The notes below the pieces were generated by a model. The model did not search any database. It saw only the letters and a list, made by a program, of their open reading frames with translations, and had not been told where the DNA came from. This document shows, in pieces, positions 1 through 64,000 of a stretch of DNA of 64,000 nt (position 1 is its first letter; each line of letters starts with the position of its first letter). The DNA comes from Antrihabitans stalagmiti (GTDB lineage Bacteria; Actinomycetota; Actinomycetes; Mycobacteriales; Mycobacteriaceae): contig NZ_JAEMNV010000004.1 in NCBI RefSeq assembly GCF_016482825.1, forward strand, positions 62,001 through 126,000, written 5' to 3'. A program made the translations under genes and the position numbers.

Positions 1-526
1 CGAGTTCCGATGCAACTTCGAATTGGTGCGGTTCGCTGCAGTCGATCTTGCCGATGTCCTCGGTGCTGGTCGTCCACGTGAGGCAGTCGCCCTGCACCGC
101 AGTTCCGAACGCTTCGCCTTCGACCGCGGAGAGTTTGGGATCTTCGCCCGGTTGGTGCGTCTCGAGTTCAGTCGGCTTCTTGAAACCACCCGCAATCGCT
201 ATCGTTCCGACAGCCGCAACGACTGCGCCGACGGCGACGGCAGCAAGAACGCGCCGCGTCGTGCTCGCCGACATGTGCCGCTTGGCTGGGCTGGGAGCGG
301 CCGGATCGGCTCCTTCGACAGCGACAGATTCGGGTGCAGTCCCATCGGGACCGATTCCATCGTCGACTTTCGACAGGTTGACGGTCTCGGCCGTCGAATC
401 CCCAGCAGCATCGGGAGTGGTTCCCTCGGCAGCCGCGGGTCGATTCGGGATGAGCTTCGAGCGCAGTCTGCTCAGTGCAGCTTTCGCATTCGAAGTCTTG
501 TCGGCGGGTGCATTTTCTTCGGACAT
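1..526 (-). CDS. Septum formation family membrane protein (C-terminus beyond window edge)
   Basis: This minus-strand gene starts at an ATG at 526 and stays open to base 1, so its C-terminus is missing. The visible 175 residues have an acidic, Ala/Pro-rich cytoplasmic N-terminus (about 1-85), one membrane segment around residues 93-113 and the beginning of an extracellular domain with GDCLTW and a later C-SEPHQFEV pattern. Those cysteine and histidine motifs are typical of the septum-formation domain seen in actinobacterial membrane proteins such as M. tuberculosis Rv3835, which also lies beside serS. Function is thought to relate to division or the cell envelope but is not established. Its start faces the divergent ankyrin gene across 54 bp. 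Confidence 0.75.
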   Translation of the reverse strand, partial: MSEENAPADKTSNAKAALSRLRSKLIPNRPAAAEGTTPDAAGDSTAETVNLSKVDDGIGPDGTAPESVAVEGADPAAPSPAKRHMSASTTRRVLAAVAVGAVVAAVGTIAIAGGFKKPTELETHQPGEDPKLSAVEGEAFGTAVQGDCLTWTTSTEDIGKIDCSEPHQFEVASEL

Positions 527-580
527 CAGGCTCCATCATGCCCGGTCGCCGTTGCGGCGCACAGCGTAGTTTGACTTCCT

Positions 581-967
581 ATGAGCGAAGACGTCCATGA
601 TCTTGCCAATCGGCTGTTCACGATGGCACGCAGCGGCGACGCGGCGACACTGGCCGAGTACTTGGATTCCGGTGTCCCAGTGAACATGTCGAATCAGAGT
701 GGCGACACGTTGGTGATGTTGGCCAGCTATCACGGCCACCTCGACGTTGTGCGCCTGCTCGTCGATCGTGGCGCCGACGTCAATCAGGCCAATGACAAGG
801 GGCAGACGCCGTTGGCCGGAGTGGTGTTCAAGATGCACGACGACGTCCTCGACGCCTTGCTCGCAGCCGGCGCGGACCCGACCGGCGGCAGCCCGACCGC
901 AGTCGAAACCGCGGAGATGTTCGGCCGTGAGGACCTTGTCGACAGGTTCAAGCGCAAACCCGAATGA
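581..967 (+). CDS. Small ankyrin-repeat protein
   Basis: A 128-residue soluble protein made almost entirely of ankyrin repeats. Readable repeat cores include [20 protein letters not shown] at about residues 41-60 and [20 protein letters not shown] at about 74-93. Ankyrin repeats bind partner proteins; the partner is not indicated here. There is no signal peptide or membrane segment, so it is probably cytoplasmic. It runs in the same direction as serS, whose GTG start lies 35 bp downstream, so the two may share a transcript. The ATG at 581 is the only sensible start. Function is unknown beyond a scaffold or inhibitor role. Confidence 0.8.
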
Positions 968-1001
968 CCAGCAGTTAGCGGCCAAAGTAGGGTTTGCAGG
1001 C

Positions 1002-2261
1002 GTGATCGACCTGAGATTTCTGCGCGATAACCCAGAGGTAGTCCGTGCGTCGCAGCGAGCACGGGGTGAAGATCCGGCCCTGGTGGACGCCTTGCTCGAA
1101 GCTGACGCCTCCCGACGCGCTGCGGTTGCCGCTGCCGACAATCTGCGCGCCGAGCAGAAGGCACGCGGCAAGCTGGTCGGCAAGGCGAGTCCGGAGGATC
1201 GGCCGGCTCTGCTCGCTGGTGCGCAGGAGCTGTCGGCGAAGGTCAAGGAGGCCGAGGCTGCTCAGCAGCAGGCCGATGCAGCTCTGGACGCCGCGCACCG
1301 TGCGATCTCGAACGTCGTGCAAGAGGGTGCGCCGGCGGGCGGCGAGGCCGACTTCGTCGTTCTCGAGACGGTCGGCGACGTACCGACCTTCGATTTCGAA
1401 CCCAAGGACCACCTCGAGCTCAGCGAGTCGCTCAATCTGATCGACATGGAACGTGGCGCCAAGGTGTCCGGCGCGCGGTTCTACTTCCTGACCGGGTACG
1501 GCGCGATGTTGCAGCTCGGATTGCTGCAGCTCGCCGCGCAGCGAGCGACCGCCAACGGTTTCACGATGATGATTCCGCCGGTGCTGGTGCGACCGGAGAT
1601 CATGGCCGGAACGGGCTTCCTCGGCGCGCACGCTGCCGAGGTCTATCACCTGCAGGACGACGACCTCTACCTCGTCGGAACGTCGGAAGTGCCGCTGGCT
1701 GGTTACCACTCCGGCGAGATCCTCGACCTCGCCGAGAAGCCGAAGCGCTACGCGGGCTGGTCGTCGTGCTTCCGTCGCGAGGCGGGCAGCTACGGCAAGG
1801 ACACCCGCGGCATCATTCGGGTGCATCAGTTCGACAAGGTCGAGATGTTCACCTATTGCAAGCCCGAGGACGCCGACGCGGAACACCAGCGTCTGCTCGG
1901 ATGGGAGCGCGACATGCTCGCGGCGATCGAGGTGCCGTACCGGGTGATCGACGTCGCCGCCGGTGATCTGGGATCGTCGGCGGCTCGCAAGTTCGACTGC
2001 GAGGCGTGGGTGCCTACCCAGCAGACCTACCGAGAGCTGACGTCGACGTCGAATTGCACGACGTTCCAGTCCCGTCGCCTCGGCGTCCGTTACCGCGACG
2101 AGAACGGAAAGCCGCAGGTCGCGGCGACGTTGAACGGCACCCTTGCCACCACACGCTGGATCGTCGCGATTCTGGAGAACCACCAGCAGGCCGATGGTTC
2201 GGTTCGCGTTCCTGCGGCGTTGGTGCCGTTCGTCGGAACGGACGTCCTGACAGCGCCCTGA
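1002..2261 (+). CDS. serS: Seryl-tRNA synthetase
   Basis: Class II aminoacyl-tRNA synthetase that charges tRNA-Ser (and tRNA-Sec where present) with serine. The 419-residue product has the N-terminal coiled-coil arm (residues about 1-110, starting [18 protein letters not shown]) and the class II catalytic core. The serine-binding [14 protein letters not shown] loop, motif 2 ([20 protein letters not shown]) and motif 3 ([20 protein letters not shown]) are readable. The GTG at 1002 is chosen because it puts the conserved N-terminal arm at residue 1; the frame is open further upstream but that stretch overlaps the ankyrin gene. Length is normal for the family. It is convergent with the following hydratase gene. 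Confidence 0.97.
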
Positions 2262-2283
2262 CGGGTCACCGCCCTGACGCTGC

Positions 2284-3225
2284 TCAGGCGTTGAAGTCGT
2301 ACGCCGTCCCGTCGAGCCACTGCCCGAGCGATTCGATGCTGAGGTCCTCGCCTGCGGCTTCGAGCGCGTCGATGTGGTCGATGTAGGCGCGCATCGCCGT
2401 GCGCGCCGATTTCGACGAGACGGTCGAGAGGAAGGCCGAGCGTTCGGCGTGCAGCCCCTTCGCGAGCGAAGCGTCGCCGTTGACCGTCCGCTTGATCGCG
2501 GCGACGGCATCGTTGGACCGACGGGAGAGGCGATGAGCGGTGATGTTGGTGAACTCGACGAGATCGCCGGGTGCAACGACGTGATTGACGTAGCCGATGT
2601 CGAGGGCTTCCATCGGGCTCAGGGGCCTGCCTTCGAGCAGTAGCTCGAGCGCGCGTCCGTGTCCGATCGCCCGCGGCAGGCGTTGCGTTCCGCCGCCGCC
2701 GGGGATGATTCCGATGAGCACTTCTGGCTGACCGATCTGGAACGGGCCCTGGGCCATGATCCGGATATCGCAGGCGAGGGCGAGTTCGGAGCCACCGCCG
2801 AGCGCGCGACCGTTGATGGACGCGATCAGCACCTTGTCGATGCGCTGCATCAAGGCGCAGGTCTCGTGGAAATGCAGGAGGTCGGAAACAGCCGCGGCCG
2901 CAGTTTTGCTGAGCGCGTTTCTGGCGCCGGGGATCTGCTCGATGACACCCTGCAGCCTCAATGTTCCGCTGGCGACAGCATGCGGTACCCCTTGGTCCAT
3001 CGGGACGTCGGGCGCGACGGCAAGTTCGCGAACGTCGAAGTGCGAGATGAAGATTCCGTCGAGATCGCTCGCGAGGACCACGGTGCCGATGCTGCGATCG
3101 CCGTTGATCTCGAGCAGAAGTTCGTGCAGTTCCTTCATGATCTCGCCGGTGAGAAAGTTGTACGGCGGGTTGCTGATCGTCGCCGTGAGGACCCTGCCGT
3201 CGCGCTCGGTGCGAATCTTGGACAC
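2284..3225 (-). CDS. Enoyl-CoA hydratase/isomerase family protein
   Basis: A 313-residue crotonase-fold protein. The N-terminal half carries the usual CoA-binding and oxyanion-hole patterns: ISNPPYNFLTGEIMKEL near residues 18-34, and ASINGRALGGGSELALACDI near 134-153 followed by a GIIPGGGGTQRLPRAIG segment. Family members add water to, or isomerise, enoyl-CoA thioesters; the substrate cannot be read from sequence. It is somewhat longer than the usual 260 residues because of a C-terminal helical extension ending LGQWLDGTAYDFNA. It is convergent with serS (22-bp gap) and divergent from a small secreted protein, with a palindromic repeat in between. Confidence 0.85.
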   Translation of the reverse strand: MSKIRTERDGRVLTATISNPPYNFLTGEIMKELHELLLEINGDRSIGTVVLASDLDGIFISHFDVRELAVAPDVPMDQGVPHAVASGTLRLQGVIEQIPGARNALSKTAAAAVSDLLHFHETCALMQRIDKVLIASINGRALGGGSELALACDIRIMAQGPFQIGQPEVLIGIIPGGGGTQRLPRAIGHGRALELLLEGRPLSPMEALDIGYVNHVVAPGDLVEFTNITAHRLSRRSNDAVAAIKRTVNGDASLAKGLHAERSAFLSTVSSKSARTAMRAYIDHIDALEAAGEDLSIESLGQWLDGTAYDFNA

Positions 3226-3270
3226 GCTGCTCCTCGAGTAGGGCCATTTCGTACTGATCGGTAAGTCTAT

Positions 3271-3341
3271 GGCGCTCCGCGCCTCGTGAGTCTTTTCGGC
3301 GGTTCCGCCCTCCGAAAGGACTCACAAGCCGCGGAGCGGCC
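3271..3341. repeat. Intergenic palindromic repeat, copy 1 of 5
   Basis: A 71-bp element in the divergent gap between the hydratase and the small secreted protein. The left arm CTCGTGAGTCTTTTCGG (3283-3299) pairs with CCGAAAGGACTCACAAG (3312-3328). One difference would be a T-G wobble in RNA and one is a mismatch. It is flanked by GC-rich GGCGCTCCGCGCC and GCGGAGCGGCC edges, which pair with each other in part. The same unit recurs near 14.9, 16.6, 45.3 and 57.4 kb. Confidence 0.9.
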
Positions 3342-3357
3342 TTATATCGTTTTGAGC

Positions 3358-3786
3358 ATGTTGCGGGCACTTGTTTCTGCGGTCATTTCCGTCGTCACCG
3401 TCATCGTCATCGGATGCGCAGCGGTCCTCCTTGCTCAACCTGCCGCGGCTGCACCCGATACCGGTTCGTCGGGTTCGGGCTCGGCAGGTCCGGGTCCCGA
3501 GACACCCGTGCCGGACGACGGCTATCGATTCACCCTCACGATCGATTCCCGCGAGACAGCGTTCGAACTCGAGAATCCGCGAAACCACCTGGTCACCGTG
3601 CTGCCCGGCTTCGTTCCGGGTACCTACCGAATCGACACGACGACGGTCGAGCAGGACAACGACTTTCGTCTGGCGAACAGGCTGGATCGGGCAATCGACG
3701 TAAAAGTCACGCGTAGGGGAGCTCTGCTGGAGAGCATCCGGGCCGAAGCCGATGCCGTCTGGTACTGGAAGGTGCCGCCGAACTAA
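3358..3786 (+). CDS. Small secreted protein, function unknown
   Basis: The 142-residue product begins MLRALVSAVISVVTVIVI and runs into AVLLAQPAAAAPD, a clear signal peptide with an AxA-type cleavage site around residue 35. A Gly/Ser/Pro-rich linker follows, then a domain of about 90 residues containing a NHLVTVLPGFVPGTYRID segment. I do not recognise the family. The ATG at 3358 is preferred over upstream in-frame codons because those lie inside the palindromic repeat and would add a polar leader before the signal peptide. The gene stands alone between the repeat and the MFS gene. Confidence 0.65.
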   Translation: MLRALVSAVISVVTVIVIGCAAVLLAQPAAAAPDTGSSGSGSAGPGPETPVPDDGYRFTLTIDSRETAFELENPRNHLVTVLPGFVPGTYRIDTTTVEQDNDFRLANRLDRAIDVKVTRRGALLESIRAEADAVWYWKVPPN

Positions 3787-3919
3787 TGCCTTGACGGCTC
3801 GGTCGGTTCGTTGCCAGAGTGGACGCATGCGATTCTTCAGCGGCGACACTTGACCCAGTTCCAATAGCTCGCTTGCCGTTCGCGCGATCGCGTATTCCGG
3901 TGTCGGTGAACTGATCCCG

Positions 3920-5107
3920 TTGTACGCGCTCTACGCGCTGCTCTTCGCCGACCATGGTCTGGACACAGCGGAGATCTCGTCGCTGCTGTTCATCTGGTCG
4001 GTCACCGCGTTCGTTTTCGAGGTGCCGTCGGGTGCTTGGGCGGACACGGTCTCCCGTCGCGGACTGCTCGTACTTGGCGCGCTGGTAACCGCGTCGGGCT
4101 TCGCAGTCTGGACCGTCTTTCCCTCGTATGCGGGCTTTGCGCTCGGCTTCGTGCTGTGGGGTATCGGCGGCTCACTGCAGTCGGGAACTTTCCAGGCGCT
4201 GCTGTACGACGAGTTGGCCGCACGCTCGGCGACACGGGAGTATCCGCGCATCATCGGGTTCGCGAACTCCGCGGCCGAAACGGGGGCCCTGCTGGGAATC
4301 CTTGCTGCAGCACCGCTGTTCGCTTGGGGTGGCTACGGGTTGGTCGGCGCGTCGAGCGTCGCCGTCGCTTTGTGCGCCGCACTTTTGGCCGCCTCGTTGC
4401 CAAGTGCGCCGAAGGCAGCATCCGTTGCCGCCGTCGCCGAAATCGACGACGACGAAGACGAACCGGATGTCGCCACCGACGCCCCGAGCAGCACCTACCT
4501 CACCATGCTGCGCAGTGGTGTCACGGAAGCGCTGCGGCACAAAACCGTTCGCCGCGGCGTGCTGCTGTCGTCGTTGCTGTTCGGGTTCACGGCAATCGAC
4601 GAGTACTTCGGCCTGCTTGCCGAAGACAATGGCGCCGCAACAGGTTTCATTCCGATATTGATCGGCCTGACCGTCGCGGGTTCGCTCGTCGGCTCCGCGC
4701 TGGCCGGTCGAACGGCGTCGATGAAGGCGTCGACGATGGCTCGCGGTGTCGTCGTTGCCGGCATCGCGCTGGCAGGTGGTGCCCTGATCGGCGGACCCGG
4801 GATCCTCGGCGTAATCGGGTTCGCCGCAATCGGAGTCGGCTACGGCATCATCACCAACGCGACCATCGTCAGCGAAGCCCGCTTGCAGGACGCGATCGAG
4901 GGACCCGCCCGCGCGACTGTGACGTCGGCATCGAGTTTGATGGCAGAGGTGGTCAGTCTGGCGATCTTCGCCGCCGTCGCGCTCGGGTCGGTGTGGCTGT
5001 CGACGCCGGTATTGGTCGCACTGCTCGGGATACCGGTGGTCCTCGCGGCCGCCCTTGTGCCGAAGTGGCTACCGCGCCAGTCACATGGCCCTACAGTGAC
5101 CGGGTGA
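3920..5107 (+). CDS. MFS transporter with an in-frame stop near its natural start
   Basis: The 395 residues from the TTG at 3920 show a major facilitator fold: SSLLFIWSVTAFVFEVPSGA followed by WADTVSRRGLLVLG is the loop 2-3 signature, and about eleven hydrophobic segments follow with an acidic central loop (EIDDDEDEPDVA). Reading upstream in the same frame gives NSLAVRAIAYSGVGELIP, clearly the first half of membrane helix 1, back to a TGA at 3851. Eight codons before that TGA is an ATG at 3827 (MRFFSGDT). The natural gene probably ran from 3827 and is broken by one base (a GGA to TGA change would explain it), or a weak TTG is used. Substrate unknown. Confidence 0.7.
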   Translation: MYALYALLFADHGLDTAEISSLLFIWSVTAFVFEVPSGAWADTVSRRGLLVLGALVTASGFAVWTVFPSYAGFALGFVLWGIGGSLQSGTFQALLYDELAARSATREYPRIIGFANSAAETGALLGILAAAPLFAWGGYGLVGASSVAVALCAALLAASLPSAPKAASVAAVAEIDDDEDEPDVATDAPSSTYLTMLRSGVTEALRHKTVRRGVLLSSLLFGFTAIDEYFGLLAEDNGAATGFIPILIGLTVAGSLVGSALAGRTASMKASTMARGVVVAGIALAGGALIGGPGILGVIGFAAIGVGYGIITNATIVSEARLQDAIEGPARATVTSASSLMAEVVSLAIFAAVALGSVWLSTPVLVALLGIPVVLAAALVPKWLPRQSHGPTVTG

Positions 5108-6009
5108 TCGAACGGCATCGACGCGGCCCGCTGGTGATCGCGTCGGTTGCCGTTGTGGCGGGACTCGTTCTGGCCGGATTGTTGCTTCTCGCGCGGATGG
5201 TCGGCGATTCCGAAGGGGGGTCGCAGTACGTGATGTCCGGCGCGGCGTCGAGTACGACGAAACCCGTTGCCAGCACGGTTGCACCGAGTTCGTCGGCCGC
5301 GGCCACGTCACTACGCCCGAATTCGGTCGTCGGAATAGGCAACAATTCGCTCACCTCGGCCGTGTCACTGCGCAAGCAGGCATGTGTACTACCTCCGTGG
5401 GCCGAGGACGATGCCACCGTCCGCACGTTCCTCGACGTAGCGATGGGCTGCCTCAATTCCACCTGGCAACCAGTTCTCGCGCGGCTGTCGATCCCGTTCA
5501 CCGCTCCCGAGTTGAAGGTGTCGGCGACAGTCGCGTCGTTGGGCTGCGGTCGCCCGCCCGAGGAGAACAGCTTCTACTGCGACGGAACGATCTATCTGGC
5601 GCCGTCGAGCTATCAGGGCACAAATGCGGGTAGGAATGCGATTCCGACAGCGGCGATCAGCATGCTCGCCCACGAATACGGTCATCACCTGCAGCAATTG
5701 AGCGGCACGTTGGGCGCAGCGACCGAGATGATCACGCTGTTGGGCAGGGAGACGCCCGACGGACTCGAGGTGTCACGACGGACCGAACTGCAGGCGCAGT
5801 GCCTGTCGGGGATCTTCGTTGGAACCAACTTCGACATCGCAAGCATTCAGGTAGCTCAGCGCGACAACTACACCCGTGGCGATGCGCCGGGCAGGCCTGC
5901 CGACCACGGTTCGCCGAGGAACTTCGGTGAGTGGTTCACGAAGGGTGCGGGTCGGACGTCGCTGGATTCGTGCAACACCTGGTCGGCCGCGTCGGCAACC
6001 GTTCGCTGA
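5104..6009 (+). CDS. Membrane-anchored neutral zinc metallopeptidase
   Basis: The 301-residue protein has one N-terminal membrane segment (about residues 10-29), a Ser/Thr/Ala-rich linker, and a domain of the putative neutral zinc metallopeptidase family (YpfJ-like). The zinc motif HEYGH is present in SMLAHEYGHHLQQLSG near residue 185, and the later RTELQAQCLSGIF segment supplies the expected downstream acidic ligand. The catalytic domain should face outside the membrane. The GTG at 5104 overlaps the MFS stop codon, so the two genes are probably co-translated. The frame is open far upstream but that sequence lies inside the MFS gene. The substrate is unknown. Confidence 0.85.
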   Translation: MIERHRRGPLVIASVAVVAGLVLAGLLLLARMVGDSEGGSQYVMSGAASSTTKPVASTVAPSSSAAATSLRPNSVVGIGNNSLTSAVSLRKQACVLPPWAEDDATVRTFLDVAMGCLNSTWQPVLARLSIPFTAPELKVSATVASLGCGRPPEENSFYCDGTIYLAPSSYQGTNAGRNAIPTAAISMLAHEYGHHLQQLSGTLGAATEMITLLGRETPDGLEVSRRTELQAQCLSGIFVGTNFDIASIQVAQRDNYTRGDAPGRPADHGSPRNFGEWFTKGAGRTSLDSCNTWSAASATVR

Positions 6010-6102
6010 CTTTTGCCGATTCGCCAAGATTCCGTGCGGCAGAACAGTAGCGTCGGCAACGATCGGCTGTTCGGTACATGTTGACAATGGAGGGGTCCAG
6101 TC

Positions 6103-6510
6103 TTGAAACGCCTGATTATTGCTGCCGTTAGTTGCGCCGCGCTGTTACTCGTCGGTGCTTGTGGATCCGATGACGGTGATCCGAAACCGTCCGATACGTC
6201 CAGCACTACCAAATCGGCAACGACGACAACAAGCGCGACCAGTACGAGTGCGACGACGCCGGCGGTTGTACCGCCGCCAGCAGCGCCCGTCGAACCAGGT
6301 AACCCGAGGCCTGCACCGCTGAATCCTGCTCCGGCGCCGCTCAATCCGGCTCCTGCGCCGTTGACGCCTGCGCCTGCACCGCTGACACCGGCGCCCGCGC
6401 CTCTGACGCCGGCACCTACGACGACACTCGCACCGGTCGTACCGACGACAACGGCCCCCGCTGTGATCACAACGACGCCGGCGGTGCCCGAGGACCCCGA
6501 GGGCGGCTAA
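6103..6510 (+). CDS. Proline-rich repeat lipoprotein
   Basis: A 135-residue lipoprotein beginning MKRLIIAAVSCAALLLVGAC, where LVGAC is the lipobox and Cys20 the lipidation site. The mature part is low complexity: a Thr/Ser-rich stretch, then tandem PAPLNPAPAPLTPAP units, then Thr/Pro and an acidic EDPEGG end. It has no catalytic domain and probably extends through the wall as a spacer. The TTG start at 6103 is chosen because GGAGGGG lies 8 bases upstream and it places the signal sequence correctly. Repeat number could vary between strains. Confidence 0.75.
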   Translation: MKRLIIAAVSCAALLLVGACGSDDGDPKPSDTSSTTKSATTTTSATSTSATTPAVVPPPAAPVEPGNPRPAPLNPAPAPLNPAPAPLTPAPAPLTPAPAPLTPAPTTTLAPVVPTTTAPAVITTTPAVPEDPEGG

Positions 6511-6562
6511 CCCCTCGTCGGCCCTGTCGGGCGAGTCCACTACGGATGGCACTATTGGCCAA

Positions 6563-7486
6563 GTGAATTCGCAACGCTTCGGTGTTGTCGTCGCGATTCT
6601 GGTCGGTGTATCGATCGCCGGTCAGTCGCGTCTCAACGGCGCCCTCGGAGCGCGTTTGGACGATGGCGTCGCAGCCGCGGTGATCAGCTTCGGCAGTGGG
6701 TTCGTGCTGTTGTGCATCGGTTTGGCTTTCAGCAAACGGATGCAGAACCGGCTGGCCGAGGTGCGCACTGCGGTGCGGACGAAAACCCTTGCGCCATGGC
6801 AGTGCATCGGCGGCGTGTGCGGTGCTTTTTACGTTGCGTGCCAAGGTATTACGATCTCGACGATCGGTGTCGCCGTATTCACCGTCGCCGTTGTCGGTGG
6901 CCAGTTGCTGAGCAGTCTGTTGGTCGACCGCGCGGGACTCGGTCCTGCCGAATCGAGTCCGCTCACCGGCAATCGTGTGCTCGGTGCCGCGCTGGCCTTG
7001 ATTGCTGTCGCCGTCGCAAGTTCAGGTCGGATCGACGCCGACGCAAGCGCGTTGCTGTTCGCTGTCCTGCCTGCGATCGCGGGTATCGGTCTCGCCTGGC
7101 AGCAGGCAGTGAACGGTCGCGTCGCCGCTGTCGGCGGTCCGATGGTTGCGACGTGGATCAATTTCGCAACGGGCACGACAGCGCTGGTGATCGTCGCGGC
7201 GATCGGGCTGACGGTCCGGGGCTGGCCGTCGACGCCGCCGACGGACTGGTGGCTCTATGTCGGCGGAACGCTCGGCATCGCGCACATCGCTGCCGCGGCG
7301 GTGCTGGTGCGAACGCTCGGCGTGCTGCTGCTCGGCCTCAGCGTCATCGCCGGTCAACTTCTCGGCGCCTTGCTACTCGACGCGATCGTCCCTGCGAGTG
7401 GTGCGACCCTGACCGTGACGGTGGTGGTCGGCGGGGTGCTGACGCTCGTCGCCGTGTGGATTGCGGCAGGCAGAAGCAAAACGTAG
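6563..7486 (+). CDS. DMT-superfamily transporter (YdcZ/DUF606-type)
   Basis: A 307-residue integral membrane protein with about ten hydrophobic segments and an internal duplication. Each half begins with a similar pattern: SIAGQSRLNGALGARLDDGV near residue 13 and LAWQQAVNGRVAAVGGPMVA near 173. This two-fold repeat with Q-x-x-x-N-G is typical of the DUF606/YdcZ group of drug/metabolite transporters. The substrate is not known. The GTG at 6563 is the start. It is in the same direction as the OmdA-like gene 47 bp later. Confidence 0.8.
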   Translation: MNSQRFGVVVAILVGVSIAGQSRLNGALGARLDDGVAAAVISFGSGFVLLCIGLAFSKRMQNRLAEVRTAVRTKTLAPWQCIGGVCGAFYVACQGITISTIGVAVFTVAVVGGQLLSSLLVDRAGLGPAESSPLTGNRVLGAALALIAVAVASSGRIDADASALLFAVLPAIAGIGLAWQQAVNGRVAAVGGPMVATWINFATGTTALVIVAAIGLTVRGWPSTPPTDWWLYVGGTLGIAHIAAAAVLVRTLGVLLLGLSVIAGQLLGALLLDAIVPASGATLTVTVVVGGVLTLVAVWIAAGRSKT

Positions 7487-7533
7487 GCCCGAGTCGTCAC
7501 GGCCCGGCCTTCCATTGGACTACTCTGCTGTCG

Positions 7534-7983
7534 GTGGAGGAGTTCGAGGCGCAGATCAAGTCGACAGAGTCCGGCGGCGGCGGAGCCTACGTGGCAGTTC
7601 CGGCGGCCGTGGTCGATGCACTCGGTGGAGGCGGACGAATTCCGGTCGAAGCGACGTTCGACGGCATTCCGTACAAAGGTTCGGTCGTCGACATGGGTGC
7701 CGGCCCGTGCCTCGGCATTCTCAAGTCGATACGCAACGAACTCAGCAAACATCCAGGCGATTCGGTGCTCGTCACCGTCGAGCGGGACAACGCCGAACGG
7801 ACGGTCGACGTCCCCGACGATCTCGCAGCAGCGCTCGCCGAAGCTGGTGTGCGGGAGGCGTTCGACAAGCTTGCCTTCTCGCTTCGCCGCGAGCACGTGA
7901 CCGCGATAACCGACGCCAAACGGCCGGAGACACGGTCACGCCGCGTCGCGAACACCGTGCACGCGGTGCTCAACCGGGCCTGA
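7534..7983 (+). CDS. DUF1905/YdeI (OmdA-like) domain protein
   Basis: A 149-residue soluble protein. Residues about 1-90 match the pattern of the DUF1905 beta-barrel (GAYVAVPAAVVDALGGGGRI then VEATFDGIPYKGSVV). The C-terminal 55 residues (VPDDLAAALAEAGVREAFDK then SLRREHVTAI and AKRPETRSRRVA) match the bacteriocin-protection/YdeI helical domain. Function is poorly known for this family. The GTG at 7534 is chosen; the frame is open upstream but overlaps the transporter gene. It ends 13 bp before the convergent Rieske gene. Confidence 0.8.
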   Translation: MEEFEAQIKSTESGGGGAYVAVPAAVVDALGGGGRIPVEATFDGIPYKGSVVDMGAGPCLGILKSIRNELSKHPGDSVLVTVERDNAERTVDVPDDLAAALAEAGVREAFDKLAFSLRREHVTAITDAKRPETRSRRVANTVHAVLNRA

Positions 7984-7996
7984 CCGATCCGCCTGA

Positions 7997-9532
7997 CTAC
8001 GCTTCGAGCTTCCGCGAACGCAGTTCGTGGCCCTTCGACGTCAAACACCGGCCGCTCGGCAGATCCCACTGCCAGCCGTGCAGATTGCAGGTCAGCTTTT
8101 CGCCTTCGATGACGCCGAACTTGGATAGGTCCGCTTTCAAGTGCGGGCACCGCCGCTGGATTTCCCAACCTGCAAGCTCGGTGGACGCAGAGTCGTCGTG
8201 AGACTCCGCAAACCAACCGTCTGCGTAGGCCATGCGCTCGTCTGTGAGGCATTTGAAGAAGGTGTAGAGGAATTCGTTGTAGCCACCGATGCGCCAGGCG
8301 GTGAAACGCGTCGACAGGAAGATGCTGTTGACCCAGTCGGGCTCGTTGTCGCGCAGGACCGTGCGGACGAGTTCGGGCGCGATGCGGAAACCGAACCGAT
8401 ACTTGCCGTCGTTCTCACCGGGTGCCCGGACGGTACGCGCCGGGAAGTCGAGGACAACCGTCTCGTCACCCAGCACGAGTCCGACGGGATAGCCGATGCC
8501 GTCGCAGATCTGATCGGTCAGGGCCATCAGAGGCTCGAACAGGTCCCGCAGCGGTCCGAGTAGCGGCTCACCCTCGGCCGAAGCCCACGACGCCTTCTCG
8601 GCCGCGAGGACCGGCGCCATCCGCTGAGCCATCTCTTCGATGTAGTCCGCTTTGTTGTCGAAGATCGCCATCGGGTCCTCGACCGGATGCGTCAGCGTCA
8701 GGTCGGCGCCGTGCAGGTCCGCGGTCGAGCCGGGAATCATCAAGACACCCTTGTCGTTGCCGTGGATCCGCATCTGCTCGAGAAACACGATCTGATCAGG
8801 GAAGATGTTGCCTTCGTCCGCCTGATCGTCGTTGAGGTACCGCAACTCCGGATCGAGGAACACCGGCGGGCCTGCAGACGGGACGACCCATGTCGCATCG
8901 ACCTGCTCGATGTAGCTGCGACAGCGATCCATACCGCGCTGGCGCTTCTGCTTGCCGAAGTTCGCCTTGGTGCGCTTGGGAATGTCGTAGACCATCGGGT
9001 ACCAGATCGCGCCCGAGTACTGCAGCAGGTGGATGTCGATCTTCCCGAACTGATCGTGCAGCACATCCATGTCGACCGGCCGCGCGTCGTTCATGTTGAA
9101 ACACGTCGTCTCGCCGTCGGACACGACGAGACCGGAATCACCGATCGGTCCGTCGGCGGGTGCGCGCAGGGCGATGATCATCACGTCGAGCCCGTCGACG
9201 TGATGCTTCACCGAATCTTCGGTCTCGAAGAACTTCGTGAAGCCGAGCGCTTCGAGTTCGCGCTTGAGGTCCGGCACCGGGTAATCGGGCAGCAGAACCG
9301 TTGCGTCCTTGTTGACGTGCTTCGTCAGGGTCGCCGGGTCGAAGTGGTCTTTGTGCAGGTGGGAGACGTAGAGGTAGTCACAGTTGCCGAGGGCGTCCCA
9401 GTCGAGCTGGGAGTTGTCCGGGAAGGGGAACCACGACGCGAAGTACGCGGGATTGACCCACGGATCGCACAGAATCGACCCCGCCTTGGTCTGAATGTGG
9501 AACCCGGCGTGTCCGACGCTCGTGACCTGCAC
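7997..9532 (-). CDS. Metallo-beta-lactamase fold protein with C-terminal Rieske domain
   Basis: The 511-residue protein combines two metal domains. The N-terminal part (about 1-300) is a metallo-beta-lactamase fold with SHLHKDHFD as the HxHxDH motif near residue 58. The C-terminal end has a Rieske [2Fe-2S] motif, C-P-H in RRCPHLKADLSKFG and C-N-L-H in LTCNLHGWQWDL. This combination resembles the CMP-sialic-acid-hydroxylase-like group and M. tuberculosis Rv3818, which lies near the same acyltransferases. The role in actinobacteria is not established; an oxygenase-type reaction is an inference. Start is ATG 9532. It is cytoplasmic by sequence. Confidence 0.85.
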   Translation of the reverse strand: MQVTSVGHAGFHIQTKAGSILCDPWVNPAYFASWFPFPDNSQLDWDALGNCDYLYVSHLHKDHFDPATLTKHVNKDATVLLPDYPVPDLKRELEALGFTKFFETEDSVKHHVDGLDVMIIALRAPADGPIGDSGLVVSDGETTCFNMNDARPVDMDVLHDQFGKIDIHLLQYSGAIWYPMVYDIPKRTKANFGKQKRQRGMDRCRSYIEQVDATWVVPSAGPPVFLDPELRYLNDDQADEGNIFPDQIVFLEQMRIHGNDKGVLMIPGSTADLHGADLTLTHPVEDPMAIFDNKADYIEEMAQRMAPVLAAEKASWASAEGEPLLGPLRDLFEPLMALTDQICDGIGYPVGLVLGDETVVLDFPARTVRAPGENDGKYRFGFRIAPELVRTVLRDNEPDWVNSIFLSTRFTAWRIGGYNEFLYTFFKCLTDERMAYADGWFAESHDDSASTELAGWEIQRRCPHLKADLSKFGVIEGEKLTCNLHGWQWDLPSGRCLTSKGHELRSRKLEA

Positions 9533-9576
9533 TTGTATGCCTCCTGGTGACCGACTGCAGCTATCCAGAGTAGGGC

Positions 9577-10428
9577 CTACGGGCTGACGTCGCCGATGCA
9601 GTAGCCGTTCGCGCCGACATCGAGGGTGAAAATTTCGGTTGTGGTGACGCCGGCCGCGTTGGTCACCGGCACCGAAACCCGCACATAGGAGTTGCCGAGT
9701 TGCTCGGAGGTGATCTCACTGTCCTGGAACGCCGTGATGCCGGTGAGGCGCCCCGGGTTGTTTGCCAGCGGGGGAGCGGTCGCGTTGCCGGTGCCGTCCG
9801 GGTCCCAGGTCTGTAGTGCGCCATCGCAGACGAGTCGATAGTCACCCTCGACGTCGGCCGGGTTGACGGGCTTTCCGATGAAACGCGACAGGTAGCGCCG
9901 AACGGTGTGCCGTGCTTCGCGAGGATCGAGGTCGGCGGAACTGCCGGTCGGGCGTACCGACGGGCAGGCATAGCCGGACGCGATCTCGCTTCGCTTCACG
10001 CTGACCGTCCGTTGCGGACCCGTCCAGGTGACTGCGAACTGGCCATCTACGCCGGGCTGTGCGATGGCAGCGAGGATGGCGTCGGTGTCGGTGTACATCT
10101 CTGCGACGCCCTGAGGCGAGATCGTCCAGCACTTCTTCGTCAGCAGGTCGATGTCGCCGTCGACGAGGTCGGTCGCCCATGGTCGCAGCGCTTCGGCTGC
10201 TTGCGGATTGGTCGGGACTTCGCCGACAGGGACCGTCGCGACAGTGGTAGCCGAGGTCGGCGTCCCGGTTGTCGGGGCCGTCGAGGCCGCGGCGGATGGT
10301 CGCGCAGTCGACGCTGTGGACGGACTCGACGCGGTGTCCACGCCACTACGGCTGTCGCAGCCACTCACCAGCAGGATTGCCGACACTCCCATCGCACAGG
10401 TGAATACCGCTGTCCGCTGTCGGTTCAC
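9577..10428 (-). CDS. Putative lipoprotein, function unknown
   Basis: From the GTG at 10428 the product starts with a basic stretch and a hydrophobic core ending ILLVSGCDS, a lipobox with Cys about residue 25. A Ser/Thr/Ala linker of about 55 residues follows, then a folded domain with several cysteines (KKCWTISPQG, GYACPSVRPT, YRLVCDGALQTW, NGYCIGD). AAAGG lies 8 bases before this GTG. An ATG at 10497 in the same frame would add 23 arginine-rich residues and is less likely. I do not recognise the domain. It shares a divergent promoter region with the acyltransferase genes. Confidence 0.65.
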   Translation of the reverse strand: MNRQRTAVFTCAMGVSAILLVSGCDSRSGVDTASSPSTASTARPSAAASTAPTTGTPTSATTVATVPVGEVPTNPQAAEALRPWATDLVDGDIDLLTKKCWTISPQGVAEMYTDTDAILAAIAQPGVDGQFAVTWTGPQRTVSVKRSEIASGYACPSVRPTGSSADLDPREARHTVRRYLSRFIGKPVNPADVEGDYRLVCDGALQTWDPDGTGNATAPPLANNPGRLTGITAFQDSEITSEQLGNSYVRVSVPVTNAAGVTTTEIFTLDVGANGYCIGDVSP

Positions 10429-10515
10429 GAATCGAACCTTTCGTCGTCGTTTCGCCGCGCGTGTGCGTTCGATCGGTGTGTGTGATCGGTTGGTCACCGA
10501 CTACGCTAGCCGACT

Positions 10516-11268
10516 GTGGAACCCCTCTATCAGACCATCGTCGGTATCGCGCGCGCCGTCTTCGCGCTGGAGGGCCTGAAGTTCACGGTCCACGGTGCAG
10601 AGAATGTCCCGGCTACCGGTGGTGCCGTCGTCGCGGTCAATCACACCGGCTACCTCGATTTCACCTATGCGGGCCTGCCGGCGCGGACGCCGAAACGTTT
10701 GATCCGCTTCATGGCGAAAAAGGAGGTCTTCGACAACAAGATCTCCGGACCGATCATGCGCAACCTCAAGCACATCGAGGTCGACCGCACTGCTGGCGCT
10801 GAGTCGTACCGGCAAGCTGTCGACGCGTTGCGCCGCGGCGAACTGGTCGGCGTCTATCCGGAAGCGACGATCAGCCGAAGCTTCGAGATCAAGGAATTCA
10901 AGTCCGGTGCAGCGCGTATGGCGATCGAGGCGAATGTGCCGATCGTCCCGATCGTGATTTGGGGCGCACAGCGTGTCTGGACGAAGGGTCACCCTAAACG
11001 GTTGGGCCGCACCAACACTCCTATCTCGATCGCGGTCGGCGAGCCGATCCAGCCGTACGAACCGGCTGCTGATCTGACGGCAGAACTGCGGTCCACGATG
11101 CAGGGACTGCTACTCGAACTGCAGAAGGACTACGACCATCCAGCAGGCGCATATTGGGTGCCCGCTCGGCTCGGCGGAAGTGCGCCGACACTTGAAGAAG
11201 CCACCGCACTCGACAATGCAGAAGCAGAAGCGAGGATGGCGGCCCGACGCGCGAAGTCTGCCGAGTAG
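10516..11268 (+). CDS. 1-acyl-glycerol-3-phosphate acyltransferase family protein (first of a pair)
   Basis: A 250-residue PlsC-family acyltransferase that should transfer an acyl chain from acyl-CoA or acyl-ACP to a lysophospholipid or similar acceptor at the membrane. The catalytic HX4D motif is in AVNHTGYLDF (about residue 41), and the acceptor-binding block VYPEATISRSFEIKEFKSGA is near residue 115. The tail is charged. The GTG at 10516 is the start. A closely similar paralogue follows after 13 bp, and M. tuberculosis has a comparable run (Rv3814c-Rv3816c), so acyl-chain remodelling of envelope lipids is a reasonable inference. Confidence 0.9.
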   Translation: MEPLYQTIVGIARAVFALEGLKFTVHGAENVPATGGAVVAVNHTGYLDFTYAGLPARTPKRLIRFMAKKEVFDNKISGPIMRNLKHIEVDRTAGAESYRQAVDALRRGELVGVYPEATISRSFEIKEFKSGAARMAIEANVPIVPIVIWGAQRVWTKGHPKRLGRTNTPISIAVGEPIQPYEPAADLTAELRSTMQGLLLELQKDYDHPAGAYWVPARLGGSAPTLEEATALDNAEAEARMAARRAKSAE

Positions 11269-11281
11269 GCCGGGCTAGTCG

Positions 11282-12037
11282 ATGGCCCGCGAGTTGGTCT
11301 ACGACGCGCTGAACATCGTGGGGCGGTCGATGCTGAAGCTGCAGGGTGTGCGGCTGCGCATCAACGGTCAGGACAACATTCCTGCCGTCGGTGGTGCCGT
11401 GCTCGCCGTCAATCACACGGCCTATCTCGATTTCATCGAGATCGGGCTCGTCGGCCGCAACCGTGGCCGCAACGTCCGCTACATGATGAAGGCTGAGCTG
11501 CAGAACAATCGCTTCGTCGCATTTTTGATGAAGCACTGCAAGGCAATTCCGGTCGATCGAGCTGCGGGTGCCGAAGCCTACGAGCATGCCGTGACGGCAT
11601 TGCGCGACGGCGAACTGGTCGTCGTCTATCCGGAGGCGACCATCAGTCGCAGCTTCGAACTGAAGGACTTCAAATCCGGCGCGGCGCGGATGGCCCTGGA
11701 AGCGGACAAGCCGATTGTTCCGATCGCGATCTGGGGTGCGCACCGGATCTGGACCAAAGGGTTCCCCAAAAAGCTTGGCCGACACAACTTTCCGATTCAT
11801 ATCGAGATCGGTGAGCCGATAGCGCCGCGCGAAGAGATCGACGCACTGACCGGAGAGTTGCGTGCGGCGATGAAAGACTTGCTCGACAAGGCTCAGGCTG
11901 GCTACCCAGCGCCGGCGGGGGAGCCGTGGGTGCCCGCGCGTCTCGGAGGTGGGGCTCCCGATCTCGATGCGGCCGCCGAATTGGAAGAGGCGGAGCTTGC
12001 CGAACGACGCGCAAAGGCTGAGCGGCGGGATAAGTGA
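11282..12037 (+). CDS. 1-acyl-glycerol-3-phosphate acyltransferase family protein (second of a pair)
   Basis: A 251-residue paralogue of the preceding gene, with the HX4D motif in AVNHTAYLDF and the same VYPEATISRSFELKDFKSGA block. Identity to its neighbour is visibly high through the core, so the pair arose by tandem duplication. Differences concentrate in the N-terminal 25 residues and in the loop after the first motif (EIGLVGRNRGRN), which may tune acceptor choice. ATG 11282 is the start. It is the last gene of the plus-strand pair; a strong hairpin follows. Confidence 0.9.
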   Translation: MARELVYDALNIVGRSMLKLQGVRLRINGQDNIPAVGGAVLAVNHTAYLDFIEIGLVGRNRGRNVRYMMKAELQNNRFVAFLMKHCKAIPVDRAAGAEAYEHAVTALRDGELVVVYPEATISRSFELKDFKSGAARMALEADKPIVPIAIWGAHRIWTKGFPKKLGRHNFPIHIEIGEPIAPREEIDALTGELRAAMKDLLDKAQAGYPAPAGEPWVPARLGGGAPDLDAAAELEEAELAERRAKAERRDK

Positions 12038-12054
12038 ACTGCGCAACGCCTAGC

Positions 12055-12100
12055 CGCACTTCGCAACGCCCCCAACAGTTTCGAGGCGTTGCGAAGTGCG
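12055..12100. terminator. Perfect 16-bp inverted repeat between convergent genes
   Basis: CGCACTTCGCAACGCC (12055-12070) pairs exactly with GGCGTTGCGAAGTGCG (12085-12100) around a 14-base loop. It lies between the acyltransferase stop at 12037 and the hydroxylase stop at 12127, so it can end transcription from both sides. There is no T-run, as is usual in GC-rich actinomycetes. Extra partial copies of GCAACGCC and GCGTTGCG flank it. Confidence 0.7.
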
Positions 12101-12126
12101 AACCAGCGTTGCGTAGTCGACCCGAA

Positions 12127-12792
12127 CTACCGCGCGGCGTGCAGGTTCTTGGCCGTCGGCGAGGTCTGCACATCTTCGGAGTGCGGGAAGGTTCCGAGCA
12201 CACGATCGGCTGTACCTGAGGTCGTGACCGTGAACCAGTAGTGCTCGTTCTTGTAGTGATGCAACCGATGGTCACGCCAGATCGCCTTGTAGACGCGGGA
12301 TTTCGGCTTGTAGTCGCTGTGGATGAGGTAGTGGCTCCACTCGTAGACGATGCCGAGCATCGCGATGAACACAAGGTAGGTCAGCCCGAGTCCGAGGCGC
12401 GGGAAGGCGAGCAACGCGATCGCGAGCGTCGCAGGCAGCACCCAGAGCAACGCCTGCCACGGGATGAAGATGAGCGGTACATCGCGCGGATCGGTGTGGT
12501 GTTCACGGTGTTTGCGGGCTAGCAGCGGATCGATCGTCAGCCCGGCGACCTTACGGGGACGCCAATGCAGGATCAGCACGTGGATGATCCACTCGAAAAA
12601 CGGGAACAGTGCCAGCATCACGACCGGAACGATCGCGTCGGTGATCTGCCAGTCGCCGACGATGATGCGCGCGACTATCGCCACTGCGAGGGTGGCCGAG
12701 ATCATCCATGGCGATGGGTGTTTCCAAAATTCGCGTCCCGCGTCAGCAAGCGTGAAGTTCTTGCGAATGCGGCGGGGTGTCGAAGTGCTCAT
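12127..12792 (-). CDS. Fatty acid hydroxylase superfamily membrane protein
   Basis: A 221-residue integral membrane protein with four hydrophobic segments and the histidine clusters of the di-iron fatty-acid hydroxylase/sterol desaturase group: HVLILH near residue 71, KHREHHTDP near 94, HYLIH near 154 and [14 protein letters not shown] near 174. Members hydroxylate or desaturate lipid chains using two irons and oxygen; the lipid substrate is unknown here. Its ATG overlaps the stop of the upstream GntR gene (ATGA-type overlap), so regulator and enzyme form one transcript. This pairing suggests control by a fatty acid or acyl-CoA. Confidence 0.85.
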
Positions 12793-13532
12793 CGTTGAAC
12801 CTCCAGGGTTTTCAGTACCGAAATCAGGGCTGTTGTAGCGGGTTCGAGCAGGGCGTATGCGGCTTTGGATGCAGCCTCGGGGTCGCTGGCGACGATTGCT
12901 GCGGCGATTTCGCGGTAGGCATCCGGATTGCCGACCTCGGCTGTCATGACGGCAGCCAAAGCTGGCAGGGCGGGTTCGTAGGCCGCGCGCAGCGTGTTGT
13001 ACATCAGGCGGAAGGCGATGGAATCGGCACCGTCGACGACGTGATCCCAGAAGGTCAGTGCGTGGCGCTGCTTCTCGATCGGGTCGTCGTTTGCGACGAG
13101 TTCGGCGATCGCGTCGTCCAGAAGAACGGCGAGCTCGGGTCCGCTGCGTTCTGCCGCAAGCTCGGCAATCTTCGGTCCGTTGTGGAGCCGCGTCTCGAGG
13201 ATGCTGCGAGCGACGGAGACATCGAGTTCGCCTGCGCGCAGCAGCAATCGGGGGAGCAGGTCGAGGCCTGCGGTCTTGCGATAGTCGCGCACGGTCGTCG
13301 AATCGCCCTGTCGGACTTCGACGAGCCCGGCGGCAGCGACGCGTTTGAGCGCTTCGCGGACCGCGGGTCGGGATACCCCGAGCACCTCGGCAAGCCTGCG
13401 TTCGCTCGGCAACGATTCGCCAGGGCTGAGTTCGCCACTGATGACGTCCGCGAGGATCTGTTCGAAAACGTCCTCGGGTACGGATCGGCGTTCGACGGGT
13501 TGCAGGGCCATGGATCTAGAGTGACTGGTCAT
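12789..13532 (-). CDS. GntR-family (FadR subgroup) transcriptional regulator
   Basis: A 247-residue repressor-type protein. Residues about 20-85 form the winged helix of GntR proteins ([20 protein letters not shown]). The remainder is an all-helical FCD ligand domain with the metal-binding pattern D-x3-R (ARSILETRL) and later histidines ([10 protein letters not shown]). Start could be ATG 13532 or ATG 13511 ([10 protein letters not shown]); the second places the DNA-binding domain nearer the terminus, but neither has a strong ribosome site. It overlaps the hydroxylase gene downstream, and a TGGT-N3-ACCA operator sits just upstream, predicting autoregulation. Confidence 0.9.
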
Positions 13533-13547
13533 AGGCCAGACGTCAAG

Positions 13548-13558
13548 TGGTCAGACCA
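13548..13558. promoter_or_regulatory. FadR/GntR-type operator TGGTCAGACCA
   Basis: A perfect TGGT-CAG-ACCA dyad, matching the known TGGT-N3-ACCA type site of FadR-like regulators. It lies 16 bp upstream of the GntR start codon and 24 bp upstream of the divergent acetyltransferase start, so one bound dimer could control both. A degenerate second copy (CTGGTCATAGGCCAG) overlaps the GntR start at about 13525-13539. Confidence 0.75.
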
Positions 13559-13581
13559 GTTGGGTTTGTAAGCTGGTTGCC

Positions 13582-14142
13582 ATGGGGGAGCAGCGAGACC
13601 GAATGGTGAGCGGGAAGCTGTACCAAGACAGTGATGACGAGTTGGTCGCCGAGCGCAAGCAGTGCCAACGCCTGCTGGACAGGTTCAATGCGACGTCGGC
13701 AGACGACGACGCCCTGCGATCGGAACTGCTGACCGAGCTGCTCGGCTCGTTCGGAACCGGCTCGTGGATCATGCCGCGATTCCAGTGCGACTACGGGTCG
13801 CTGATCAGCATCGGGACCAACAGCTTCCTCAACTACGACACGATTCTGCTGGATTGCGCACCGATCTCGATCGGCGACGATGTGTCGATCGGTCCGCGTG
13901 TGCAGTTGCTGACTGCGCTGCATCCCGTCGACGATCACGAAGCCCGGCGCCAGCGTTGGGAATCCGCAGCGCCCATTTCGATCGGGAACAACGTGTGGTT
14001 GGGCGGCGGAGTGATCGTCTGCCCAGGCGTGAGGATCGGCGACAACGCCGTCGTCGGCGCAGGCAGCGTCGTCACCCGCGACGTGCCGAGCCGAGTGCTC
14101 GCCGTGGGCAACCCGTGTCGAGTGCTTCGAGAGTTGCCCTAG
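13582..14142 (+). CDS. Maltose/galactoside O-acetyltransferase-type hexapeptide protein
   Basis: A 186-residue left-handed beta-helix acetyltransferase of the Maa/LacA/NodL group, expected to move acetyl from acetyl-CoA to a sugar hydroxyl. The N-terminal Maa helix (KLYQDSDDELVAERKQCQRL) and the hexapeptide repeats (ISIGDDVSIGPRVQLL, ISIGNNVWLGGGVIVCPGVR, GDNAVVGAGSVVTRDVP) are clear, and the catalytic histidine is in TALHPVDDHEARR. Start is ATG 13582 or ATG 13603 (MVSGKLYQ); both are possible. It is divergent from the GntR gene and close to its operator. Confidence 0.9.
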   Translation: MGEQRDRMVSGKLYQDSDDELVAERKQCQRLLDRFNATSADDDALRSELLTELLGSFGTGSWIMPRFQCDYGSLISIGTNSFLNYDTILLDCAPISIGDDVSIGPRVQLLTALHPVDDHEARRQRWESAAPISIGNNVWLGGGVIVCPGVRIGDNAVVGAGSVVTRDVPSRVLAVGNPCRVLRELP

Positions 14143-14150
14143 CGGTTCAG

Positions 14151-14867
14151 CTACTCCTCGCGGGCCGAGATTTCCTGCAATGCTTTGACGACCGCTTCGG
14201 CCGTGCCCCGTGCACTGCCCGGATTCTGGCCCGTGACCAGCAGACCGTCCGATACGACGTGCGGCTCGAACGGTTCGTCCGCCTTGCTGTACTTGCCGCC
14301 CAGCGCTGAGAGTTCCTCTTCCAAATTGAACGGGACAACGTCGGCTCGCTGCGCACCTTCCTCTTCGGCCCACGAGAACCCGGTGACGTTCTTGCCGTCG
14401 AGCAGGCTGTCGCCCGCGCTGAGCGAGACATTCAAGAGGCCGGCCGGACCGTGGCACACCGCAGAAACGACCTTCTCGGCCTTGTAGAACTTCGCGGTCA
14501 GCGCGCCCAGGTCGTCGCTGCGGAAGTCCCACATGACGCCGTGCCCGCCGGTGAAGTAGATCGCGTCGTAGTCGTCCGGATCCAGATCGGTGGCTTTACG
14601 AGTGTCGACGAGCAGATCCATGAACTCCCGATCCCGGTACCGCTTGTCGGTGCCGAGGTCGCTGAGCACGTCGTGCGCGAGGCTCTCTGGATCGATCGGA
14701 ACGAATCCGCCTGCCGGGCTTGCGATGTCGACCTTGTAGCCGTTCTCTACGACGTAGTCGTAGAAGTGCGTCAGCTCTCCGAGCCACAGTCCGGTCCGGT
14801 AGCCGACCTTTTCGTACTCGCCGACGTTGGTCACGATGATCAGGATCTTGTTTGTCGCCATACCCAC
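14151..14867 (-). CDS. DJ-1/PfpI (Hsp31-like) family protein
   Basis: The 238-residue protein has the class I glutamine-amidotransferase-like fold of the Hsp31/DJ-1 group. The nucleophile elbow is SAVCHGPAGLL (Cys about 138) with the following histidine, and the N-terminal acidic residue lies in RTGLWLGELTHFYDYV. The pattern YFTGGHGVMWDF near residue 105 is typical. Known members act as chaperones, glyoxalases or deglycases for damaged proteins; which applies here cannot be read. The gene ends 8 bp from the convergent acetyltransferase gene and starts 87 bp from the DUF885 gene, with a palindromic repeat between. Confidence 0.88.
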   Translation of the reverse strand: MGMATNKILIIVTNVGEYEKVGYRTGLWLGELTHFYDYVVENGYKVDIASPAGGFVPIDPESLAHDVLSDLGTDKRYRDREFMDLLVDTRKATDLDPDDYDAIYFTGGHGVMWDFRSDDLGALTAKFYKAEKVVSAVCHGPAGLLNVSLSAGDSLLDGKNVTGFSWAEEEGAQRADVVPFNLEEELSALGGKYSKADEPFEPHVVSDGLLVTGQNPGSARGTAEAVVKALQEISAREE

Positions 14868-14902
14868 GGCCTACCCGTTCGAGCTCCCGTCGAACCGGCC
14901 GG

Positions 14903-14973
14903 GGCGCTCCGCGCCTCGTGAGTCTTTTCGGCGGGCCCGACCACCGAAAAGACTCACGAGCGGCGAAGCCGCC
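14903..14973. repeat. Intergenic palindromic repeat, copy 2 of 5
   Basis: The cleanest copy: CTCGTGAGTCTTTTCGG (14915-14931) and CCGAAAAGACTCACGAG (14944-14960) are perfectly complementary over 17 bp, with a 12-base loop and GC-rich flanks GGCGCTCCGCGCC / GCGGCGAAGCCGCC. The last codons and TGA stop of the DUF885 gene lie inside the right arm, so the element has become part of that reading frame. Confidence 0.93.
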
Positions 14974-16624
14974 CGACCCGATCAGCGAGAACCGGCAGGC
15001 TGACCGTCGCTGCCCCGAGAACGGCGTCGTGAAAAACCTTGATGTCGAACTGATCGCCAAGCCGAGCCTCTGCTTCCGCACGTAGCCGAAGGATCTCCCG
15101 CTGCCCGACCTTGTAGGCGAGCGCTTGTCCCGGCATCCCGATGTAGCGGTCGATCTCGGTGACGATCTCGTCGTAGCCGACCGGCGCGTGTTCGACCATG
15201 AAGTCGATCGCCTGCTGGCGGCTCCATCCCATCGCATGCAGACCGGTGTCGACGACGAGTCGGCACGCCCGCCACGAGTCGCTCGCGAGCATGCCGAGGC
15301 GATCGAGGTCGTTGCGGTACAGACCCATTTCCTCGGCGAGCCGTTCCGTGTACAGCGCCCACCCTTCGACGTAGGCGGTGTGCCCCCACGACAGTCGACG
15401 GAAGGCAGGCAGGTCGTCTCGCTCGGCGGCGATGGCGAGCTGCAGATGGTGTCCGGGGATCGCTTCGTGGAACGCGATCGACGCCGTCTCTGCGCGGCCT
15501 TTGGTGGTGGGTTCACCCACGTTGACGTGATATTCGCCGGGACGGCTGCCGTCGGGAGCGGGCGGGGTGTAGTAGGCGGCAGGGGCATCGGCAGCCAGGT
15601 AGTCGGGGATCGGCCGCAACACGCATGGCGCCTTCGGGACAATGCCGAACCAGTCGCCCATCGCTGCCTGCGCGGCTTCGAGGCAACTCGTCGCGTTGGC
15701 GAGAATTTCGTCGCGGTCGCGATACCGGAGGTCTTCGTCGTCGAGCAGATGTCGGAAGATCTCGGCGAGGTCGTCGGTGCCGAATTGCCGCTTACCCAGT
15801 TCGCGATACTGCGCGGGCAGGACGTCGAAGACCTCACGGCGACCGATCTCGTGCAGGTCCTCCGCGGTCAGGTCGAGCCCGGTGTGTAGCGCTATTAGTG
15901 CTCGATACATGCCAGGACCGTCGGCCAACCACTGCAGGCCGGCCTGCTCGTCCGGCCTGGCCGCGGGCAGTAGCCGCTCGGCAAGGACGGCGCGGTAGCG
16001 AACGAATGCCGGCCGCAGGTGCTGCTCGACAGCAACCTTCAGGTCCGCACGCCATTCAGGTTCGCCGTCCCAGTCGGCCGGTCCGCTTATGTTGACGAAC
16101 GGGTCGTCGTCGATGGGTGAGGCGAGGTAGCCGTCGATCTGATTCAGCGAACGGTCGACGTTGATCCGCGCGGGTGTCCGGCCTGCGGCAAGGCCGGCGA
16201 CAAAGCGTTCGCCCGCCTGATCGAGCATGCCGCCGAGCCGCTCGACGCGAGTCACCGCGAGCGCGGCGTGGGCGGGTTCGGCCGCCTGCAACTGTCCCGC
16301 GGTGATCAACAGATCGGCGTGCACGCCCTGCATCTGATCGGAGCGCAGTTCGATCAGTCGTTCGTCGATCGCGATGATGTTGTCGCGAAGTTCGCCGAGC
16401 AGCAGGCTGCGGGTGACCAGATCGGTCTCGTCCAGTTCGGTCGGATCGATCGCCGCGACGGCAGTGATGAGCTTCGACCAGGTCTCGCGTTGCTCGGCGT
16501 CGCCTTCGACGGAAAGGTCGTCGACCTGATCGTCGTAGCGGTGATCGCCGATGAACGTCGCGAACAGCGGACGGAACTTCAGCAAGGCTTCCCAGTACTC
16601 GTCGGCCAATGAGCGCAGTGTCAT
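14954..16624 (-). CDS. DUF885 family putative metallo-carboxypeptidase
   Basis: A 556-residue soluble protein of the DUF885 family, which is related to M32-type metallopeptidases. The zinc motif is AFHEAIPGHHLQLAI near residue 390, followed by SWGHTAYVEGWALYTERLAE with the third ligand near residue 420. It probably removes residues from peptides in the cytoplasm; the substrate is unknown. ATG 16624 gives a normal N-terminus (MTLRSLADEYWEALLKFRP). The C-terminal residues RLRRS are encoded in palindromic repeat copy 2, and copy 3 lies just upstream of the start, so this gene is bracketed by two copies. It lies downstream of the peptide-transport genes, which fits peptide use. Confidence 0.85.
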   Translation of the reverse strand: MTLRSLADEYWEALLKFRPLFATFIGDHRYDDQVDDLSVEGDAEQRETWSKLITAVAAIDPTELDETDLVTRSLLLGELRDNIIAIDERLIELRSDQMQGVHADLLITAGQLQAAEPAHAALAVTRVERLGGMLDQAGERFVAGLAAGRTPARINVDRSLNQIDGYLASPIDDDPFVNISGPADWDGEPEWRADLKVAVEQHLRPAFVRYRAVLAERLLPAARPDEQAGLQWLADGPGMYRALIALHTGLDLTAEDLHEIGRREVFDVLPAQYRELGKRQFGTDDLAEIFRHLLDDEDLRYRDRDEILANATSCLEAAQAAMGDWFGIVPKAPCVLRPIPDYLAADAPAAYYTPPAPDGSRPGEYHVNVGEPTTKGRAETASIAFHEAIPGHHLQLAIAAERDDLPAFRRLSWGHTAYVEGWALYTERLAEEMGLYRNDLDRLGMLASDSWRACRLVVDTGLHAMGWSRQQAIDFMVEHAPVGYDEIVTEIDRYIGMPGQALAYKVGQREILRLRAEAEARLGDQFDIKVFHDAVLGAATVSLPVLADRVGRLRRS

Positions 16625-16635
16625 TTACCCATCAT

Positions 16636-16706
16636 GGCGCTCCGCGCCTCGTGAGTCCTTTCGGAGGTCGGGCGCGCCGAAAAGACGCACGAGCGGCGGA
16701 GCCGCC
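16636..16706. repeat. Intergenic palindromic repeat, copy 3 of 5
   Basis: A 71-bp copy between the membrane protein gene (stop ends at 16706) and the DUF885 start at 16624. Left arm CTCGTGAGTCCTTTCGG faces right arm CCGAAAAGACGCACGAG with two mismatches, and the flanks GGCGCTCCGCGCC / GCGGCGGAGCCGCC are kept. It sits 11 bp upstream of a start codon in the middle of a same-strand run. Confidence 0.9.
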
Positions 16707-17359
16707 TAGCTCGGATCCGAGCCGCGAATTGCGCTGGCCCAGATGGCAACTGCCGCGCCGACGCAGGTTGCGCCCACGAAGGCCGGTATCCCGCCACCGA
16801 CGAGGTAAACCCAGAACAAGCCTACGAACGGACCGACGACAGCGGACTGGGCGTCGAGGAGCAGCCGTCGAAGTGGGCGGGCGGCAACCGCTCCGCGCTC
16901 AGCTGCGTCGGCGTCCGGCGCGAGTGGATTGTCGATCAGGCGACCCGGCGGCTCGGCCGAAAGCGCGCGGCCGCTCACCATAAAGACGTGTCCGTTCCAG
17001 CCGATCGTCGTGGTGCTGACCTCGGCTGTCACCGGCGACGGCAAAGTCACTAGTGCGGGATCGAAAAAGACCGGCAGCCAGGTCTTTCCGTCGATTTCCA
17101 GCCACGAGCGCGAGGTCAGGCGATGCTGCTGGCGGACCCGCCGTACCGATGCCGCAGTTCCAAGGGGCACCCGCCGAGCCGATCGATACCAGACTCGCAA
17201 CGTCCAGCCCGCAACCCCGACCACGACGATGGCGAGCGCGCTCACCTGATCGAGGGCGTTGTCGGCAGGCAGCGCGGCGATACAAGCTATCGCAAACGCG
17301 ATACAGACATCGATGGTCAGAGCCGAGATCACTAATGGATACCGCAGTGCGGCAGGCAC
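16706..17359 (-). CDS. Membrane protein of unknown function
   Basis: A 217-residue protein with two hydrophobic segments at the N-terminus (LVISALTIDVCIAFAIACIA, then VSALAIVVVGVAGWTLRVWY) and two near the C-terminus (VVGPFVGLFWVYLVGGGIPA, then FVGATCVGAAVAIWAS). A soluble region of about 100 residues in between carries WLEIDGKTWLPVFFDPALVT. I do not recognise the family. The GTG at 17359 is chosen because it lies 8 bp after the stop of the substrate-binding gene and starts the first helix; the frame is open further upstream inside that gene. It is probably co-transcribed with the peptide-transport genes. Confidence 0.6.
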   Translation of the reverse strand: MPAALRYPLVISALTIDVCIAFAIACIAALPADNALDQVSALAIVVVGVAGWTLRVWYRSARRVPLGTAASVRRVRQQHRLTSRSWLEIDGKTWLPVFFDPALVTLPSPVTAEVSTTTIGWNGHVFMVSGRALSAEPPGRLIDNPLAPDADAAERGAVAARPLRRLLLDAQSAVVGPFVGLFWVYLVGGGIPAFVGATCVGAAVAIWASAIRGSDPS

Positions 17360-17367
17360 ATGGATCT

Positions 17368-19029
17368 TTATTTGACGAATCCGATCTTCGTGTAGTCGAT
17401 CGACGCGAGTCCGAAGGCACCGTAGTTCGCGAGCGTGTCGCGGACGGCGACGTTGCCCGACGACTGGTAGAACGGCATCGAGAAACCCTCTGCAAAGACG
17501 AGTTTGTCGATCTCGTTCGCCATCTCCATCGCCTTCTGCGGATCGAGTTCGGAGATCGTCTTGTCGATCAGATCGTTGATCTCCTTGGACCCGATGCGTC
17601 CCTTGTTTCCCTTCATATCGTTCGGGTCGAAATAGTAGATCTGCTGTAGTGCACCCAGCGGAAGCGCACTGGCTGACCAAGAGAACTGTGCGACGTCGAA
17701 GTTGCCAGGATCGATGACGTCGGTGAACAGCCCCTGTGCTGGCTGCGGGTCGATGATCAGCTTGACGCCGATCGCGGCGAGATTCTGCTGCATGATCTGA
17801 GCGATCTGCACCCACGTGTCCTGCTGCAGCATCACGTCGCGGATCTCGAGCTTCTTGCCGTCCTTCTCACGAACATCGCCGACGAGTTTCCAGCCGAGGT
17901 CGTCGAGCTGTTTCGCGGCTTCGGTCGGGTCGTAGGCGATGATTCCGGCGTTGTCCTGGTAGCCGACCTGGCCGTTCATAAAAATGTGATTGTTGAGCGG
18001 CTTCGGCTCTTCGACGATCCCAGTCTGAAGTGCTGTTGCGATGCCCTGGCGGTCGATGCCCTTCATCAGCGCGACACGGAGTTTCGGATCAGCGACGATC
18101 GAGCCCGGCGCACCGTTGAACGTCAGATGTGAGTAGCGCAGCGCCGGAGATCGTCGCACCGCGATACCAGGTGCGTTGCGAACCGTTTTGATGTCGTCAC
18201 GGGACAGGGTGTCGACGACGTCGAGTTCGTTGTTCTGCAACGCCTGGACCCATGCTGAAATGTCCAAAGCGCTGTAGGTGATGGTGTCGAGCTTCGGCTT
18301 GTCGCCCCACCAGTTCGGATTGCGGCCGAGCACAACTCGCTTCTGTCCGACGTCGAGCGACTGAATCTGGAACGGTCCGGCCGTGATCGGCAGATTGTCG
18401 CGAACGCTGTTGTTGAAACTGTCCGGCGTCGCCATCACTTCTTTGGGGTAGAGGATGCCGTACTGGCCTTTCCACTCCGCGTAGTGCTGGTTAAACGTGA
18501 CGATGGCCTGCCGATCGTCGACGCCACGTTCGACCTTCTCGACTCGATCGAAACCGACGCTCGCGGTGATGAGGAACCCCGGGTCACGACCACTCAATGC
18601 GTTGAACTGTGCCGCTAAGTCGGTCCAGTCGATCGGACGACCATTGGTCCAGGTCGCCTTCGGGTTGATCGTGTACGTGACCTGCTGCGGTTCGGTGCTG
18701 GTGAGTTCGATGCTCGTGAAGTAGTCCGGATCGACCGTCAGCTCGCCCTTGTCGTCGATCCGGTACGACTGCGGCAGCATCGGAGCGACGACCTCCGAAA
18801 CCTCGCCGTCGGAGTCGATGTTCCACGTGTTGAACGTCGAGGGATAGGCCGTGTTCGCCAGGCGCAGATTGCCGCCGTCGCGAAGTTCGTCCGGACCCTT
18901 CGGATTGATGTCGCTCGACGCGCCGACGGCGTTCGACCCGGCCTGACCGAGGTCGTCGTCGCCGCCACTGCAACCGGATAGAACAAGCCCGAATACGACG
19001 AGCGGAACAGCGACTTTGTACAACCTCAT
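17368..19029 (-). CDS. Peptide ABC transporter substrate-binding lipoprotein
   Basis: A 553-residue family 5 extracellular solute-binding protein. The signal sequence MRLYKVAVPLVVFGLVLSGC ends in a lipobox with Cys20, so it is anchored outside the membrane. The fold is that of DppA/OppA proteins: RLANTAYPSTFNTWNIDSDG at the mature N-terminus, QVTYTINPKATWTNGRPIDW near residue 125, and TAGPFQIQSLDVGQKRVVLG near 210. It should bind oligo- or dipeptides and deliver them to the permeases encoded upstream. A DUF4190 gene separates it from the ATPase gene. Confidence 0.93.
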   Translation of the reverse strand: MRLYKVAVPLVVFGLVLSGCSGGDDDLGQAGSNAVGASSDINPKGPDELRDGGNLRLANTAYPSTFNTWNIDSDGEVSEVVAPMLPQSYRIDDKGELTVDPDYFTSIELTSTEPQQVTYTINPKATWTNGRPIDWTDLAAQFNALSGRDPGFLITASVGFDRVEKVERGVDDRQAIVTFNQHYAEWKGQYGILYPKEVMATPDSFNNSVRDNLPITAGPFQIQSLDVGQKRVVLGRNPNWWGDKPKLDTITYSALDISAWVQALQNNELDVVDTLSRDDIKTVRNAPGIAVRRSPALRYSHLTFNGAPGSIVADPKLRVALMKGIDRQGIATALQTGIVEEPKPLNNHIFMNGQVGYQDNAGIIAYDPTEAAKQLDDLGWKLVGDVREKDGKKLEIRDVMLQQDTWVQIAQIMQQNLAAIGVKLIIDPQPAQGLFTDVIDPGNFDVAQFSWSASALPLGALQQIYYFDPNDMKGNKGRIGSKEINDLIDKTISELDPQKAMEMANEIDKLVFAEGFSMPFYQSSGNVAVRDTLANYGAFGLASIDYTKIGFVK

Positions 19030-19110
19030 GAACTGCGCCTTTCGACCAGGAGCACCGTGTTGGGAGCACCCTAGTCGAAGGGCTCCGGCGGTGAGCGGTC
19101 GTTGGACGTG

Positions 19111-19593
19111 TCAGTAGGTGTTGGTCGTCGACCTGTCGATACCCCAGATCGTTGCGAGCAGACCGATGTAGAAGACCCAGATGATGATCCAGCCGACGGT
19201 GACGATGTAGCTCAGGATCAGGCCTGCCAAGGCCATACCTTCGCCCTGCTCACCGGTTCGTTTGATCTGGCTCTGTGCGATGTGGCCGAAGATGATCCCG
19301 AGGATCGAGGTGAGCCCGCACAGAGCGATGCCGACGAGACCGGAGACGAGTGACGCGATGGCCATGCCGTTGGTCTTCTGCGCGGGATAGCCGTACGCCG
19401 GTGCTGGTTGTCCGTACATCGGCTGCTGCTGACCGTAAGGCGCGCCGTAGGGCGCGGGGCTTTGGCCGTATTGCGCCGCATAGGGATCCGGCGTCGCGTA
19501 CGGATCGACAGGCTTGTAGGGATCGGTCGGCTGACCATAGGGGTTGTACGGATCGCTCGGCTGACCGTACGGGTCGTAGGGCGGTTGTGACAT
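19111..19593 (-). CDS. DUF4190-type small membrane protein with DPYGQP repeats
   Basis: A 160-residue protein. Residues 1-75 are a Pro/Tyr/Gly-rich tail with tandem DPYGQPSDPYNPYGQ-like units, and the C-terminal 85 residues hold two hydrophobic segments (MAIASLVSGLVGIALCGLTS and AGLILSYIVTVGWIIIWVFY) around the GHIAQSQIKRTGEQGEGMAL loop characteristic of DUF4190. Such proteins are common in actinobacteria and have no proven function. ATG 19593 is chosen because a GGGGGGA ribosome site lies just upstream, and it starts the repeat region cleanly. It is inserted between transporter genes. Confidence 0.8.
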   Translation of the reverse strand: MSQPPYDPYGQPSDPYNPYGQPTDPYKPVDPYATPDPYAAQYGQSPAPYGAPYGQQQPMYGQPAPAYGYPAQKTNGMAIASLVSGLVGIALCGLTSILGIIFGHIAQSQIKRTGEQGEGMALAGLILSYIVTVGWIIIWVFYIGLLATIWGIDRSTTNTY

Positions 19594-19749
19594 GAGGGTC
19601 CCCCCAGGATTGTGGCAACGAGATGGCAAGTATGGCAGTTGGAGGAAAGTCCCGCCGCTCTGGTTTCGGTCGTCATGCAAGCTGGGCTTGAGCGCACATT
19701 ATTCGTTGATATTGACGGAATCCCGCGAGTTCGACCGAATAATGTAGGC

Positions 19750-21651
19750 CTAGGCCCATTCCGCCGATCGTGATGGAAACCCGCTCGCCGGCACGTCCGC
19801 GGGTGGCCGCGGGGTATGCGGCATCGGTATCGCTTCGAGCAGCGCACGTGTGTACGGATGCGTCGGATTGGTGAACACTGTTCGCGCACTGGCCGCTTCG
19901 ACGATCTTGCCGCGGTACATCACCGCGACGTCGTGCGCGAGATTTCGCACGACCGACAGATCGTGCGAGACGAACAGGTACGACATCCCTCTGGTGTCCT
20001 GCAGTTCGCGCAGCAGGTTGAGCACCCCGGCCTGAATCGAAACGTCGAGCGACGAGACCGGTTCGTCGAGAACGAGCAACTCCGGATCCAGCGCCAAAGC
20101 CCTTGCGATGCTGATCCTTTGCTTCTGACCGCCGGAGAAATCACCGGGGTAGCGGTCGGCGTGCTCGGTCCGCAGGCCGACAAGTTGCAACAGTTCCGGA
20201 ACGCGGCTGCGGACCTCCGCTCGGCTTCGCCCCGCCAACCGAAGGGGTTCGGCCAGTACGTCGAAGATCGGCAAGCGCGGGTCGAGTGACGCGGTCGGAT
20301 CCTGGAAGACGATCTGCATCCGCCCTCGGATGTCGCGACGCTGCGCCTTGGTCAGCGTCGCGACGTCGTGCCCGAGTACCTGAATCGAACCTGACTCTGG
20401 GGCAACGAGATTCAGAATCTGCGTCAACGCCGTCGACTTGCCGGACCCGGATTCGCCGACCAACGCCAGCGTGCGACCCGCTTCGAGCGTGAAGCTGATG
20501 CCATCGACAGCCCGGATCTCACCCCGCTTGCGGCGGAAGACGATGCCACTGCTGATGGGATAGGTCTTGACCAGGTCGGTCACTTGGAGAACGACGGGGG
20601 TCTTCGGGGCGACGTCGTTCTCAGGCGGGTCCGGGTGTTGCTGCTGCTTCAGATATGCGGCGAACAGCTCGTTGTGGTTGGTCTCTGCAGTTCGAATACA
20701 TGCCGCAAGATGGGTCGGCGCGATCGGCTCGAGATCTGGTTCGGCTGCGCGGCAGTCGTCGAGTGCAAGCGGGCACCGCGGCGCGAAGGAGCATCCGGGC
20801 GGCAGCGCGTGCATCGCGGGTGGGGCGCCGAGGATAGGGATGAGCGGAGCCCGCAGCGGACCGTCCATCCGCGGTATCGAACCGAGCAGACCGACCGTGT
20901 ACGGCATTCGAGGTGCTGCGAAAAGTTCGTCGACGGGCGCTGTTTCGACGACCCGACCGGCGTACATGACGACGACGCGGTCGGCCAACGTCGCAGCGAT
21001 ACCCATGTCGTGGGTGATCATCACGACACCGGCGCCGGTGATGTCGCGCGCTTTGCGGAGCAGGTTCAGGATCTGCGCTTGGACGGTGACGTCGAGCGCG
21101 GTAGTCGGTTCGTCGCAGATGATCAGAGCCGGGTCGTTCGCGATCGCGATGGCGATGACCACGCGTTGACGCATGCCACCCGAGAATTCGTGCGGGAAAG
21201 CCTTGGCACGGTCGCGGGCATCAGGGATGCCGACGAGTTCGAGCAACTCGATGGCGCGTTCCCGCGCGGCGGCCTTACCTTCGACGTTGCCGTGAGCGAG
21301 CAGCGCCTCCGCGATCTGATCGCCGACCCGATGGACCGGCGTCAACGCCGACAGCGGATCTTGAAAGACCATGCTGATCGACGATCCACGCAGCTTGGAC
21401 AGTTCTTTGTCGCCGAGTCCGAGCAGTTCGCGTCCACGCAGCTTGATCGAACCGGTCACGCGCGCATGCTCGGGCAGCAGACCCATCACCGCGAGCGATG
21501 CGACCGACTTGCCGGACCCGGACTCGCCGACGATCGCGACGACCTCGCCGTCCCCGACCGTGTAATCGATCCCGCGAACAGCGTCGATGCGGCCCTCTTC
21601 GCTCGGGAAGCTCACTCGGAGGTCGGTGATCTCGAGCAGCGGCGCGCTCAC
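19750..21651 (-). CDS. Dipeptide ABC transporter, fused double ATPase (DppD-DppF type)
   Basis: A 633-residue protein with two complete ABC ATPase domains. Domain 1 (about 1-260) has Walker A GESGSGKS, signature FSGGMRQR and Walker [14 protein letters not shown]. An oligopeptide-transporter C-terminal block with [17 protein letters not shown] follows at about 280-320. Domain 2 (about 350-610) has Walker A GESGSGKS, signature FSGGQKQR and Walker [13 protein letters not shown]. One chain thus supplies both nucleotide sites for peptide uptake, as in actinobacterial OppD/DppD fusions. Its start overlaps the stop of the permease gene. Confidence 0.95.
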
Positions 21652-22568
21652 GACTTACCCTTCCGCTTCTTGCGGGCGCCTTTGGCATTCGGGTCGAAGG
21701 CGTCGCGGAGTCCGTCGCCGACGAGGTTCGCCGACAGCACGGTCAGCACGAGCAGACCACCGGCGAACATAAACAACCACGGATACGTCGACGCCGACGC
21801 GGTACCCATATCGATCAGCGAGCCGAGCGAGACGTCGGGACGCTGGACGCCGAAACCGAGATAGCTCAGACCTGTTTCCGCGAGAACCGCACTGCCGACG
21901 GCGAGTGTCGCATCGATGATCAGGATGGACGCGATGTTCGGAATGATATGGCTGACAACGATTTTGTGTGTCGGGGCGCCCATGTAGCGGGCGGCTTGGA
22001 CGAATTCGCGGTCGCGCAGGCTCAGTGTCATACCGCGCACGATGCGTGCGGTGATCATCCAGCCGAACACCGACAGCAACACGATCAGCAGGAGCACCGA
22101 CTGGCTCGACTTCACGCGCGGGGTGAAGATCGCGATGATGATCAAGCTCGGGACGACCAGCAGCAGATCGACGACCCACATCAGCGCGCGGTCGGTCCAG
22201 CCGCCGAGATAGCCGGCGAAGGCACCGACGAGCGCGGCGATCGTGGTCGAGAAGAACGCGACGCAGAATGCGATGATCAGCGACTTCTGCAGTCCGCGCA
22301 GGGTCTGAGCGAGAACGTCCTGCCCGATCTGCGTCGTCCCGAAAGGGTGCTCCAGGCTCGGCGGTTGCAGCAGCGCCGTGTAGTCGAGTTCCTGGTAGTC
22401 GTATTGCAGAAAAGGTGGCAGCGCGAAGGCAGCGACGAACAGCAAAAGCAGGATCGTCGCGCCTGCGACTGCGGGTTTGTTGCGCAGGAAGCGGCGGAAG
22501 ATCAACGACCGCCGACCCGACGACAAGCCGATCGTCTCAACCTTGGTGGCCAACTCGATTCCGGTCAT
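21648..22568 (-). CDS. Dipeptide ABC transporter permease (DppC type)
   Basis: A 306-residue permease with about six membrane segments. The N-terminus [20 protein letters not shown] is typical of DppC/OppC, and the EAA loop [20 protein letters not shown] near residue 205 contacts the ATPase. ATG 22568 overlaps the upstream permease stop (ATGA), and its own stop overlaps the ATPase start, so translation is coupled. It forms the membrane channel together with the DppB-type gene. Confidence 0.94.
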
Positions 22569-23542
22569 CCGACTCGCACCCTCGGGTCGAGTGCGGCGTA
22601 GACGATGTCGGACAACATGCCCGAAAGCAGCACGATCAGACCGGTGAACGATGTGACAGCGGCGACGATGTTCGTGTCCTGACTGTCGATACCCAGCTTG
22701 ATCCACTCGCCGACGCCGTGCCAGCCGAAGATGTTCTCGATGAACACCGCCCCGGTAACCAGACCGCCGAACCCGTAGGCGAAGAAGGTCGCCATCGGAA
22801 TCAATGCCGTCCGCAGTCCGTGCTTGAACAACGCTTTGCGTCTGGTCAGCCCTTTGGCTCGTGCCGTTCGGATGAAGTCGCTGCCGAGGACATCAAGCAT
22901 GGCGTTGCGCTGGTAGCGGCTGTAGGCGGCGATACCGCCGAGGGAAAGGGCGATGGTCGGTAGGACGAGATGTTGAGCGCGGTCGACGAGTTCGGCCCGC
23001 ATCCCCTCGACGGCAGTGGCTGAGGTCTGGCCGGTGAATTCGAAGATCTGCTCACCCGTTGCCGCGTTGACTTCGATCGCGCCGAACTTCAGCAGCGTGG
23101 CGAGCAGGAAGACAGGTGTGCTGAGCAGCAACAACGAGACCGCTGTTGTGAAGTAGTCACTGAATTTGTATTGCCTGATCGCACCGGCGGCACCGACCAC
23201 AACACCGACGACCGCACCGATGATCGAGCCGAGAATCAGCAACTGCAGGCTGATGCCGATTCGCCTGCCCAGCTCGTCACTGACCGGTTGACCGCCGAGG
23301 GTCTTGCCGAAGTCGCCCGTCACCGCGTCGCCGAGCCATTCGACGTAACGCTGCGGGATTGGATCGTTGAGTCGAAGTTCGTCGGCCTTCGCGTCGATCA
23401 CCGATTGCGGCGGCCGCGGGTTGGCCTCTTCGAAACGATCGAGCGGGCGGAACGTCAGCGATGCCAGGCTGAACGTCAGAAACGACGCCAACAGCAGCAG
23501 CACCGCGTAGTTGAGTGCCCGCCTCGCCAGGAAGCCGCCCAT
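22565..23542 (-). CDS. Dipeptide ABC transporter permease (DppB type)
   Basis: A 325-residue permease beginning MGGFLARRALNYAVLLLLAS, the usual DppB/OppB N-terminus. It has about six membrane segments and the EAA motif RTARAKGLTRRKALFKHGLR near residue 235. A periplasm-facing loop after the first helix carries the family pattern NDPIPQRYVEWLGDAVTGDF. The ATG at 23542 is preferred over GTG 23548 because AAAGG lies five bases upstream of it. It is first in the transport operon and is divergent from the HAD gene, with a promoter expected in the 101-bp gap. Confidence 0.93.
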   Translation of the reverse strand: MGGFLARRALNYAVLLLLASFLTFSLASLTFRPLDRFEEANPRPPQSVIDAKADELRLNDPIPQRYVEWLGDAVTGDFGKTLGGQPVSDELGRRIGISLQLLILGSIIGAVVGVVVGAAGAIRQYKFSDYFTTAVSLLLLSTPVFLLATLLKFGAIEVNAATGEQIFEFTGQTSATAVEGMRAELVDRAQHLVLPTIALSLGGIAAYSRYQRNAMLDVLGSDFIRTARAKGLTRRKALFKHGLRTALIPMATFFAYGFGGLVTGAVFIENIFGWHGVGEWIKLGIDSQDTNIVAAVTSFTGLIVLLSGMLSDIVYAALDPRVRVG

Positions 23543-23643
23543 CTTCACCTTTCACCGAACGACCCCGAGAGCGAATGCTACGACACGGTCCCGATGCATC
23601 CCCTGCCACCACGGCGAGTCGGCACTCAGGCAGTATTGATCCG

Positions 23644-24468
23644 ATGCAGCCCGATCCGAAACCGCGTCTCGTCGCGAGCGATGTCGACGGCACGCTGATG
23701 GACAACGACGAGTCGATCAGCGCGCGAACCAAGGCTGTCGTAGCAGCGGTCGTCGCAGATGGTGTTCCGTTCGTCCTCGCGACCGGACGTCCGCCGCGCT
23801 GGATCTCACCGGTCGTCGACGGTCTCGGCTACGCACCGCTCGCTGTGTGTGGCAACGGCGCGGTGCTCTACGACGCCAACACCGACCGCATTCTGAGCGC
23901 ACGGGTGCTCGATGTGGAAACGCTGGATTGGGTTGCCGCACTTGCCCTGACGGTGCTACCTGGCGCTGGGCTGGCCGCCGAGCGGGTCGGCAAGTCCGCG
24001 CACGACGCGACGACGCCGCAGTTCGTCAGCTCGCCCGGCTACGAACATGCCTGGCTCAATCCGGACAACACCGAAACGTCGTCGGCGGACGTATTGAGTT
24101 CGCCTGCAATCAAACTCCTGATCCGGCTGCCGTCCGCAACGAGCGAGTCGATGCGCGCTGCGCTTGCTCCGTTGGTCGGCGATCGCGCCGACATCACCTA
24201 CTCCACCAACAACGGCCTGATCGAGGTCTCTGCCCACGGCGTCACGAAGGCCTCCGGGTTGGAGCTTGTTGCCGAGCATTTCCGCCTCGACGCCTCGCAC
24301 ATGATCGCTTTCGGTGACATGCCCAACGATGTGCCGATGCTGACGATGGTCGGCCATGGCGTAGCGATGAAGAATGCGCACCCCGATGCCCTCGCCGCCG
24401 CCAACGAAGTGACGGCCAGCAACCACGACGACGGGGTTGCACAGGTACTCGAGCGCTGGTGGGGCTGA
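23644..24468 (+). CDS. HAD-superfamily Cof-type phosphatase
   Basis: A 274-residue Cof/YbiV-type HAD hydrolase. The nucleophile motif is ASDVDGTLMDND (Asp about 12), motif II is VLATGRPP, and the metal-binding motif IV is IAFGDMPNDVPML near residue 223. A C2 cap lies between. The protein dephosphorylates small sugar or coenzyme phosphates; the substrate is unknown. ATG 23644 is the start; the frame is open further upstream but within the divergent dpp promoter region. M. tuberculosis has a Cof-type gene (Rv3813c) beside the acyltransferases, consistent with synteny. Confidence 0.9.
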   Translation: MQPDPKPRLVASDVDGTLMDNDESISARTKAVVAAVVADGVPFVLATGRPPRWISPVVDGLGYAPLAVCGNGAVLYDANTDRILSARVLDVETLDWVAALALTVLPGAGLAAERVGKSAHDATTPQFVSSPGYEHAWLNPDNTETSSADVLSSPAIKLLIRLPSATSESMRAALAPLVGDRADITYSTNNGLIEVSAHGVTKASGLELVAEHFRLDASHMIAFGDMPNDVPMLTMVGHGVAMKNAHPDALAAANEVTASNHDDGVAQVLERWWG

Positions 24469-24481
24469 GCTAGACGCCGAT

Positions 24482-24530
24482 GAATCTTGTGTGCTTCCAC
24501 TCGGATTCCGGGAGTAAAGCCACAGGATTT
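24482..24530. repeat. Convergent-junction repeat, copy A1
   Basis: The 33 bases at 24482-24514 are identical to 27889-27921. Outer arms AATCTTGTG (24483-24491) and CACAGGATT (24521-24529) pair over 9 bp with one T-G wobble, and ACTC/GAGT form an inner stem. It lies between the stop of the HAD gene and the stop of the desaturase gene, so a bidirectional terminator role is plausible. Confidence 0.8.
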
Positions 24531-24540
24531 GGACGTTGGG

Positions 24541-26757
24541 TCAGAGGTCGAGTTCGATATCCGAGCACGGCAAGCTGTTGCAGACCGTGATTCGTGCCAA
24601 CTGGTCACCGTCAGCTTCGAATTGCGTTGTGCCGCTGAGCTTTGGTGTCACGCAAGCGCGACAGAGCCCGCGCTCGCATCCGGTCGGTACTCGAATTCCG
24701 GCGCTCGCAGCTGCTTCCAATAGAGTTGTGGCGCTGCCGATTTCGACCGAACTCCGACTACGTCGGAAGTGCACAGTGTAGCGACGGCCATCGTCTACGG
24801 GGCGTTCCAGTACAGGTGCGGTGAACGACTCAGTGTGGAAACGCTCGTCGGGCAGGCCTAGACCGCTCAATGCGGACTGTGCGAGTTCGATCATGGCAGG
24901 CGGCGCGCACACGAAGGTCTCGCGCTCGGCAACGTCGCCGACATGACGCTTGATCATAAGCTCGGAGAGCCGATCGTGAATGATGTGGCTGCGACGAGAC
25001 GGTCGGTCGGTGAAGAACAACACCCTGATGCCTGACCGATGCGCGAGATCTCGCAGCTCGCGATCGAAGATGATCGACCGATCGTCGCGGTTGAAGTAGA
25101 GCAGCACCGCGTCCGAACCCGCCGACTCACGAGCGATCCGGCGTAGCTGGGCAATGATCGGTGTGATGCCGACGCCACCGGCGATGAACAACGACTTGCG
25201 AGGTGTGGACCGCATCGCGAGCCCGCCGGACGTCGTCGGTACACCGACGAGAGTCACGTACTTGCCGACCCGCAGCTCGTCGTTGAGTCGGTTCGAGACG
25301 CGGCCGTCGACAACACGCTTGATGCAGATCTCCATCGTGTTCGACGACTCGCTGTCGTGAACCAGGCTGTACTGACGCACTAGTACCTCGCCGCCGATTT
25401 CCATCCGGACCGACACGAACGCACCGGCTTCCCATTGGACATCGTCCCAGCCATGAGGCTTCTGCAGCCGGACCGAACGCGCCTGGCCTTTCGCCACCGA
25501 CTTCGAAGACAGGACCTTCACCGGCACGTTGTAGAACCGCGGCTTGCCCAGGTACGGCGCCTCCGGCAACGTCTTGTAGGCCGCCCCGAACGCGAGCCGG
25601 CGGACCAGTGAAAATGGCTGCGCCAGCAATCGCAACGGCCGGCCGTACTCCCGCTCGCCCAACGGGATCGACAAGCCCGCCAGTGTCTTCACGATGAGCG
25701 GCAGGGTGTCGAGCAGCGGTGTCTCGTGGTACGGAAGACCGTGCCGCGCAGCGATTTCCCTCACAGCCGGAGCGATTTCGCGTTGCTTCGAAGGCGGGAG
25801 GTCCGGGAAGAGGTGATGCTCGATGTGAGTGTCGAGACCGCCGTAGAAGATCCGGAAGTCGGGGCGGTTGTCGAACGGCACCTCTTCGAGCAGGACGCGT
25901 TCGAGGTAGTTGTCCACCTCCGGGCTACGGAGAAAGTTTCGGGTCGCCCGAAACTGGCGTTCGTAGTACTGATCCGGCGTCTCGTCCGGTCCGGGATCTG
26001 CGAAGACTTCCAGCTCACCCGCGTGGTGTTCGATGAGGACGAGGAAGAGCACCGACGAGTACCCGCCGACGCCGCCGAGGTAGTTGGCGACAAGGGCAGG
26101 CAGAAAGTTCGCACCGGTCGTCAAAGGTTCGCGTAGGTACCGCTGCACCGCATCACGCGTTGCGATTTCGGCGGGCGAGCGCAGCGTGTAGCCACTGAGG
26201 AACGGTTTGCCTGCGACGAGCCGTGCCACGTTCGCAAGGAAGAACGGGGCGGCCTGCGGAGCCGCAGCCAACAGTCCGCCGATGATCGCGGCCTGCGCCA
26301 CGTGATGGCCGAACCAATCCTGGCCCGCCATGCCGCGCGCGACGCTGTAGCCGAGGTCGTGATCCTTGCCGATGACGTTGGTGTTCGGGTGGTGCCCTTC
26401 GTGATGCATGACCTTCCAGTGGTCAACGTCGACGTTGAAGTCCCATCGGTACCGGTCCGAGTGGTACTCGCCGCCGTTGGGCAGGTCGTCGTAGCTGCCG
26501 TGGATGATGTTGTGCCCGAGTTCGGAGAACTGCATCACCCTGTACAGCGTTTCGAGCACGGCGGCGCGGACAACGGAACGAGGGCTGCCGTCGTGTAGCA
26601 ACTCGACGCGCCTGGCGTTGATCGCCTGCCCGTATGCGGTGACGTTGCGGATGTGGTCGAGGTCGTCGTCGCCGACCTGGGCTTTGGTCGTGCGATACAA
26701 GTTTTGCAGTTCCTCGGCGAGGCCGGTGTCGGCGCTGACAGCGATGGCGGTCGTCAT
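24541..26757 (-). CDS. Fatty acid desaturase fused to ferredoxin reductase and 2Fe-2S ferredoxin
   Basis: A 738-residue three-part enzyme. Residues about 60-350 are a membrane desaturase with histidine boxes HNIIH (82-86), HHEGHH (118-123) and HIEHH (311-315). Residues about 405-640 are a ferredoxin-reductase module with FAD motif RQYSLV (461-466) and NAD site GGVGITPIIAQL (527-538). The last 60 residues hold a plant-type ferredoxin with CERGLCRAC and a later cysteine in ITVCNSLPC. One chain should therefore carry electrons from NAD(P)H to the di-iron centre that desaturates an acyl chain. ATG 26757 is the start. It is divergent from an AraC regulator. Confidence 0.93.
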   Translation of the reverse strand: MTTAIAVSADTGLAEELQNLYRTTKAQVGDDDLDHIRNVTAYGQAINARRVELLHDGSPRSVVRAAVLETLYRVMQFSELGHNIIHGSYDDLPNGGEYHSDRYRWDFNVDVDHWKVMHHEGHHPNTNVIGKDHDLGYSVARGMAGQDWFGHHVAQAAIIGGLLAAAPQAAPFFLANVARLVAGKPFLSGYTLRSPAEIATRDAVQRYLREPLTTGANFLPALVANYLGGVGGYSSVLFLVLIEHHAGELEVFADPGPDETPDQYYERQFRATRNFLRSPEVDNYLERVLLEEVPFDNRPDFRIFYGGLDTHIEHHLFPDLPPSKQREIAPAVREIAARHGLPYHETPLLDTLPLIVKTLAGLSIPLGEREYGRPLRLLAQPFSLVRRLAFGAAYKTLPEAPYLGKPRFYNVPVKVLSSKSVAKGQARSVRLQKPHGWDDVQWEAGAFVSVRMEIGGEVLVRQYSLVHDSESSNTMEICIKRVVDGRVSNRLNDELRVGKYVTLVGVPTTSGGLAMRSTPRKSLFIAGGVGITPIIAQLRRIARESAGSDAVLLYFNRDDRSIIFDRELRDLAHRSGIRVLFFTDRPSRRSHIIHDRLSELMIKRHVGDVAERETFVCAPPAMIELAQSALSGLGLPDERFHTESFTAPVLERPVDDGRRYTVHFRRSRSSVEIGSATTLLEAAASAGIRVPTGCERGLCRACVTPKLSGTTQFEADGDQLARITVCNSLPCSDIELDL

Positions 26758-26784
26758 GTTTTACAGATTAGGCAGATTTGTCCA

Positions 26785-26811
26785 ACAGCTGAATGTTCAC
26801 ACAGGACAGCT
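26785..26811. promoter_or_regulatory. Direct repeat ACAGCT spaced 21 bp, candidate AraC-type site
   Basis: ACAGCT occurs at 26785-26790 and 26806-26811, exactly 21 bp apart and so on the same face of the helix. AraC-family regulators usually bind such direct repeats. The pair lies in the 72-bp gap between the desaturase start (26757) and the AraC start (26830), so it could control both. Confidence 0.5.
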
Positions 26812-26829
26812 ATTTGGTATTTTCGGACA

Positions 26830-27879
26830 ATGGTTGTTGCTCCGGTCTGGGCCGTGCCGCGCGGCACCGAGGGCGTGCGAATCATGGTGCAGGGTGGCAT
26901 TGCACACGGCATGACAGCGGCCGATTGCCTTACGGGTACCGGACTGACCGATAGCGACCTCGACGACGAAGGCACAGAAATCTGGGCCCATCAGGAATTC
27001 GCGGTGATCCGCAATATCGTTCGCCGACTCGGCGACCGCCCAGGCGTCGGCATCGAGGTCGGCATGCATTCGACGATCGGTCGATCAGGCGTGATCGGAT
27101 TTATGCTGCTGGCCGGACCGACATTGCGGGAGGCGGTCGAGCGGGCGATCCCCTTTCTCGCACTCTCGCCGACTCACCTGCGGTTTTCGATCGGCAGCGA
27201 CTCCGAAGACGCTTACGTGCTGGCAGACGACAGCGAATTGCCTGCCGATATCAGGCCGTTCGTCGTCGAGCGTGACGTCGCTGGGCTTGCCGCCGCTTTG
27301 CGCGGTGTGCAGATCGACTTCACGCCGTTGCGGGTGGAAACGACGCTCGACCCGGAGCGCGCCGCATTGCTCGGACAGGTGTTGAGGATCTCCGCTGACT
27401 GTGTGGTTTCGGGCCAGCGGCGCAATCGGCTCGTCTTGCCGCGATCGATGCTGGATCTTCGGTTGCCACAGGCGGATGAGAACACTGCACGCGCGTTCGA
27501 GCGGCAGTGTCACGAGCTCCTCGCACGACGTCTGGGTCGCGTCGGCGTCGCCGGTCAGGTCCGCAGCCGGCTGCTCCACAATCCGGGGGAGCTGCCGTCG
27601 ATGCCCGCCATTGCGGACGAGCTGCACATCGACGCCCGGACCCTGCGTCGCCGCTTGGCTGCCGAGGGCACCTCCTTTCGTGCGCTGCTGGACGAGGTGC
27701 GGCGACAGCGTGCCATCGAGATGCTGGCCACGGAAGCGGGCGTCGAGGAGATCGCCAGCCAACTCGGCTACGCCGAGACAGCGAACTTCACCCACGCCTT
27801 CAAGCGCTGGGAAGGAATGGCGCCCAGCTACTTTCGCAAGGTCGGCCGAGCGGACGCAGATTCGGGTTTGCCTCGGTAG
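26830..27879 (+). CDS. AraC-family transcriptional regulator (arabinose-binding-like N domain)
   Basis: A 349-residue regulator. The N-terminal 200 residues match the Arabinose_bd-type effector domain found in ArgR/OruR-like AraC proteins (GIEVGMHSTIGRSGVIGFML near residue 77). The C-terminal 100 residues contain two helix-turn-helix motifs: MPAIADELHIDARTLRRRLA and EEIASQLGYAETANFTHAFK. ATG 26830 is the start; the upstream open frame is in the divergent promoter. It probably controls the divergent desaturase fusion, perhaps in response to a fatty acid, but the effector is not shown by sequence. Confidence 0.9.
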   Translation: MVVAPVWAVPRGTEGVRIMVQGGIAHGMTAADCLTGTGLTDSDLDDEGTEIWAHQEFAVIRNIVRRLGDRPGVGIEVGMHSTIGRSGVIGFMLLAGPTLREAVERAIPFLALSPTHLRFSIGSDSEDAYVLADDSELPADIRPFVVERDVAGLAAALRGVQIDFTPLRVETTLDPERAALLGQVLRISADCVVSGQRRNRLVLPRSMLDLRLPQADENTARAFERQCHELLARRLGRVGVAGQVRSRLLHNPGELPSMPAIADELHIDARTLRRRLAAEGTSFRALLDEVRRQRAIEMLATEAGVEEIASQLGYAETANFTHAFKRWEGMAPSYFRKVGRADADSGLPR

Positions 27880-27888
27880 CGGACCCAC

Positions 27889-27937
27889 GAATCTTGTGTG
27901 CTTCCACTCGGATTCCGGGAGCTAACGCACAGGATTC
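27889..27937. repeat. Convergent-junction repeat, copy A2
   Basis: The first 33 bases are identical to copy A1. The outer stem AATCTTGTG (27890-27898) / CACAGGATT (27928-27936) is preserved although the bases between the 33-bp core and the right arm differ. It lies between the AraC stop and the idi stop, again a convergent junction. Confidence 0.8.
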
Positions 27938-27941
27938 TGGC

Positions 27942-28514
27942 TCAGGCCCGCCAACCTTCGAATTGCTCGACGATCGCAGGGCGTGCGGCCTCCAGAACCG
28001 TCGAGAACCAGCTCGAAAAATCCGTCTCGGCACGGCGCGCTGCCAACTCCCCCGCGTCGACGAAGGCCGTCGAATCGACCTCGTCGACGTTCGGCTTCAG
28101 CTCGTCGGCAACCAAGCCGACGAACAGATGGTTGTACTCGTGCTCGACGAGTTCGGAAATCGGATCGACGTGGCGGTATGTCACCGTCCCTGCCGAGACC
28201 AAGGTTGTCGGCGCTACACCGAGCTCTTCGACGACGCGTCTCGTTGCGGCGAGAAACGGCGGCTCATCGGGATACGGGTGACCGCAGCAGGTATTCGACC
28301 AGATCCCCGGCGAGTGATACTTCGATAAAGCTCTGCGCTGCAACAACATCCGACCGTCTCTGTCGAACAGAAACACCGAGAACGCGCGATGCAGCCGACC
28401 GGGAGCGCGATGCGCCGACAACTTCTCGGCCAGCCCGATGGTCGTGCCGTCGGGGTCGACGAGCTCGAGCAATATCTCTGGCGACTCGTTGTCAGGAATC
28501 GTTTCGGCGGACAT
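27942..28514 (-). CDS. idi: Isopentenyl-diphosphate delta-isomerase, type 1
   Basis: A 190-residue Nudix-fold enzyme that interconverts isopentenyl and dimethylallyl diphosphate, the starting step for prenyl chains including decaprenyl phosphate and carotenoids. Signature motifs are present: WSNTCCGHP (catalytic Cys near residue 76), HRAFSVFLFD, a Nudix-like RRVVEELGV segment, and EHEYNHLFVG with the catalytic Glu. ATG 28514 is the start. It lies 29 bp downstream of the pseudokinase gene on the same strand, so they may be co-transcribed. Confidence 0.95.
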   Translation of the reverse strand: MSAETIPDNESPEILLELVDPDGTTIGLAEKLSAHRAPGRLHRAFSVFLFDRDGRMLLQRRALSKYHSPGIWSNTCCGHPYPDEPPFLAATRRVVEELGVAPTTLVSAGTVTYRHVDPISELVEHEYNHLFVGLVADELKPNVDEVDSTAFVDAGELAARRAETDFSSWFSTVLEAARPAIVEQFEGWRA

Positions 28515-28543
28515 AACGCTCGATTATTCCTGGTGTTCGGTGC

Positions 28544-29875
28544 TTACCGCGCAGGAAGGCACGGTCCGTTGGGTGGCGGTTGGTGGCTGTAGCCCGGGTA
28601 GCAGGGCAAAGGTCCGGACGGGGCGGGTGCCGGTGCCGGCGCAGGGCCTTGTGGTGCCGGTGCGACGCCACCGACCGGCAGGCACGGACCGTCGGGTGCC
28701 GGCTGATGGGTGTAGCCCGGGTAGCACGGGAGTATTTCGGGCGCACCCGGCGCGGGCGCGGGAGGTGGCGGTGGTGGCGGCGCTGGAGCGGGCGCCGGAG
28801 CCGGAGCGGGTGCTGGCGCGGGGGCAGGAGCAGGCGCAGGCGCAGGCGCAGGAGGCGGTGCAACCGTCGCTTCGACTACCGGAGGCGCGGGAACGGTTGT
28901 CGGTGCTGGCGCAGATGTTGTGGTCGATCGAGCCGGCAACGCACTCGACGACGGCAGAATCTGAGTTGTGTCCGTCGTATCTTCGATCGGATCATCGGAC
29001 GTGCCGCCCGCGAAGGCGAAGACCAACCAGGCGAACAGCGCGATGACCAGCAGGGCTGCGCCGGCGATCAGAGCTTTGCGTTTCGTCTCAGGATCGATGC
29101 CGCCACCCGATCGTGCAGTCGTTGTCGGCGAGGCTGCGAGCGGAGCCGCGGCGGCGGGGCGCTGCTCGGTGGTGAGTGCATGCTGCAGAATCTGTCCGAC
29201 GGTGCCGGCGGTGGTGACGCTGCCGTCCATTGCCCGCAGCGCGATCGTGGACATTTCCTGCGGAACTTCGGGCCGAAGTGTGTGCGGAGCTTGCGCGTCG
29301 ACGACACGTTCCGGCCAGATCCCGGTCAGCAGTAGATAGAGCACCGCGCCGAGCCCGACGATGTCGGATCCGGAGTCGTTTCTGCTGGTGGTGGCGGGAA
29401 AAGCGAGTACGGCCGCGCCCTTGGGATCGATGCGGATGCGGCTGGAGTAGTCGAGCGCGACCGCCAAACCGTCCCGATGAGCATGTTCGGCAACTTCGGC
29501 GAGCGGCTTGGTCGCTTTGGCCGCTGCGTCGGGCGCGAGTCCGTCTGCTCCGATGTCGTCCAGCGACGTGCCTGCAGTCCAATCGGCGACGACGATCGTC
29601 TGGTCACCGTCGTCGTGAATGTCGCGAATTCGGGCTATTGCAGGTGAATCGATCCGGTTGAGGCGCATGGTGCGGCCGCGGATGGATTCGAAAGAATCCA
29701 CCGCGCCCGCTACCAGGGTGAGCGCCACATCCAGTTTCTTGGTGGTGTCGTGTGCGCGCCAGAACTGCAGTCCGTCGCCGACGCCGTGCGCTTCGAGCAG
29801 TCGATAGCGCTCGCCGATCGTTACGCCCGGTTCGAGCGGCTCGGGCAGCCGTGCCTCGGGTTGCTGATCGTCCAT
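28544..29875 (-). CDS. Membrane pseudokinase with proline-rich tail and paired cysteine motifs
   Basis: The 443-residue protein has an N-terminal protein-kinase-like domain (about 20-240), a membrane helix (ALIAGAALLVIALFAWLVFA, about 268-287) and an extracellular Thr/Ala/Pro-rich tail with a long PAPAPAP run. The catalytic residues are gone: the VAIK lysine is replaced (VALTLV), the HRD region reads GLAVALDYSSRIRID, and DFG reads AFPA. It therefore resembles the pseudokinase part of mycobacterial MviN (Rv3910). The tail ends with two near-identical motifs, CYPGYTHQPAPDGPC and CYPGYSHQPPPNGPC, each able to form a disulfide loop. A binding or scaffold role is inferred. Confidence 0.8.
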   Translation of the reverse strand: MDDQQPEARLPEPLEPGVTIGERYRLLEAHGVGDGLQFWRAHDTTKKLDVALTLVAGAVDSFESIRGRTMRLNRIDSPAIARIRDIHDDGDQTIVVADWTAGTSLDDIGADGLAPDAAAKATKPLAEVAEHAHRDGLAVALDYSSRIRIDPKGAAVLAFPATTSRNDSGSDIVGLGAVLYLLLTGIWPERVVDAQAPHTLRPEVPQEMSTIALRAMDGSVTTAGTVGQILQHALTTEQRPAAAAPLAASPTTTARSGGGIDPETKRKALIAGAALLVIALFAWLVFAFAGGTSDDPIEDTTDTTQILPSSSALPARSTTTSAPAPTTVPAPPVVEATVAPPPAPAPAPAPAPAPAPAPAPAPAPAPPPPPPPAPAPGAPEILPCYPGYTHQPAPDGPCLPVGGVAPAPQGPAPAPAPAPSGPLPCYPGYSHQPPPNGPCLPAR

Positions 29876-29945
29876 TCGGACATTGTCCAGGACAGCGGCG
29901 CACTATTACGAATCGACATTACCTACGACACACCCCCACCACGCC

Positions 29946-32069
29946 CTAGCCGACCGGCTCGGGCGCAGGCACGATCGCCTCGGGGGCGGGTGCAGGCGCA
30001 GGTAGGGGAGCTGCAGCGTCACTCGGGTTGTTGTATTCCTCCGTGTAGGCGTCGTTGTAGGTCTTGAGAATCGCGGTGACGAAGCCCGTTGCCTGATTGA
30101 AGATCAGGGCGCCCTTTTCGAACTCGGTCTTGTAGCCCTCGGGAATGGGAATCTCGTCGGTCAGCGGCAGACCGAGTGCGCCGGAGTCCAGACCCATCTC
30201 GATGAATTCCTGCAGGATCTTGCCGACGACCGTGACCAGCTGTCCGCTCGGCGCGCTGTAGATGTAGCCGTTGGTGAACTTCGCGTACTGACGGCCGTCC
30301 TTGGCGGGCAGAATTCCGGACAGTGCGGGTCCGAGCTGACCGAGCGGTCCGCCGAGCGCCGCCCAGCGTTGTGCGATCGGATGGGTGTCGGTCAGTCGAA
30401 CGAGCTGCTCGGCGAGTGCAGGCAGGCCGCCGTTCTCCGCTGCGGACGGCGGTGTCGGTCGCGCCGGGGCGGGGGAAGAGTCGGCATCGGTGCCGGCATC
30501 GGGGAGCTGATCTGCGTCGGGAGCACTTGCCTGAACGTCCGAGCCGGACGAATTGACAGTGCGCTCCGCGATGTCACGGATCTTGTCCATGTCGTTGTAT
30601 GCGGCCTCACCAGGGCATTCGGTGTTGCCGACGTCGCGGTGCGCGAAGATCACCGGCAGTTCTACCTCTTCACCCTCGGCGTACGGGGTGAATTCGGTGC
30701 CTTCGGAGTACATCGTCGTTGTGCCCTGCGGGTCTAGGCCGCCCTGGACCTTCAAGCGCCAGCCGATGAACTTGCCGGTCGACTCGAGTGTCGCCTTCGA
30801 CGGTTCGACCTCGTCGTAGTTGCCCATCATCGCGACGCCGACGGTGTTCTCGTTGAACCCACCCGCGTGTGCGCCCTGAACCGGCTTGTCGAGCCCACCT
30901 GCGCGGCCTTCGAAGATCTGGCCGTACTTGTCGACGAGTGCGTTGTAGCCGATGTCGCACCAATCGAGGGTTTGCGCGTGGTACGCGTAGATCGCTCGCA
31001 CGATCTCGGCGGACTCCTTCTTGGTGTAGTCGTTGCTGCCTGCGGTGTGGTGCACGGTGGCACCACCGATGAAGTCGTCGTATGTGGGTTCCCCGCAGCG
31101 AATGGATTCGTCTGCGCCCCACTTCGCGCGGGTGATCACCTTCGGTCCACCACTGGACAGCGGTTCGGCGATGTCCTCTAGTGCGTCGTCGGTCGGTGCG
31201 GAGCCTGGATCGATCAGTACGACCGACAGATCCTCCCCTGGTGCCGGGTCTTCACGCATCGGCTTGGAGAAGGATGCGGGCACGTAGCCGAGCGGGGCTG
31301 GAGCCTGATCGCTCGCGGGAGCAGGTCCACTCGGTGCCGGTGCGGCGGGAACGGGCGCTGCTGGATCGGGCGCGGCAGGAACGGGCGCCGGCGCATTCTT
31401 GCGCGTCACCAAAACCTGTGCTGCCGTTGTATTTCCGACGTAGATCGGCTCGGTTCCGGTCTTCGCGCCGGCGGGTGTGCCGTCGTTGCGGCGGGTATCG
31501 ATCTGCTCGGTCGACAGCCACTGACCCCATTCGCCGTTGGGCTGCTTCACCCGAACTCGGGCATCTGCGGACGTCAGGTCTTTCGCGGTCAGCGCGATCA
31601 TGCTGAACGGCGTTTCCCGCGACACTTCTTTGACCGTCGTGCCGAGGCGGTCGACGATGTCGGGCGGTAGCTGATCGGGTGCGATGGGCGTGCCCGGGTC
31701 GGTCGGTAGCGCACCGCCTGTGATGCCGTCCAGATTCGGCAGTGGAATTTCGGACGGAATCGGCAGACCCTCTGGGATCGGCAAGCCTTCGGGAACCGGA
31801 ATTCTCGCCGGAATCGGCAGGTTCTTCAGATCGCTCAGGCGCAGGTCGGGGAGGTTCAGGCCGGTGAGCTCTTTGAGCGGCACGACGATGTCGGGCAGTG
31901 ACGCCAGGACCATCTCGGCGATGTCGGTGGGTACCGACGTCATGTTGGTCGACTGGACGTTGTCGTCACGTGAGCTGTCGGTGAGCGTCGAGGCCACGAA
32001 CGGGCTGGCAACGGCAAGCGCTGCCACTGCGGCAAGGACGATCGAATTCTTCGGTCGGCGGTGCGGCAA
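29946..32069 (-). CDS. Secreted peptidoglycan amidase (PGRP type) with LGFP C-terminus
   Basis: A 707-residue secreted N-acetylmuramoyl-L-alanine amidase. A signal/anchor SIVLAAVAALAVASPFVAST leads, then a region of hydrophobic-Pro repeats (GLPIPEGLPIPSEIPLPNL). The amidase_2/PGRP domain has zinc ligands in VHHTAGSNDYTKKESAE and AHRDVGNTECPG. The last 180 residues contain LGFP-like modules (WAALGGPLGQL, SGALGLPLTDEIPIPEG). It should cut the stem peptide from muramic acid in the wall, like M. tuberculosis Rv3811. TTG 32069 is chosen because AGGGAGA lies six bases upstream; an ATG at 32186 would place 39 polar residues before the signal. Confidence 0.88.
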   Translation of the reverse strand: MPHRRPKNSIVLAAVAALAVASPFVASTLTDSSRDDNVQSTNMTSVPTDIAEMVLASLPDIVVPLKELTGLNLPDLRLSDLKNLPIPARIPVPEGLPIPEGLPIPSEIPLPNLDGITGGALPTDPGTPIAPDQLPPDIVDRLGTTVKEVSRETPFSMIALTAKDLTSADARVRVKQPNGEWGQWLSTEQIDTRRNDGTPAGAKTGTEPIYVGNTTAAQVLVTRKNAPAPVPAAPDPAAPVPAAPAPSGPAPASDQAPAPLGYVPASFSKPMREDPAPGEDLSVVLIDPGSAPTDDALEDIAEPLSSGGPKVITRAKWGADESIRCGEPTYDDFIGGATVHHTAGSNDYTKKESAEIVRAIYAYHAQTLDWCDIGYNALVDKYGQIFEGRAGGLDKPVQGAHAGGFNENTVGVAMMGNYDEVEPSKATLESTGKFIGWRLKVQGGLDPQGTTTMYSEGTEFTPYAEGEEVELPVIFAHRDVGNTECPGEAAYNDMDKIRDIAERTVNSSGSDVQASAPDADQLPDAGTDADSSPAPARPTPPSAAENGGLPALAEQLVRLTDTHPIAQRWAALGGPLGQLGPALSGILPAKDGRQYAKFTNGYIYSAPSGQLVTVVGKILQEFIEMGLDSGALGLPLTDEIPIPEGYKTEFEKGALIFNQATGFVTAILKTYNDAYTEEYNNPSDAAAPLPAPAPAPEAIVPAPEPVG

Positions 32070-32283
32070 GAGAATCTCCCTGATAGTTGTTGCGGCCGTG
32101 GTGCATCCCGTGCGGCGTTCGTGTAGCCATGCAGTCCTCGGCAGCAGGGTCCGATTGTTCGGACCCGGTGCGTCCAACGCGTGCAACCGCTCGGGTGTGT
32201 CTGAAACTTGTGATGCGGATGTTACTTATGGGGCTTATGTTGCTAATTAGCGCCGCAGTTGCCACACTAGCCACAATTACCCC

Positions 32284-32308
32284 AACTCTCAACCTCCAGT
32301 AGAGAGTT
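32284..32308. promoter_or_regulatory. Inverted repeat AACTCTC/GAGAGTT in divergent promoter
   Basis: AACTCTC (32284-32290) and GAGAGTT (32302-32308) are exact inverted repeats around an 11-base spacer, 41 bp upstream of the SpoIID-type start and in the 279-bp gap shared with the amidase gene. It is AT-richer than its surroundings. It could be an operator or a 5' leader hairpin; no family match is claimed. Nothing else of note was seen in this gap. Confidence 0.45.
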
Positions 32309-32348
32309 AAAGATGTGTCGAGCGAGGCAACGCGAGGAGCACCCCGAA

Positions 32349-33680
32349 ATGCGCAACATCCGAGCCGGACGATGGTTGGTCAAAGGGCCAGGTGGGGCGT
32401 CTCCAGGGCGTAAGAAGAGCTTCACCGCAGGCCGACCTCTGCGCAGCGGCTGGCGACCCGCGACCGGTGGCTGGGCCGCCGCCGCAATGGTTCCCGCACT
32501 GATTTTTGCTGCGGCAGGGACACATTGGCTGACGTCGAGCGTCGACGTCACGCCGACCGGCGATCCCGAACCGATCGCCGAACGCGGCTCGGGCCACGGC
32601 CGTGGACTCGGTCAGTACGGTGCCCTCGACTACGCCAAAAAGGGGTGGAGCGCGGAACAGATTGTCGCGCACTACTATCCGGACGCGACGATCGGAACTC
32701 TGCCGACGACGCAGATCACCGTTCGCCTGCAGGGCCGTGACGACAAAACCCTCGACGTGTATTCCGACTCCGGGCTCAGCGTTGCAGGCAGACAAGCAGC
32801 GCCCGGCGAAGCCGTGCACCTCACCCCGACCGCGTCGGGTGCGGACGTGACCATCACCGCGGGCTGCACGGGCAACGTCGTCTGGGAGGGCGAGACAGAC
32901 AATCCTTGGGTCGACCCGATCGATCCGGGACCCGGTCGTCCTGCCGCCGAACATCTCACGTTGTGCGACGGCGATACGGCGTATCGCGGTTCGCTCGGCG
33001 TCGCGCTCGACGGTGCCGCATTCCGCACTGTCAACTACGTCGACATCGAGGACTACCTGCTTGCCGTCGTCCCCGTCGAGATGCAACCCAACTGGGCCGA
33101 CCAGGGTGGTGCGGAAGCGCTTCGCGCACAAGCGATTGCCGCGCGGTCCTACGCCGCTGCCGAGAAGCGCACCGACTACGCGCAGACCTGCGACACCACC
33201 GATTGCCAGGTGTACGGCGGTTCGGGCACCGAAGACGAGCGGACGACGACGGCGGTCGAATCCACCAGCGGCGTCGTACTGATGAAGGGCGGCGCCGTCC
33301 TACGCGCCGAGTACTCGGCATCGAGCGACGCTGACGGTGAAGGTGAGGACGCACTTGCGTCGGCTCCGCCTGCTTCGGTCCCCGGCGCGAAGCCGGTCCC
33401 GACCGCACCGGACGCCGTTGCTCCCGGAACGTCCACAGCGCCCATGCTCGGTGAGACCGAAGTTGTCGGACCGTTGTCACCGATCGACGAGAAGTACCGC
33501 GAGCTGGGCGGTTTGGAAAGTTCGCTCGGCGCGCCGGTCGGTCCTGAGTTTCTGTTGCCCGAAGGTGCCGGAAAGTTCCGGATCTATGCCAACGGCGTCA
33601 TCGTGTGGACCGAGGTCCTCGGCGCGCGTGCGATGGACGCCAGCTTCCTCACCGACAACCTGGACGCACTAACCGAGTAG
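32349..33680 (+). CDS. SpoIID/LytB-domain secreted protein with LGFP-like end
   Basis: A 443-residue protein with an N-terminal membrane/signal segment (GWAAAAMVPALIFAAAGTHW, about 41-60). The SpoIID domain follows: GSGHGRGLGQYGALDYAKKG near residue 80, and the conserved VVPVEMQPNW / EALRAQAIAARSYAAAEKRT block near 242. In endospore formers SpoIID is a lytic transglycosylase acting on denuded glycan, so a wall-remodelling role is likely. The C-terminus (ELGGLESSLGAPVGPEF) is LGFP-like. ATG 32349 follows a GAGGAG site. It is divergent from the amidase gene and overlaps the convergent MarR gene by 12 bp. Confidence 0.85.
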   Translation: MRNIRAGRWLVKGPGGASPGRKKSFTAGRPLRSGWRPATGGWAAAAMVPALIFAAAGTHWLTSSVDVTPTGDPEPIAERGSGHGRGLGQYGALDYAKKGWSAEQIVAHYYPDATIGTLPTTQITVRLQGRDDKTLDVYSDSGLSVAGRQAAPGEAVHLTPTASGADVTITAGCTGNVVWEGETDNPWVDPIDPGPGRPAAEHLTLCDGDTAYRGSLGVALDGAAFRTVNYVDIEDYLLAVVPVEMQPNWADQGGAEALRAQAIAARSYAAAEKRTDYAQTCDTTDCQVYGGSGTEDERTTTAVESTSGVVLMKGGAVLRAEYSASSDADGEGEDALASAPPASVPGAKPVPTAPDAVAPGTSTAPMLGETEVVGPLSPIDEKYRELGGLESSLGAPVGPEFLLPEGAGKFRIYANGVIVWTEVLGARAMDASFLTDNLDALTE

Positions 33681-34151
33681 ACGCGTCGCTTCGGTCTGGA
33701 GTTCGGCTGCGTCGGTGAGGTATTTCGCGATCACCTGCAGGTGTTCGTCGGAGTAGTCGTCGAGCTGTCCGCGGAGCAGGCGGACGAGGTCGTCGAAAAG
33801 CGGCAGATTGTCGATCTCGTACTGCGGATTGAATTCGACCAGAATCTTGCGTCCATCGTCCGGATGTGGGACGCGCCGAGCTGCGCCGATGGCTTCGAGT
33901 CTGCCGATCAGTCCGGTGATCGACGCTGGAGCGAGGCCGGATCGTTCGGCGAGTTGGCCGGCCGTCATGGGTCCGTATCTGACGATGAGGTCGAGCGCTT
34001 TGGCATCGGAAGGATGGCTGAGACCTTGCAGCTGCGCCAGGCGTGAGTGATACATAACGGCTGCGGTGCTGAGGACGCGCCCACCCAGCAATACAGCGCC
34101 TACCAGGGCTTCTCGTTCGCTGGGAGGATTATCGCCTGGCTCGGTCGGCAC
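33669..34151 (-). CDS. MarR-family transcriptional regulator
   Basis: A 160-residue winged-helix protein. The DNA-binding region reads ALDLIVRYGPMTAGQLAERS followed by LAPASITGLIGRLEAIGAAR and wing VPHPDDGRKILVEF, typical of MarR. Helices at both ends form the dimer. Ligand and targets are not evident; no palindrome was identified beside its start. Its 3' end overlaps the SpoIID-type gene by 12 bp in convergent orientation, so transcripts would be antisense over that stretch. Confidence 0.88.
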   Translation of the reverse strand: MPTEPGDNPPSEREALVGAVLLGGRVLSTAAVMYHSRLAQLQGLSHPSDAKALDLIVRYGPMTAGQLAERSGLAPASITGLIGRLEAIGAARRVPHPDDGRKILVEFNPQYEIDNLPLFDDLVRLLRGQLDDYSDEHLQVIAKYLTDAAELQTEATRLLG

Positions 34152-34187
34152 CGATCGACTTTACCGCCTCGGTGCGGTGCCGAAATG

Positions 34188-34415
34188 TCAGAACAGGGCG
34201 AAGACGCGCGCGGCCAGGAAAACTGCAAAGGCGAGCGTGAAGAAAGCGACCAAGACCAGCGCGATGATCGGACCCGTTCGGCTCGGCATCGGTTGCGGAT
34301 GAGAGAGGCCGGAGGTCTGGCCCGCATCGGGTGGAGTGTCGCCGGGTGTGACCCCGCCGCCTGCTTCGAGGCCGGGAGAGTCGTCGGGTGTCGGGCCTGA
34401 ATCTGGGCTTGCCAT
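34188..34415 (-). CDS. Small DUF6480-like membrane protein
   Basis: A 75-residue protein with a Pro/Gly/Asp-rich N-terminus (DDSPGLEAGGGVTPGDTPPD) and one C-terminal membrane helix (PIIALVLVAFFTLAFAVFLA). The PGLE-x-GGGV-x-PG-x-TPP pattern resembles the DUF6480 family of short actinobacterial proteins. Function unknown. It lies 36 bp upstream of the MarR start and on the same strand, so a shared transcript is possible. Confidence 0.65.
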   Translation of the reverse strand: MASPDSGPTPDDSPGLEAGGGVTPGDTPPDAGQTSGLSHPQPMPSRTGPIIALVLVAFFTLAFAVFLAARVFALF

Positions 34416-34548
34416 GTATGCGGTTGCCCGCCGCTGGTCGAACGCAACCGGAAAACGCAGCCCGGTGTGCCGCGCGGCGGGGGCCCGGGCCGCTCAGCCG
34501 TAGCGTAGGGCACCCTTAAAGCGACGGGCTAACGAAGAAAGAGGACAT

Positions 34549-35853
34549 GTGGCGCACTACCTGCTGGCTGCCAGCCCACTGCCCGGCCATGTGCTTCCGA
34601 TGCTGCATATAGCGGCTGACCTGCGCCGTCGTGGACACGAGGTAGAACTGCTGACCAGCGTCGACTACGACGCTGCGATCACGGCGTCCGGCGCACGAGC
34701 AATAGCGCTCCCCGATGCGGCAATACCCCATCCGCCGGAGCTGAAGCTACCGCGGTGGATGCCACGACTGATGCGTGGTTGGCTCACAGGCCGTGCGGAC
34801 CTGCGTGCGGTGTTCATCGCGCCGCTGGAGCAGCAGCATCAAGCGTTGCGAACCGCGATGGACACAAAGCCGGTCGACGCGATCCTTGTCGATGTCGCGT
34901 TCGTCGGCGTGCTCCCACTGCTGCTCAGTGACGAACCCCGGCCGCCCGTGCTGGTCTGCGGAGTCGCGCCGCTCGCGTTGTCCAGCGTCGACACACCACC
35001 GTTCGGTGTCGGCTGGCAGCCCATGCCCAACGTGAACTACGACGTGATGACGCGAGTGGTGCACCGCGTGATGTTCGCCGCGATCCGGCGCGAGCTCGAC
35101 CGAACCCTGCATACGACAGGGCGAGGCAGGTCGCCGGTCTTCATCACCGACTGGCCAGTTTTGGCAGATCGGGTGCTGCAGCTGACGGTGCCGGAGTTCG
35201 AGTATCCACGCCGCGATATGCCGGAGACAGTGCTGTTCACCGGTCCCGTTCTGCCGGACCCGCCTCCTGCACAACCTGTTCCGGACTGGTGGAGCGATTT
35301 GGACGGACCGGCGGCAGTGATCTTGGTGACGCAGGGGACGTGGGACAACAACGACCTCGACCAGCTGATCGGACCGACGATCGAGGCGTTGGCCGACCAA
35401 GACTGCCTCGTTGTCGCGACGACAGGTCGGCCGACAACCCGCGGGCCTCGGCTGACGGCAGCGAATGCCCGCGTCGTCGACTACGTCCCCTACGGACAGT
35501 TGCTACCTCGCGTCGACGTCATGATCACCAACGGTGGTTATGGCGGTGTGCACTACGCGCTCGCGCACGGAGTGCCGCTGATCGTTGCGGGCGACACCGC
35601 CGACAAACCGGAAATCGCTGCCAGGATCGCCTACATTGGCGCAGGCATCGACATGGGAACGGGTAGGCCGACGCCGCGTGCGATCGCGGCAGCTGTGCGT
35701 CGTGTGCTCGACACCCCCGACTACCGGGTCGCTGCTCAGCGTATGCAACGCCGGATCGCCACCTTCGACTCGCTCGACACGATCCACGGAGTTCTGCGGG
35801 ACGTCTGTCACAACGGAGGAATGGGCCTGAGCACCCAAGATTCGCTCGACTAG
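34549..35853 (+). CDS. UGT-like glycosyltransferase (family 1, MGT type)
   Basis: A 434-residue GT-B-fold enzyme. The N-terminal acceptor half begins HYLLAASPLPGHVLPMLHIA with RRRGHEVELLTS. The C-terminal donor half has the expected block MITNGGYGGVHYALAHGVPL followed by DKPEIAARI near residue 330, which binds a nucleotide sugar. Members glycosylate macrolides, carotenoids or lipids; the acceptor is unknown. GTG 34549 is the start. A hairpin lies shortly after the stop, and a flavin monooxygenase gene follows, suggesting a joint role in modifying a small molecule. Confidence 0.88.
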   Translation: MAHYLLAASPLPGHVLPMLHIAADLRRRGHEVELLTSVDYDAAITASGARAIALPDAAIPHPPELKLPRWMPRLMRGWLTGRADLRAVFIAPLEQQHQALRTAMDTKPVDAILVDVAFVGVLPLLLSDEPRPPVLVCGVAPLALSSVDTPPFGVGWQPMPNVNYDVMTRVVHRVMFAAIRRELDRTLHTTGRGRSPVFITDWPVLADRVLQLTVPEFEYPRRDMPETVLFTGPVLPDPPPAQPVPDWWSDLDGPAAVILVTQGTWDNNDLDQLIGPTIEALADQDCLVVATTGRPTTRGPRLTAANARVVDYVPYGQLLPRVDVMITNGGYGGVHYALAHGVPLIVAGDTADKPEIAARIAYIGAGIDMGTGRPTPRAIAAAVRRVLDTPDYRVAAQRMQRRIATFDSLDTIHGVLRDVCHNGGMGLSTQDSLD

Positions 35854-35880
35854 TCAGTTTTCCGCCGAATGCTCGAGATA

Positions 35881-35898
35881 GTGGGCGAGGAAGCCCAC
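35881..35898 (+). terminator. Short hairpin after glycosyltransferase gene
   Basis: GTGGGC (35881-35886) pairs with GCCCAC (35893-35898) around a GAGGAA loop, 28 bp after the glycosyltransferase stop. It is a weak candidate terminator without a T-run, separating this gene from the monooxygenase promoter. Confidence 0.4.
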
Positions 35899-35908
35899 TC
35901 GGCGTAGT

Positions 35909-35930
35909 ATTTCGTTAGGCCGAACGAAAT
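35909..35930. promoter_or_regulatory. Palindromic operator upstream of flavin monooxygenase
   Basis: ATTTCGTT (35909-35916) and AACGAAAT (35923-35930) are a perfect 8-bp inverted repeat with a 6-base spacer, 20 bp before the monooxygenase ATG. The size and symmetry suit a TetR-type repressor, but no such gene is adjacent, so the regulator would act from elsewhere. AT content is higher than nearby DNA. Confidence 0.6.
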
Positions 35931-35950
35931 AACTGCGACGGGAGAAAACG

Positions 35951-37162
35951 ATGACGAAAGCGCTGATAGTCGGCGGTGGGGTAGCTGGACCGGTTGCGGC
36001 GATGGCGCTGCAACGAGCGGGAATCGACTCGACCGTGTACGAGCGTTATCCGCGCGCGGCAACGGACATCGGAGCTTTCCTCACCTTCGCCGTCAACGGC
36101 ATGGACGCGTTGCGGGCGATCGACGCGAACACGGTTGTCACCGGCCTCGGCTTTCCGACGCCGACGCTCGTATTCCGCAGTGGCACAGGCAAGGTGCTCG
36201 GCGCGATACCGCTCGGTGGCTCACTTGCCGACGGCACCGTGACCCACACGATCAAACGAGCGGAGTTGTACGGCGCGCTGCAGGACGAAGCGACGCGTCG
36301 AGGGGTTGCAGTCGAGTACGGCCGCACGTTCGTCAGTGCCGAACCGCTGCCGGGCGGCCGCGTACGTGCTCTGTTCGCGGACGGGTCGATGGCCGACGGC
36401 GACCTCCTGATCGGTGCGGACGGCATCCGGTCCGCGGTCAGGCAGGTCATCGACCCCGGCGCGCCGAAGCCGCGCTCGCTGCCGGTGCTCAATGTCGGTG
36501 GCTATGTGCCGAGCGGACAGGTTTCGGTTCCGGTCGAACCCGGAACCTTCGAGATGATGTTCGGCAAACGGTGCTTCTTCGCGTACACGCTGAACGGCAA
36601 CGGCGAGATCTGGTGGTTCGCCAATCCGCCTCGGCGCCAGCAACCCACCGCAGAAGAAGTCGACGCCATCACCGACGCGCAGTGGCGTTCCGAACTGCGC
36701 GACCTGCTGTCGGTGGACAACAGCCCTGCGACGGCGATCATCGAAGCGACACCCGGTGAGATCCGGGCCTGGCCGACCTTGGACCTACCGGAAGTGCCTG
36801 TGTGGCATCGAGATTCGATGATCGTCATCGGAGACGCCGCGCACGCGACGTCTCCCGCGTCCGGACAGGGCGCGTCGATGGCAATCGAAGACGCCGTGAT
36901 CCTGGCCAAATGCCTTCGCGATCAACCGGATACAGCCACCGCATGCAGCGTCTACGAAACTCTGCGCCGGACCCGGGTCCAGCGCATCGTTGCTGCCGGC
37001 GCGAAGTCGAGCAACAGCAAGGCCGTCGGTCCGGTCGGTCGGGTGATCCGCGACGCAATGCTTCCTATGTTCCTGCGGAAGATGGCGAAGGGCGGCGACA
37101 AGTCCGCGGCGGTTATGTTCGATCACCACATCGATTGGGACGCAGCAATTTCCGTCCGCTGA
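35951..37162 (+). CDS. FAD-dependent monooxygenase (group A type)
   Basis: A 403-residue flavoprotein. The Rossmann GxGxxG is in ALIVGGGVAGPVAAMALQRA (residue 4 on), the DG motif in LLIGADGIRSAVRQ near 155, and the GD motif in MIVIGDAAHATSPASGQGAS near 295. This is the arrangement of aromatic hydroxylases and Tet(X)-like antibiotic-inactivating oxygenases that use NAD(P)H and oxygen. The substrate is unknown. ATG 35951 follows a GGGAG site. It lies behind a palindromic operator and downstream of a glycosyltransferase. Confidence 0.9.
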   Translation: MTKALIVGGGVAGPVAAMALQRAGIDSTVYERYPRAATDIGAFLTFAVNGMDALRAIDANTVVTGLGFPTPTLVFRSGTGKVLGAIPLGGSLADGTVTHTIKRAELYGALQDEATRRGVAVEYGRTFVSAEPLPGGRVRALFADGSMADGDLLIGADGIRSAVRQVIDPGAPKPRSLPVLNVGGYVPSGQVSVPVEPGTFEMMFGKRCFFAYTLNGNGEIWWFANPPRRQQPTAEEVDAITDAQWRSELRDLLSVDNSPATAIIEATPGEIRAWPTLDLPEVPVWHRDSMIVIGDAAHATSPASGQGASMAIEDAVILAKCLRDQPDTATACSVYETLRRTRVQRIVAAGAKSSNSKAVGPVGRVIRDAMLPMFLRKMAKGGDKSAAVMFDHHIDWDAAISVR

Positions 37163-37190
37163 GCATGGCTTTCGACCCGAACTCTTGCGT

Positions 37191-37212
37191 CTACGTATAT
37201 GGATACGTATAG
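37191..37212. promoter_or_regulatory. Paired ACGTAT palindromes upstream of EXLDI gene
   Basis: CTACGTATATGGATACGTATAG contains two copies of TACGTA, spaced 12 bp centre to centre, and is close to a larger dyad. It ends 20 bp before the ATG of the EXLDI gene and overlaps where a promoter should lie. A repressor site is likely; the cognate regulator is unknown, with the nearby PadR protein one candidate. Confidence 0.45.
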
Positions 37213-37232
37213 TCGGAATCGGGAGGTCGTGT

Positions 37233-37778
37233 ATGCCAAACAAAACAATCTATGTGTCGGACGAGGATCAACCGCTGTTCGCACGCGCGCAGGAGTTGGT
37301 CGGCGGAAACCTGTCCGGAGCGATCGTCGCGGCACTGCGGCGGTTCATCGAGATCGAGGAAGGGCGCATCGCCGGCTTCGACGAAGTTGTCCTGCGTGTC
37401 GGCCCGGATGGTGCTCGCAGACAACGCTTTTCGGGCCGACTACTCGCCGACTGGAGTCGTGACAGCGACGACGGCCACGTGCACGATCGGTATCGGATCT
37501 ATCAGGGCAGATCGGGAAAGTTCGTTGCCCATCTCCAGCGCTCGGATTGGTCCGAATGGACCGAATGGCGCAAGGGCACCACGGGGAACTGGCTCAAGGA
37601 TCTGACCGGCATCCACAGTCTGCGAAGCATGCTTGGGGTCGGGAGTCTGGACTGGGGTGCGTACACCCTCGATGTGGTCGATTCGCTCGACGAACTGCAA
37701 ACTCTCGTTCCCGCGAAGCTGTACCGGATCGTCGTCGATGCAGTAGAGAACCCGCATATCGAGGATCTCGACGTCTGA
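37233..37778 (+). CDS. EXLDI family protein
   Basis: A 181-residue soluble protein that begins PNKTIYVSDEDQPLFARAQE, a short ribbon-helix-helix-like start, followed by GGNLSGAIVAALRRFIEIEE. It continues with a mostly beta domain (DRYRIYQGRSGKFVAHLQRS) and ends IEDLDV, close to the EXLDI end motif that names this actinobacterial family. The N-terminus suggests DNA or protein binding. Function is unproven. ATG 37233 follows a GGGAGG site. In this window it precedes a PadR/DUF1048/ABC cassette, a neighbourhood I recall for the family. Confidence 0.75.
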   Translation: MPNKTIYVSDEDQPLFARAQELVGGNLSGAIVAALRRFIEIEEGRIAGFDEVVLRVGPDGARRQRFSGRLLADWSRDSDDGHVHDRYRIYQGRSGKFVAHLQRSDWSEWTEWRKGTTGNWLKDLTGIHSLRSMLGVGSLDWGAYTLDVVDSLDELQTLVPAKLYRIVVDAVENPHIEDLDV

Positions 37779-37936
37779 GGCCTACCGGCCGGCAGAGACC
37801 AGGTTTCCGCATCTGAACGAACCGAACACGGCGGTTGGTCGCCGTGGCGGTAACACATGCTTATATGCGCATTAATTGATGAGATCAACAAACCCGATGG
37901 TGGACAAGTCGCCGAAATAGGGACTTGCGCAACCCT

Positions 37937-37980
37937 CTACTCAGTGTCACTATCTACCAGTAGTCATTAACACTGAGTAG
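37937..37980. promoter_or_regulatory. Perfect 11-bp inverted repeat before PadR gene
   Basis: CTACTCAGTGT (37937-37947) and ACACTGAGTAG (37970-37980) match exactly as an inverted repeat with a 22-base spacer, ending 16 bp before the PadR GTG. PadR regulators often bind their own promoter at inverted sites carrying GTGT/ACAC-like ends. The spacer would hold the -10 region, so binding should block transcription. The rest of the 218-bp gap shows nothing further. Confidence 0.7.
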
Positions 37981-37996
37981 TACGAGGAGGTGTTCG

Positions 37997-38326
37997 GTGG
38001 GCAAACAGATGACAGAACTGCTCAAGGGCACGTTGGAGGGCATCGTCCTCGCGATCCTGTCCGTCCGCGCTGCGTACGGGTACGAGATCACGACGTGGCT
38101 ACGGGAGCAGGGCTTCTCCGATATCGCGGAGGGCACGATCTACGCCCTGCTCGTCCGGATCGAAAAGCGCGGCCTAGTCGACGTGGAGAAGATCCCGTCG
38201 GAAAAGGGTCCGCCGCGCAAGGTGTATTCCCTCAACGCTGCGGGACAGGACTATCTCGACGAGTTCTGGAGGACGTGGAGCTTCCTCTCGGAACGACTTC
38301 AGCAGCTCCACGACGGAGGTAGATGA
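37997..38326 (+). CDS. PadR-family transcriptional regulator
   Basis: A 109-residue winged-helix protein with the PadR core: LLKGTLEGIVLAILSVRAAY then GYEITTWLREQGFSDIAEGT and IYALLVRIEKRGLVDVEKIP, with a wing GPPRKVYSLNAAGQDYLDEF. GTG 37997 follows a strong GAGGAGG site. Its stop overlaps the DUF1048 start (ATGA). It probably represses this cassette through the inverted repeat upstream, and is released by a drug-like ligand, by analogy with LmrR and other PadR proteins next to exporters. Confidence 0.93.
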   Translation: MGKQMTELLKGTLEGIVLAILSVRAAYGYEITTWLREQGFSDIAEGTIYALLVRIEKRGLVDVEKIPSEKGPPRKVYSLNAAGQDYLDEFWRTWSFLSERLQQLHDGGR

Positions 38327-38706
38327 CCATGTCCGACTCGAAGCCGATCTCGAAACTCGCCTCGAAGGTGCTCGGCGATTTCGGCGAAAAACGGCGGTGG
38401 CGCCAGTACAAGGTGCGGGTGAAGCAGCTGCCCGAGAACTATCGCGAGGCGGTCCAAGCCTTCGAGCGGTACCTGATGGTCTTGGGACCGGGCGGCGGCG
38501 TGGCGATCTTCGACGATCTCATCGATCTGTTCGAACAGAGTGCAGCGGCCGGAACACCGATCCGTGAGGTCGTCGGCGATGACCCTGTCGAATTCATCGA
38601 CGAATTCGCCCAGAACTACCAAGAGGATTCGTGGAAAAACCGCGAACGCGACCGGCTGACCGACGCGATCGAGCGTGCAGCCGGCGACACCGGAACCGAA
38701 AGGTAG
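38323..38706 (+). CDS. DUF1048 family protein
   Basis: A 127-residue helical protein with the DUF1048 pattern: GEKRRWRQYKVRVKQLPENY, then FERYLMVLGPGGGVAIFDDL and VVGDDPVEFIDEFAQNY. This family is commonly encoded between PadR regulators and ABC transporters and has no proven activity; structures of relatives show helical bundles. It overlaps the PadR gene and precedes the ATPase by 10 bp, so the four genes form one operon. It may modulate the regulator or transporter. Confidence 0.88.
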   Translation: MTMSDSKPISKLASKVLGDFGEKRRWRQYKVRVKQLPENYREAVQAFERYLMVLGPGGGVAIFDDLIDLFEQSAAAGTPIREVVGDDPVEFIDEFAQNYQEDSWKNRERDRLTDAIERAAGDTGTER

Positions 38707-38716
38707 GCCGCCCGAC

Positions 38717-39523
38717 ATGACGACACGACAACTAGCCCCGGCGATCCGGGTGCAAGGACTGGAGAAGTCCTACAGGGACCTGCACGTGCTCAAAGGCGTC
38801 AACTTCGATGTGGCAGGTGGGAGCATCTTCGCCTTGCTCGGATCCAACGGTGCCGGCAAGACGACGGTCGTGAAGATCCTGTCGACCCTGCTCACCGCCG
38901 ATGCCGGGACGGCGGCCGTCGACGGCTTCGATGTCGCGACGCAACCGGAGCGAGTCCGCCAATCCATCAGCCTCACCGGACAATTCGCGGCAGTCGACGA
39001 AATCCTCAGTGGACGTGAGAATCTCGTGTTGATCGCGCACCTGCGGCGCGTGGCGAACCCGCACGCCGTCGCCGACGACCTCTTGGCACGTTTTTCCCTG
39101 ACCGACGCGGGCGCGCGAAAGGTGTCGACATATTCGGGCGGCATGCGTCGTCGGCTCGACATCGCAATGAGCCTCATCGGGAATCCACCGGTCATCTTCC
39201 TCGACGAGCCGACGACGGGGCTCGACCCGCAGGCTCGCGTCGAGGTGTGGCAGACCATCAGGGCACTCGCCGACGCAGGCACCACGGTGCTGCTCACCAC
39301 GCAGTATCTTGAAGAGGCCGAACAACTCGCCGACCGGATCGCGATCCTGCACGAGGGTCGGATCATCGTCGACGGCACCCTCGCCGAACTCGAGCAACTC
39401 CTCCCGCCCGCCGAAGTCGAATACGTCGAAAAGCGTCCCACCTTGGAGGACGTCTTCTTCGCGATCGTCGGCAACCCGAATGCAGCCGCGCAGTCGGCGC
39501 GAACAGGACAGGAACGGCCATGA
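38717..39523 (+). CDS. ABC exporter ATP-binding protein (DrrA type)
   Basis: A 268-residue ATPase. Walker A is GSNGAGKTTV near residue 42, the signature is STYSGGMRRRLDIAMSL near 137, and Walker B is VIFLDEPTTGLDPQ near 162. The family's C-terminal extension (LEQLLPPAEVEYVEKRPTLE) links it to daunorubicin-resistance-type exporters. It powers the ABC-2 permease encoded next, whose start overlaps its stop. ATG 38717 is the start; an open frame further upstream lies in the DUF1048 gene. Confidence 0.94.
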   Translation: MTTRQLAPAIRVQGLEKSYRDLHVLKGVNFDVAGGSIFALLGSNGAGKTTVVKILSTLLTADAGTAAVDGFDVATQPERVRQSISLTGQFAAVDEILSGRENLVLIAHLRRVANPHAVADDLLARFSLTDAGARKVSTYSGGMRRRLDIAMSLIGNPPVIFLDEPTTGLDPQARVEVWQTIRALADAGTTVLLTTQYLEEAEQLADRIAILHEGRIIVDGTLAELEQLLPPAEVEYVEKRPTLEDVFFAIVGNPNAAAQSARTGQERP

Positions 39524-40281
39524 CCACCCACACCCTCGGTGACACCCGCTACCTGTTAGGGCGCTCGCTACGGCACATCACGCGCAGCATGGACACCATC
39601 ATCACGACCGCGATCACTCCGATCGCAATGCTGTTGCTGTTCGTCTACGTCTTCGGTGGCGCGATCGACACCGGAACAGATTCGTATGTGACCTACCTGC
39701 TGCCCGGCATATTGCTCATCACGATCGCCTCGGGCATCTCCTACACCGCCTACCGGCTGTTCCTGGACATGAAGAACGGCATCGTCGAGCGGTTCCAGTC
39801 GATGCCTATCGCCCGCTCGGCGATCCTGTGGGCGCACGTGCTGACGTCGCTGGTCGCCAACCTGATCTCGATCGTTGTCGTCGTGCTCGTCGCCCTCGCC
39901 ATGGGGTTCCGCTCCTCCGCAGGAGTGCCTGCCTGGCTTGCCGTCGCAGGCATTCTGCTGCTCTTCACCCTGGCGCTGACCTGGCTTGCCGTCATCCCCG
40001 GTCTCACAGCATCGACCCCGGACGGGGCGGGTGCGTTCTCCTACCCGCTGGTGTTCCTACCGTTCATCAGCTCGGCATTCGTGCCGACCGACTCCATGCC
40101 AGGCCCTGTGCGGGCATTCGCCGAGCACCAACCGGTGACGTCCATCGTCAACGCCATCCGCGACCTGCTCGCGCAGCAACCGGTCGGCACGAGCATCTGG
40201 ATCGCACTCGCCTGGTGCGTTGGCATCCTGATCGTCGCGTACTTCTTCGCGATGCGGATCTACCGCCGCAAGATCGCCTAG
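39520..40281 (+). CDS. ABC-2 type exporter permease (DrrB type)
   Basis: A 253-residue membrane protein with six hydrophobic segments, starting with a cytoplasmic TRYLLGRSLRHITRSMDTII stretch. The conserved ABC-2 region (FLDMKNGIVERFQSMPIARS, near residue 81) and FSYPLVFLPFISSAFVPTDS near 175 are clear. With the ATPase it forms a dimeric exporter for a hydrophobic compound, probably conferring resistance. It is the last gene of the PadR operon, and a hairpin follows. Confidence 0.93.
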   Translation: MTTHTLGDTRYLLGRSLRHITRSMDTIITTAITPIAMLLLFVYVFGGAIDTGTDSYVTYLLPGILLITIASGISYTAYRLFLDMKNGIVERFQSMPIARSAILWAHVLTSLVANLISIVVVVLVALAMGFRSSAGVPAWLAVAGILLLFTLALTWLAVIPGLTASTPDGAGAFSYPLVFLPFISSAFVPTDSMPGPVRAFAEHQPVTSIVNAIRDLLAQQPVGTSIWIALAWCVGILIVAYFFAMRIYRRKIA

Positions 40282-40299
40282 CGCGCTGATCTCGATCCC

Positions 40300-40332
40300 G
40301 AAGCCGGGTCGCCCTCGAGGCGGCCCGACTTC
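40300..40332. terminator. Bidirectional terminator-like hairpin
   Basis: GAAGCCGGGTCGCC (40300-40313) pairs with GGCGGCCCGACTTC (40319-40332) around CTCGA, a 14-bp stem with two imperfect pairs. It lies between the stop of the exporter permease (40281) and the stop of the convergent FadD fusion (40338), so it can serve both. Confidence 0.7.
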
Positions 40333-40337
40333 GCGTT

Positions 40338-42461
40338 CTAGGACGAGGGTGCGACCAACATCCGCTTGAGGATCTTGCCCGTCGCGGTTCGAGGCAGCGA
40401 GCTGAGAAAAGTGACGTCGCGCGGCACGGAAAACCGACTCAACCGGTGATGAATATAGGAGCGGACCATGTCCTGGTCGAGGCGCGCACCGTCACGAGGT
40501 ACGACGAAAGCAACGAGGCGCTGACCGTACTCGGCATCGGGCACGCCGACCACCGCCACCTCGCTGACCTGCGGCAGGTAGGACAGCGCCTCCTCGACGG
40601 GTCGAGGGAAGACGTTCTCACCACCGGAGATGATCATTTCGTCGTCGCGACCGGAGACGAAAAGCCGACCATCCGCGTCGACGTAGCCGAGGTCGCCGGT
40701 GTCCATCAGGGTTCCGTCGACGGTCGGTGGTGCGGAGTTCGTGTACCCGTCGAACAGCATGTCGTTGCCGACGAAAATCTTGCCGACGGCGCCGCGTGGC
40801 AAGTGGTTCCCGTGCTCGTCGACGATGTCGATTCGCGTACCGAGCGGCGGCCGCCCGGCGGTCGTCGGCGCAACCCGAAGATCGGCGGGATCGGCGATCG
40901 TTCCCCACGACACCTCGGTCGAGCCGTAGAAGTTGTAGAGAATGTCGCCGAACGTGTCCATAAATGCTGTGACCATCGAACCCGACATCGACGATCCACT
41001 GCTCGCGACGATGCGCAGGCTCGACGTGTCGTAGCGCGAGCGCACGTCGGCGGGCAGATCCAGGATTCGCTGCAACATCACCGGGACCGCGATCAGCGAC
41101 GTGCAGCGATTCACCGAAATGGCCCGCAGGCAGCTTTCGGCGTCGAACTTGTCCTGCAGCACCACCGTCGATCGGATCGGGGTGCTGATCTGCAGCGCCG
41201 CGAAACCCCAGCTGTGGAACAGCGGCGCCGCGATCATCATGGTTTCGTTCATCTGCAACGGCATCCGGCTCAACATCGCGGCGACGGTGCCGAAGCCTTT
41301 CGGTGCGGGTCGCCGTGCGCTTTTCGGGCTGCCGTTGGTGCCTGACGTCAACACGATGAGTCGACCCGGTTCGCTTGGGCGAGCGAAGGTTCGGGGTTCC
41401 ATCGCGACGAGCTCGTCGAAGGTGAGGCGGCCGGACGGTGTCGATCGAGGCGACGTACTCACCCTCGGCAGCTGGGGTCGAAGGTAGGCGATGACGGGTT
41501 CGAATTCCTCGTCGACGAACATCACCGCCGGGTTGTGACGATCGATCAGTTCTTCGATTTGCCGCGCGCCCAAACCGGTGTTGAACAGGACGAGGTCGAC
41601 GCCGAGCTTCCCGCACGCCACCATTGCTTCGACCATCGCCGAGTGGTTGCGCGCGAGTATCGCGACGGTCGATCCGGGTGTGACGCCGATCGTCGGCAGC
41701 GTGCCCGCCAGGCGGGAAGTACGTTCGTGCAGCTCGGCGAAGGTGCGTGAGCCGCGTTCGTCGATGATCGCCACGTGCTTGGGATCGCGCGCGGCAGCCG
41801 CAGCGAACCCGCCCGCGAGATTGAAGCCCCACTTGGCCAGCGAGTTGAGCTGGCGGATGCCCTTGTCCGGGCGAGCTGCCCGCACCACACCGGTTTTGAC
41901 CATCGTTTTGGCGATGCTCAACTGCAGCGAGCGGTAGTCGCCCGAGTTGGAAACCAGTGATGTCGATCTGCCTGCGAGGTAGTCCCCGACGCGGGCGATC
42001 CCGTCCCTCGTCCAATTGGTCAGATCGGAATTGTCGTAGGTGACGACCTTCGGATGGATCGCGCCTGGTTTGAAGAAGGTCGCGATGATTCGAGTGCGAT
42101 TCGCGTCGGCCTCGAAAAGCCGGACGGATACAAAACTTCCGGTGTCGAGACTTTCGATCGTGAATTCCTCGCCGCGGCGTCCGACGACGATGTGCAGTCG
42201 GTGGTCGCGAGCCTTCGCATCCGGCGGGCCGATCGTCAGCGAGAAGACCGCCGGCCGACCCGACTCGGATTCGAGCAGCTGTTCACTTGCGCCGATGCCA
42301 CGAAAAAAACGCGAATACCATTCCGGCGCGACGAGGAAATCCCACACCGCTTGGCGTGGGTGCTCGATAAGTAGATCGACGTCGATCACATCGGACAGCA
42401 CTGCGTTTCCCGTCGGTTCCGGCCTCCACCGCCTTGGTCTGTTCCGTATTTGTACTGACAC
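40338..42461 (-). CDS. Acyl-CoA synthetase fused to an N-terminal SRPBCC domain
   Basis: A 707-residue fusion. Residues about 21-165 form an SRPBCC lipid-binding-type domain (VIDVDLLIEHPRQAVWDFLV, then RTRIIATFFKPGAIHPK). Residues about 205-705 are an AMP-binding acyl-CoA synthetase with nucleotide motif LIVLTSGTNGSPKSARR (369-385), YGSTEVSWG, DTGDLGYVDADGRLFVSGR and the C-terminal lysine in PRTATGKILKRM. It should activate a fatty or aromatic acid; the SRPBCC part may bind the hydrophobic substrate. GTG 42461 is listed; GTG 42401 (residue 21) has a better GGGAA site. It is divergent from the P450 gene. Confidence 0.88.
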   Translation of the reverse strand: MSVQIRNRPRRWRPEPTGNAVLSDVIDVDLLIEHPRQAVWDFLVAPEWYSRFFRGIGASEQLLESESGRPAVFSLTIGPPDAKARDHRLHIVVGRRGEEFTIESLDTGSFVSVRLFEADANRTRIIATFFKPGAIHPKVVTYDNSDLTNWTRDGIARVGDYLAGRSTSLVSNSGDYRSLQLSIAKTMVKTGVVRAARPDKGIRQLNSLAKWGFNLAGGFAAAAARDPKHVAIIDERGSRTFAELHERTSRLAGTLPTIGVTPGSTVAILARNHSAMVEAMVACGKLGVDLVLFNTGLGARQIEELIDRHNPAVMFVDEEFEPVIAYLRPQLPRVSTSPRSTPSGRLTFDELVAMEPRTFARPSEPGRLIVLTSGTNGSPKSARRPAPKGFGTVAAMLSRMPLQMNETMMIAAPLFHSWGFAALQISTPIRSTVVLQDKFDAESCLRAISVNRCTSLIAVPVMLQRILDLPADVRSRYDTSSLRIVASSGSSMSGSMVTAFMDTFGDILYNFYGSTEVSWGTIADPADLRVAPTTAGRPPLGTRIDIVDEHGNHLPRGAVGKIFVGNDMLFDGYTNSAPPTVDGTLMDTGDLGYVDADGRLFVSGRDDEMIISGGENVFPRPVEEALSYLPQVSEVAVVGVPDAEYGQRLVAFVVPRDGARLDQDMVRSYIHHRLSRFSVPRDVTFLSSLPRTATGKILKRMLVAPSS

Positions 42462-42502
42462 GCCGACCTGCGGTCAAGCTCGAAATCGTTACCTACGACG
42501 GG

Positions 42503-42534
42503 CGTGCCGCGAATTGTGCGTGCCGCGAATTGTG
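42503..42534. repeat. Exact 16-bp tandem duplication in a divergent promoter
   Basis: CGTGCCGCGAATTGTG occurs twice in tandem (42503-42518 and 42519-42534). It lies in the 178-bp gap between the FadD fusion and the P450 genes, where their control sites are expected. A pair of 16-bp sites on nearly the same face would suit a dimeric regulator such as the TetR protein encoded downstream. No other strong signal was seen in the gap. Confidence 0.75.
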
Positions 42535-42639
42535 CATATTTCTAAGCCGTCGAGAAGAAAGCGATTCATAAAGGATGCACGGTCGGCGCCTACGGATCGA
42601 CGCCTTGACACTTGGCCGCATCTGTCTCATAGTCGACAC

Positions 42640-43863
42640 ATGACGGCGATTTCGTCCAATCGTGCAGTGTTCCTGCCCAGGTCAGGCGAGTCCTGGCGTG
42701 ATCCGTGGCCGATGTATGCCGCGCTTCGTGATACCGATCCCGTCCACCATGTGGTGCCCGACGAAGAACCCGATGACGACTACTACGTCCTTTCGCGGCA
42801 CGCGGATGTCTATGCGGCAGCACGCGATACAACGACGTTCTCCTCCGCGAAGGGCCTCACGACAACCTACGGCGAGCTGGAAAAAATTGGCCTGCAAGAT
42901 AATCCGCCGCTGGTGATGCTGGATCCACCGGACCACACGGCATTTCGGCGGTTGGTGTCGAAGGGGTTCACCCCGCGCCACGTCACCAGCGTCGAACCCG
43001 TGGTCAGGGAATTCGTCGTCGAACGCATCGAAGAACTGCGGTCGGCGGGCGAAGGCGATGTGGTCCGCGAGCTGTTCAAGCCGCTGCCGAGCATGGTCGT
43101 CGCCCACTATCTCGGTGTGCCGGAAAGCGATCGCGATCGGTTCGACGGCTGGACCGAAGCTATCGTTGCCGCCAATGCGCTCGGCGATCCGCTGCAGGCA
43201 GCGACTGCGGTGACCGAGCTGATGGGCTACTTCGCGCAGCTGATCGAACTCCGCCGTCGCGAGCCCGCCGACGACACGATCTCGCACCTGGTCGCCTCAG
43301 GGATGGGCGTCGACGGCGACATCGCGGGAATGCTGTCGATACTCGGGTTTGCGTTCACGATGGTAACCGGCGGCAACGACACCACAACCGGTTTGCTCGG
43401 CGGCGCAGTGCAGTTGCTGACCATCGACCTCGACCAACGTCGCCGTCTGATCGACGATCCCGCGACCATCCCCGATGCCGTCGAAGAATTGTTACGGCTC
43501 ACCGCACCTGTCCAGGGTCTGGCCCGGACCACGACCCGAGACGTCGACATCGACGGCTGCATCATTCCCGCGGGCCGAAAGACGTTGCTGCTCTATGGTT
43601 CTGCCAACCGTGATCCGCGTGAGTACGGACCCGATGCGGAGCGTCTGGATGTCGGGCGCAAACCATCGAAGATCATGACCTTCAGCCACGGTGCACATCA
43701 CTGCCTCGGCGCCGCGGCGGCCAGGTTGCAGGCACGTGTCGCCCTCGAAGAACTGCTCGCGCGCTGCCCCGACTTCACGGTCGACATCGATCGCGTCGTC
43801 TACGCCGACGGCAACTACGTGCGCAGGCCGGTCAGCGTGCCGTTCCAGGTGAGTGGCGTATGA
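42640..43863 (+). CDS. Cytochrome P450
   Basis: A 407-residue bacterial class I P450. The I-helix oxygen motif is AFTMVTGGNDTTTGLLGGAV near residue 243, the ExxR is VEELLRL, and the heme loop is MTFSHGAHHCLGAAAARLQA with the cysteine ligand near residue 355. It needs a ferredoxin and reductase from elsewhere and hydroxylates an unknown, probably lipophilic, substrate. ATG 42640 fits the usual N-terminal length; no clear ribosome site precedes it. Its stop overlaps the TetR start, so the regulator is co-translated. Confidence 0.94.
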   Translation: MTAISSNRAVFLPRSGESWRDPWPMYAALRDTDPVHHVVPDEEPDDDYYVLSRHADVYAAARDTTTFSSAKGLTTTYGELEKIGLQDNPPLVMLDPPDHTAFRRLVSKGFTPRHVTSVEPVVREFVVERIEELRSAGEGDVVRELFKPLPSMVVAHYLGVPESDRDRFDGWTEAIVAANALGDPLQAATAVTELMGYFAQLIELRRREPADDTISHLVASGMGVDGDIAGMLSILGFAFTMVTGGNDTTTGLLGGAVQLLTIDLDQRRRLIDDPATIPDAVEELLRLTAPVQGLARTTTRDVDIDGCIIPAGRKTLLLYGSANRDPREYGPDAERLDVGRKPSKIMTFSHGAHHCLGAAAARLQARVALEELLARCPDFTVDIDRVVYADGNYVRRPVSVPFQVSGV

Positions 43864-44423
43864 GCGACTGGCTCGGCACCGAACGCAACGACGTCGCGTC
43901 CGACCGCATCCTCGACGCGGCAGCCAAACTGTTCGTCGAGCGTGGTGTCGCGGCGTCGTCGATGGCTGACATCGCGCGGGCGTCGGGATGCTCGCGGGCG
44001 ACGCTGTATCGCTATTTCGACAGCCGCCGGACGCTGCAGGTTGCCTTCATGCAGCGCGAGACCCGGCGCATCGCCGGACGGATCGCACGCGAATTCAGCC
44101 TCGGCGGCGACCCGGGGGAGCAGATGGTGTCGGCGATCCTGGCCGCCGTGGAAGAGGTTCGGGCCGACCCGACCCTGATTGCGTGGTTCAGCACCGGTGA
44201 TTCCGGCGTCGCGAACGAACTGGCGCACTCGTCGGAAATGCTGGAGGTCCTTGCCGGCGCGATACTCGGCGAGGTCGGCTTGGCGGGGGAACGGGCGGCC
44301 AAGCTGGGTCGCTGGCTGCTTCGCGTCGTGCTGTCTCTCTTGACGGTTCCCGGCGCGAACGCCGACGACGAACGCGAGTTGCTCACCCTCTTCGTCGCGC
44401 CGCTCGTGCGCGACATCGTCTGA
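43860..44423 (+). CDS. TetR-family transcriptional regulator
   Basis: A 187-residue regulator. The N-terminal helix-turn-helix reads ASDRILDAAAKLFVERGVAA and SSMADIARASGCSRATLYRY with FDSRRTLQVAFM, the classic TetR pattern. The C-terminal ligand domain is helical. It overlaps the P450 gene by 4 bp (ATGA). The likely target is the P450/FadD divergent promoter, where the 16-bp tandem repeat lies. The ligand is unknown. Confidence 0.92.
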   Translation: MSDWLGTERNDVASDRILDAAAKLFVERGVAASSMADIARASGCSRATLYRYFDSRRTLQVAFMQRETRRIAGRIAREFSLGGDPGEQMVSAILAAVEEVRADPTLIAWFSTGDSGVANELAHSSEMLEVLAGAILGEVGLAGERAAKLGRWLLRVVLSLLTVPGANADDERELLTLFVAPLVRDIV

Positions 44424-44459
44424 CCGAACTCCGCTCGAAAAGATTTCTCGAAAACACCC

Positions 44460-44480
44460 TTGACCTTGACGTAGCGTCAA
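44460..44480 (+). promoter_or_regulatory. MerR-type promoter/operator upstream of tipA-like gene
   Basis: A -35-like TTGACC (44460-44465) is followed at once by a dyad TTGACG-TAG-CGTCAA (44466-44480). MerR-family activators bind such a dyad in an overlong spacer between -35 and -10 and twist the DNA to activate it. The site is 43 bp before the start codon, so autoregulation is expected. Confidence 0.75.
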
Positions 44481-44522
44481 CTTGCAAGCTTGTTCCATCG
44501 ACGAAATCGAAACGGAGGAGGA

Positions 44523-48514
<3,992 letters not shown>

Positions 48515-48531
<17 letters not shown>

Positions 48532-49057
48532 CATCCAACCGGTCCCGCGCGAGGTCGCGGTCCTGCAGGCCGTGCAATCCGGCATCGGTGGCAACCCGTC
48601 GGTCATCGCGGCTGCCCGCGGCATGTCGCATTTCGGCGAGCACGCACTCGGCTGGGTCGGGCTTGCCGCGATCGGCTGGGTCGCCGACAAACCTCGCCGC
48701 CGCCAGTGGGCAGGCGTCGCCGTCGGAGCGGTCGGTGCACACGCTGCGTCGATCGTCATCAAAAGGGTTGTCCGCAGACCGCGCCCGAACCATCCCAGCG
48801 TCGCCGTGAACGTCTCGACGCCGAGCAAGTTGAGCTTTCCGTCATCGCACGCCACGTCCACCACCGCGGCTGCTGTGCTGATGGGTCGCCTCACCGGGCT
48901 ACCCTTGCCAGCGTTGCTGGTTCCGCCGATGTTGCTGTCGCGGGTGGTGCTCGGCGTGCACTATCCGACCGATGTGCTCGCAGGCTCCGCACTGGGCGCG
49001 GCGTCGGCTGCGGCAGTTCTCGCTGCCGACAAGAAGTTTGGAGACAGACCCCGATGA
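48515..49057 (+). CDS. PAP2-family phosphatase, probable decaprenylphosphoryl-5-phosphoribose phosphatase
   Basis: A 180-residue membrane protein with the three PAP2 motifs: KRVVRRPRPNHP, FPSSHATSTTAAAVLMGRLT and SRVVLGVHYPTDVLAG. In M. tuberculosis the equivalent gene Rv3807c sits at the same place and is the proposed phosphatase for decaprenylphosphoryl-5-phosphoribose, giving decaprenylphosphoryl-ribose. That assignment rests on position and family. Start ATG 48515 is inside the end of glfT2, and the stop overlaps the ubiA start. Confidence 0.92.
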
Positions 49058-49980
49058 GCGAAGAGCCCACAGGCCACGATCTCGAAGAAGGCGTGACCAA
49101 GGGCCCGCCGAAGACGCTGGCAGGCGGCATCGTCAAAGCCGTCCGCCCGCGCCAGTGGGTCAAGAACGTCCTGGTGCTCGCCGCACCGCTCGCAGCGGGC
49201 TCGGCGACCCAACTCGACGTGCTCGGCCCCGTCGCCATCGCGTTCGTCGCGTTCTGCATGGCGGCGTCGGGCATCTACCTCGTCAACGACGCGCTCGACG
49301 TCGAGGCCGACCGCGCACACCCGACCAAACGTTTCCGCCCGATCGCCGCAGGTGTGCTTCCGGTCAATCTGGCGTATGCGATGTCGGCCGTACTGCTGGT
49401 CGGGTCGATCGGACTGTCGTTCGTCGCGAACTGGCATCTCGCCGTCGTGATGGCCGTCTACATCGTCGTCCAGCTGGCGTACTGCCTCGGCCTCAAGCAT
49501 CAGCACGTCATCGACATCTGCATCGTGTCCTCGGGGTTCCTGCTACGCGCCATCGCAGGTGGCGCTGCCGCGGACATCCCACTTTCCCAGTGGTTCCTGC
49601 TGATCATGGCGTTCGGCTCGCTGTTCATGGCTGCGGGCAAGCGTTACGCCGAAATTCAGATCGCGATCAACACGGGCGCCAAGATCAGGAAGTCGCTCGA
49701 GTCCTACACGCCGACCTACCTGCGTTTCGTGTGGACGCTCGCGGCGACCGCTGTCGTCGTGTTCTACGGTCTGTGGGCCTTCGAGCAGGACCGTCTGATG
49801 GACACCAACTGGTTCGCAATTTCGATGGTTCCGTTTACCATCGCTATTTTGCGTTACGCGGTCGACGTCGATGGGGGCGAGGCCGGCGAACCCGAGGAGA
49901 TCGCACTGGGCGACCGCGTCCTGCAGCTCCTCGCGATTGCTTGGATCGGAGTGGTTGGTGTCGCTGTCTACCTCGTCTGA
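49054..49980 (+). CDS. ubiA: Decaprenyl-phosphate phosphoribosyltransferase (UbiA family)
   Basis: A 308-residue membrane protein of about nine helices. It joins 5-phosphoribosyl diphosphate to decaprenyl phosphate, the first committed step to the arabinose donor DPA. The active-site aspartate motifs are NDALDVEADRAHPTKRFRPI near residue 75 and KRYAEIQIAINTGAKIRKSL near 195. The leader PRQWVKNVLVLAAPLA is typical of the Rv3806c group. ATG 49054 overlaps the PAP2 stop; the aftB start lies inside its final codons. Confidence 0.95.
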   Translation: MSEEPTGHDLEEGVTKGPPKTLAGGIVKAVRPRQWVKNVLVLAAPLAAGSATQLDVLGPVAIAFVAFCMAASGIYLVNDALDVEADRAHPTKRFRPIAAGVLPVNLAYAMSAVLLVGSIGLSFVANWHLAVVMAVYIVVQLAYCLGLKHQHVIDICIVSSGFLLRAIAGGAAADIPLSQWFLLIMAFGSLFMAAGKRYAEIQIAINTGAKIRKSLESYTPTYLRFVWTLAATAVVVFYGLWAFEQDRLMDTNWFAISMVPFTIAILRYAVDVDGGEAGEPEEIALGDRVLQLLAIAWIGVVGVAVYLV

Positions 49981-51964
49981 CGACGTGTCGGAAGCAGGCA
50001 CGACGCGTAGGCACAGTCGCCGCGCGGACCGTCGCACAGTCGGCGATACGGCAGCAGCCGACAACGGGTCGGTCGGCGCGAAGGCCAGACGCAGCACACT
50101 GACCCGCGGAGTCTTCTACGCAGGCATCGTTGTCACAGGCCTTATCTTCCTGACCGGCGCTTGGCAGCGCCGCTGGATCGCCGACGACGGATTGATCGTG
50201 CTGCGTACGGTCCGCAATCTGCTCGCAGGAAACGGACCCGTCTTCAACGCGGGCGAGCGAGTCGAGACCAACACGAGTGCCGCGTGGACCTACATCGTCT
50301 ACGCCTTCAGCTGGCTGTCCGATGCGAGGCTCGAGTACGTCGTCCTGACGATCTCGCTGACGCTGTCGGTGGCTGCGATCGTGCTTGCGATGCTCGGCGC
50401 GGGTCGGCTGTGGGGTCGCTCGGGAATCGGTTCGGGTTCTGCACTTCTGCTCCCCGCGGGCGCACTCGTCTACATCGCGGTGCCGCCCGCTCGTGACTAC
50501 GCATCCTCGGGGCTGGAAAGCTGCCTCGTCATCTTCTGGCTTGCGCTGCTGTGGGTGCTGCTGCTGCGCTGGGCAACCGCAGATCGGCCGAGCCTGACGT
50601 CGATTCTCGTCGTGTCGTTCGTGGCCGGGCTCGGTCCGCTGGTTCGGCCCGAGATGGTGCTCGTGTCCGTCCTGGTGCTTGCGCTGGTGTTCCTCGCGCC
50701 ACAGCGGAAGTGGACCGTCCGCGCCGCCATGGTCGCTGTCGCAGGCATTCTGCCGGTTGGCTACCAGATCTGGCGGATGGGCTACTACGCGCTGCCCTAT
50801 CCGAACACTGCCGTCGCGAAGGACGCCGCAGGGGCCAAGTGGGGCCAGGGCTTCGCCTACCTCTGGAACCTCGCGGGTCCGTATGTGTTGTGGCTGCCGT
50901 TGGCGATCCTGCTCGTCGGCGCGATCGTGCTTGCCAGGCTGACTACTGCGAAAGCTGCAACGCAGCCCAAGGCCAAGGATCGCTCCCCTCGCGCTGTGTG
51001 GACGCGAGTGCAGGCCGAGCTGCGGTCACCGAGGTTCGTGGTCGGCCTGTTCCTGTTCAGCGGGTTGCTCCTCACCGTGTACGCGTTGCGCGTCGGTGGC
51101 GACTTCATGCACGGCCGCATGCTGCTGCCGCAGCTGTTCATCTTCCTGCTCCCCGTCGCCGTCGTTCCGGTACCCGTGCCGACCGCATTTCGGGCGTCCG
51201 CGGACACGAGGTCCGGCAATATGGCGATCTTCGGGGTCGCCGTCGTCGTCTGGCTGTCGACGGTCGTCTGGGCGAGCCTGGTTGCCTTCACGGGCGGATC
51301 CGCGGCCGGCACCACGATCGGCAAGTCCGGAATTGTCGACGAGCGGGCGTTCTACGCCCTCAATACCGGCCATGAACATCCGATCCGGGCTTCGGACTAC
51401 CTCGACTACCCGCGAATGCGCGCGATGATCAGGACGATCGACGACAACCCCAACGGCGGTCTGCTGATCAATACCCCGTCGTTTATGTACTGGGATCTGG
51501 TGCCACCACCCGAACCGATTCCGCCGGGCGGTGCCGGCCACACCGTGTACTTCCTGAACCTGGGCATGACGAGCATGAACGTCGGCCTTGACGTCCGTGT
51601 GCTCGACCAGATGGGGCTTGCCTATCCGTTGGCTGCGCATACCGATCGACTCGAGGACGGCCGAATCGGGCACGACAAGAACCTGTATGCCGACTGGGTG
51701 ATCGCCGACCTTGCGATGGTCGACATGCATCCGTGGATGCCTGCCTACTTCGACGAGGAGTGGGTCGACGAGGCTCAGGTCGCCGTCATGTGTCCGGAGA
51801 CCCAGGCGCTGATCACGTCGTACCGATCGGAGCTGACCTTCGACCGCTGGAAGCAGAATTTCAAGCGTGCACTCGAGTTCGCGGACTACCGGATCGACAG
51901 GGTGCCGAAATACGAGATCCAACGGTGCCATCTGACCCCACCGGTTGCTACGAATGGAAACTGA
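49958..51964 (+). CDS. aftB: Terminal arabinofuranosyltransferase AftB
   Basis: A 668-residue GT-C-type membrane enzyme that adds the terminal beta(1-2) arabinofuranose residues to arabinan from decaprenyl-phospho-arabinose. The N-terminal signature WQRRWIADDGLIVLRTVRNL with the conserved Asp pair sits after the first helix, followed by GPVFNAGERVETNTSAAWTY. About ten helices and an extracellular C-terminal domain of 230 residues follow. GTG 49958 is chosen because GGAG lies six bases upstream; GTG 49985 is an alternative. It overlaps ubiA by 23 bp and ends the coupled set. Confidence 0.95.
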   Translation: MSLSTSSDDVSEAGTTRRHSRRADRRTVGDTAAADNGSVGAKARRSTLTRGVFYAGIVVTGLIFLTGAWQRRWIADDGLIVLRTVRNLLAGNGPVFNAGERVETNTSAAWTYIVYAFSWLSDARLEYVVLTISLTLSVAAIVLAMLGAGRLWGRSGIGSGSALLLPAGALVYIAVPPARDYASSGLESCLVIFWLALLWVLLLRWATADRPSLTSILVVSFVAGLGPLVRPEMVLVSVLVLALVFLAPQRKWTVRAAMVAVAGILPVGYQIWRMGYYALPYPNTAVAKDAAGAKWGQGFAYLWNLAGPYVLWLPLAILLVGAIVLARLTTAKAATQPKAKDRSPRAVWTRVQAELRSPRFVVGLFLFSGLLLTVYALRVGGDFMHGRMLLPQLFIFLLPVAVVPVPVPTAFRASADTRSGNMAIFGVAVVVWLSTVVWASLVAFTGGSAAGTTIGKSGIVDERAFYALNTGHEHPIRASDYLDYPRMRAMIRTIDDNPNGGLLINTPSFMYWDLVPPPEPIPPGGAGHTVYFLNLGMTSMNVGLDVRVLDQMGLAYPLAAHTDRLEDGRIGHDKNLYADWVIADLAMVDMHPWMPAYFDEEWVDEAQVAVMCPETQALITSYRSELTFDRWKQNFKRALEFADYRIDRVPKYEIQRCHLTPPVATNGN

Positions 51965-52076
51965 TGGAACTGTCATCACGGGATTTATCTCCGAGGCGCA
52001 GCGGTTCGGTATCGTTCGCGGTACTTTGAGTCTCGGTTCGATAACGCATGATGTCTTTTCGACGATGTACCTAAAA

Positions 52077-52097
52077 GATGTTGCCAGACGCAACATC
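52077..52097 (+). terminator. Hairpin after aftB
   Basis: GATGTTG (52077-52083) pairs with CAACATC (52091-52097) around a 7-base loop, 112 bp after the aftB stop. It could end the glf-aftB transcript weakly or lie in the leader of the antigen-85 gene; no T-run follows. Confidence 0.4.
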
Positions 52098-52156
52098 AGT
52101 CACTCTGGCACCGGGGGCCACACGGGCTGATGTGAATCTCCCGGCACGAAGAACTT

Positions 52157-52176
52157 CGCGACCTCAGTTGGTCGCG
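52157..52176 (+). promoter_or_regulatory. Leader hairpin before first antigen-85 gene
   Basis: CGCGACC (52157-52163) and GGTCGCG (52170-52176) form a perfect 7-bp stem with a 6-base loop, ending about 20 bp before the antigen-85 ATG and just upstream of its ribosome site. It may stabilise or control this message. The remaining part of the 233-bp gap shows no other clear element. Confidence 0.45.
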
Positions 52177-52197
52177 TGAATTGAAAGGGCGAAGTAG

Positions 52198-53271
52198 ATG
52201 CGAGTATTCGCACACCGCACCAGGGAGCCCGGCGCCCGCCGGACTTCTCGATCATGGTTGAGGCGGTCCGCCGCGGCACTGTCGCTGGCCCTCCTGTCAC
52301 CGCTCGCCGTGGCCGTGGTCGGTACGACCGCCCCAACTGCGCAAGCTGCGTTCAATCCGTCGGGCATCGACTTCTGGGTCGACTCCTCGATGGGACCGAT
52401 CAAGTCGCGGATTTTCCGCGCCAACGACGGCAACACCAACCGCGTGGTGTACGCCCTCGACGGCCTGCGCGCGCGTGACGACCTCAACGGCTGGGAGATC
52501 GACACCAACGTCGTCGTCGAGCTGCAGAAGTGGAACATCAACGTCGTCATGCCCGTCGGCGGCCAGAACAGCTTCTACTCCGACTGGATTGCACCGAGCA
52601 ACTTCTTCGGTATCGGCACCGGATCGTCGTCCGGCTCCGCAACCGGATCCTCGGGAGCAGTCGGCCAGCGCAACACCTACATGTGGGAAACCTTCCTCAC
52701 GCAGAACCTCCGCTTCGCTCTGCGCGACCGGCTCGGCTTCAATCCGAACCGTAACGGCGTCTTCGGTCTCTCCATGGGTGGCAGTGCGGCCCTGACGTTG
52801 GCTGCCTACCACCCGGACCAGTTCTCGTACGCAGGATCGTTCTCCGGCTACCTGAACGTGTCTGCCCCCGGCATGAAGGAAGCGATGCGCCTCGCGTTCC
52901 TCACCCAGAACGGGTTCAACATCGACGCGATGTGGGGTCCGCCGTGGGATCCGCGGTGGTTGCGTAACGACCCGTTCGTGTTCGCACCGCGCCTCAAGGC
53001 TCAGAACACGCGCCTCTACATTGCGGCAGGCAGCGGCATTCCCGGCGTCTACGATCAGCCGCGGTCGTTCGTCGATCTGTACAACACCGCCAACGGCATG
53101 GGCTTGGAAGCAATCTCCCTGGCCAACACCAAGGCGTTCCAGCTCCGTATGGCATCCCTCGGCTACGGAAACGTCGTCTACGACTTCCCGCCGGTTGGTA
53201 CCCACAGCTGGCCGTGGTGGGCGGACAACGTCTACCGCATGATTCCGGACCTCAGCAACTACATCGGCTGA
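52198..53271 (+). CDS. Antigen 85 family mycolyltransferase (first of three)
   Basis: A 357-residue secreted alpha/beta hydrolase that moves mycolic acids from trehalose monomycolate to arabinogalactan or another trehalose. The signal peptide ends near PTAQAAFNP (about residue 51). The nucleophile elbow GLSMGGSAAL has Ser192; MWGPPWDPRWLRNDPF and GTHSWPWWADN supply the later catalytic region including the histidine. A Ser/Gly-rich insertion (TGSSSGSATGSSGAVG, about 141-156) before the WETFLT block is absent from the next paralogue. ATG 52198 follows an AAAGGG-containing leader. A strong terminator follows. Confidence 0.96.
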   Translation: MRVFAHRTREPGARRTSRSWLRRSAAALSLALLSPLAVAVVGTTAPTAQAAFNPSGIDFWVDSSMGPIKSRIFRANDGNTNRVVYALDGLRARDDLNGWEIDTNVVVELQKWNINVVMPVGGQNSFYSDWIAPSNFFGIGTGSSSGSATGSSGAVGQRNTYMWETFLTQNLRFALRDRLGFNPNRNGVFGLSMGGSAALTLAAYHPDQFSYAGSFSGYLNVSAPGMKEAMRLAFLTQNGFNIDAMWGPPWDPRWLRNDPFVFAPRLKAQNTRLYIAAGSGIPGVYDQPRSFVDLYNTANGMGLEAISLANTKAFQLRMASLGYGNVVYDFPPVGTHSWPWWADNVYRMIPDLSNYIG

Positions 53272-53292
53272 TACCGACCCGGTAAGCGATTA

Positions 53293-53328
53293 CGAAACCG
53301 GCCCTGCCACTCGGCAGGGCCGGTTTCG
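53293..53328 (+). terminator. Strong hairpin terminator after first antigen-85 gene
   Basis: CGAAACCGGCCCTGCC (53293-53308) and GGCAGGGCCGGTTTCG (53313-53328) are perfectly complementary over 16 bp with an ACTC loop, followed by TTG. It lies 21 bp after the stop codon, so the first antigen-85 gene is likely its own unit. Confidence 0.88.
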
Positions 53329-53606
53329 TTGTGTCCGGCCACCTCAGGTCATGGTTATCAAGTCGTGACCGAAAGTGGTTGTCGCAACACGGGAAGGACA
53401 AGCTAGGGTCACCAACCAATAACGGACAAATGCGTCTGGATCGCCGGGGGCTCGGTTGCCTCGGCGGGCAATGTCGAATATTGTCACCGAGCGAGTGTGA
53501 CCGGAACGTTATTGCACTACCCGCCTGCGTAATGGCGGTCGTGTCCGTTTGAAGTTGGTAGAGCCGCCCTGGCGGACACCGCAGTAGCAGAAAGAGAGCT
53601 CTATTC
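53329..53606 (+). promoter_or_regulatory. Upstream region of second antigen-85 gene with several dyads
   Basis: Between the terminator and the ATG at 53607 there is no gene. GTCAC/GTGAC (53484-53488 approx. and 53497-53501) form a short dyad, and GTGTCCG (53541-53547) and CGGACAC (53573-53579) form a 7-bp inverted repeat that ends 27 bp before the start codon. The region should hold the promoter; which dyad is functional is not shown. Confidence 0.4.
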
Positions 53607-54632
53607 ATGCGTCTTGGCAACGCGACGTCGTCCGGAAGTCGGGGCGTTTCCCGCAGTTGGAAACAGCGGGTCCTCGGCCTGACTGCCGCAGCGCTCGTGC
53701 TGCCGGTGTCGGCCGGTATCGCCGGTGGCGTCGCCACCGCGTCGCCGATCCATGGCGCACCGGTTCTCAGCGCGCCCTCGGGCGGCTTCGAAGAACTGAT
53801 CGTCCCGTCGGGCATGGGCCCGATCAAGGTGCAGGTCCAGTGGGCCGCCCGCGGCGGCAACGCGGCGCTCTACCTGCTCGACGGACTCCGCGCTCGCAAC
53901 GACCGCAACGCCTGGTCGTTCGAGACGAACGCACTGCAGCAGTTCGCGGGCGACAACGTCACCCTCGTCATGCCCGTCGGTGGCCAGTCGAGCTTCTACA
54001 GCGACTGGTACGCGCCCAGCAACTTCAACGGGCAGAAGACGACCTACAAGTGGGAGACGTTCCTCACCAAGGAACTTCCCGCATTCCTCGCCAACTACGG
54101 CGTCTCGCCGACCAACAACGCGATCGCCGGCCTTTCGATGGGTGGCAGTGCAGCGCTGACCCTCGCCGCGTACCACCGCGATCAGTTCAAGGCGGCTGCC
54201 GCGTACTCCGGCTACCTGAACATCTCGGCACCGGGTATGCGTGAAGCGATTCGCATCGCGATGCTCGACGCAGGTCGTTTCAACGTCGACTCCATGTGGG
54301 GTCCGCCGTGGAGCCCGAACTGGCTGCGTAACGACCCGTTCGTTTTCGCACCGAAGCTCAAGGGCCTCCCGCTCTACATCTCCGCTGCAAGCGGTCTCCC
54401 GGGTCCCTACGACCGTCCGACATCCGCGCTCGGCGTCTACAACACGGCCAACGGCATGGCGCTCGAAGCGCTCGCACTCGTGAACACCCGCGCCTTCCAG
54501 ATCCGTCTCGCGACGCTCGGTGTCCCGGCCCGCTTCGAATTCCCTGCTGCTGGCACGCACTCATGGAAGTACTGGGAAGCGGAGCTGTTCAAGTCCCGCG
54601 ACATGTTCCTGGACGTTCTCAACGCACGCTGA
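53607..54632 (+). CDS. Antigen 85 family mycolyltransferase (second of three)
   Basis: A 341-residue secreted mycolyltransferase. The signal peptide ends near GGVATASPIHG (about residue 46). Ser177 lies in AGLSMGGSAALTLAAYH, and MWGPPWSPNWLRNDPFVFAP and AGTHSWKYWEAEL complete the antigen-85 pattern. It lacks the Ser/Gly insertion of the first paralogue and is the compact form. ATG 53607 follows AAAGAGAGC. Its own terminator follows, so it is probably a separate transcript. Substrate overlap with its neighbours is expected. Confidence 0.96.
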   Translation: MRLGNATSSGSRGVSRSWKQRVLGLTAAALVLPVSAGIAGGVATASPIHGAPVLSAPSGGFEELIVPSGMGPIKVQVQWAARGGNAALYLLDGLRARNDRNAWSFETNALQQFAGDNVTLVMPVGGQSSFYSDWYAPSNFNGQKTTYKWETFLTKELPAFLANYGVSPTNNAIAGLSMGGSAALTLAAYHRDQFKAAAAYSGYLNISAPGMREAIRIAMLDAGRFNVDSMWGPPWSPNWLRNDPFVFAPKLKGLPLYISAASGLPGPYDRPTSALGVYNTANGMALEALALVNTRAFQIRLATLGVPARFEFPAAGTHSWKYWEAELFKSRDMFLDVLNAR

Positions 54633-54656
54633 CCGAAACGGTCGAACCGAACGCCG

Positions 54657-54695
54657 AACCGCCCCGCGCAATCTCGACGATTGCGCGGGGCGGTT
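54657..54695 (+). terminator. Strong hairpin terminator after second antigen-85 gene
   Basis: AACCGCCCCGCGCAAT (54657-54672) and ATTGCGCGGGGCGGTT (54680-54695) pair perfectly over 16 bp around CTCGACG, followed by GTTTG. It lies 24 bp after the stop and also ahead of the convergent secreted-protein gene. Confidence 0.88.
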
Positions 54696-54711
54696 GTTTG
54701 TGTCGGGGGTG

Positions 54712-55278
54712 TCAGCTCACGACGAAGGCAAGCAACAGTGGCGAGATTGCTGGATCACGCCACCAGGAAAGCCCGAACCAGACACCGGGTGAGACTTCCC
54801 GAATCTCGTCGAGGAGTGGCGGCGTCGGTGAGGGTGCGTAGTTCAGTATCCAGGCCGGTTCGTTATCCACCTTCGAGGTTCCGAGGTAGACGTCTGCGAC
54901 CCAGCCTTCGATGCCGGCACCGGTGATGCGGTTCTGCAGGTGCCCGCCGTTGCTTCCGGTGTAGAACGTCTTGCCGATCCACAGTGGCGGTGCCATTGCG
55001 GCCATGATTGCCGGCCGAGTGACCCAACCACTCGTTACGCCGCGGGGTGTGGAACCGGCGGCAGCGGACACGTAGATCTCGTCCTGCTGCTCGACGCTGC
55101 ATTTGAACCGCAGTGCGTCGATGGTGGCAGCGCGGTCGTCGGGATACACCGCACAGCCGTTGCCGTAGTCGGTCGGTTCCGCGCTCGCATTGCCGACCGC
55201 TGTGAACGGGGCAAGCGCCACAACGGTTCCGAGCGCAAACGCAAGACTTCGAAATCGGTATCTTGGCTGTTTGGTCAT
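54712..55278 (-). CDS. Secreted protein of unknown function between antigen-85 genes
   Basis: From the ATG at 55278 the 188-residue product has a signal peptide (FRSLAFALGTVVALAPFTAV, then GNASAEP, cleavage near residue 33). The mature part has two cysteines (GNGCAVYP, RFKCSVEQQD). Its C-terminal half reads PPLWIGKTFYTGSNGGHLQN, then NEPAWILNYAPSP and LDEIREVSPGVWFGLSWW, a beta-rich pattern that loosely recalls GXWXG/DUF4334-type folds. I do not assign a family. It is the only minus-strand gene in the envelope cluster. Further in-frame codons exist upstream to 55368 but would bury the signal peptide. Confidence 0.6.
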   Translation of the reverse strand: MTKQPRYRFRSLAFALGTVVALAPFTAVGNASAEPTDYGNGCAVYPDDRAATIDALRFKCSVEQQDEIYVSAAAGSTPRGVTSGWVTRPAIMAAMAPPLWIGKTFYTGSNGGHLQNRITGAGIEGWVADVYLGTSKVDNEPAWILNYAPSPTPPLLDEIREVSPGVWFGLSWWRDPAISPLLLAFVVS

Positions 55279-55493
55279 GTCCTTCGTATCGTTACCGAGA
55301 CGAACTTTGTCACTACCTATTACGCTCGATGTGGTCCGAGCCACAGTTTCATGCACCAATTGCAACATCCGTCACATTGGAAACTACCCGTCCCCTGCGC
55401 GTCGTCCCCGGAATGGCCTCTTTCGGCGTGTAGAACAGAGCTTGCATGCGGGTGCCGAAGGGTGCCCATTGGACGGAAAGTGAGGCCACGCCG

Positions 55494-57350
55494 ATGCGAC
55501 GCGCACCCGGTTTACGCTCTCGAGCCTTTGGGATGTGTGCGGCGGTGCTCGTTTTGCCGCTCGCCGCCGGACTCACCTCCGCGACGGCGTCGGCGACGCC
55601 ACTCGCTCCCGCATACGAAGCCCCGCCGCTTGCGAAAGCACCTGGCGCTGCCGCGATCACCAACGTCACGTGGTTCACGGATCGTCGCGTTTCGCTCTGG
55701 GTCGAATCTCCGTCGATGGCAGCTCCGGTCCAAGTGCAACTGCTGCTGGCCCGTGATTGGAACGCCCGCCCCGAGTCGAAGTTCCCCGCGCTGTTCATGC
55801 TCGACGGCCTCCGCGCGCAGGACGGCGAGAACGGCTGGACGCTCGACGCGAAAGCCGAGACCTTCTTCGCCGACAAGAACGTCAACGTCGTACTTCCGAT
55901 CGGTGGCCAGTCCAGCTTCTACTCCGACTGGCTCGAACCGGACAACGGCAAGAACTACCAGTGGGAGACGTTCCTGACGAAGGAACTCCCACCGCTGCTC
56001 GAAAGCCAGTGGCGCACAACCAATGTCCGCGGTGTGCAGGGCTTGTCGATGGGCGGCACATCTGCGATGTTCCTCGCAGCGCGCAACCCCGACTTCGTGA
56101 AGTACGCGGCGTCCTACTCCGGCTTCCTGACGACCACCTCGCTCGGCATGCCGCAGGCGATTCAATACGCGATGAACGACGCGGGTGGCTTCAACTCCGG
56201 AGCGATGTGGGGTCCGCCGAACAGCGCGGACTGGACCGGCCACGATCCCTACATGCTCGCCGACAAGCTCAAAGGCATCAGCCTCTACGTCTCGAGCGGC
56301 AGCGGCATGACCGGACCGTTCGACCAGCCGTCGGGAATCCCAGGAGTCAGTACCAACTTCGCGGGTATGGGCCTGGAAATTCTGGCACGCCTCACGTCAC
56401 AGAACTTCGCCACGAAGCTCAATCAGCTCGGTATTCCGGCGCAGGTCAACTACCGACCGTCGGGCACGCACTCCTGGCCGTACTGGGATTTCGAGATGCG
56501 GCAGTCGTGGCCGCAGGCGGCGAGCGCACTCGGCGTCGAGGTCGACAAGCCTGCCTGCAACCCGGCGGGCGCGATCGCTGGCTTGGCATCGGCCAACAAC
56601 TGGCTCGGTGACTGCCTCACCGGCGAATACAACGTCGCAGGCGGCGTCGCACAGGACTTCCGCTTCGGCCGGATCTTCTACTCGTCGACCGGTGGGACCC
56701 AGGTTGTCGCCGGCCGAATCGGTGGCGACTACGAGGCCAACGGTGGCGCAGGCGGACCGCTGGGGTTGCCGATCAGCGAAGAGCGCGGCGCGCCGGACGG
56801 CCGTGGGCGCTACCAACTCTTCGAGCGCGGCAGCATCTACTTCACCCCGCAGACCGGCGCGCACGCGATCCGCGGATCGATCCTCGACGAATGGTCGAAA
56901 CAGGGTTACGAAGGTGGACCTCTCGGCTACCCGGTGGCCGAAGAGGTGAAGACGCCCAACAAGGACGGCGTCGTCCAGGGCTTCGAAATCGGTGCCATGT
57001 ATTACAGCCCCAACAACGGCACACACCGAGTGCAGGGCATGATCATGGGCAAATACGGCGCCCTCGGTTACGAGGACAGCTGGCTCGGCTTCCCCAAGGG
57101 CAGCGAGCAGTCGGTCAAGGACTTCGGGAAATTCAACGAGTTCGAGGGCGGCAACATCTACTGGAGTCCGTTGTCGGGTGCATGGGCCATCAAGAACGGA
57201 CCCATCTTCGACGCCTGGAAGAGCGTCGGCTACGAGAACGGCAAGCTCGGGTTCCCGACCGGCGATCAGTTCGACATACCTGGCGGAACGCAGCAGAACT
57301 TCCAACTCGGCTACATCACGGTCAAGGACGACAAGGCGGAGATTCACTAG
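55494..57350 (+). CDS. Antigen 85-type mycolyltransferase with LGFP repeats (PS1-like, third of three)
   Basis: A 618-residue secreted protein. The signal peptide ends near TSATASATPLA. An antigen-85 domain (about 50-365) has Ser185 in QGLSMGGTSAMFLA and SGTHSWPYWDF. The C-terminal 230 residues are four LGFP modules, recognised by PLGLPISEE, PLGYPVAEE, WLGFPKGSE and KLGFPTGDQ with the linked GAMYYSPNNGTH-like strands. The layout matches PS1/Cop1 of corynebacteria, where LGFP modules attach to the wall. It should move mycolates while held on arabinogalactan/peptidoglycan. ATG 55494 follows GTGAGG; palindromic repeat copy 5 follows the stop. Confidence 0.93.
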   Translation: MRRAPGLRSRAFGMCAAVLVLPLAAGLTSATASATPLAPAYEAPPLAKAPGAAAITNVTWFTDRRVSLWVESPSMAAPVQVQLLLARDWNARPESKFPALFMLDGLRAQDGENGWTLDAKAETFFADKNVNVVLPIGGQSSFYSDWLEPDNGKNYQWETFLTKELPPLLESQWRTTNVRGVQGLSMGGTSAMFLAARNPDFVKYAASYSGFLTTTSLGMPQAIQYAMNDAGGFNSGAMWGPPNSADWTGHDPYMLADKLKGISLYVSSGSGMTGPFDQPSGIPGVSTNFAGMGLEILARLTSQNFATKLNQLGIPAQVNYRPSGTHSWPYWDFEMRQSWPQAASALGVEVDKPACNPAGAIAGLASANNWLGDCLTGEYNVAGGVAQDFRFGRIFYSSTGGTQVVAGRIGGDYEANGGAGGPLGLPISEERGAPDGRGRYQLFERGSIYFTPQTGAHAIRGSILDEWSKQGYEGGPLGYPVAEEVKTPNKDGVVQGFEIGAMYYSPNNGTHRVQGMIMGKYGALGYEDSWLGFPKGSEQSVKDFGKFNEFEGGNIYWSPLSGAWAIKNGPIFDAWKSVGYENGKLGFPTGDQFDIPGGTQQNFQLGYITVKDDKAEIH

Positions 57351-57352
57351 CA

Positions 57353-57418
57353 GGGCGCTTCGCGCCTCGTGAGTCTCTTCGGAGGGTGGAGCCTCCTGAA
57401 AGACTCACGAGTCTCGAA
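57353..57418. repeat. Intergenic palindromic repeat, copy 5 of 5 (shortened)
   Basis: Only 3 bp after the stop of the LGFP mycolyltransferase. CTCGTGAGTCTCTTCGGAGG pairs with CCTCCTGAAAGACTCACGAG with three changes and a short loop. The left GC-rich flank is kept (GGCGCTTCGCGCC) but the right flank is lost, so it is the most eroded copy. Confidence 0.85.
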
Positions 57419-57508
57419 TCACTGCCAGAGTTTCGTCAATTTCGCTCTGTAGCCTGTACGAAAGCCTGTAGGGAAACGACCAGCCACGACTGCTTAGGAA
57501 ACGAAAGA

Positions 57509-58036
57509 ATGCCGCGCTTCTCCCTTGTCCGTTCCATGTCCGCTGTTGCGGTTGCCGCCGCTGCGTGTGGGTTGTTGGCCGGTTGCGGCGGAGACGATTC
57601 GACGGCTACGGGCAATCCGACGCCGACCACGCAGGCCGTACCGACGAGTGCGGAAACATCGGCGCCCGAAGCATCAGGAGCCCAGCCGTCGTCGGCGCCG
57701 GTGACGAGCCCGGGTGCAGCCGCAACGGCACCGCCCGAGGAGCCGCAGCCGGTTCCGAGCGGATTCCCCGGACCGACCGAGGCTCCGAAGCCGGTCGCGC
57801 GTGACGAGGCGATGCTGGCCGAGCTGAAGAAGGGTGGCATCACGACGTCGCAGGAGAGCGCGACCGTCATGGCCAACTACGTCTGCCAGTCGCAGCAGGA
57901 GAACGGCGACCCGGCAACCGTCAAGGCGACCGTCGTCGCCTACGTCGGCGGCGATCCTGCAACCGAGACGACGCTGACGCCCGAGGACGCCGCCCAGGTG
58001 TTCATCGATGCCGCGAAGACGTCGTACTGCAAGTAG
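57509..58036 (+). CDS. DUF732-type lipoprotein
   Basis: A 175-residue lipoprotein: signal SMSAVAVAAAACGLLAGC with lipobox LLAGC, a Pro/Ser/Ala-rich linker of about 65 residues, and a C-terminal helical domain with MLAELKKGGITTSQESATVM then ANYVCQSQQENGD and a final cysteine in TSYCK. The two cysteines probably form a disulfide, as in DUF732 proteins of mycobacteria. Function unknown. ATG 57509 is the start. It runs directly into the cutinase-like gene, so the two are likely co-transcribed. Confidence 0.8.
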   Translation: MPRFSLVRSMSAVAVAAAACGLLAGCGGDDSTATGNPTPTTQAVPTSAETSAPEASGAQPSSAPVTSPGAAATAPPEEPQPVPSGFPGPTEAPKPVARDEAMLAELKKGGITTSQESATVMANYVCQSQQENGDPATVKATVVAYVGGDPATETTLTPEDAAQVFIDAAKTSYCK

Positions 58037-58042
58037 TCCGTG

Positions 58043-59017
58043 ATGGCGTCGCGAACAACTCGTAAACGGTCGAGAGGCAAGCTCTTCGGTCTGATAGGCG
58101 TGCTTGCCGTCGGGTTGCTGATCCTGCTCGTCATCCTGTTGGTCTGGTATCTGCTCGCGGGTCGGTTGCCGAGTCCTACGCCGGGGCCAACCGAACCACC
58201 GCGACCGGACACGCAGTCAGCGGATTGCCCCGACGTGCGGGTACTTGTCGTTCCCGGCACCTGGGAATCAAATGCCGCAGACGACCCGTTCAACCCGACC
58301 GCAAACCCGATCTCGTTGATGCTCAACATAAGTCGGCCCCTGCAACAGCAGTTTCCGGTGTCTCGGACCGATGTCTTCACGGTGCCGTACGTCGCGCAGT
58401 TCTCGAATCCGATCGCGTTGCCACCGGACGGTCAGCAGTCCTACAACAACAGTCGAACGCAGGGCATGCAGAAGGCGACCGAAGCTCTGGTCGACATGCA
58501 TGCCAGATGTCCGCTGTCGAGCTTCGTGTTAGCCGGTTTTTCGCAGGGTGCCGTGATCGCAGGCGATCTTGCGGCGCAGATCGGGGCAGGCAACGGACCC
58601 GTACCCGCTGACCTGGTTCTCGGTGTGACCCTTATCGCAGACGGCCGTCGCGATCCTGCGCAGTCGATTCCGATCGGACCCAATCCGGCGGGTGTCGGTG
58701 CCGAAGTGTCGTTGCGCGGCATCGAGGTCCCCGGCATCTCGATGACGGGCGCCCGACCCGGCGGCTTCGGACAGCTGTCCGACCGCACGTTCTCCATCTG
58801 TGCACCGGGAGATCTGATCTGCGATGCACCCCGAGCTGCGTTGAATCCCTTCAACATTCTGCCGAGTCTCGCAGCTCTTGCAGGTGCGGCAGGCAATCCC
58901 GTCCACACGCTCTACAACGGCTTCGTCGTCGATCCCGCAGGCACGACAGCGACGCAGTGGACGACACAGTGGGCGATCGATTTGGTGAACAACGCCCCGA
59001 AGCCGGCGCATTCGTGA
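58043..59017 (+). CDS. Cutinase-family envelope lipase (Rv3802c/Culp6-like)
   Basis: A 324-residue protein with a membrane anchor ([20 protein letters not shown], about 15-34), a Pro-rich linker and a cutinase-type hydrolase domain. The nucleophile elbow is [16 protein letters not shown], and four cysteines ([28 protein letters not shown]) fit the cutinase disulfides, with Asp and His in DLICDAP and GNPVHTLY. M. tuberculosis Rv3802c, also beside fadD32-pks13, is an essential phospholipase/thioesterase affecting mycolate synthesis. ATG 58043 is listed; GTG 58040 directly precedes it. Confidence 0.93.
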
Positions 59018-59189
59018 TCGGCTCGGATCAGCGTGTTCGAAGTCACGGACCGCCTAATCGGCGTAACAGTATGTGTGACGGAGCGGAAATAGGTTCGAGA
59101 GCGCGCACCCGCTAGAGTGGCGCACTGGCTGGCTGCCACCGTGGCCGTGCCTACTGACCAGCACCAATAGTCGAGGAGAGCGTGAATCG

Positions 59190-60191
59190 ATGACCTCCGC
59201 CGTCGAGCCGGGTAGCCCGCCGTTGCGAAAGTTCCGTTTCGCTGCGGGTGGCGAAGGCAACGCCGAAGAGGGCGGTGCACGCAAGTTCATCAAACTCGCG
59301 CAGCAGGCCGAAGAATACGGTTACGACAGCTTCATGATTCCCGATCACCTCGGCAATCAGGTCGGACCGATCGCGGCTCTCGGCGCCCTCGCTGTTGCCA
59401 CGGACAAGATCCGGCTCGGCACAGCTGTGCTGGCAAACGGCTTCAGGCATCCGGCAGTACTTGCCAAGGATGCTGCGACTATCGACGTTCTTTCGCGTGG
59501 CCGGCTCGAACTCGGAATCGGCGCAGGCTGGATGAAGGAAGAGTTCGACAAGGGCGGGATCACCTACGACAAGCCGTCGGTGCGCATCGAGAAACTCGAC
59601 GAAACACTCACCATCCTGGATGTGCTGCTGCGTGGCCAGGAGTGCAACTTCGAGGGCAAGCACTATCAGATCAAGGGTTTGAAGGGCAGTCCTCGTCCGC
59701 GTCAGGGTCCTCGTCCGCCGATTGCGGTCGGCGGCGGCGGACCCAAGATGCTCGCGCTGGCAGCCAAGCATGCCGACATCGTCTCCGTTGTGCCCGTTAC
59801 GACGAAGGAAGGCAAACTGCTGCTTTCCGGCATCACGATGGAGAAGACGATCGAGCGCGTCGACCTGATTCGTCAGGCCGCAGGCGACCGATTCGCTGAC
59901 ATCGAGCTCAACTGGGCGATCACCACGATCGTCATCACAGACGACCGCGAGCAGATCGCCGAGATGGCACTGCAGGCGCTGGACAAGGGCTTCCCGCCCA
60001 ACATGGAAGTCGACGTGAAGCTCGGTGTCGAAGACATTCTGACGTCGCCCTACATCGCTATCGGGACGTTCGAAGAGATCGCCGATCAAATCCGAAACAC
60101 CCGTGCCAAAACGACGATGTCCTACGTGGGTGTGTTCCCGACCCAGATGGATGCCTTCGCACCAATCATTCCGTTGCTACGCGGTGAGTAG
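59190..60191 (+). CDS. LLM-class F420-dependent oxidoreductase
   Basis: A 333-residue luciferase-like TIM barrel. The pattern LAQQAEEYGYDSFMIPDHLG, RLGTAVLANGFRHPAVLAKD and RGRLELGIGAGWMKEEFDKG followed by PPIAVGGGGPKMLALAAKHA is typical of F420-using members such as the MSMEG/Rv TIGR03621-type proteins. It probably reduces or oxidises an envelope-lipid or prenyl-type compound with coenzyme F420; the substrate is unknown. ATG 59190 follows a GAGGAGAG site. It is inserted between the cutinase gene and fadD32, which are adjacent in M. tuberculosis. Confidence 0.88.
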   Translation: MTSAVEPGSPPLRKFRFAAGGEGNAEEGGARKFIKLAQQAEEYGYDSFMIPDHLGNQVGPIAALGALAVATDKIRLGTAVLANGFRHPAVLAKDAATIDVLSRGRLELGIGAGWMKEEFDKGGITYDKPSVRIEKLDETLTILDVLLRGQECNFEGKHYQIKGLKGSPRPRQGPRPPIAVGGGGPKMLALAAKHADIVSVVPVTTKEGKLLLSGITMEKTIERVDLIRQAAGDRFADIELNWAITTIVITDDREQIAEMALQALDKGFPPNMEVDVKLGVEDILTSPYIAIGTFEEIADQIRNTRAKTTMSYVGVFPTQMDAFAPIIPLLRGE

Positions 60192-60393
60192 CGCCGGGGT
60201 TTGCAGTGTTCCGCGCGTTTCACCGACGCGGACGTCTGTAACATATTTCTGGTTTCCAAACATGTAGCCGATACGGTGAACGCCGCGTTCGATTGCCAAT
60301 AACCTTGCACGACGAGAGAACACCCGCGGGCGAAGCAAGTCGGGGTGCACCACGCCAGTGACGTGAGTGCGCAGGCGCTTCGGAGGAGAAGGA

Positions 60394-62292
60394 ATGGACG
60401 AGACTTTCGATGACTACCTCGACGACAACGGGAATATTTTCATTCCCGAGGGTCGTACGCTGGTAGACCACGTCGAGAAGCACACCCGCGCCGACGCACA
60501 CGACTTGGCGTACCGGTACATCGACTATTCCCGTGAGCGCGACGGTGAAGCGCACGAGCTGACCTGGAACCAATTCGGCACCCGGCTGCGGGCGGTGGCC
60601 GCTCGGTTGCAACAGGTGACCAAGCCTGGTGACCGCGTCGCGGTGCTCGCACCGCAGGGACTCGACTACGTCATCTCTTTCTTTGCCGCTATCTACGCCG
60701 GAACCATCGCCGTGCCGTTGTTCGACCCCGACGAGCCGGGCCACACCGACCGGCTGCATGCCGTTCTCGGCGACTGTGAGCCTGCGGCGATCCTCACGGC
60801 TACTTCTTCCGCCGCTGGGGTCCGTCAGTTCTTCCGTGCCCTGCCTGCCGCGCAGCGTCCGCGCATCATCGCCGTCGACGCGATTCCCGACAGCGTCGGC
60901 GACACCTGGGTTCGTCCGGACATCAAGGTCGACGACATCGCGTACCTGCAGTACACCTCGGGCTCGACCCGAGTCCCCGCAGGCGTTGAGATCACGCACC
61001 GCGCCGTCGGTACCAACCTGCTGCAGATGATCGACGCGATCGAGCTCACCGAGGATTCTCGCGGCGTCACCTGGTTGCCGCTGTTCCACGACATGGGCCT
61101 GCTGACGGTGATCCTGCCTGCGGTCGGTGGCAAATACATCACGATCATGTCGCCGAGTGCGTTCGTGCGCAGGCCGTACCGCTGGATCAAGGAATTGGCC
61201 GCCGCGAACGACGGCGCCGGAACCTTCGCGGCCGCACCGAACTTCGCGTTCGAGCACGCCGCCGCTCGCGGACTTCCGAAGCCGGGCGAGACGCTCGACC
61301 TCAGCAACGTGATCGGACTGATCAACGGCAGCGAGCCTGTAACGACGTCGTCGATGCGCAAGTTCAACGACGCGTTCGCGCCCTACGGGCTGCCGAAGAC
61401 CGCGATCAAGCCGTGCTACGGCATGGCCGAGGCGACCCTGTTCGTATCTGCGACGAAGCACGAGGACGAAGCCAAGGTCATCTACGTGGACCGCGGTGAA
61501 CTGAACGCCGGCGTCATCAAAAAGGTCGATCCACACTCGGAGAACGCGATCCCGCAGGTCTCGTGCGGGTTCGTCGCGCGCAGCCAGTGGGCCGCGATCG
61601 TCGACCCGGAAACGGGCATCGAGCAGGCAGACGGACATGTCGGCGAAATCTGGTTGCACGGCGCCAACATGGGCATCGGCTACTGGGGCCGCACCGACGA
61701 GACGACGGAAACGTTCAAGAACACGATCGCAACGCCGCTTGCCGAGAACAGCCATTCCGACGGCGCTCCCGACGATGCGACGTGGATGCGAACCGGCGAC
61801 TTCGGCGTGTACGTGGACGGCGAGCTGTACATCACCGGTCGCGTCAAGGACCTGGTGATCGTCGACGGCCGCAATCACTACCCGCAGGACCTCGAGTACT
61901 CCGCACAGGAGGCGAGCACGGCACTACGTCCCGGTTTCATCGCGGCGTTCGCTGTCCCCGCCAACCAGCTGCCGCCTGTCGTGTTCGAACACAGCAGCCA
62001 TTCGGGCTTGAAGTTCGATCCGGACGACAGCTCGGAACAGCTCGTCGTCGTCGCCGAACGTGGACCGGGCGCTGGCAAAGCCGATCCGCAGCCGATCGCG
62101 GACACCGTCCGCGCGGCCATTGCGACTCGGCACGGTGTCACCGTTCGTGACGTTCTGTTGGTGCCCGCGGGAAGCATTCCTCGCACATCCAGCGGAAAGA
62201 TTGCGCGTCGCGCATGCAAATCGGCGTACCTCGAAGGAACTCTCCGCGGTGGATACACCCAGACAGCCTTCCCGGACGCCGCTAACGATTAG
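60394..62292 (+). CDS. fadD32: Long-chain fatty acyl-AMP ligase FadD32
   Basis: A 632-residue fatty-acyl-AMP ligase that activates the meromycolic acid and loads it on the N-terminal carrier domain of Pks13. Motifs: [20 protein letters not shown] near residue 193, [11 protein letters not shown] near 230, [19 protein letters not shown]-type segment ([11 protein letters not shown]) near 345, and [20 protein letters not shown] near 470. The insertion that distinguishes acyl-AMP from acyl-CoA ligases is present by length. ATG 60394 follows GGAGGAGAAGG. pks13 starts 30 bp later. Confidence 0.97.
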
Positions 62293-62322
62293 CTTCTACG
62301 GGCGGGTAACTTGGTGGATCTG

Positions 62323-64000
62323 ATGACTGAACAAGAACACACGCCCTCAGACAGTGTTGGCGCTAGCTCGGACGGCGCGGTTGCGAAAGGCTCGGCTGCA
62401 CAGAGCCTGGAAGTACACGGTTCGGACGGCGCAGAGCTGACCGTCGCCGAACTGCGCACCTGGCTACGCAACTGGGTCGCACAGGCGACCGGGCAACCAG
62501 CGGAGAACATTGCCGACGACCGGCCGATGGAAGAATTCGGCCTGTCCTCGCGTGACGCCATCGCGTTGGGTGGTGAAGTCGAAGACCTGACCGGTGTGAT
62601 GCTCACCGCGACGGTTGTGTACCAGCACCCGACGATCGCGTCGCTCGCGTCGCGCATCATCGAGGGCGAGCCGGATGCGCCGGAAGAGTCGAACGACGAC
62701 TCCTTCTACACGTCTGCGGTCCCGGCCGGAGAGTCGCACGATATCGCGATCGTCGGCCTGTCGACCCGCTTCCCACACGCGGGCACGACGCCCGAGCAGA
62801 CGTGGGAGTTTTTGATCAACGGCGGTGACGCGATCACCGAACTGCCGGAGGGTCGGTGGCAGGAGTTCACGTCCGATCCCGAGGTCGCGGCGCAGGTTGC
62901 GAAGGCGAACACCCGCGGCGGCTACCTCGACGACATCAAGGGCTTCGATGCGGAGTTCTTCGCCATGTCGCCCACCGAGGTCGAGAAGGTCGATCCGCAG
63001 CAACGCCTCGCGCTCGAACTGACGTGGGAGGCCTTGGAGCACGCGCGGATTCCCGCAAGCAGCCTCAAGGGCACACCCGTCGGTGTGTTCATCGGCAGTT
63101 CGTCGCACGACTTCACGATGCTTGCCGCGATCGACCCCAACAACGGGTCGACGCCGTACGGACTGACCGGCGCAGCGTCGTCGATCATCGCGAACCGTGT
63201 CTCCTATTTTTACGACTTCCGCGGCCCGTCCGTCGCGGTCGACACCGCTTGCTCGTCGACGCTGGTTGCCGTTCATCAGGCGGTCCGTGCGTTGCGCAGC
63301 GGTGACGCCGATCTCGCGCTCGCGGGCGGCACCAACACTCTGCTCGCCCCGCTCGTCACCCTCGGGTTCGATTCGGTCGGCGCGGTCGCCAAAGACGGCA
63401 AGATCAAGGCCTTCTCGTCGGACGCCGACGGCATGGTTCGCTCCGAAGGTGGCGGACTCGTCGTACTCAAACGGCTCGAAGACGCCGAGCGTGACGGCGA
63501 CCCGATTCTCGCGGTCATTGCAGGTTCCGCGGTCAACTCCGACGGCCGCTCCAACGGCCTGCTCGCGCCGAACCCGGACGCCCAGGCCGATGTGCTGCGC
63601 CGCGCCTACCGTGATGCCGGCATCGCGCCGTCGGGCGTCGACTATGTCGATGCGCACGGCACCGGCACCATCCTCGGCGACCCGATCGAGGCGGACGCCC
63701 TTGCACGCGTCGTCGGTCGTGGTCGTGACAACGACAAGCCGATGTTGCTCGGCTCGGCGAAGACCAATTTCGGGCACCTCGAGTCCGCAGCCGGCGCCGC
63801 AAGCCTGACGAAGGTTGTCATGGCGATGCAGGAGAACAAGATTCCTGCCTCGATCAACTACGCGGGTCCGAACCCGTACATCCCGTTCGAGAAGGCCCAC
63901 CTCGAGGTTGTCGCCGAACCGACCGATTGGCCGCGCTACACGGGCACTGCCGTCGCAGGGGTATCGGGCTTCGGGTTCGGTGGCACCAACGCGCACGTCG
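62323..64000 (+). CDS. pks13: Polyketide synthase Pks13 (N-terminal part, runs off window)
   Basis: The first 559 residues of the condensing enzyme that joins the two fatty chains of mycolic acids. The N-terminal acyl carrier domain has its phosphopantetheine serine in EEFGLSSRDAIAL (Ser76). The ketosynthase follows with Cys310 in VDTACSSTLVAVH, histidines in VDAHGTGTILGDPIEADA and KTNFGHLESAAGA. ACP first, then KS, is the diagnostic Pks13 order. ATG 62323 is the chosen start; an in-frame GTG at 62314 exists. The frame is open to the last base, so acyltransferase, second carrier and thioesterase domains lie beyond. Confidence 0.97.
   Translation, partial: MTEQEHTPSDSVGASSDGAVAKGSAAQSLEVHGSDGAELTVAELRTWLRNWVAQATGQPAENIADDRPMEEFGLSSRDAIALGGEVEDLTGVMLTATVVYQHPTIASLASRIIEGEPDAPEESNDDSFYTSAVPAGESHDIAIVGLSTRFPHAGTTPEQTWEFLINGGDAITELPEGRWQEFTSDPEVAAQVAKANTRGGYLDDIKGFDAEFFAMSPTEVEKVDPQQRLALELTWEALEHARIPASSLKGTPVGVFIGSSSHDFTMLAAIDPNNGSTPYGLTGAASSIIANRVSYFYDFRGPSVAVDTACSSTLVAVHQAVRALRSGDADLALAGGTNTLLAPLVTLGFDSVGAVAKDGKIKAFSSDADGMVRSEGGGLVVLKRLEDAERDGDPILAVIAGSAVNSDGRSNGLLAPNPDAQADVLRRAYRDAGIAPSGVDYVDAHGTGTILGDPIEADALARVVGRGRDNDKPMLLGSAKTNFGHLESAAGAASLTKVVMAMQENKIPASINYAGPNPYIPFEKAHLEVVAEPTDWPRYTGTAVAGVSGFGFGGTNAHV

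Follow-up and report, generated by a model that had tools for sequence, protein, structure and literature searches.

A REP-like palindrome family at gene 3' ends in Antrihabitans is the target of an IS481-like insertion sequence

INTRODUCTION

The closest described relatives of the palindromes reported here are the REP, BIME and REPIN families. The GTAG and CGTC REPs are described as numerous dispersed palindromes that lie mostly in convergent or co-directional gaps, near coding regions, and that sometimes supply a TAG stop codon; those of the CGTC type have no assigned transposase gene (PMC3733652). Earlier work cited in PMC12306157 reports that REPs affect translation in E. coli when they lie no more than 15 nt from a stop codon, and IS1397, ISKpn1 and other REP-targeting insertion sequences (ISs) insert specifically into host palindromic repeats (PMC1525189). 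The main text of PMC3733652 does not name Rhodococcus, Nocardia, Mycobacterium, Streptomyces, Frankia or Corynebacterium, and the word IS481 is absent from the main text of PMC1525189. In the openly licensed PMC literature, no description of an Antrihabitans palindrome family was found in the titles and abstract starts among the matches listed.

The family studied here was noticed in a 64,000-nt stretch of DNA (the window), which is part of contig C34 of the Antrihabitans stalagmiti genome (G000; 6.39 Mb, 44 contigs). Three other Antrihabitans genomes were compared, namely, A. stalactiti (G001) and two further members of the genus (G002 and G003). Like REPs, BIMEs and REPINs, the Antrihabitans palindromes are dispersed and extragenic, occupy 3'-end gaps and sometimes provide a TAG stop (PMC3733652), but they have the foot CGTGAG rather than GTAG or CGTC, they consist of a single fixed 46-bp palindrome, and no RAYT was found in the hosts. 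Since neither the end tag nor the RAYT of a RAYT-type REP was found, the family was not counted as a REP member, though it works like a REP family. The CGTC REPs, to which it is similar in being dispersed without an assigned transposase gene (PMC3733652), likewise differ in foot and architecture. As with IS1397 and ISKpn1, an IS inserts specifically into the palindromes; however, this IS has an IS481-like transposase and makes a 14-bp duplication, and its relatives do likewise in two other genera. We consider the best explanation, at a probability of roughly 0.55, to be that these 3'-end hairpins of Antrihabitans and some relatives form a REP-like family without a RAYT, that a loop-specific IS exploits them, and that they would act at the mRNA 3' end.

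RESULTS AND DISCUSSION

Five copies in the window

The five copies that had been listed in the original prediction were recovered by a repeat search as the top direct-repeat family of the window (in-register repeats of 74 nt that start at 3269, 14901, 16634, 45297 and 57352). Moreover, the arm pattern with up to 3 mismatches matched 10 times in the window, compared to 0.28 expected in shuffles, and these matches were both arms of the five copies, confirming the claim. The proposed 17-bp arms do repeat; the conserved core was nevertheless corrected to 46 bp, of the form CTCGTGAG..N30..CTCACGAG, flanked left and right by mini-hairpins of about 5 bp.

3269..3342, no strand: copy 1, mini-hairpin, 46-bp core (3283-3328), mini-hairpin
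14901..14974, no strand: copy 2, core 14915-14960
16634..16707, no strand: copy 3, core 16648-16693
45297..45370, no strand: copy 4, core 45311-45356
57352..57425, no strand: copy 5, core 57366-57411, right mini-hairpin lost

The divergent gap that holds copy 1 separates an enoyl-CoA hydratase-like gene (2284-3225, minus strand) from a small predicted gene lacking a Pfam match (3508-3786, plus strand), and the counterpart of this gap in A. stalactiti has no element. The stop codon of the DUF885 gene (14954-16624, minus strand) is the TGA of CTCGTGAG, within the core of copy 2; the end of the A. stalactiti orthologue has an element split by an IS, and that of the G002 orthologue has none (the G003 stretch has no orthologue). 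Copy 3 adjoins the TAG stop (16706-16708) of the gene at 16706-17332 (minus strand), and this gene end is occupied in A. stalactiti and empty in G003 (the G002 stretch has no orthologue). The edge of copy 4 is formed by the TAG stop (45297-45299) of a MerR/TipAS gene (44523-45299, plus strand), with a predicted UDP-galactopyranose mutase-like gene downstream (from 45395, plus strand), and copy 5 starts 1 nt past the TAG stop of an esterase/LGFP gene (55533-57350, plus strand). By our gene finder, copy 1 is thus divergent, and copies 2 to 5 lie directly at the stop of a gene with a same-strand neighbor. The argument that had been built on mixed gaps, that the elements are not simply terminators, is weak, as divergent gaps hold just 6 of the 106 copies classified and the rest are in tandem or convergent gaps. 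No Rfam match above the gathering score was obtained in the window; copy 2 gave 19 sub-threshold matches, mostly to microRNA hairpin models.

Family size and distribution

Genome-wide, the arm was found far more often than in five copies. With up to 3 mismatches, there were 219 matches on one strand of the A. stalagmiti genome and 214 on the other, whereas a reversed-pattern control matched once on each; thus, the prediction of a dispersed REP-like family was borne out. About 215 copies are present in this genome and about 144 in A. stalactiti, and in A. stalagmiti their density is uneven, with 21 copies on the 994-kb contig C1. At up to 2 mismatches, the counts per strand were 205/204 in A. 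stalagmiti, 143/145 in A. stalactiti, 0/0 in G002 and 0/1 in G003; any match was seen in 6 of 61 genomes, three of these being single matches outside the genus.

A generic pattern, CGTGAGTNNTT..N18-22..AANNACTCACG, was found in 23 of 401 genomes of the family and in 4 of 31 genera, with 125 and 137 matches in two Antrihabitans carriers, at most 75 in the others, and no control match in any genome listed. One of the four carrier genera would be Rhodococcus, because a primer used in a paper on Rhodococcus jostii RHA1 (PMC6921075) contains the same foot, as do four Rhodococcus plasmids. Among plasmid records, these four matched the form of another genus, and the window's form had no matches. On three related plasmids, an NRPS gene annotation covers the best match, and in the one viewed it is inside the gene, which counts against a strict 3'-end rule. 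Carriage by phages was rejected: viral contigs gave 0 matches for two patterns, and phage records had no match to the 46-bp form of another genus, the form that was tried.

Anatomy, folding and covariation

For the anatomy of the element, 1,652,293 bases of A. stalagmiti (all of contig C1, the window, and stretches of C12, C2 and C3 chosen around listed good copies) and 715,329 bases of A. stalactiti were read, giving 71 and 37 copies, respectively. The core was exactly 46 bp in 104 of these 108 copies (68/71 and 36/37). It is a palindrome whose foot, CGTGAG/CTCACG, is conserved and whose upper stem is interchangeable; in the window's species, it is flanked by two mini-hairpins. A mini-hairpin with at least 4 of 5 pairs was possible in 117 of 142 A. 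stalagmiti flanks, compared to 38.5% of shuffled flanks, and in 5 of 74 A. stalactiti flanks; similar flanks also adjoin several copies in other genera.

RNA folds of the five window copies on the plus strand had energies of -36 to -58 kcal/mol (z of -3.5 to -8.1), and the two minus-strand folds tried had z values of -9.0 and -8.3. In the minimum-energy folds, the long stem runs on through the flanks, which pair with one another, and the mini-hairpins do not form. Yet pairing of the left with the right flank (0.560 in A. stalagmiti; shuffle mean, 0.605) was not above that of shuffles, and such pairing was discarded as the cause of flank conservation. The mini-hairpins themselves covary within A. 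stalagmiti (paired at 0.78 and 0.75; shuffle maxima, 0.69 and 0.68), and covariation therefore favors the mini-hairpins.

Copy 2 had been described as perfectly paired, which is true of its 17-bp arms and not of its upper stem. The statement that changes in copies 1 and 4 stay paired was selective, in that the T-G wobbles are real but copy 1 also has a C-A mismatch; across the five copies, the departures in the 17-bp arms comprise 3 T-G wobbles, 3 C-A, 1 A-G and 1 C-T. Moreover, core pairing within A. stalagmiti (0.896) equals that in shuffles (0.894), and the argument from wobbles to selection on folding therefore fails. In the A. stalactiti core, one position changes together with its partner (12 cells with changes on both sides, where shuffles gave 6.1 on average and at most 12).

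Paired substitutions are instead seen between genera, where the upper stems differ yet stay paired. An alignment of 21 copies was made from 20 loci plus window copy 2, with 8 of 28 matches omitted (three were not 46 bp, and five were second or repeated copies). Pairing was retained in 93.9% of cells, compared to 74.8% in shuffles; 85 cells were changed on both sides, compared to 28.4; and the covariation score was 0.475, compared to 0.130. No slid register exceeded 42% paired. Only 12 of the 21 pairs are informative in this alignment, because the search pattern fixes the foot positions.

Position at gene ends

Genes were called with our own simple codon-usage gene finder, whose A. stalagmiti codon model was also applied to other genera. 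The 71 A. stalagmiti copies comprised 40 in tandem gaps, 24 in convergent gaps, 5 in divergent gaps, 1 at an edge and 1 inside a predicted gene; the A. stalactiti copies comprised 19 tandem, 17 convergent and 1 divergent. Divergent gaps were thus depleted (5/69 compared to 23.2 expected, and 1/37 compared to 12.4 expected). Of 141 gene-end sides, 134 lay within 31 nt of the stop codon, but uniform sliding within the same gaps already gives 107, so part of this effect is due to the compactness of the gaps. Restricting the count to gaps of 200 or more free bases left 16 sides, 11 of which were near the stop (within 31 nt), where 1.2 were expected. For some genes, the stop is the TGA inside the core (distance, -7). 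The same position was found at 22 loci in 21 genomes of other genera (14 convergent, 6 tandem and 2 divergent), where all 34 gene-end sides were within 20 nt of the stop.

Stops next to elements were TAG in 54 of 84 cases in A. stalagmiti, compared to 28% elsewhere, and in 12 of 51 cases in A. stalactiti, compared to 29%. The idea that the elements are edged by a TA duplication was dropped because A. stalactiti lacks the TAG enrichment; its flank frequencies also have no TAG edge signal.

The depletion in divergent gaps, the many convergent gaps that the element fills with both stops adjoining it, and the strong hairpins on both strands where these were tried would suit bidirectional terminators kept by selection, in which case the palindromes would be immobile and their likeness would come from gene conversion. 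However, flank frequencies show no T-rich stretch after the core, such as the T run of an intrinsic terminator, and in 31 of 59 tandem copies the next predicted start is at most 60 nt away. On account of these tandem copies in particular, a pure terminator was rated less likely, and we regard this explanation as unlikely.

A family of REP-like 3'-end hairpins accommodates the position at stop codons as follows. Transcribed from either side, the element would fold into a very stable hairpin just past the stop codon. The hairpin may act at the mRNA 3' end by blocking 3'-to-5' decay, by aiding RNA polymerase release or by slowing the terminating ribosome, and the stop codon would then be a tolerated and sometimes useful site. 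Copies would spread via some copying event, probably on a folded strand or cruciform, and one palindrome family may take the place of another at a given 3' end. The palindrome tip, in turn, could be recognized by the IS transposase as a safe site.

Turnover and replacement by other palindromes

Among 253 reciprocal best gene pairs between A. stalagmiti and A. stalactiti, an element was present in the former in 16, in the latter in 19, and in both in 3. The three shared sites include window copy 3, and window copy 2, which is IS-split in A. stalactiti, makes a fourth. Protein ends were mostly of the same length in pairs above 60% identity. In two convergent gene pairs, the genes overlap by 4 nt in A. 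stalactiti and are separated by an element in A. stalagmiti. Since most of the orthologous sites compared are unshared and these two overlapping pairs are parted, copies are gained or lost, which is a further point against terminators held in place. The comparison of occupied and empty sites, made here between species, thus showed most compared sites to be species specific, but orthologous sites are too diverged for a duplication around the whole element to be read at the junctions, and the case for insertion events is therefore the orthologue comparison.

Another palindrome family was present at the A. stalactiti orthologue of 5 of 16 genes occupied in A. stalagmiti, compared to 7 of 237 others (P value = 0.0003). 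These are 5 genes at 4 sites, and the scan was noisy, with 211 matches in A. stalactiti against 175 in the control; the reverse comparison gave 0 of 19 genes occupied in A. stalactiti. The presence of other palindromes at some of these 3' ends in A. stalactiti would also be expected of terminators. A second family, with a GTGCGCGA foot and a length of 40 bp, matched 26 times per strand in A. stalactiti (e.g., C1:69460-69499 and C1:194213-194252) and 0 times in A. stalagmiti, and several of its copies lie at gene 3' ends. Any match to the GTGCGCGA foot was found in 17 of 61 genomes; G023 has similar 40-bp stems, and many other matches are not palindrome-like.

Search for a mobilizing enzyme

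A REP-associated tyrosine transposase had been suggested as an agent acting in trans. No Y1 transposase (RAYT, PF01797) was found in any of the four Antrihabitans genomes, nor was one found in 15 of the 23 genomes with the generic palindrome, most of which are drafts; carriers without it include G295 (75 copies), G261 (38) and G289 (14). The elements might nonetheless be REPINs or BIMEs mobilized by a RAYT that was lost from, or lies outside, the assemblies. In their 3'-end position, the TAG edge that gives stops and the inverted, paired mini-hairpins, they resemble GTAG REPs (PMC3733652), and a Y1 transposase is present in 8 of the 23 generic-palindrome genomes. However, only 46 of the 142 A. 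stalagmiti flanks have TAG at -15 to -13, with a preceding G (GTAG) in 18. Together with the lack of Y1 in the hosts, this disfavors RAYT mobilization, which we consider improbable. With no mobilizer found, this REP-like system allows the question of what copies the palindromes to be asked where the usual answer seems to be absent.

An IS481-like insertion sequence in the loop

Lone half-palindromes led to contig ends that have a common sequence. In 2.45 Mb of scanned segments, three lone arms (up to 1 mismatch in 14) were found, each adjoining an IS end at a contig end. Across A. stalagmiti and A. stalactiti, there are 14 IS ends of type A and 15 of type B, and none in G002 or G003. All 29 lie in a palindrome at one identical loop position, with a 14-bp duplication. 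In A. stalagmiti, each of 6 A ends has exactly one B end with a complementary 14-bp duplication, leaving two B ends without an A partner; in A. stalactiti, pairing is ambiguous for most ends because the loop sequences repeat. One A end of A. stalactiti is internal to a contig, and the other 28 ends coincide with contig ends, among them the start of the contig to which the window belongs. The starts of C34 and C4 of A. stalagmiti (L190 and L228) have matching 14-bp duplications, so that these contigs meet across one IS copy, and five other pairs of contig ends are joined likewise. Insertion of the IS thus explains some of the breaks in the two draft assemblies, in neither of which was the full IS body found.

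The IS481 family is characterized by TG..CA ends and a target duplication, and this IS has both. The last 96 residues of the IS protein have relatives in G025; the A. stalagmiti fragment itself matched no transposase model. The G025 relative has rve domains and scored 200.9 bits with the IS481 model NF033577, below the cutoff of 224 but best of the four models listed. Eight of ten loci with IS relatives were examined, L294 and L296 being left out because they are the G025 C14 copy already covered. Two copies in G025 and one in G292 lie in those genomes' own palindromes with 14-bp duplications. In G340, four copies (L293, L295, L297 and L298; 38% identity) lie in an unrelated palindrome with 15-bp duplications. 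The G214 relative has a 14-bp duplication and no palindrome, and that in G062 has no convincing duplication; the generic palindrome pattern had no match in G214, G062 or G340. Scoring up to 4 candidates per genome detected an IS relative in only 2 of the 21 palindrome carriers outside Antrihabitans.

Because the TG..CA ends of the IS are inside the loop and the duplication is within the palindrome, the palindrome is a target and not a terminus; the IS481-like element acts on the palindromes as a guest that uses the loop as its target. This bears on the possibility that the palindromes derive, as MITEs, from a DNA transposon, which might be the IS481-like element. They are palindromic, short and dispersed, and the IS is physically associated with them, but the placement of its ends and duplication speaks against such an origin, as do the three lone arms, which are IS-split halves, and duplications around whole elements are not readable. 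We consider a MITE origin highly improbable.

The IS481-like group uses different stems in three genera (A. stalagmiti and A. stalactiti, G025, and G292), and in a fourth genus (G340) the palindrome is unrelated. A bolder formulation, which we offer tentatively, is that palindromes with the CGTGAG foot copy themselves as mobile elements to stop codons without a RAYT-type enzyme in at least four genera and that a clade of IS481-like elements reads the tips of palindromes or cruciforms rather than one sequence. Since the target loop sequence changes between genera while the geometry is fixed, the IS provides a clean test of structure-guided target choice. The G340 copies, for their part, hint at a palindrome-seeking clade of transposases.

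Other repeats in the window

Three further sets of repeats were noticed in the window. Imperfect palindromes at 24477-24529 and 27884-27936 are 89% identical, and each lies in a predicted convergent gap; they appear to be a low-copy 3'-end repeat. An inverted repeat with 38-nt arms at 12038-12117 fills the convergent gap between predicted genes at 11282-12037 (plus strand) and 12127-12705 (minus strand). Short direct repeats, with a 21-bp period and of the GGCGCAGGC type, are present at 6288-6423 and 28773-28912.
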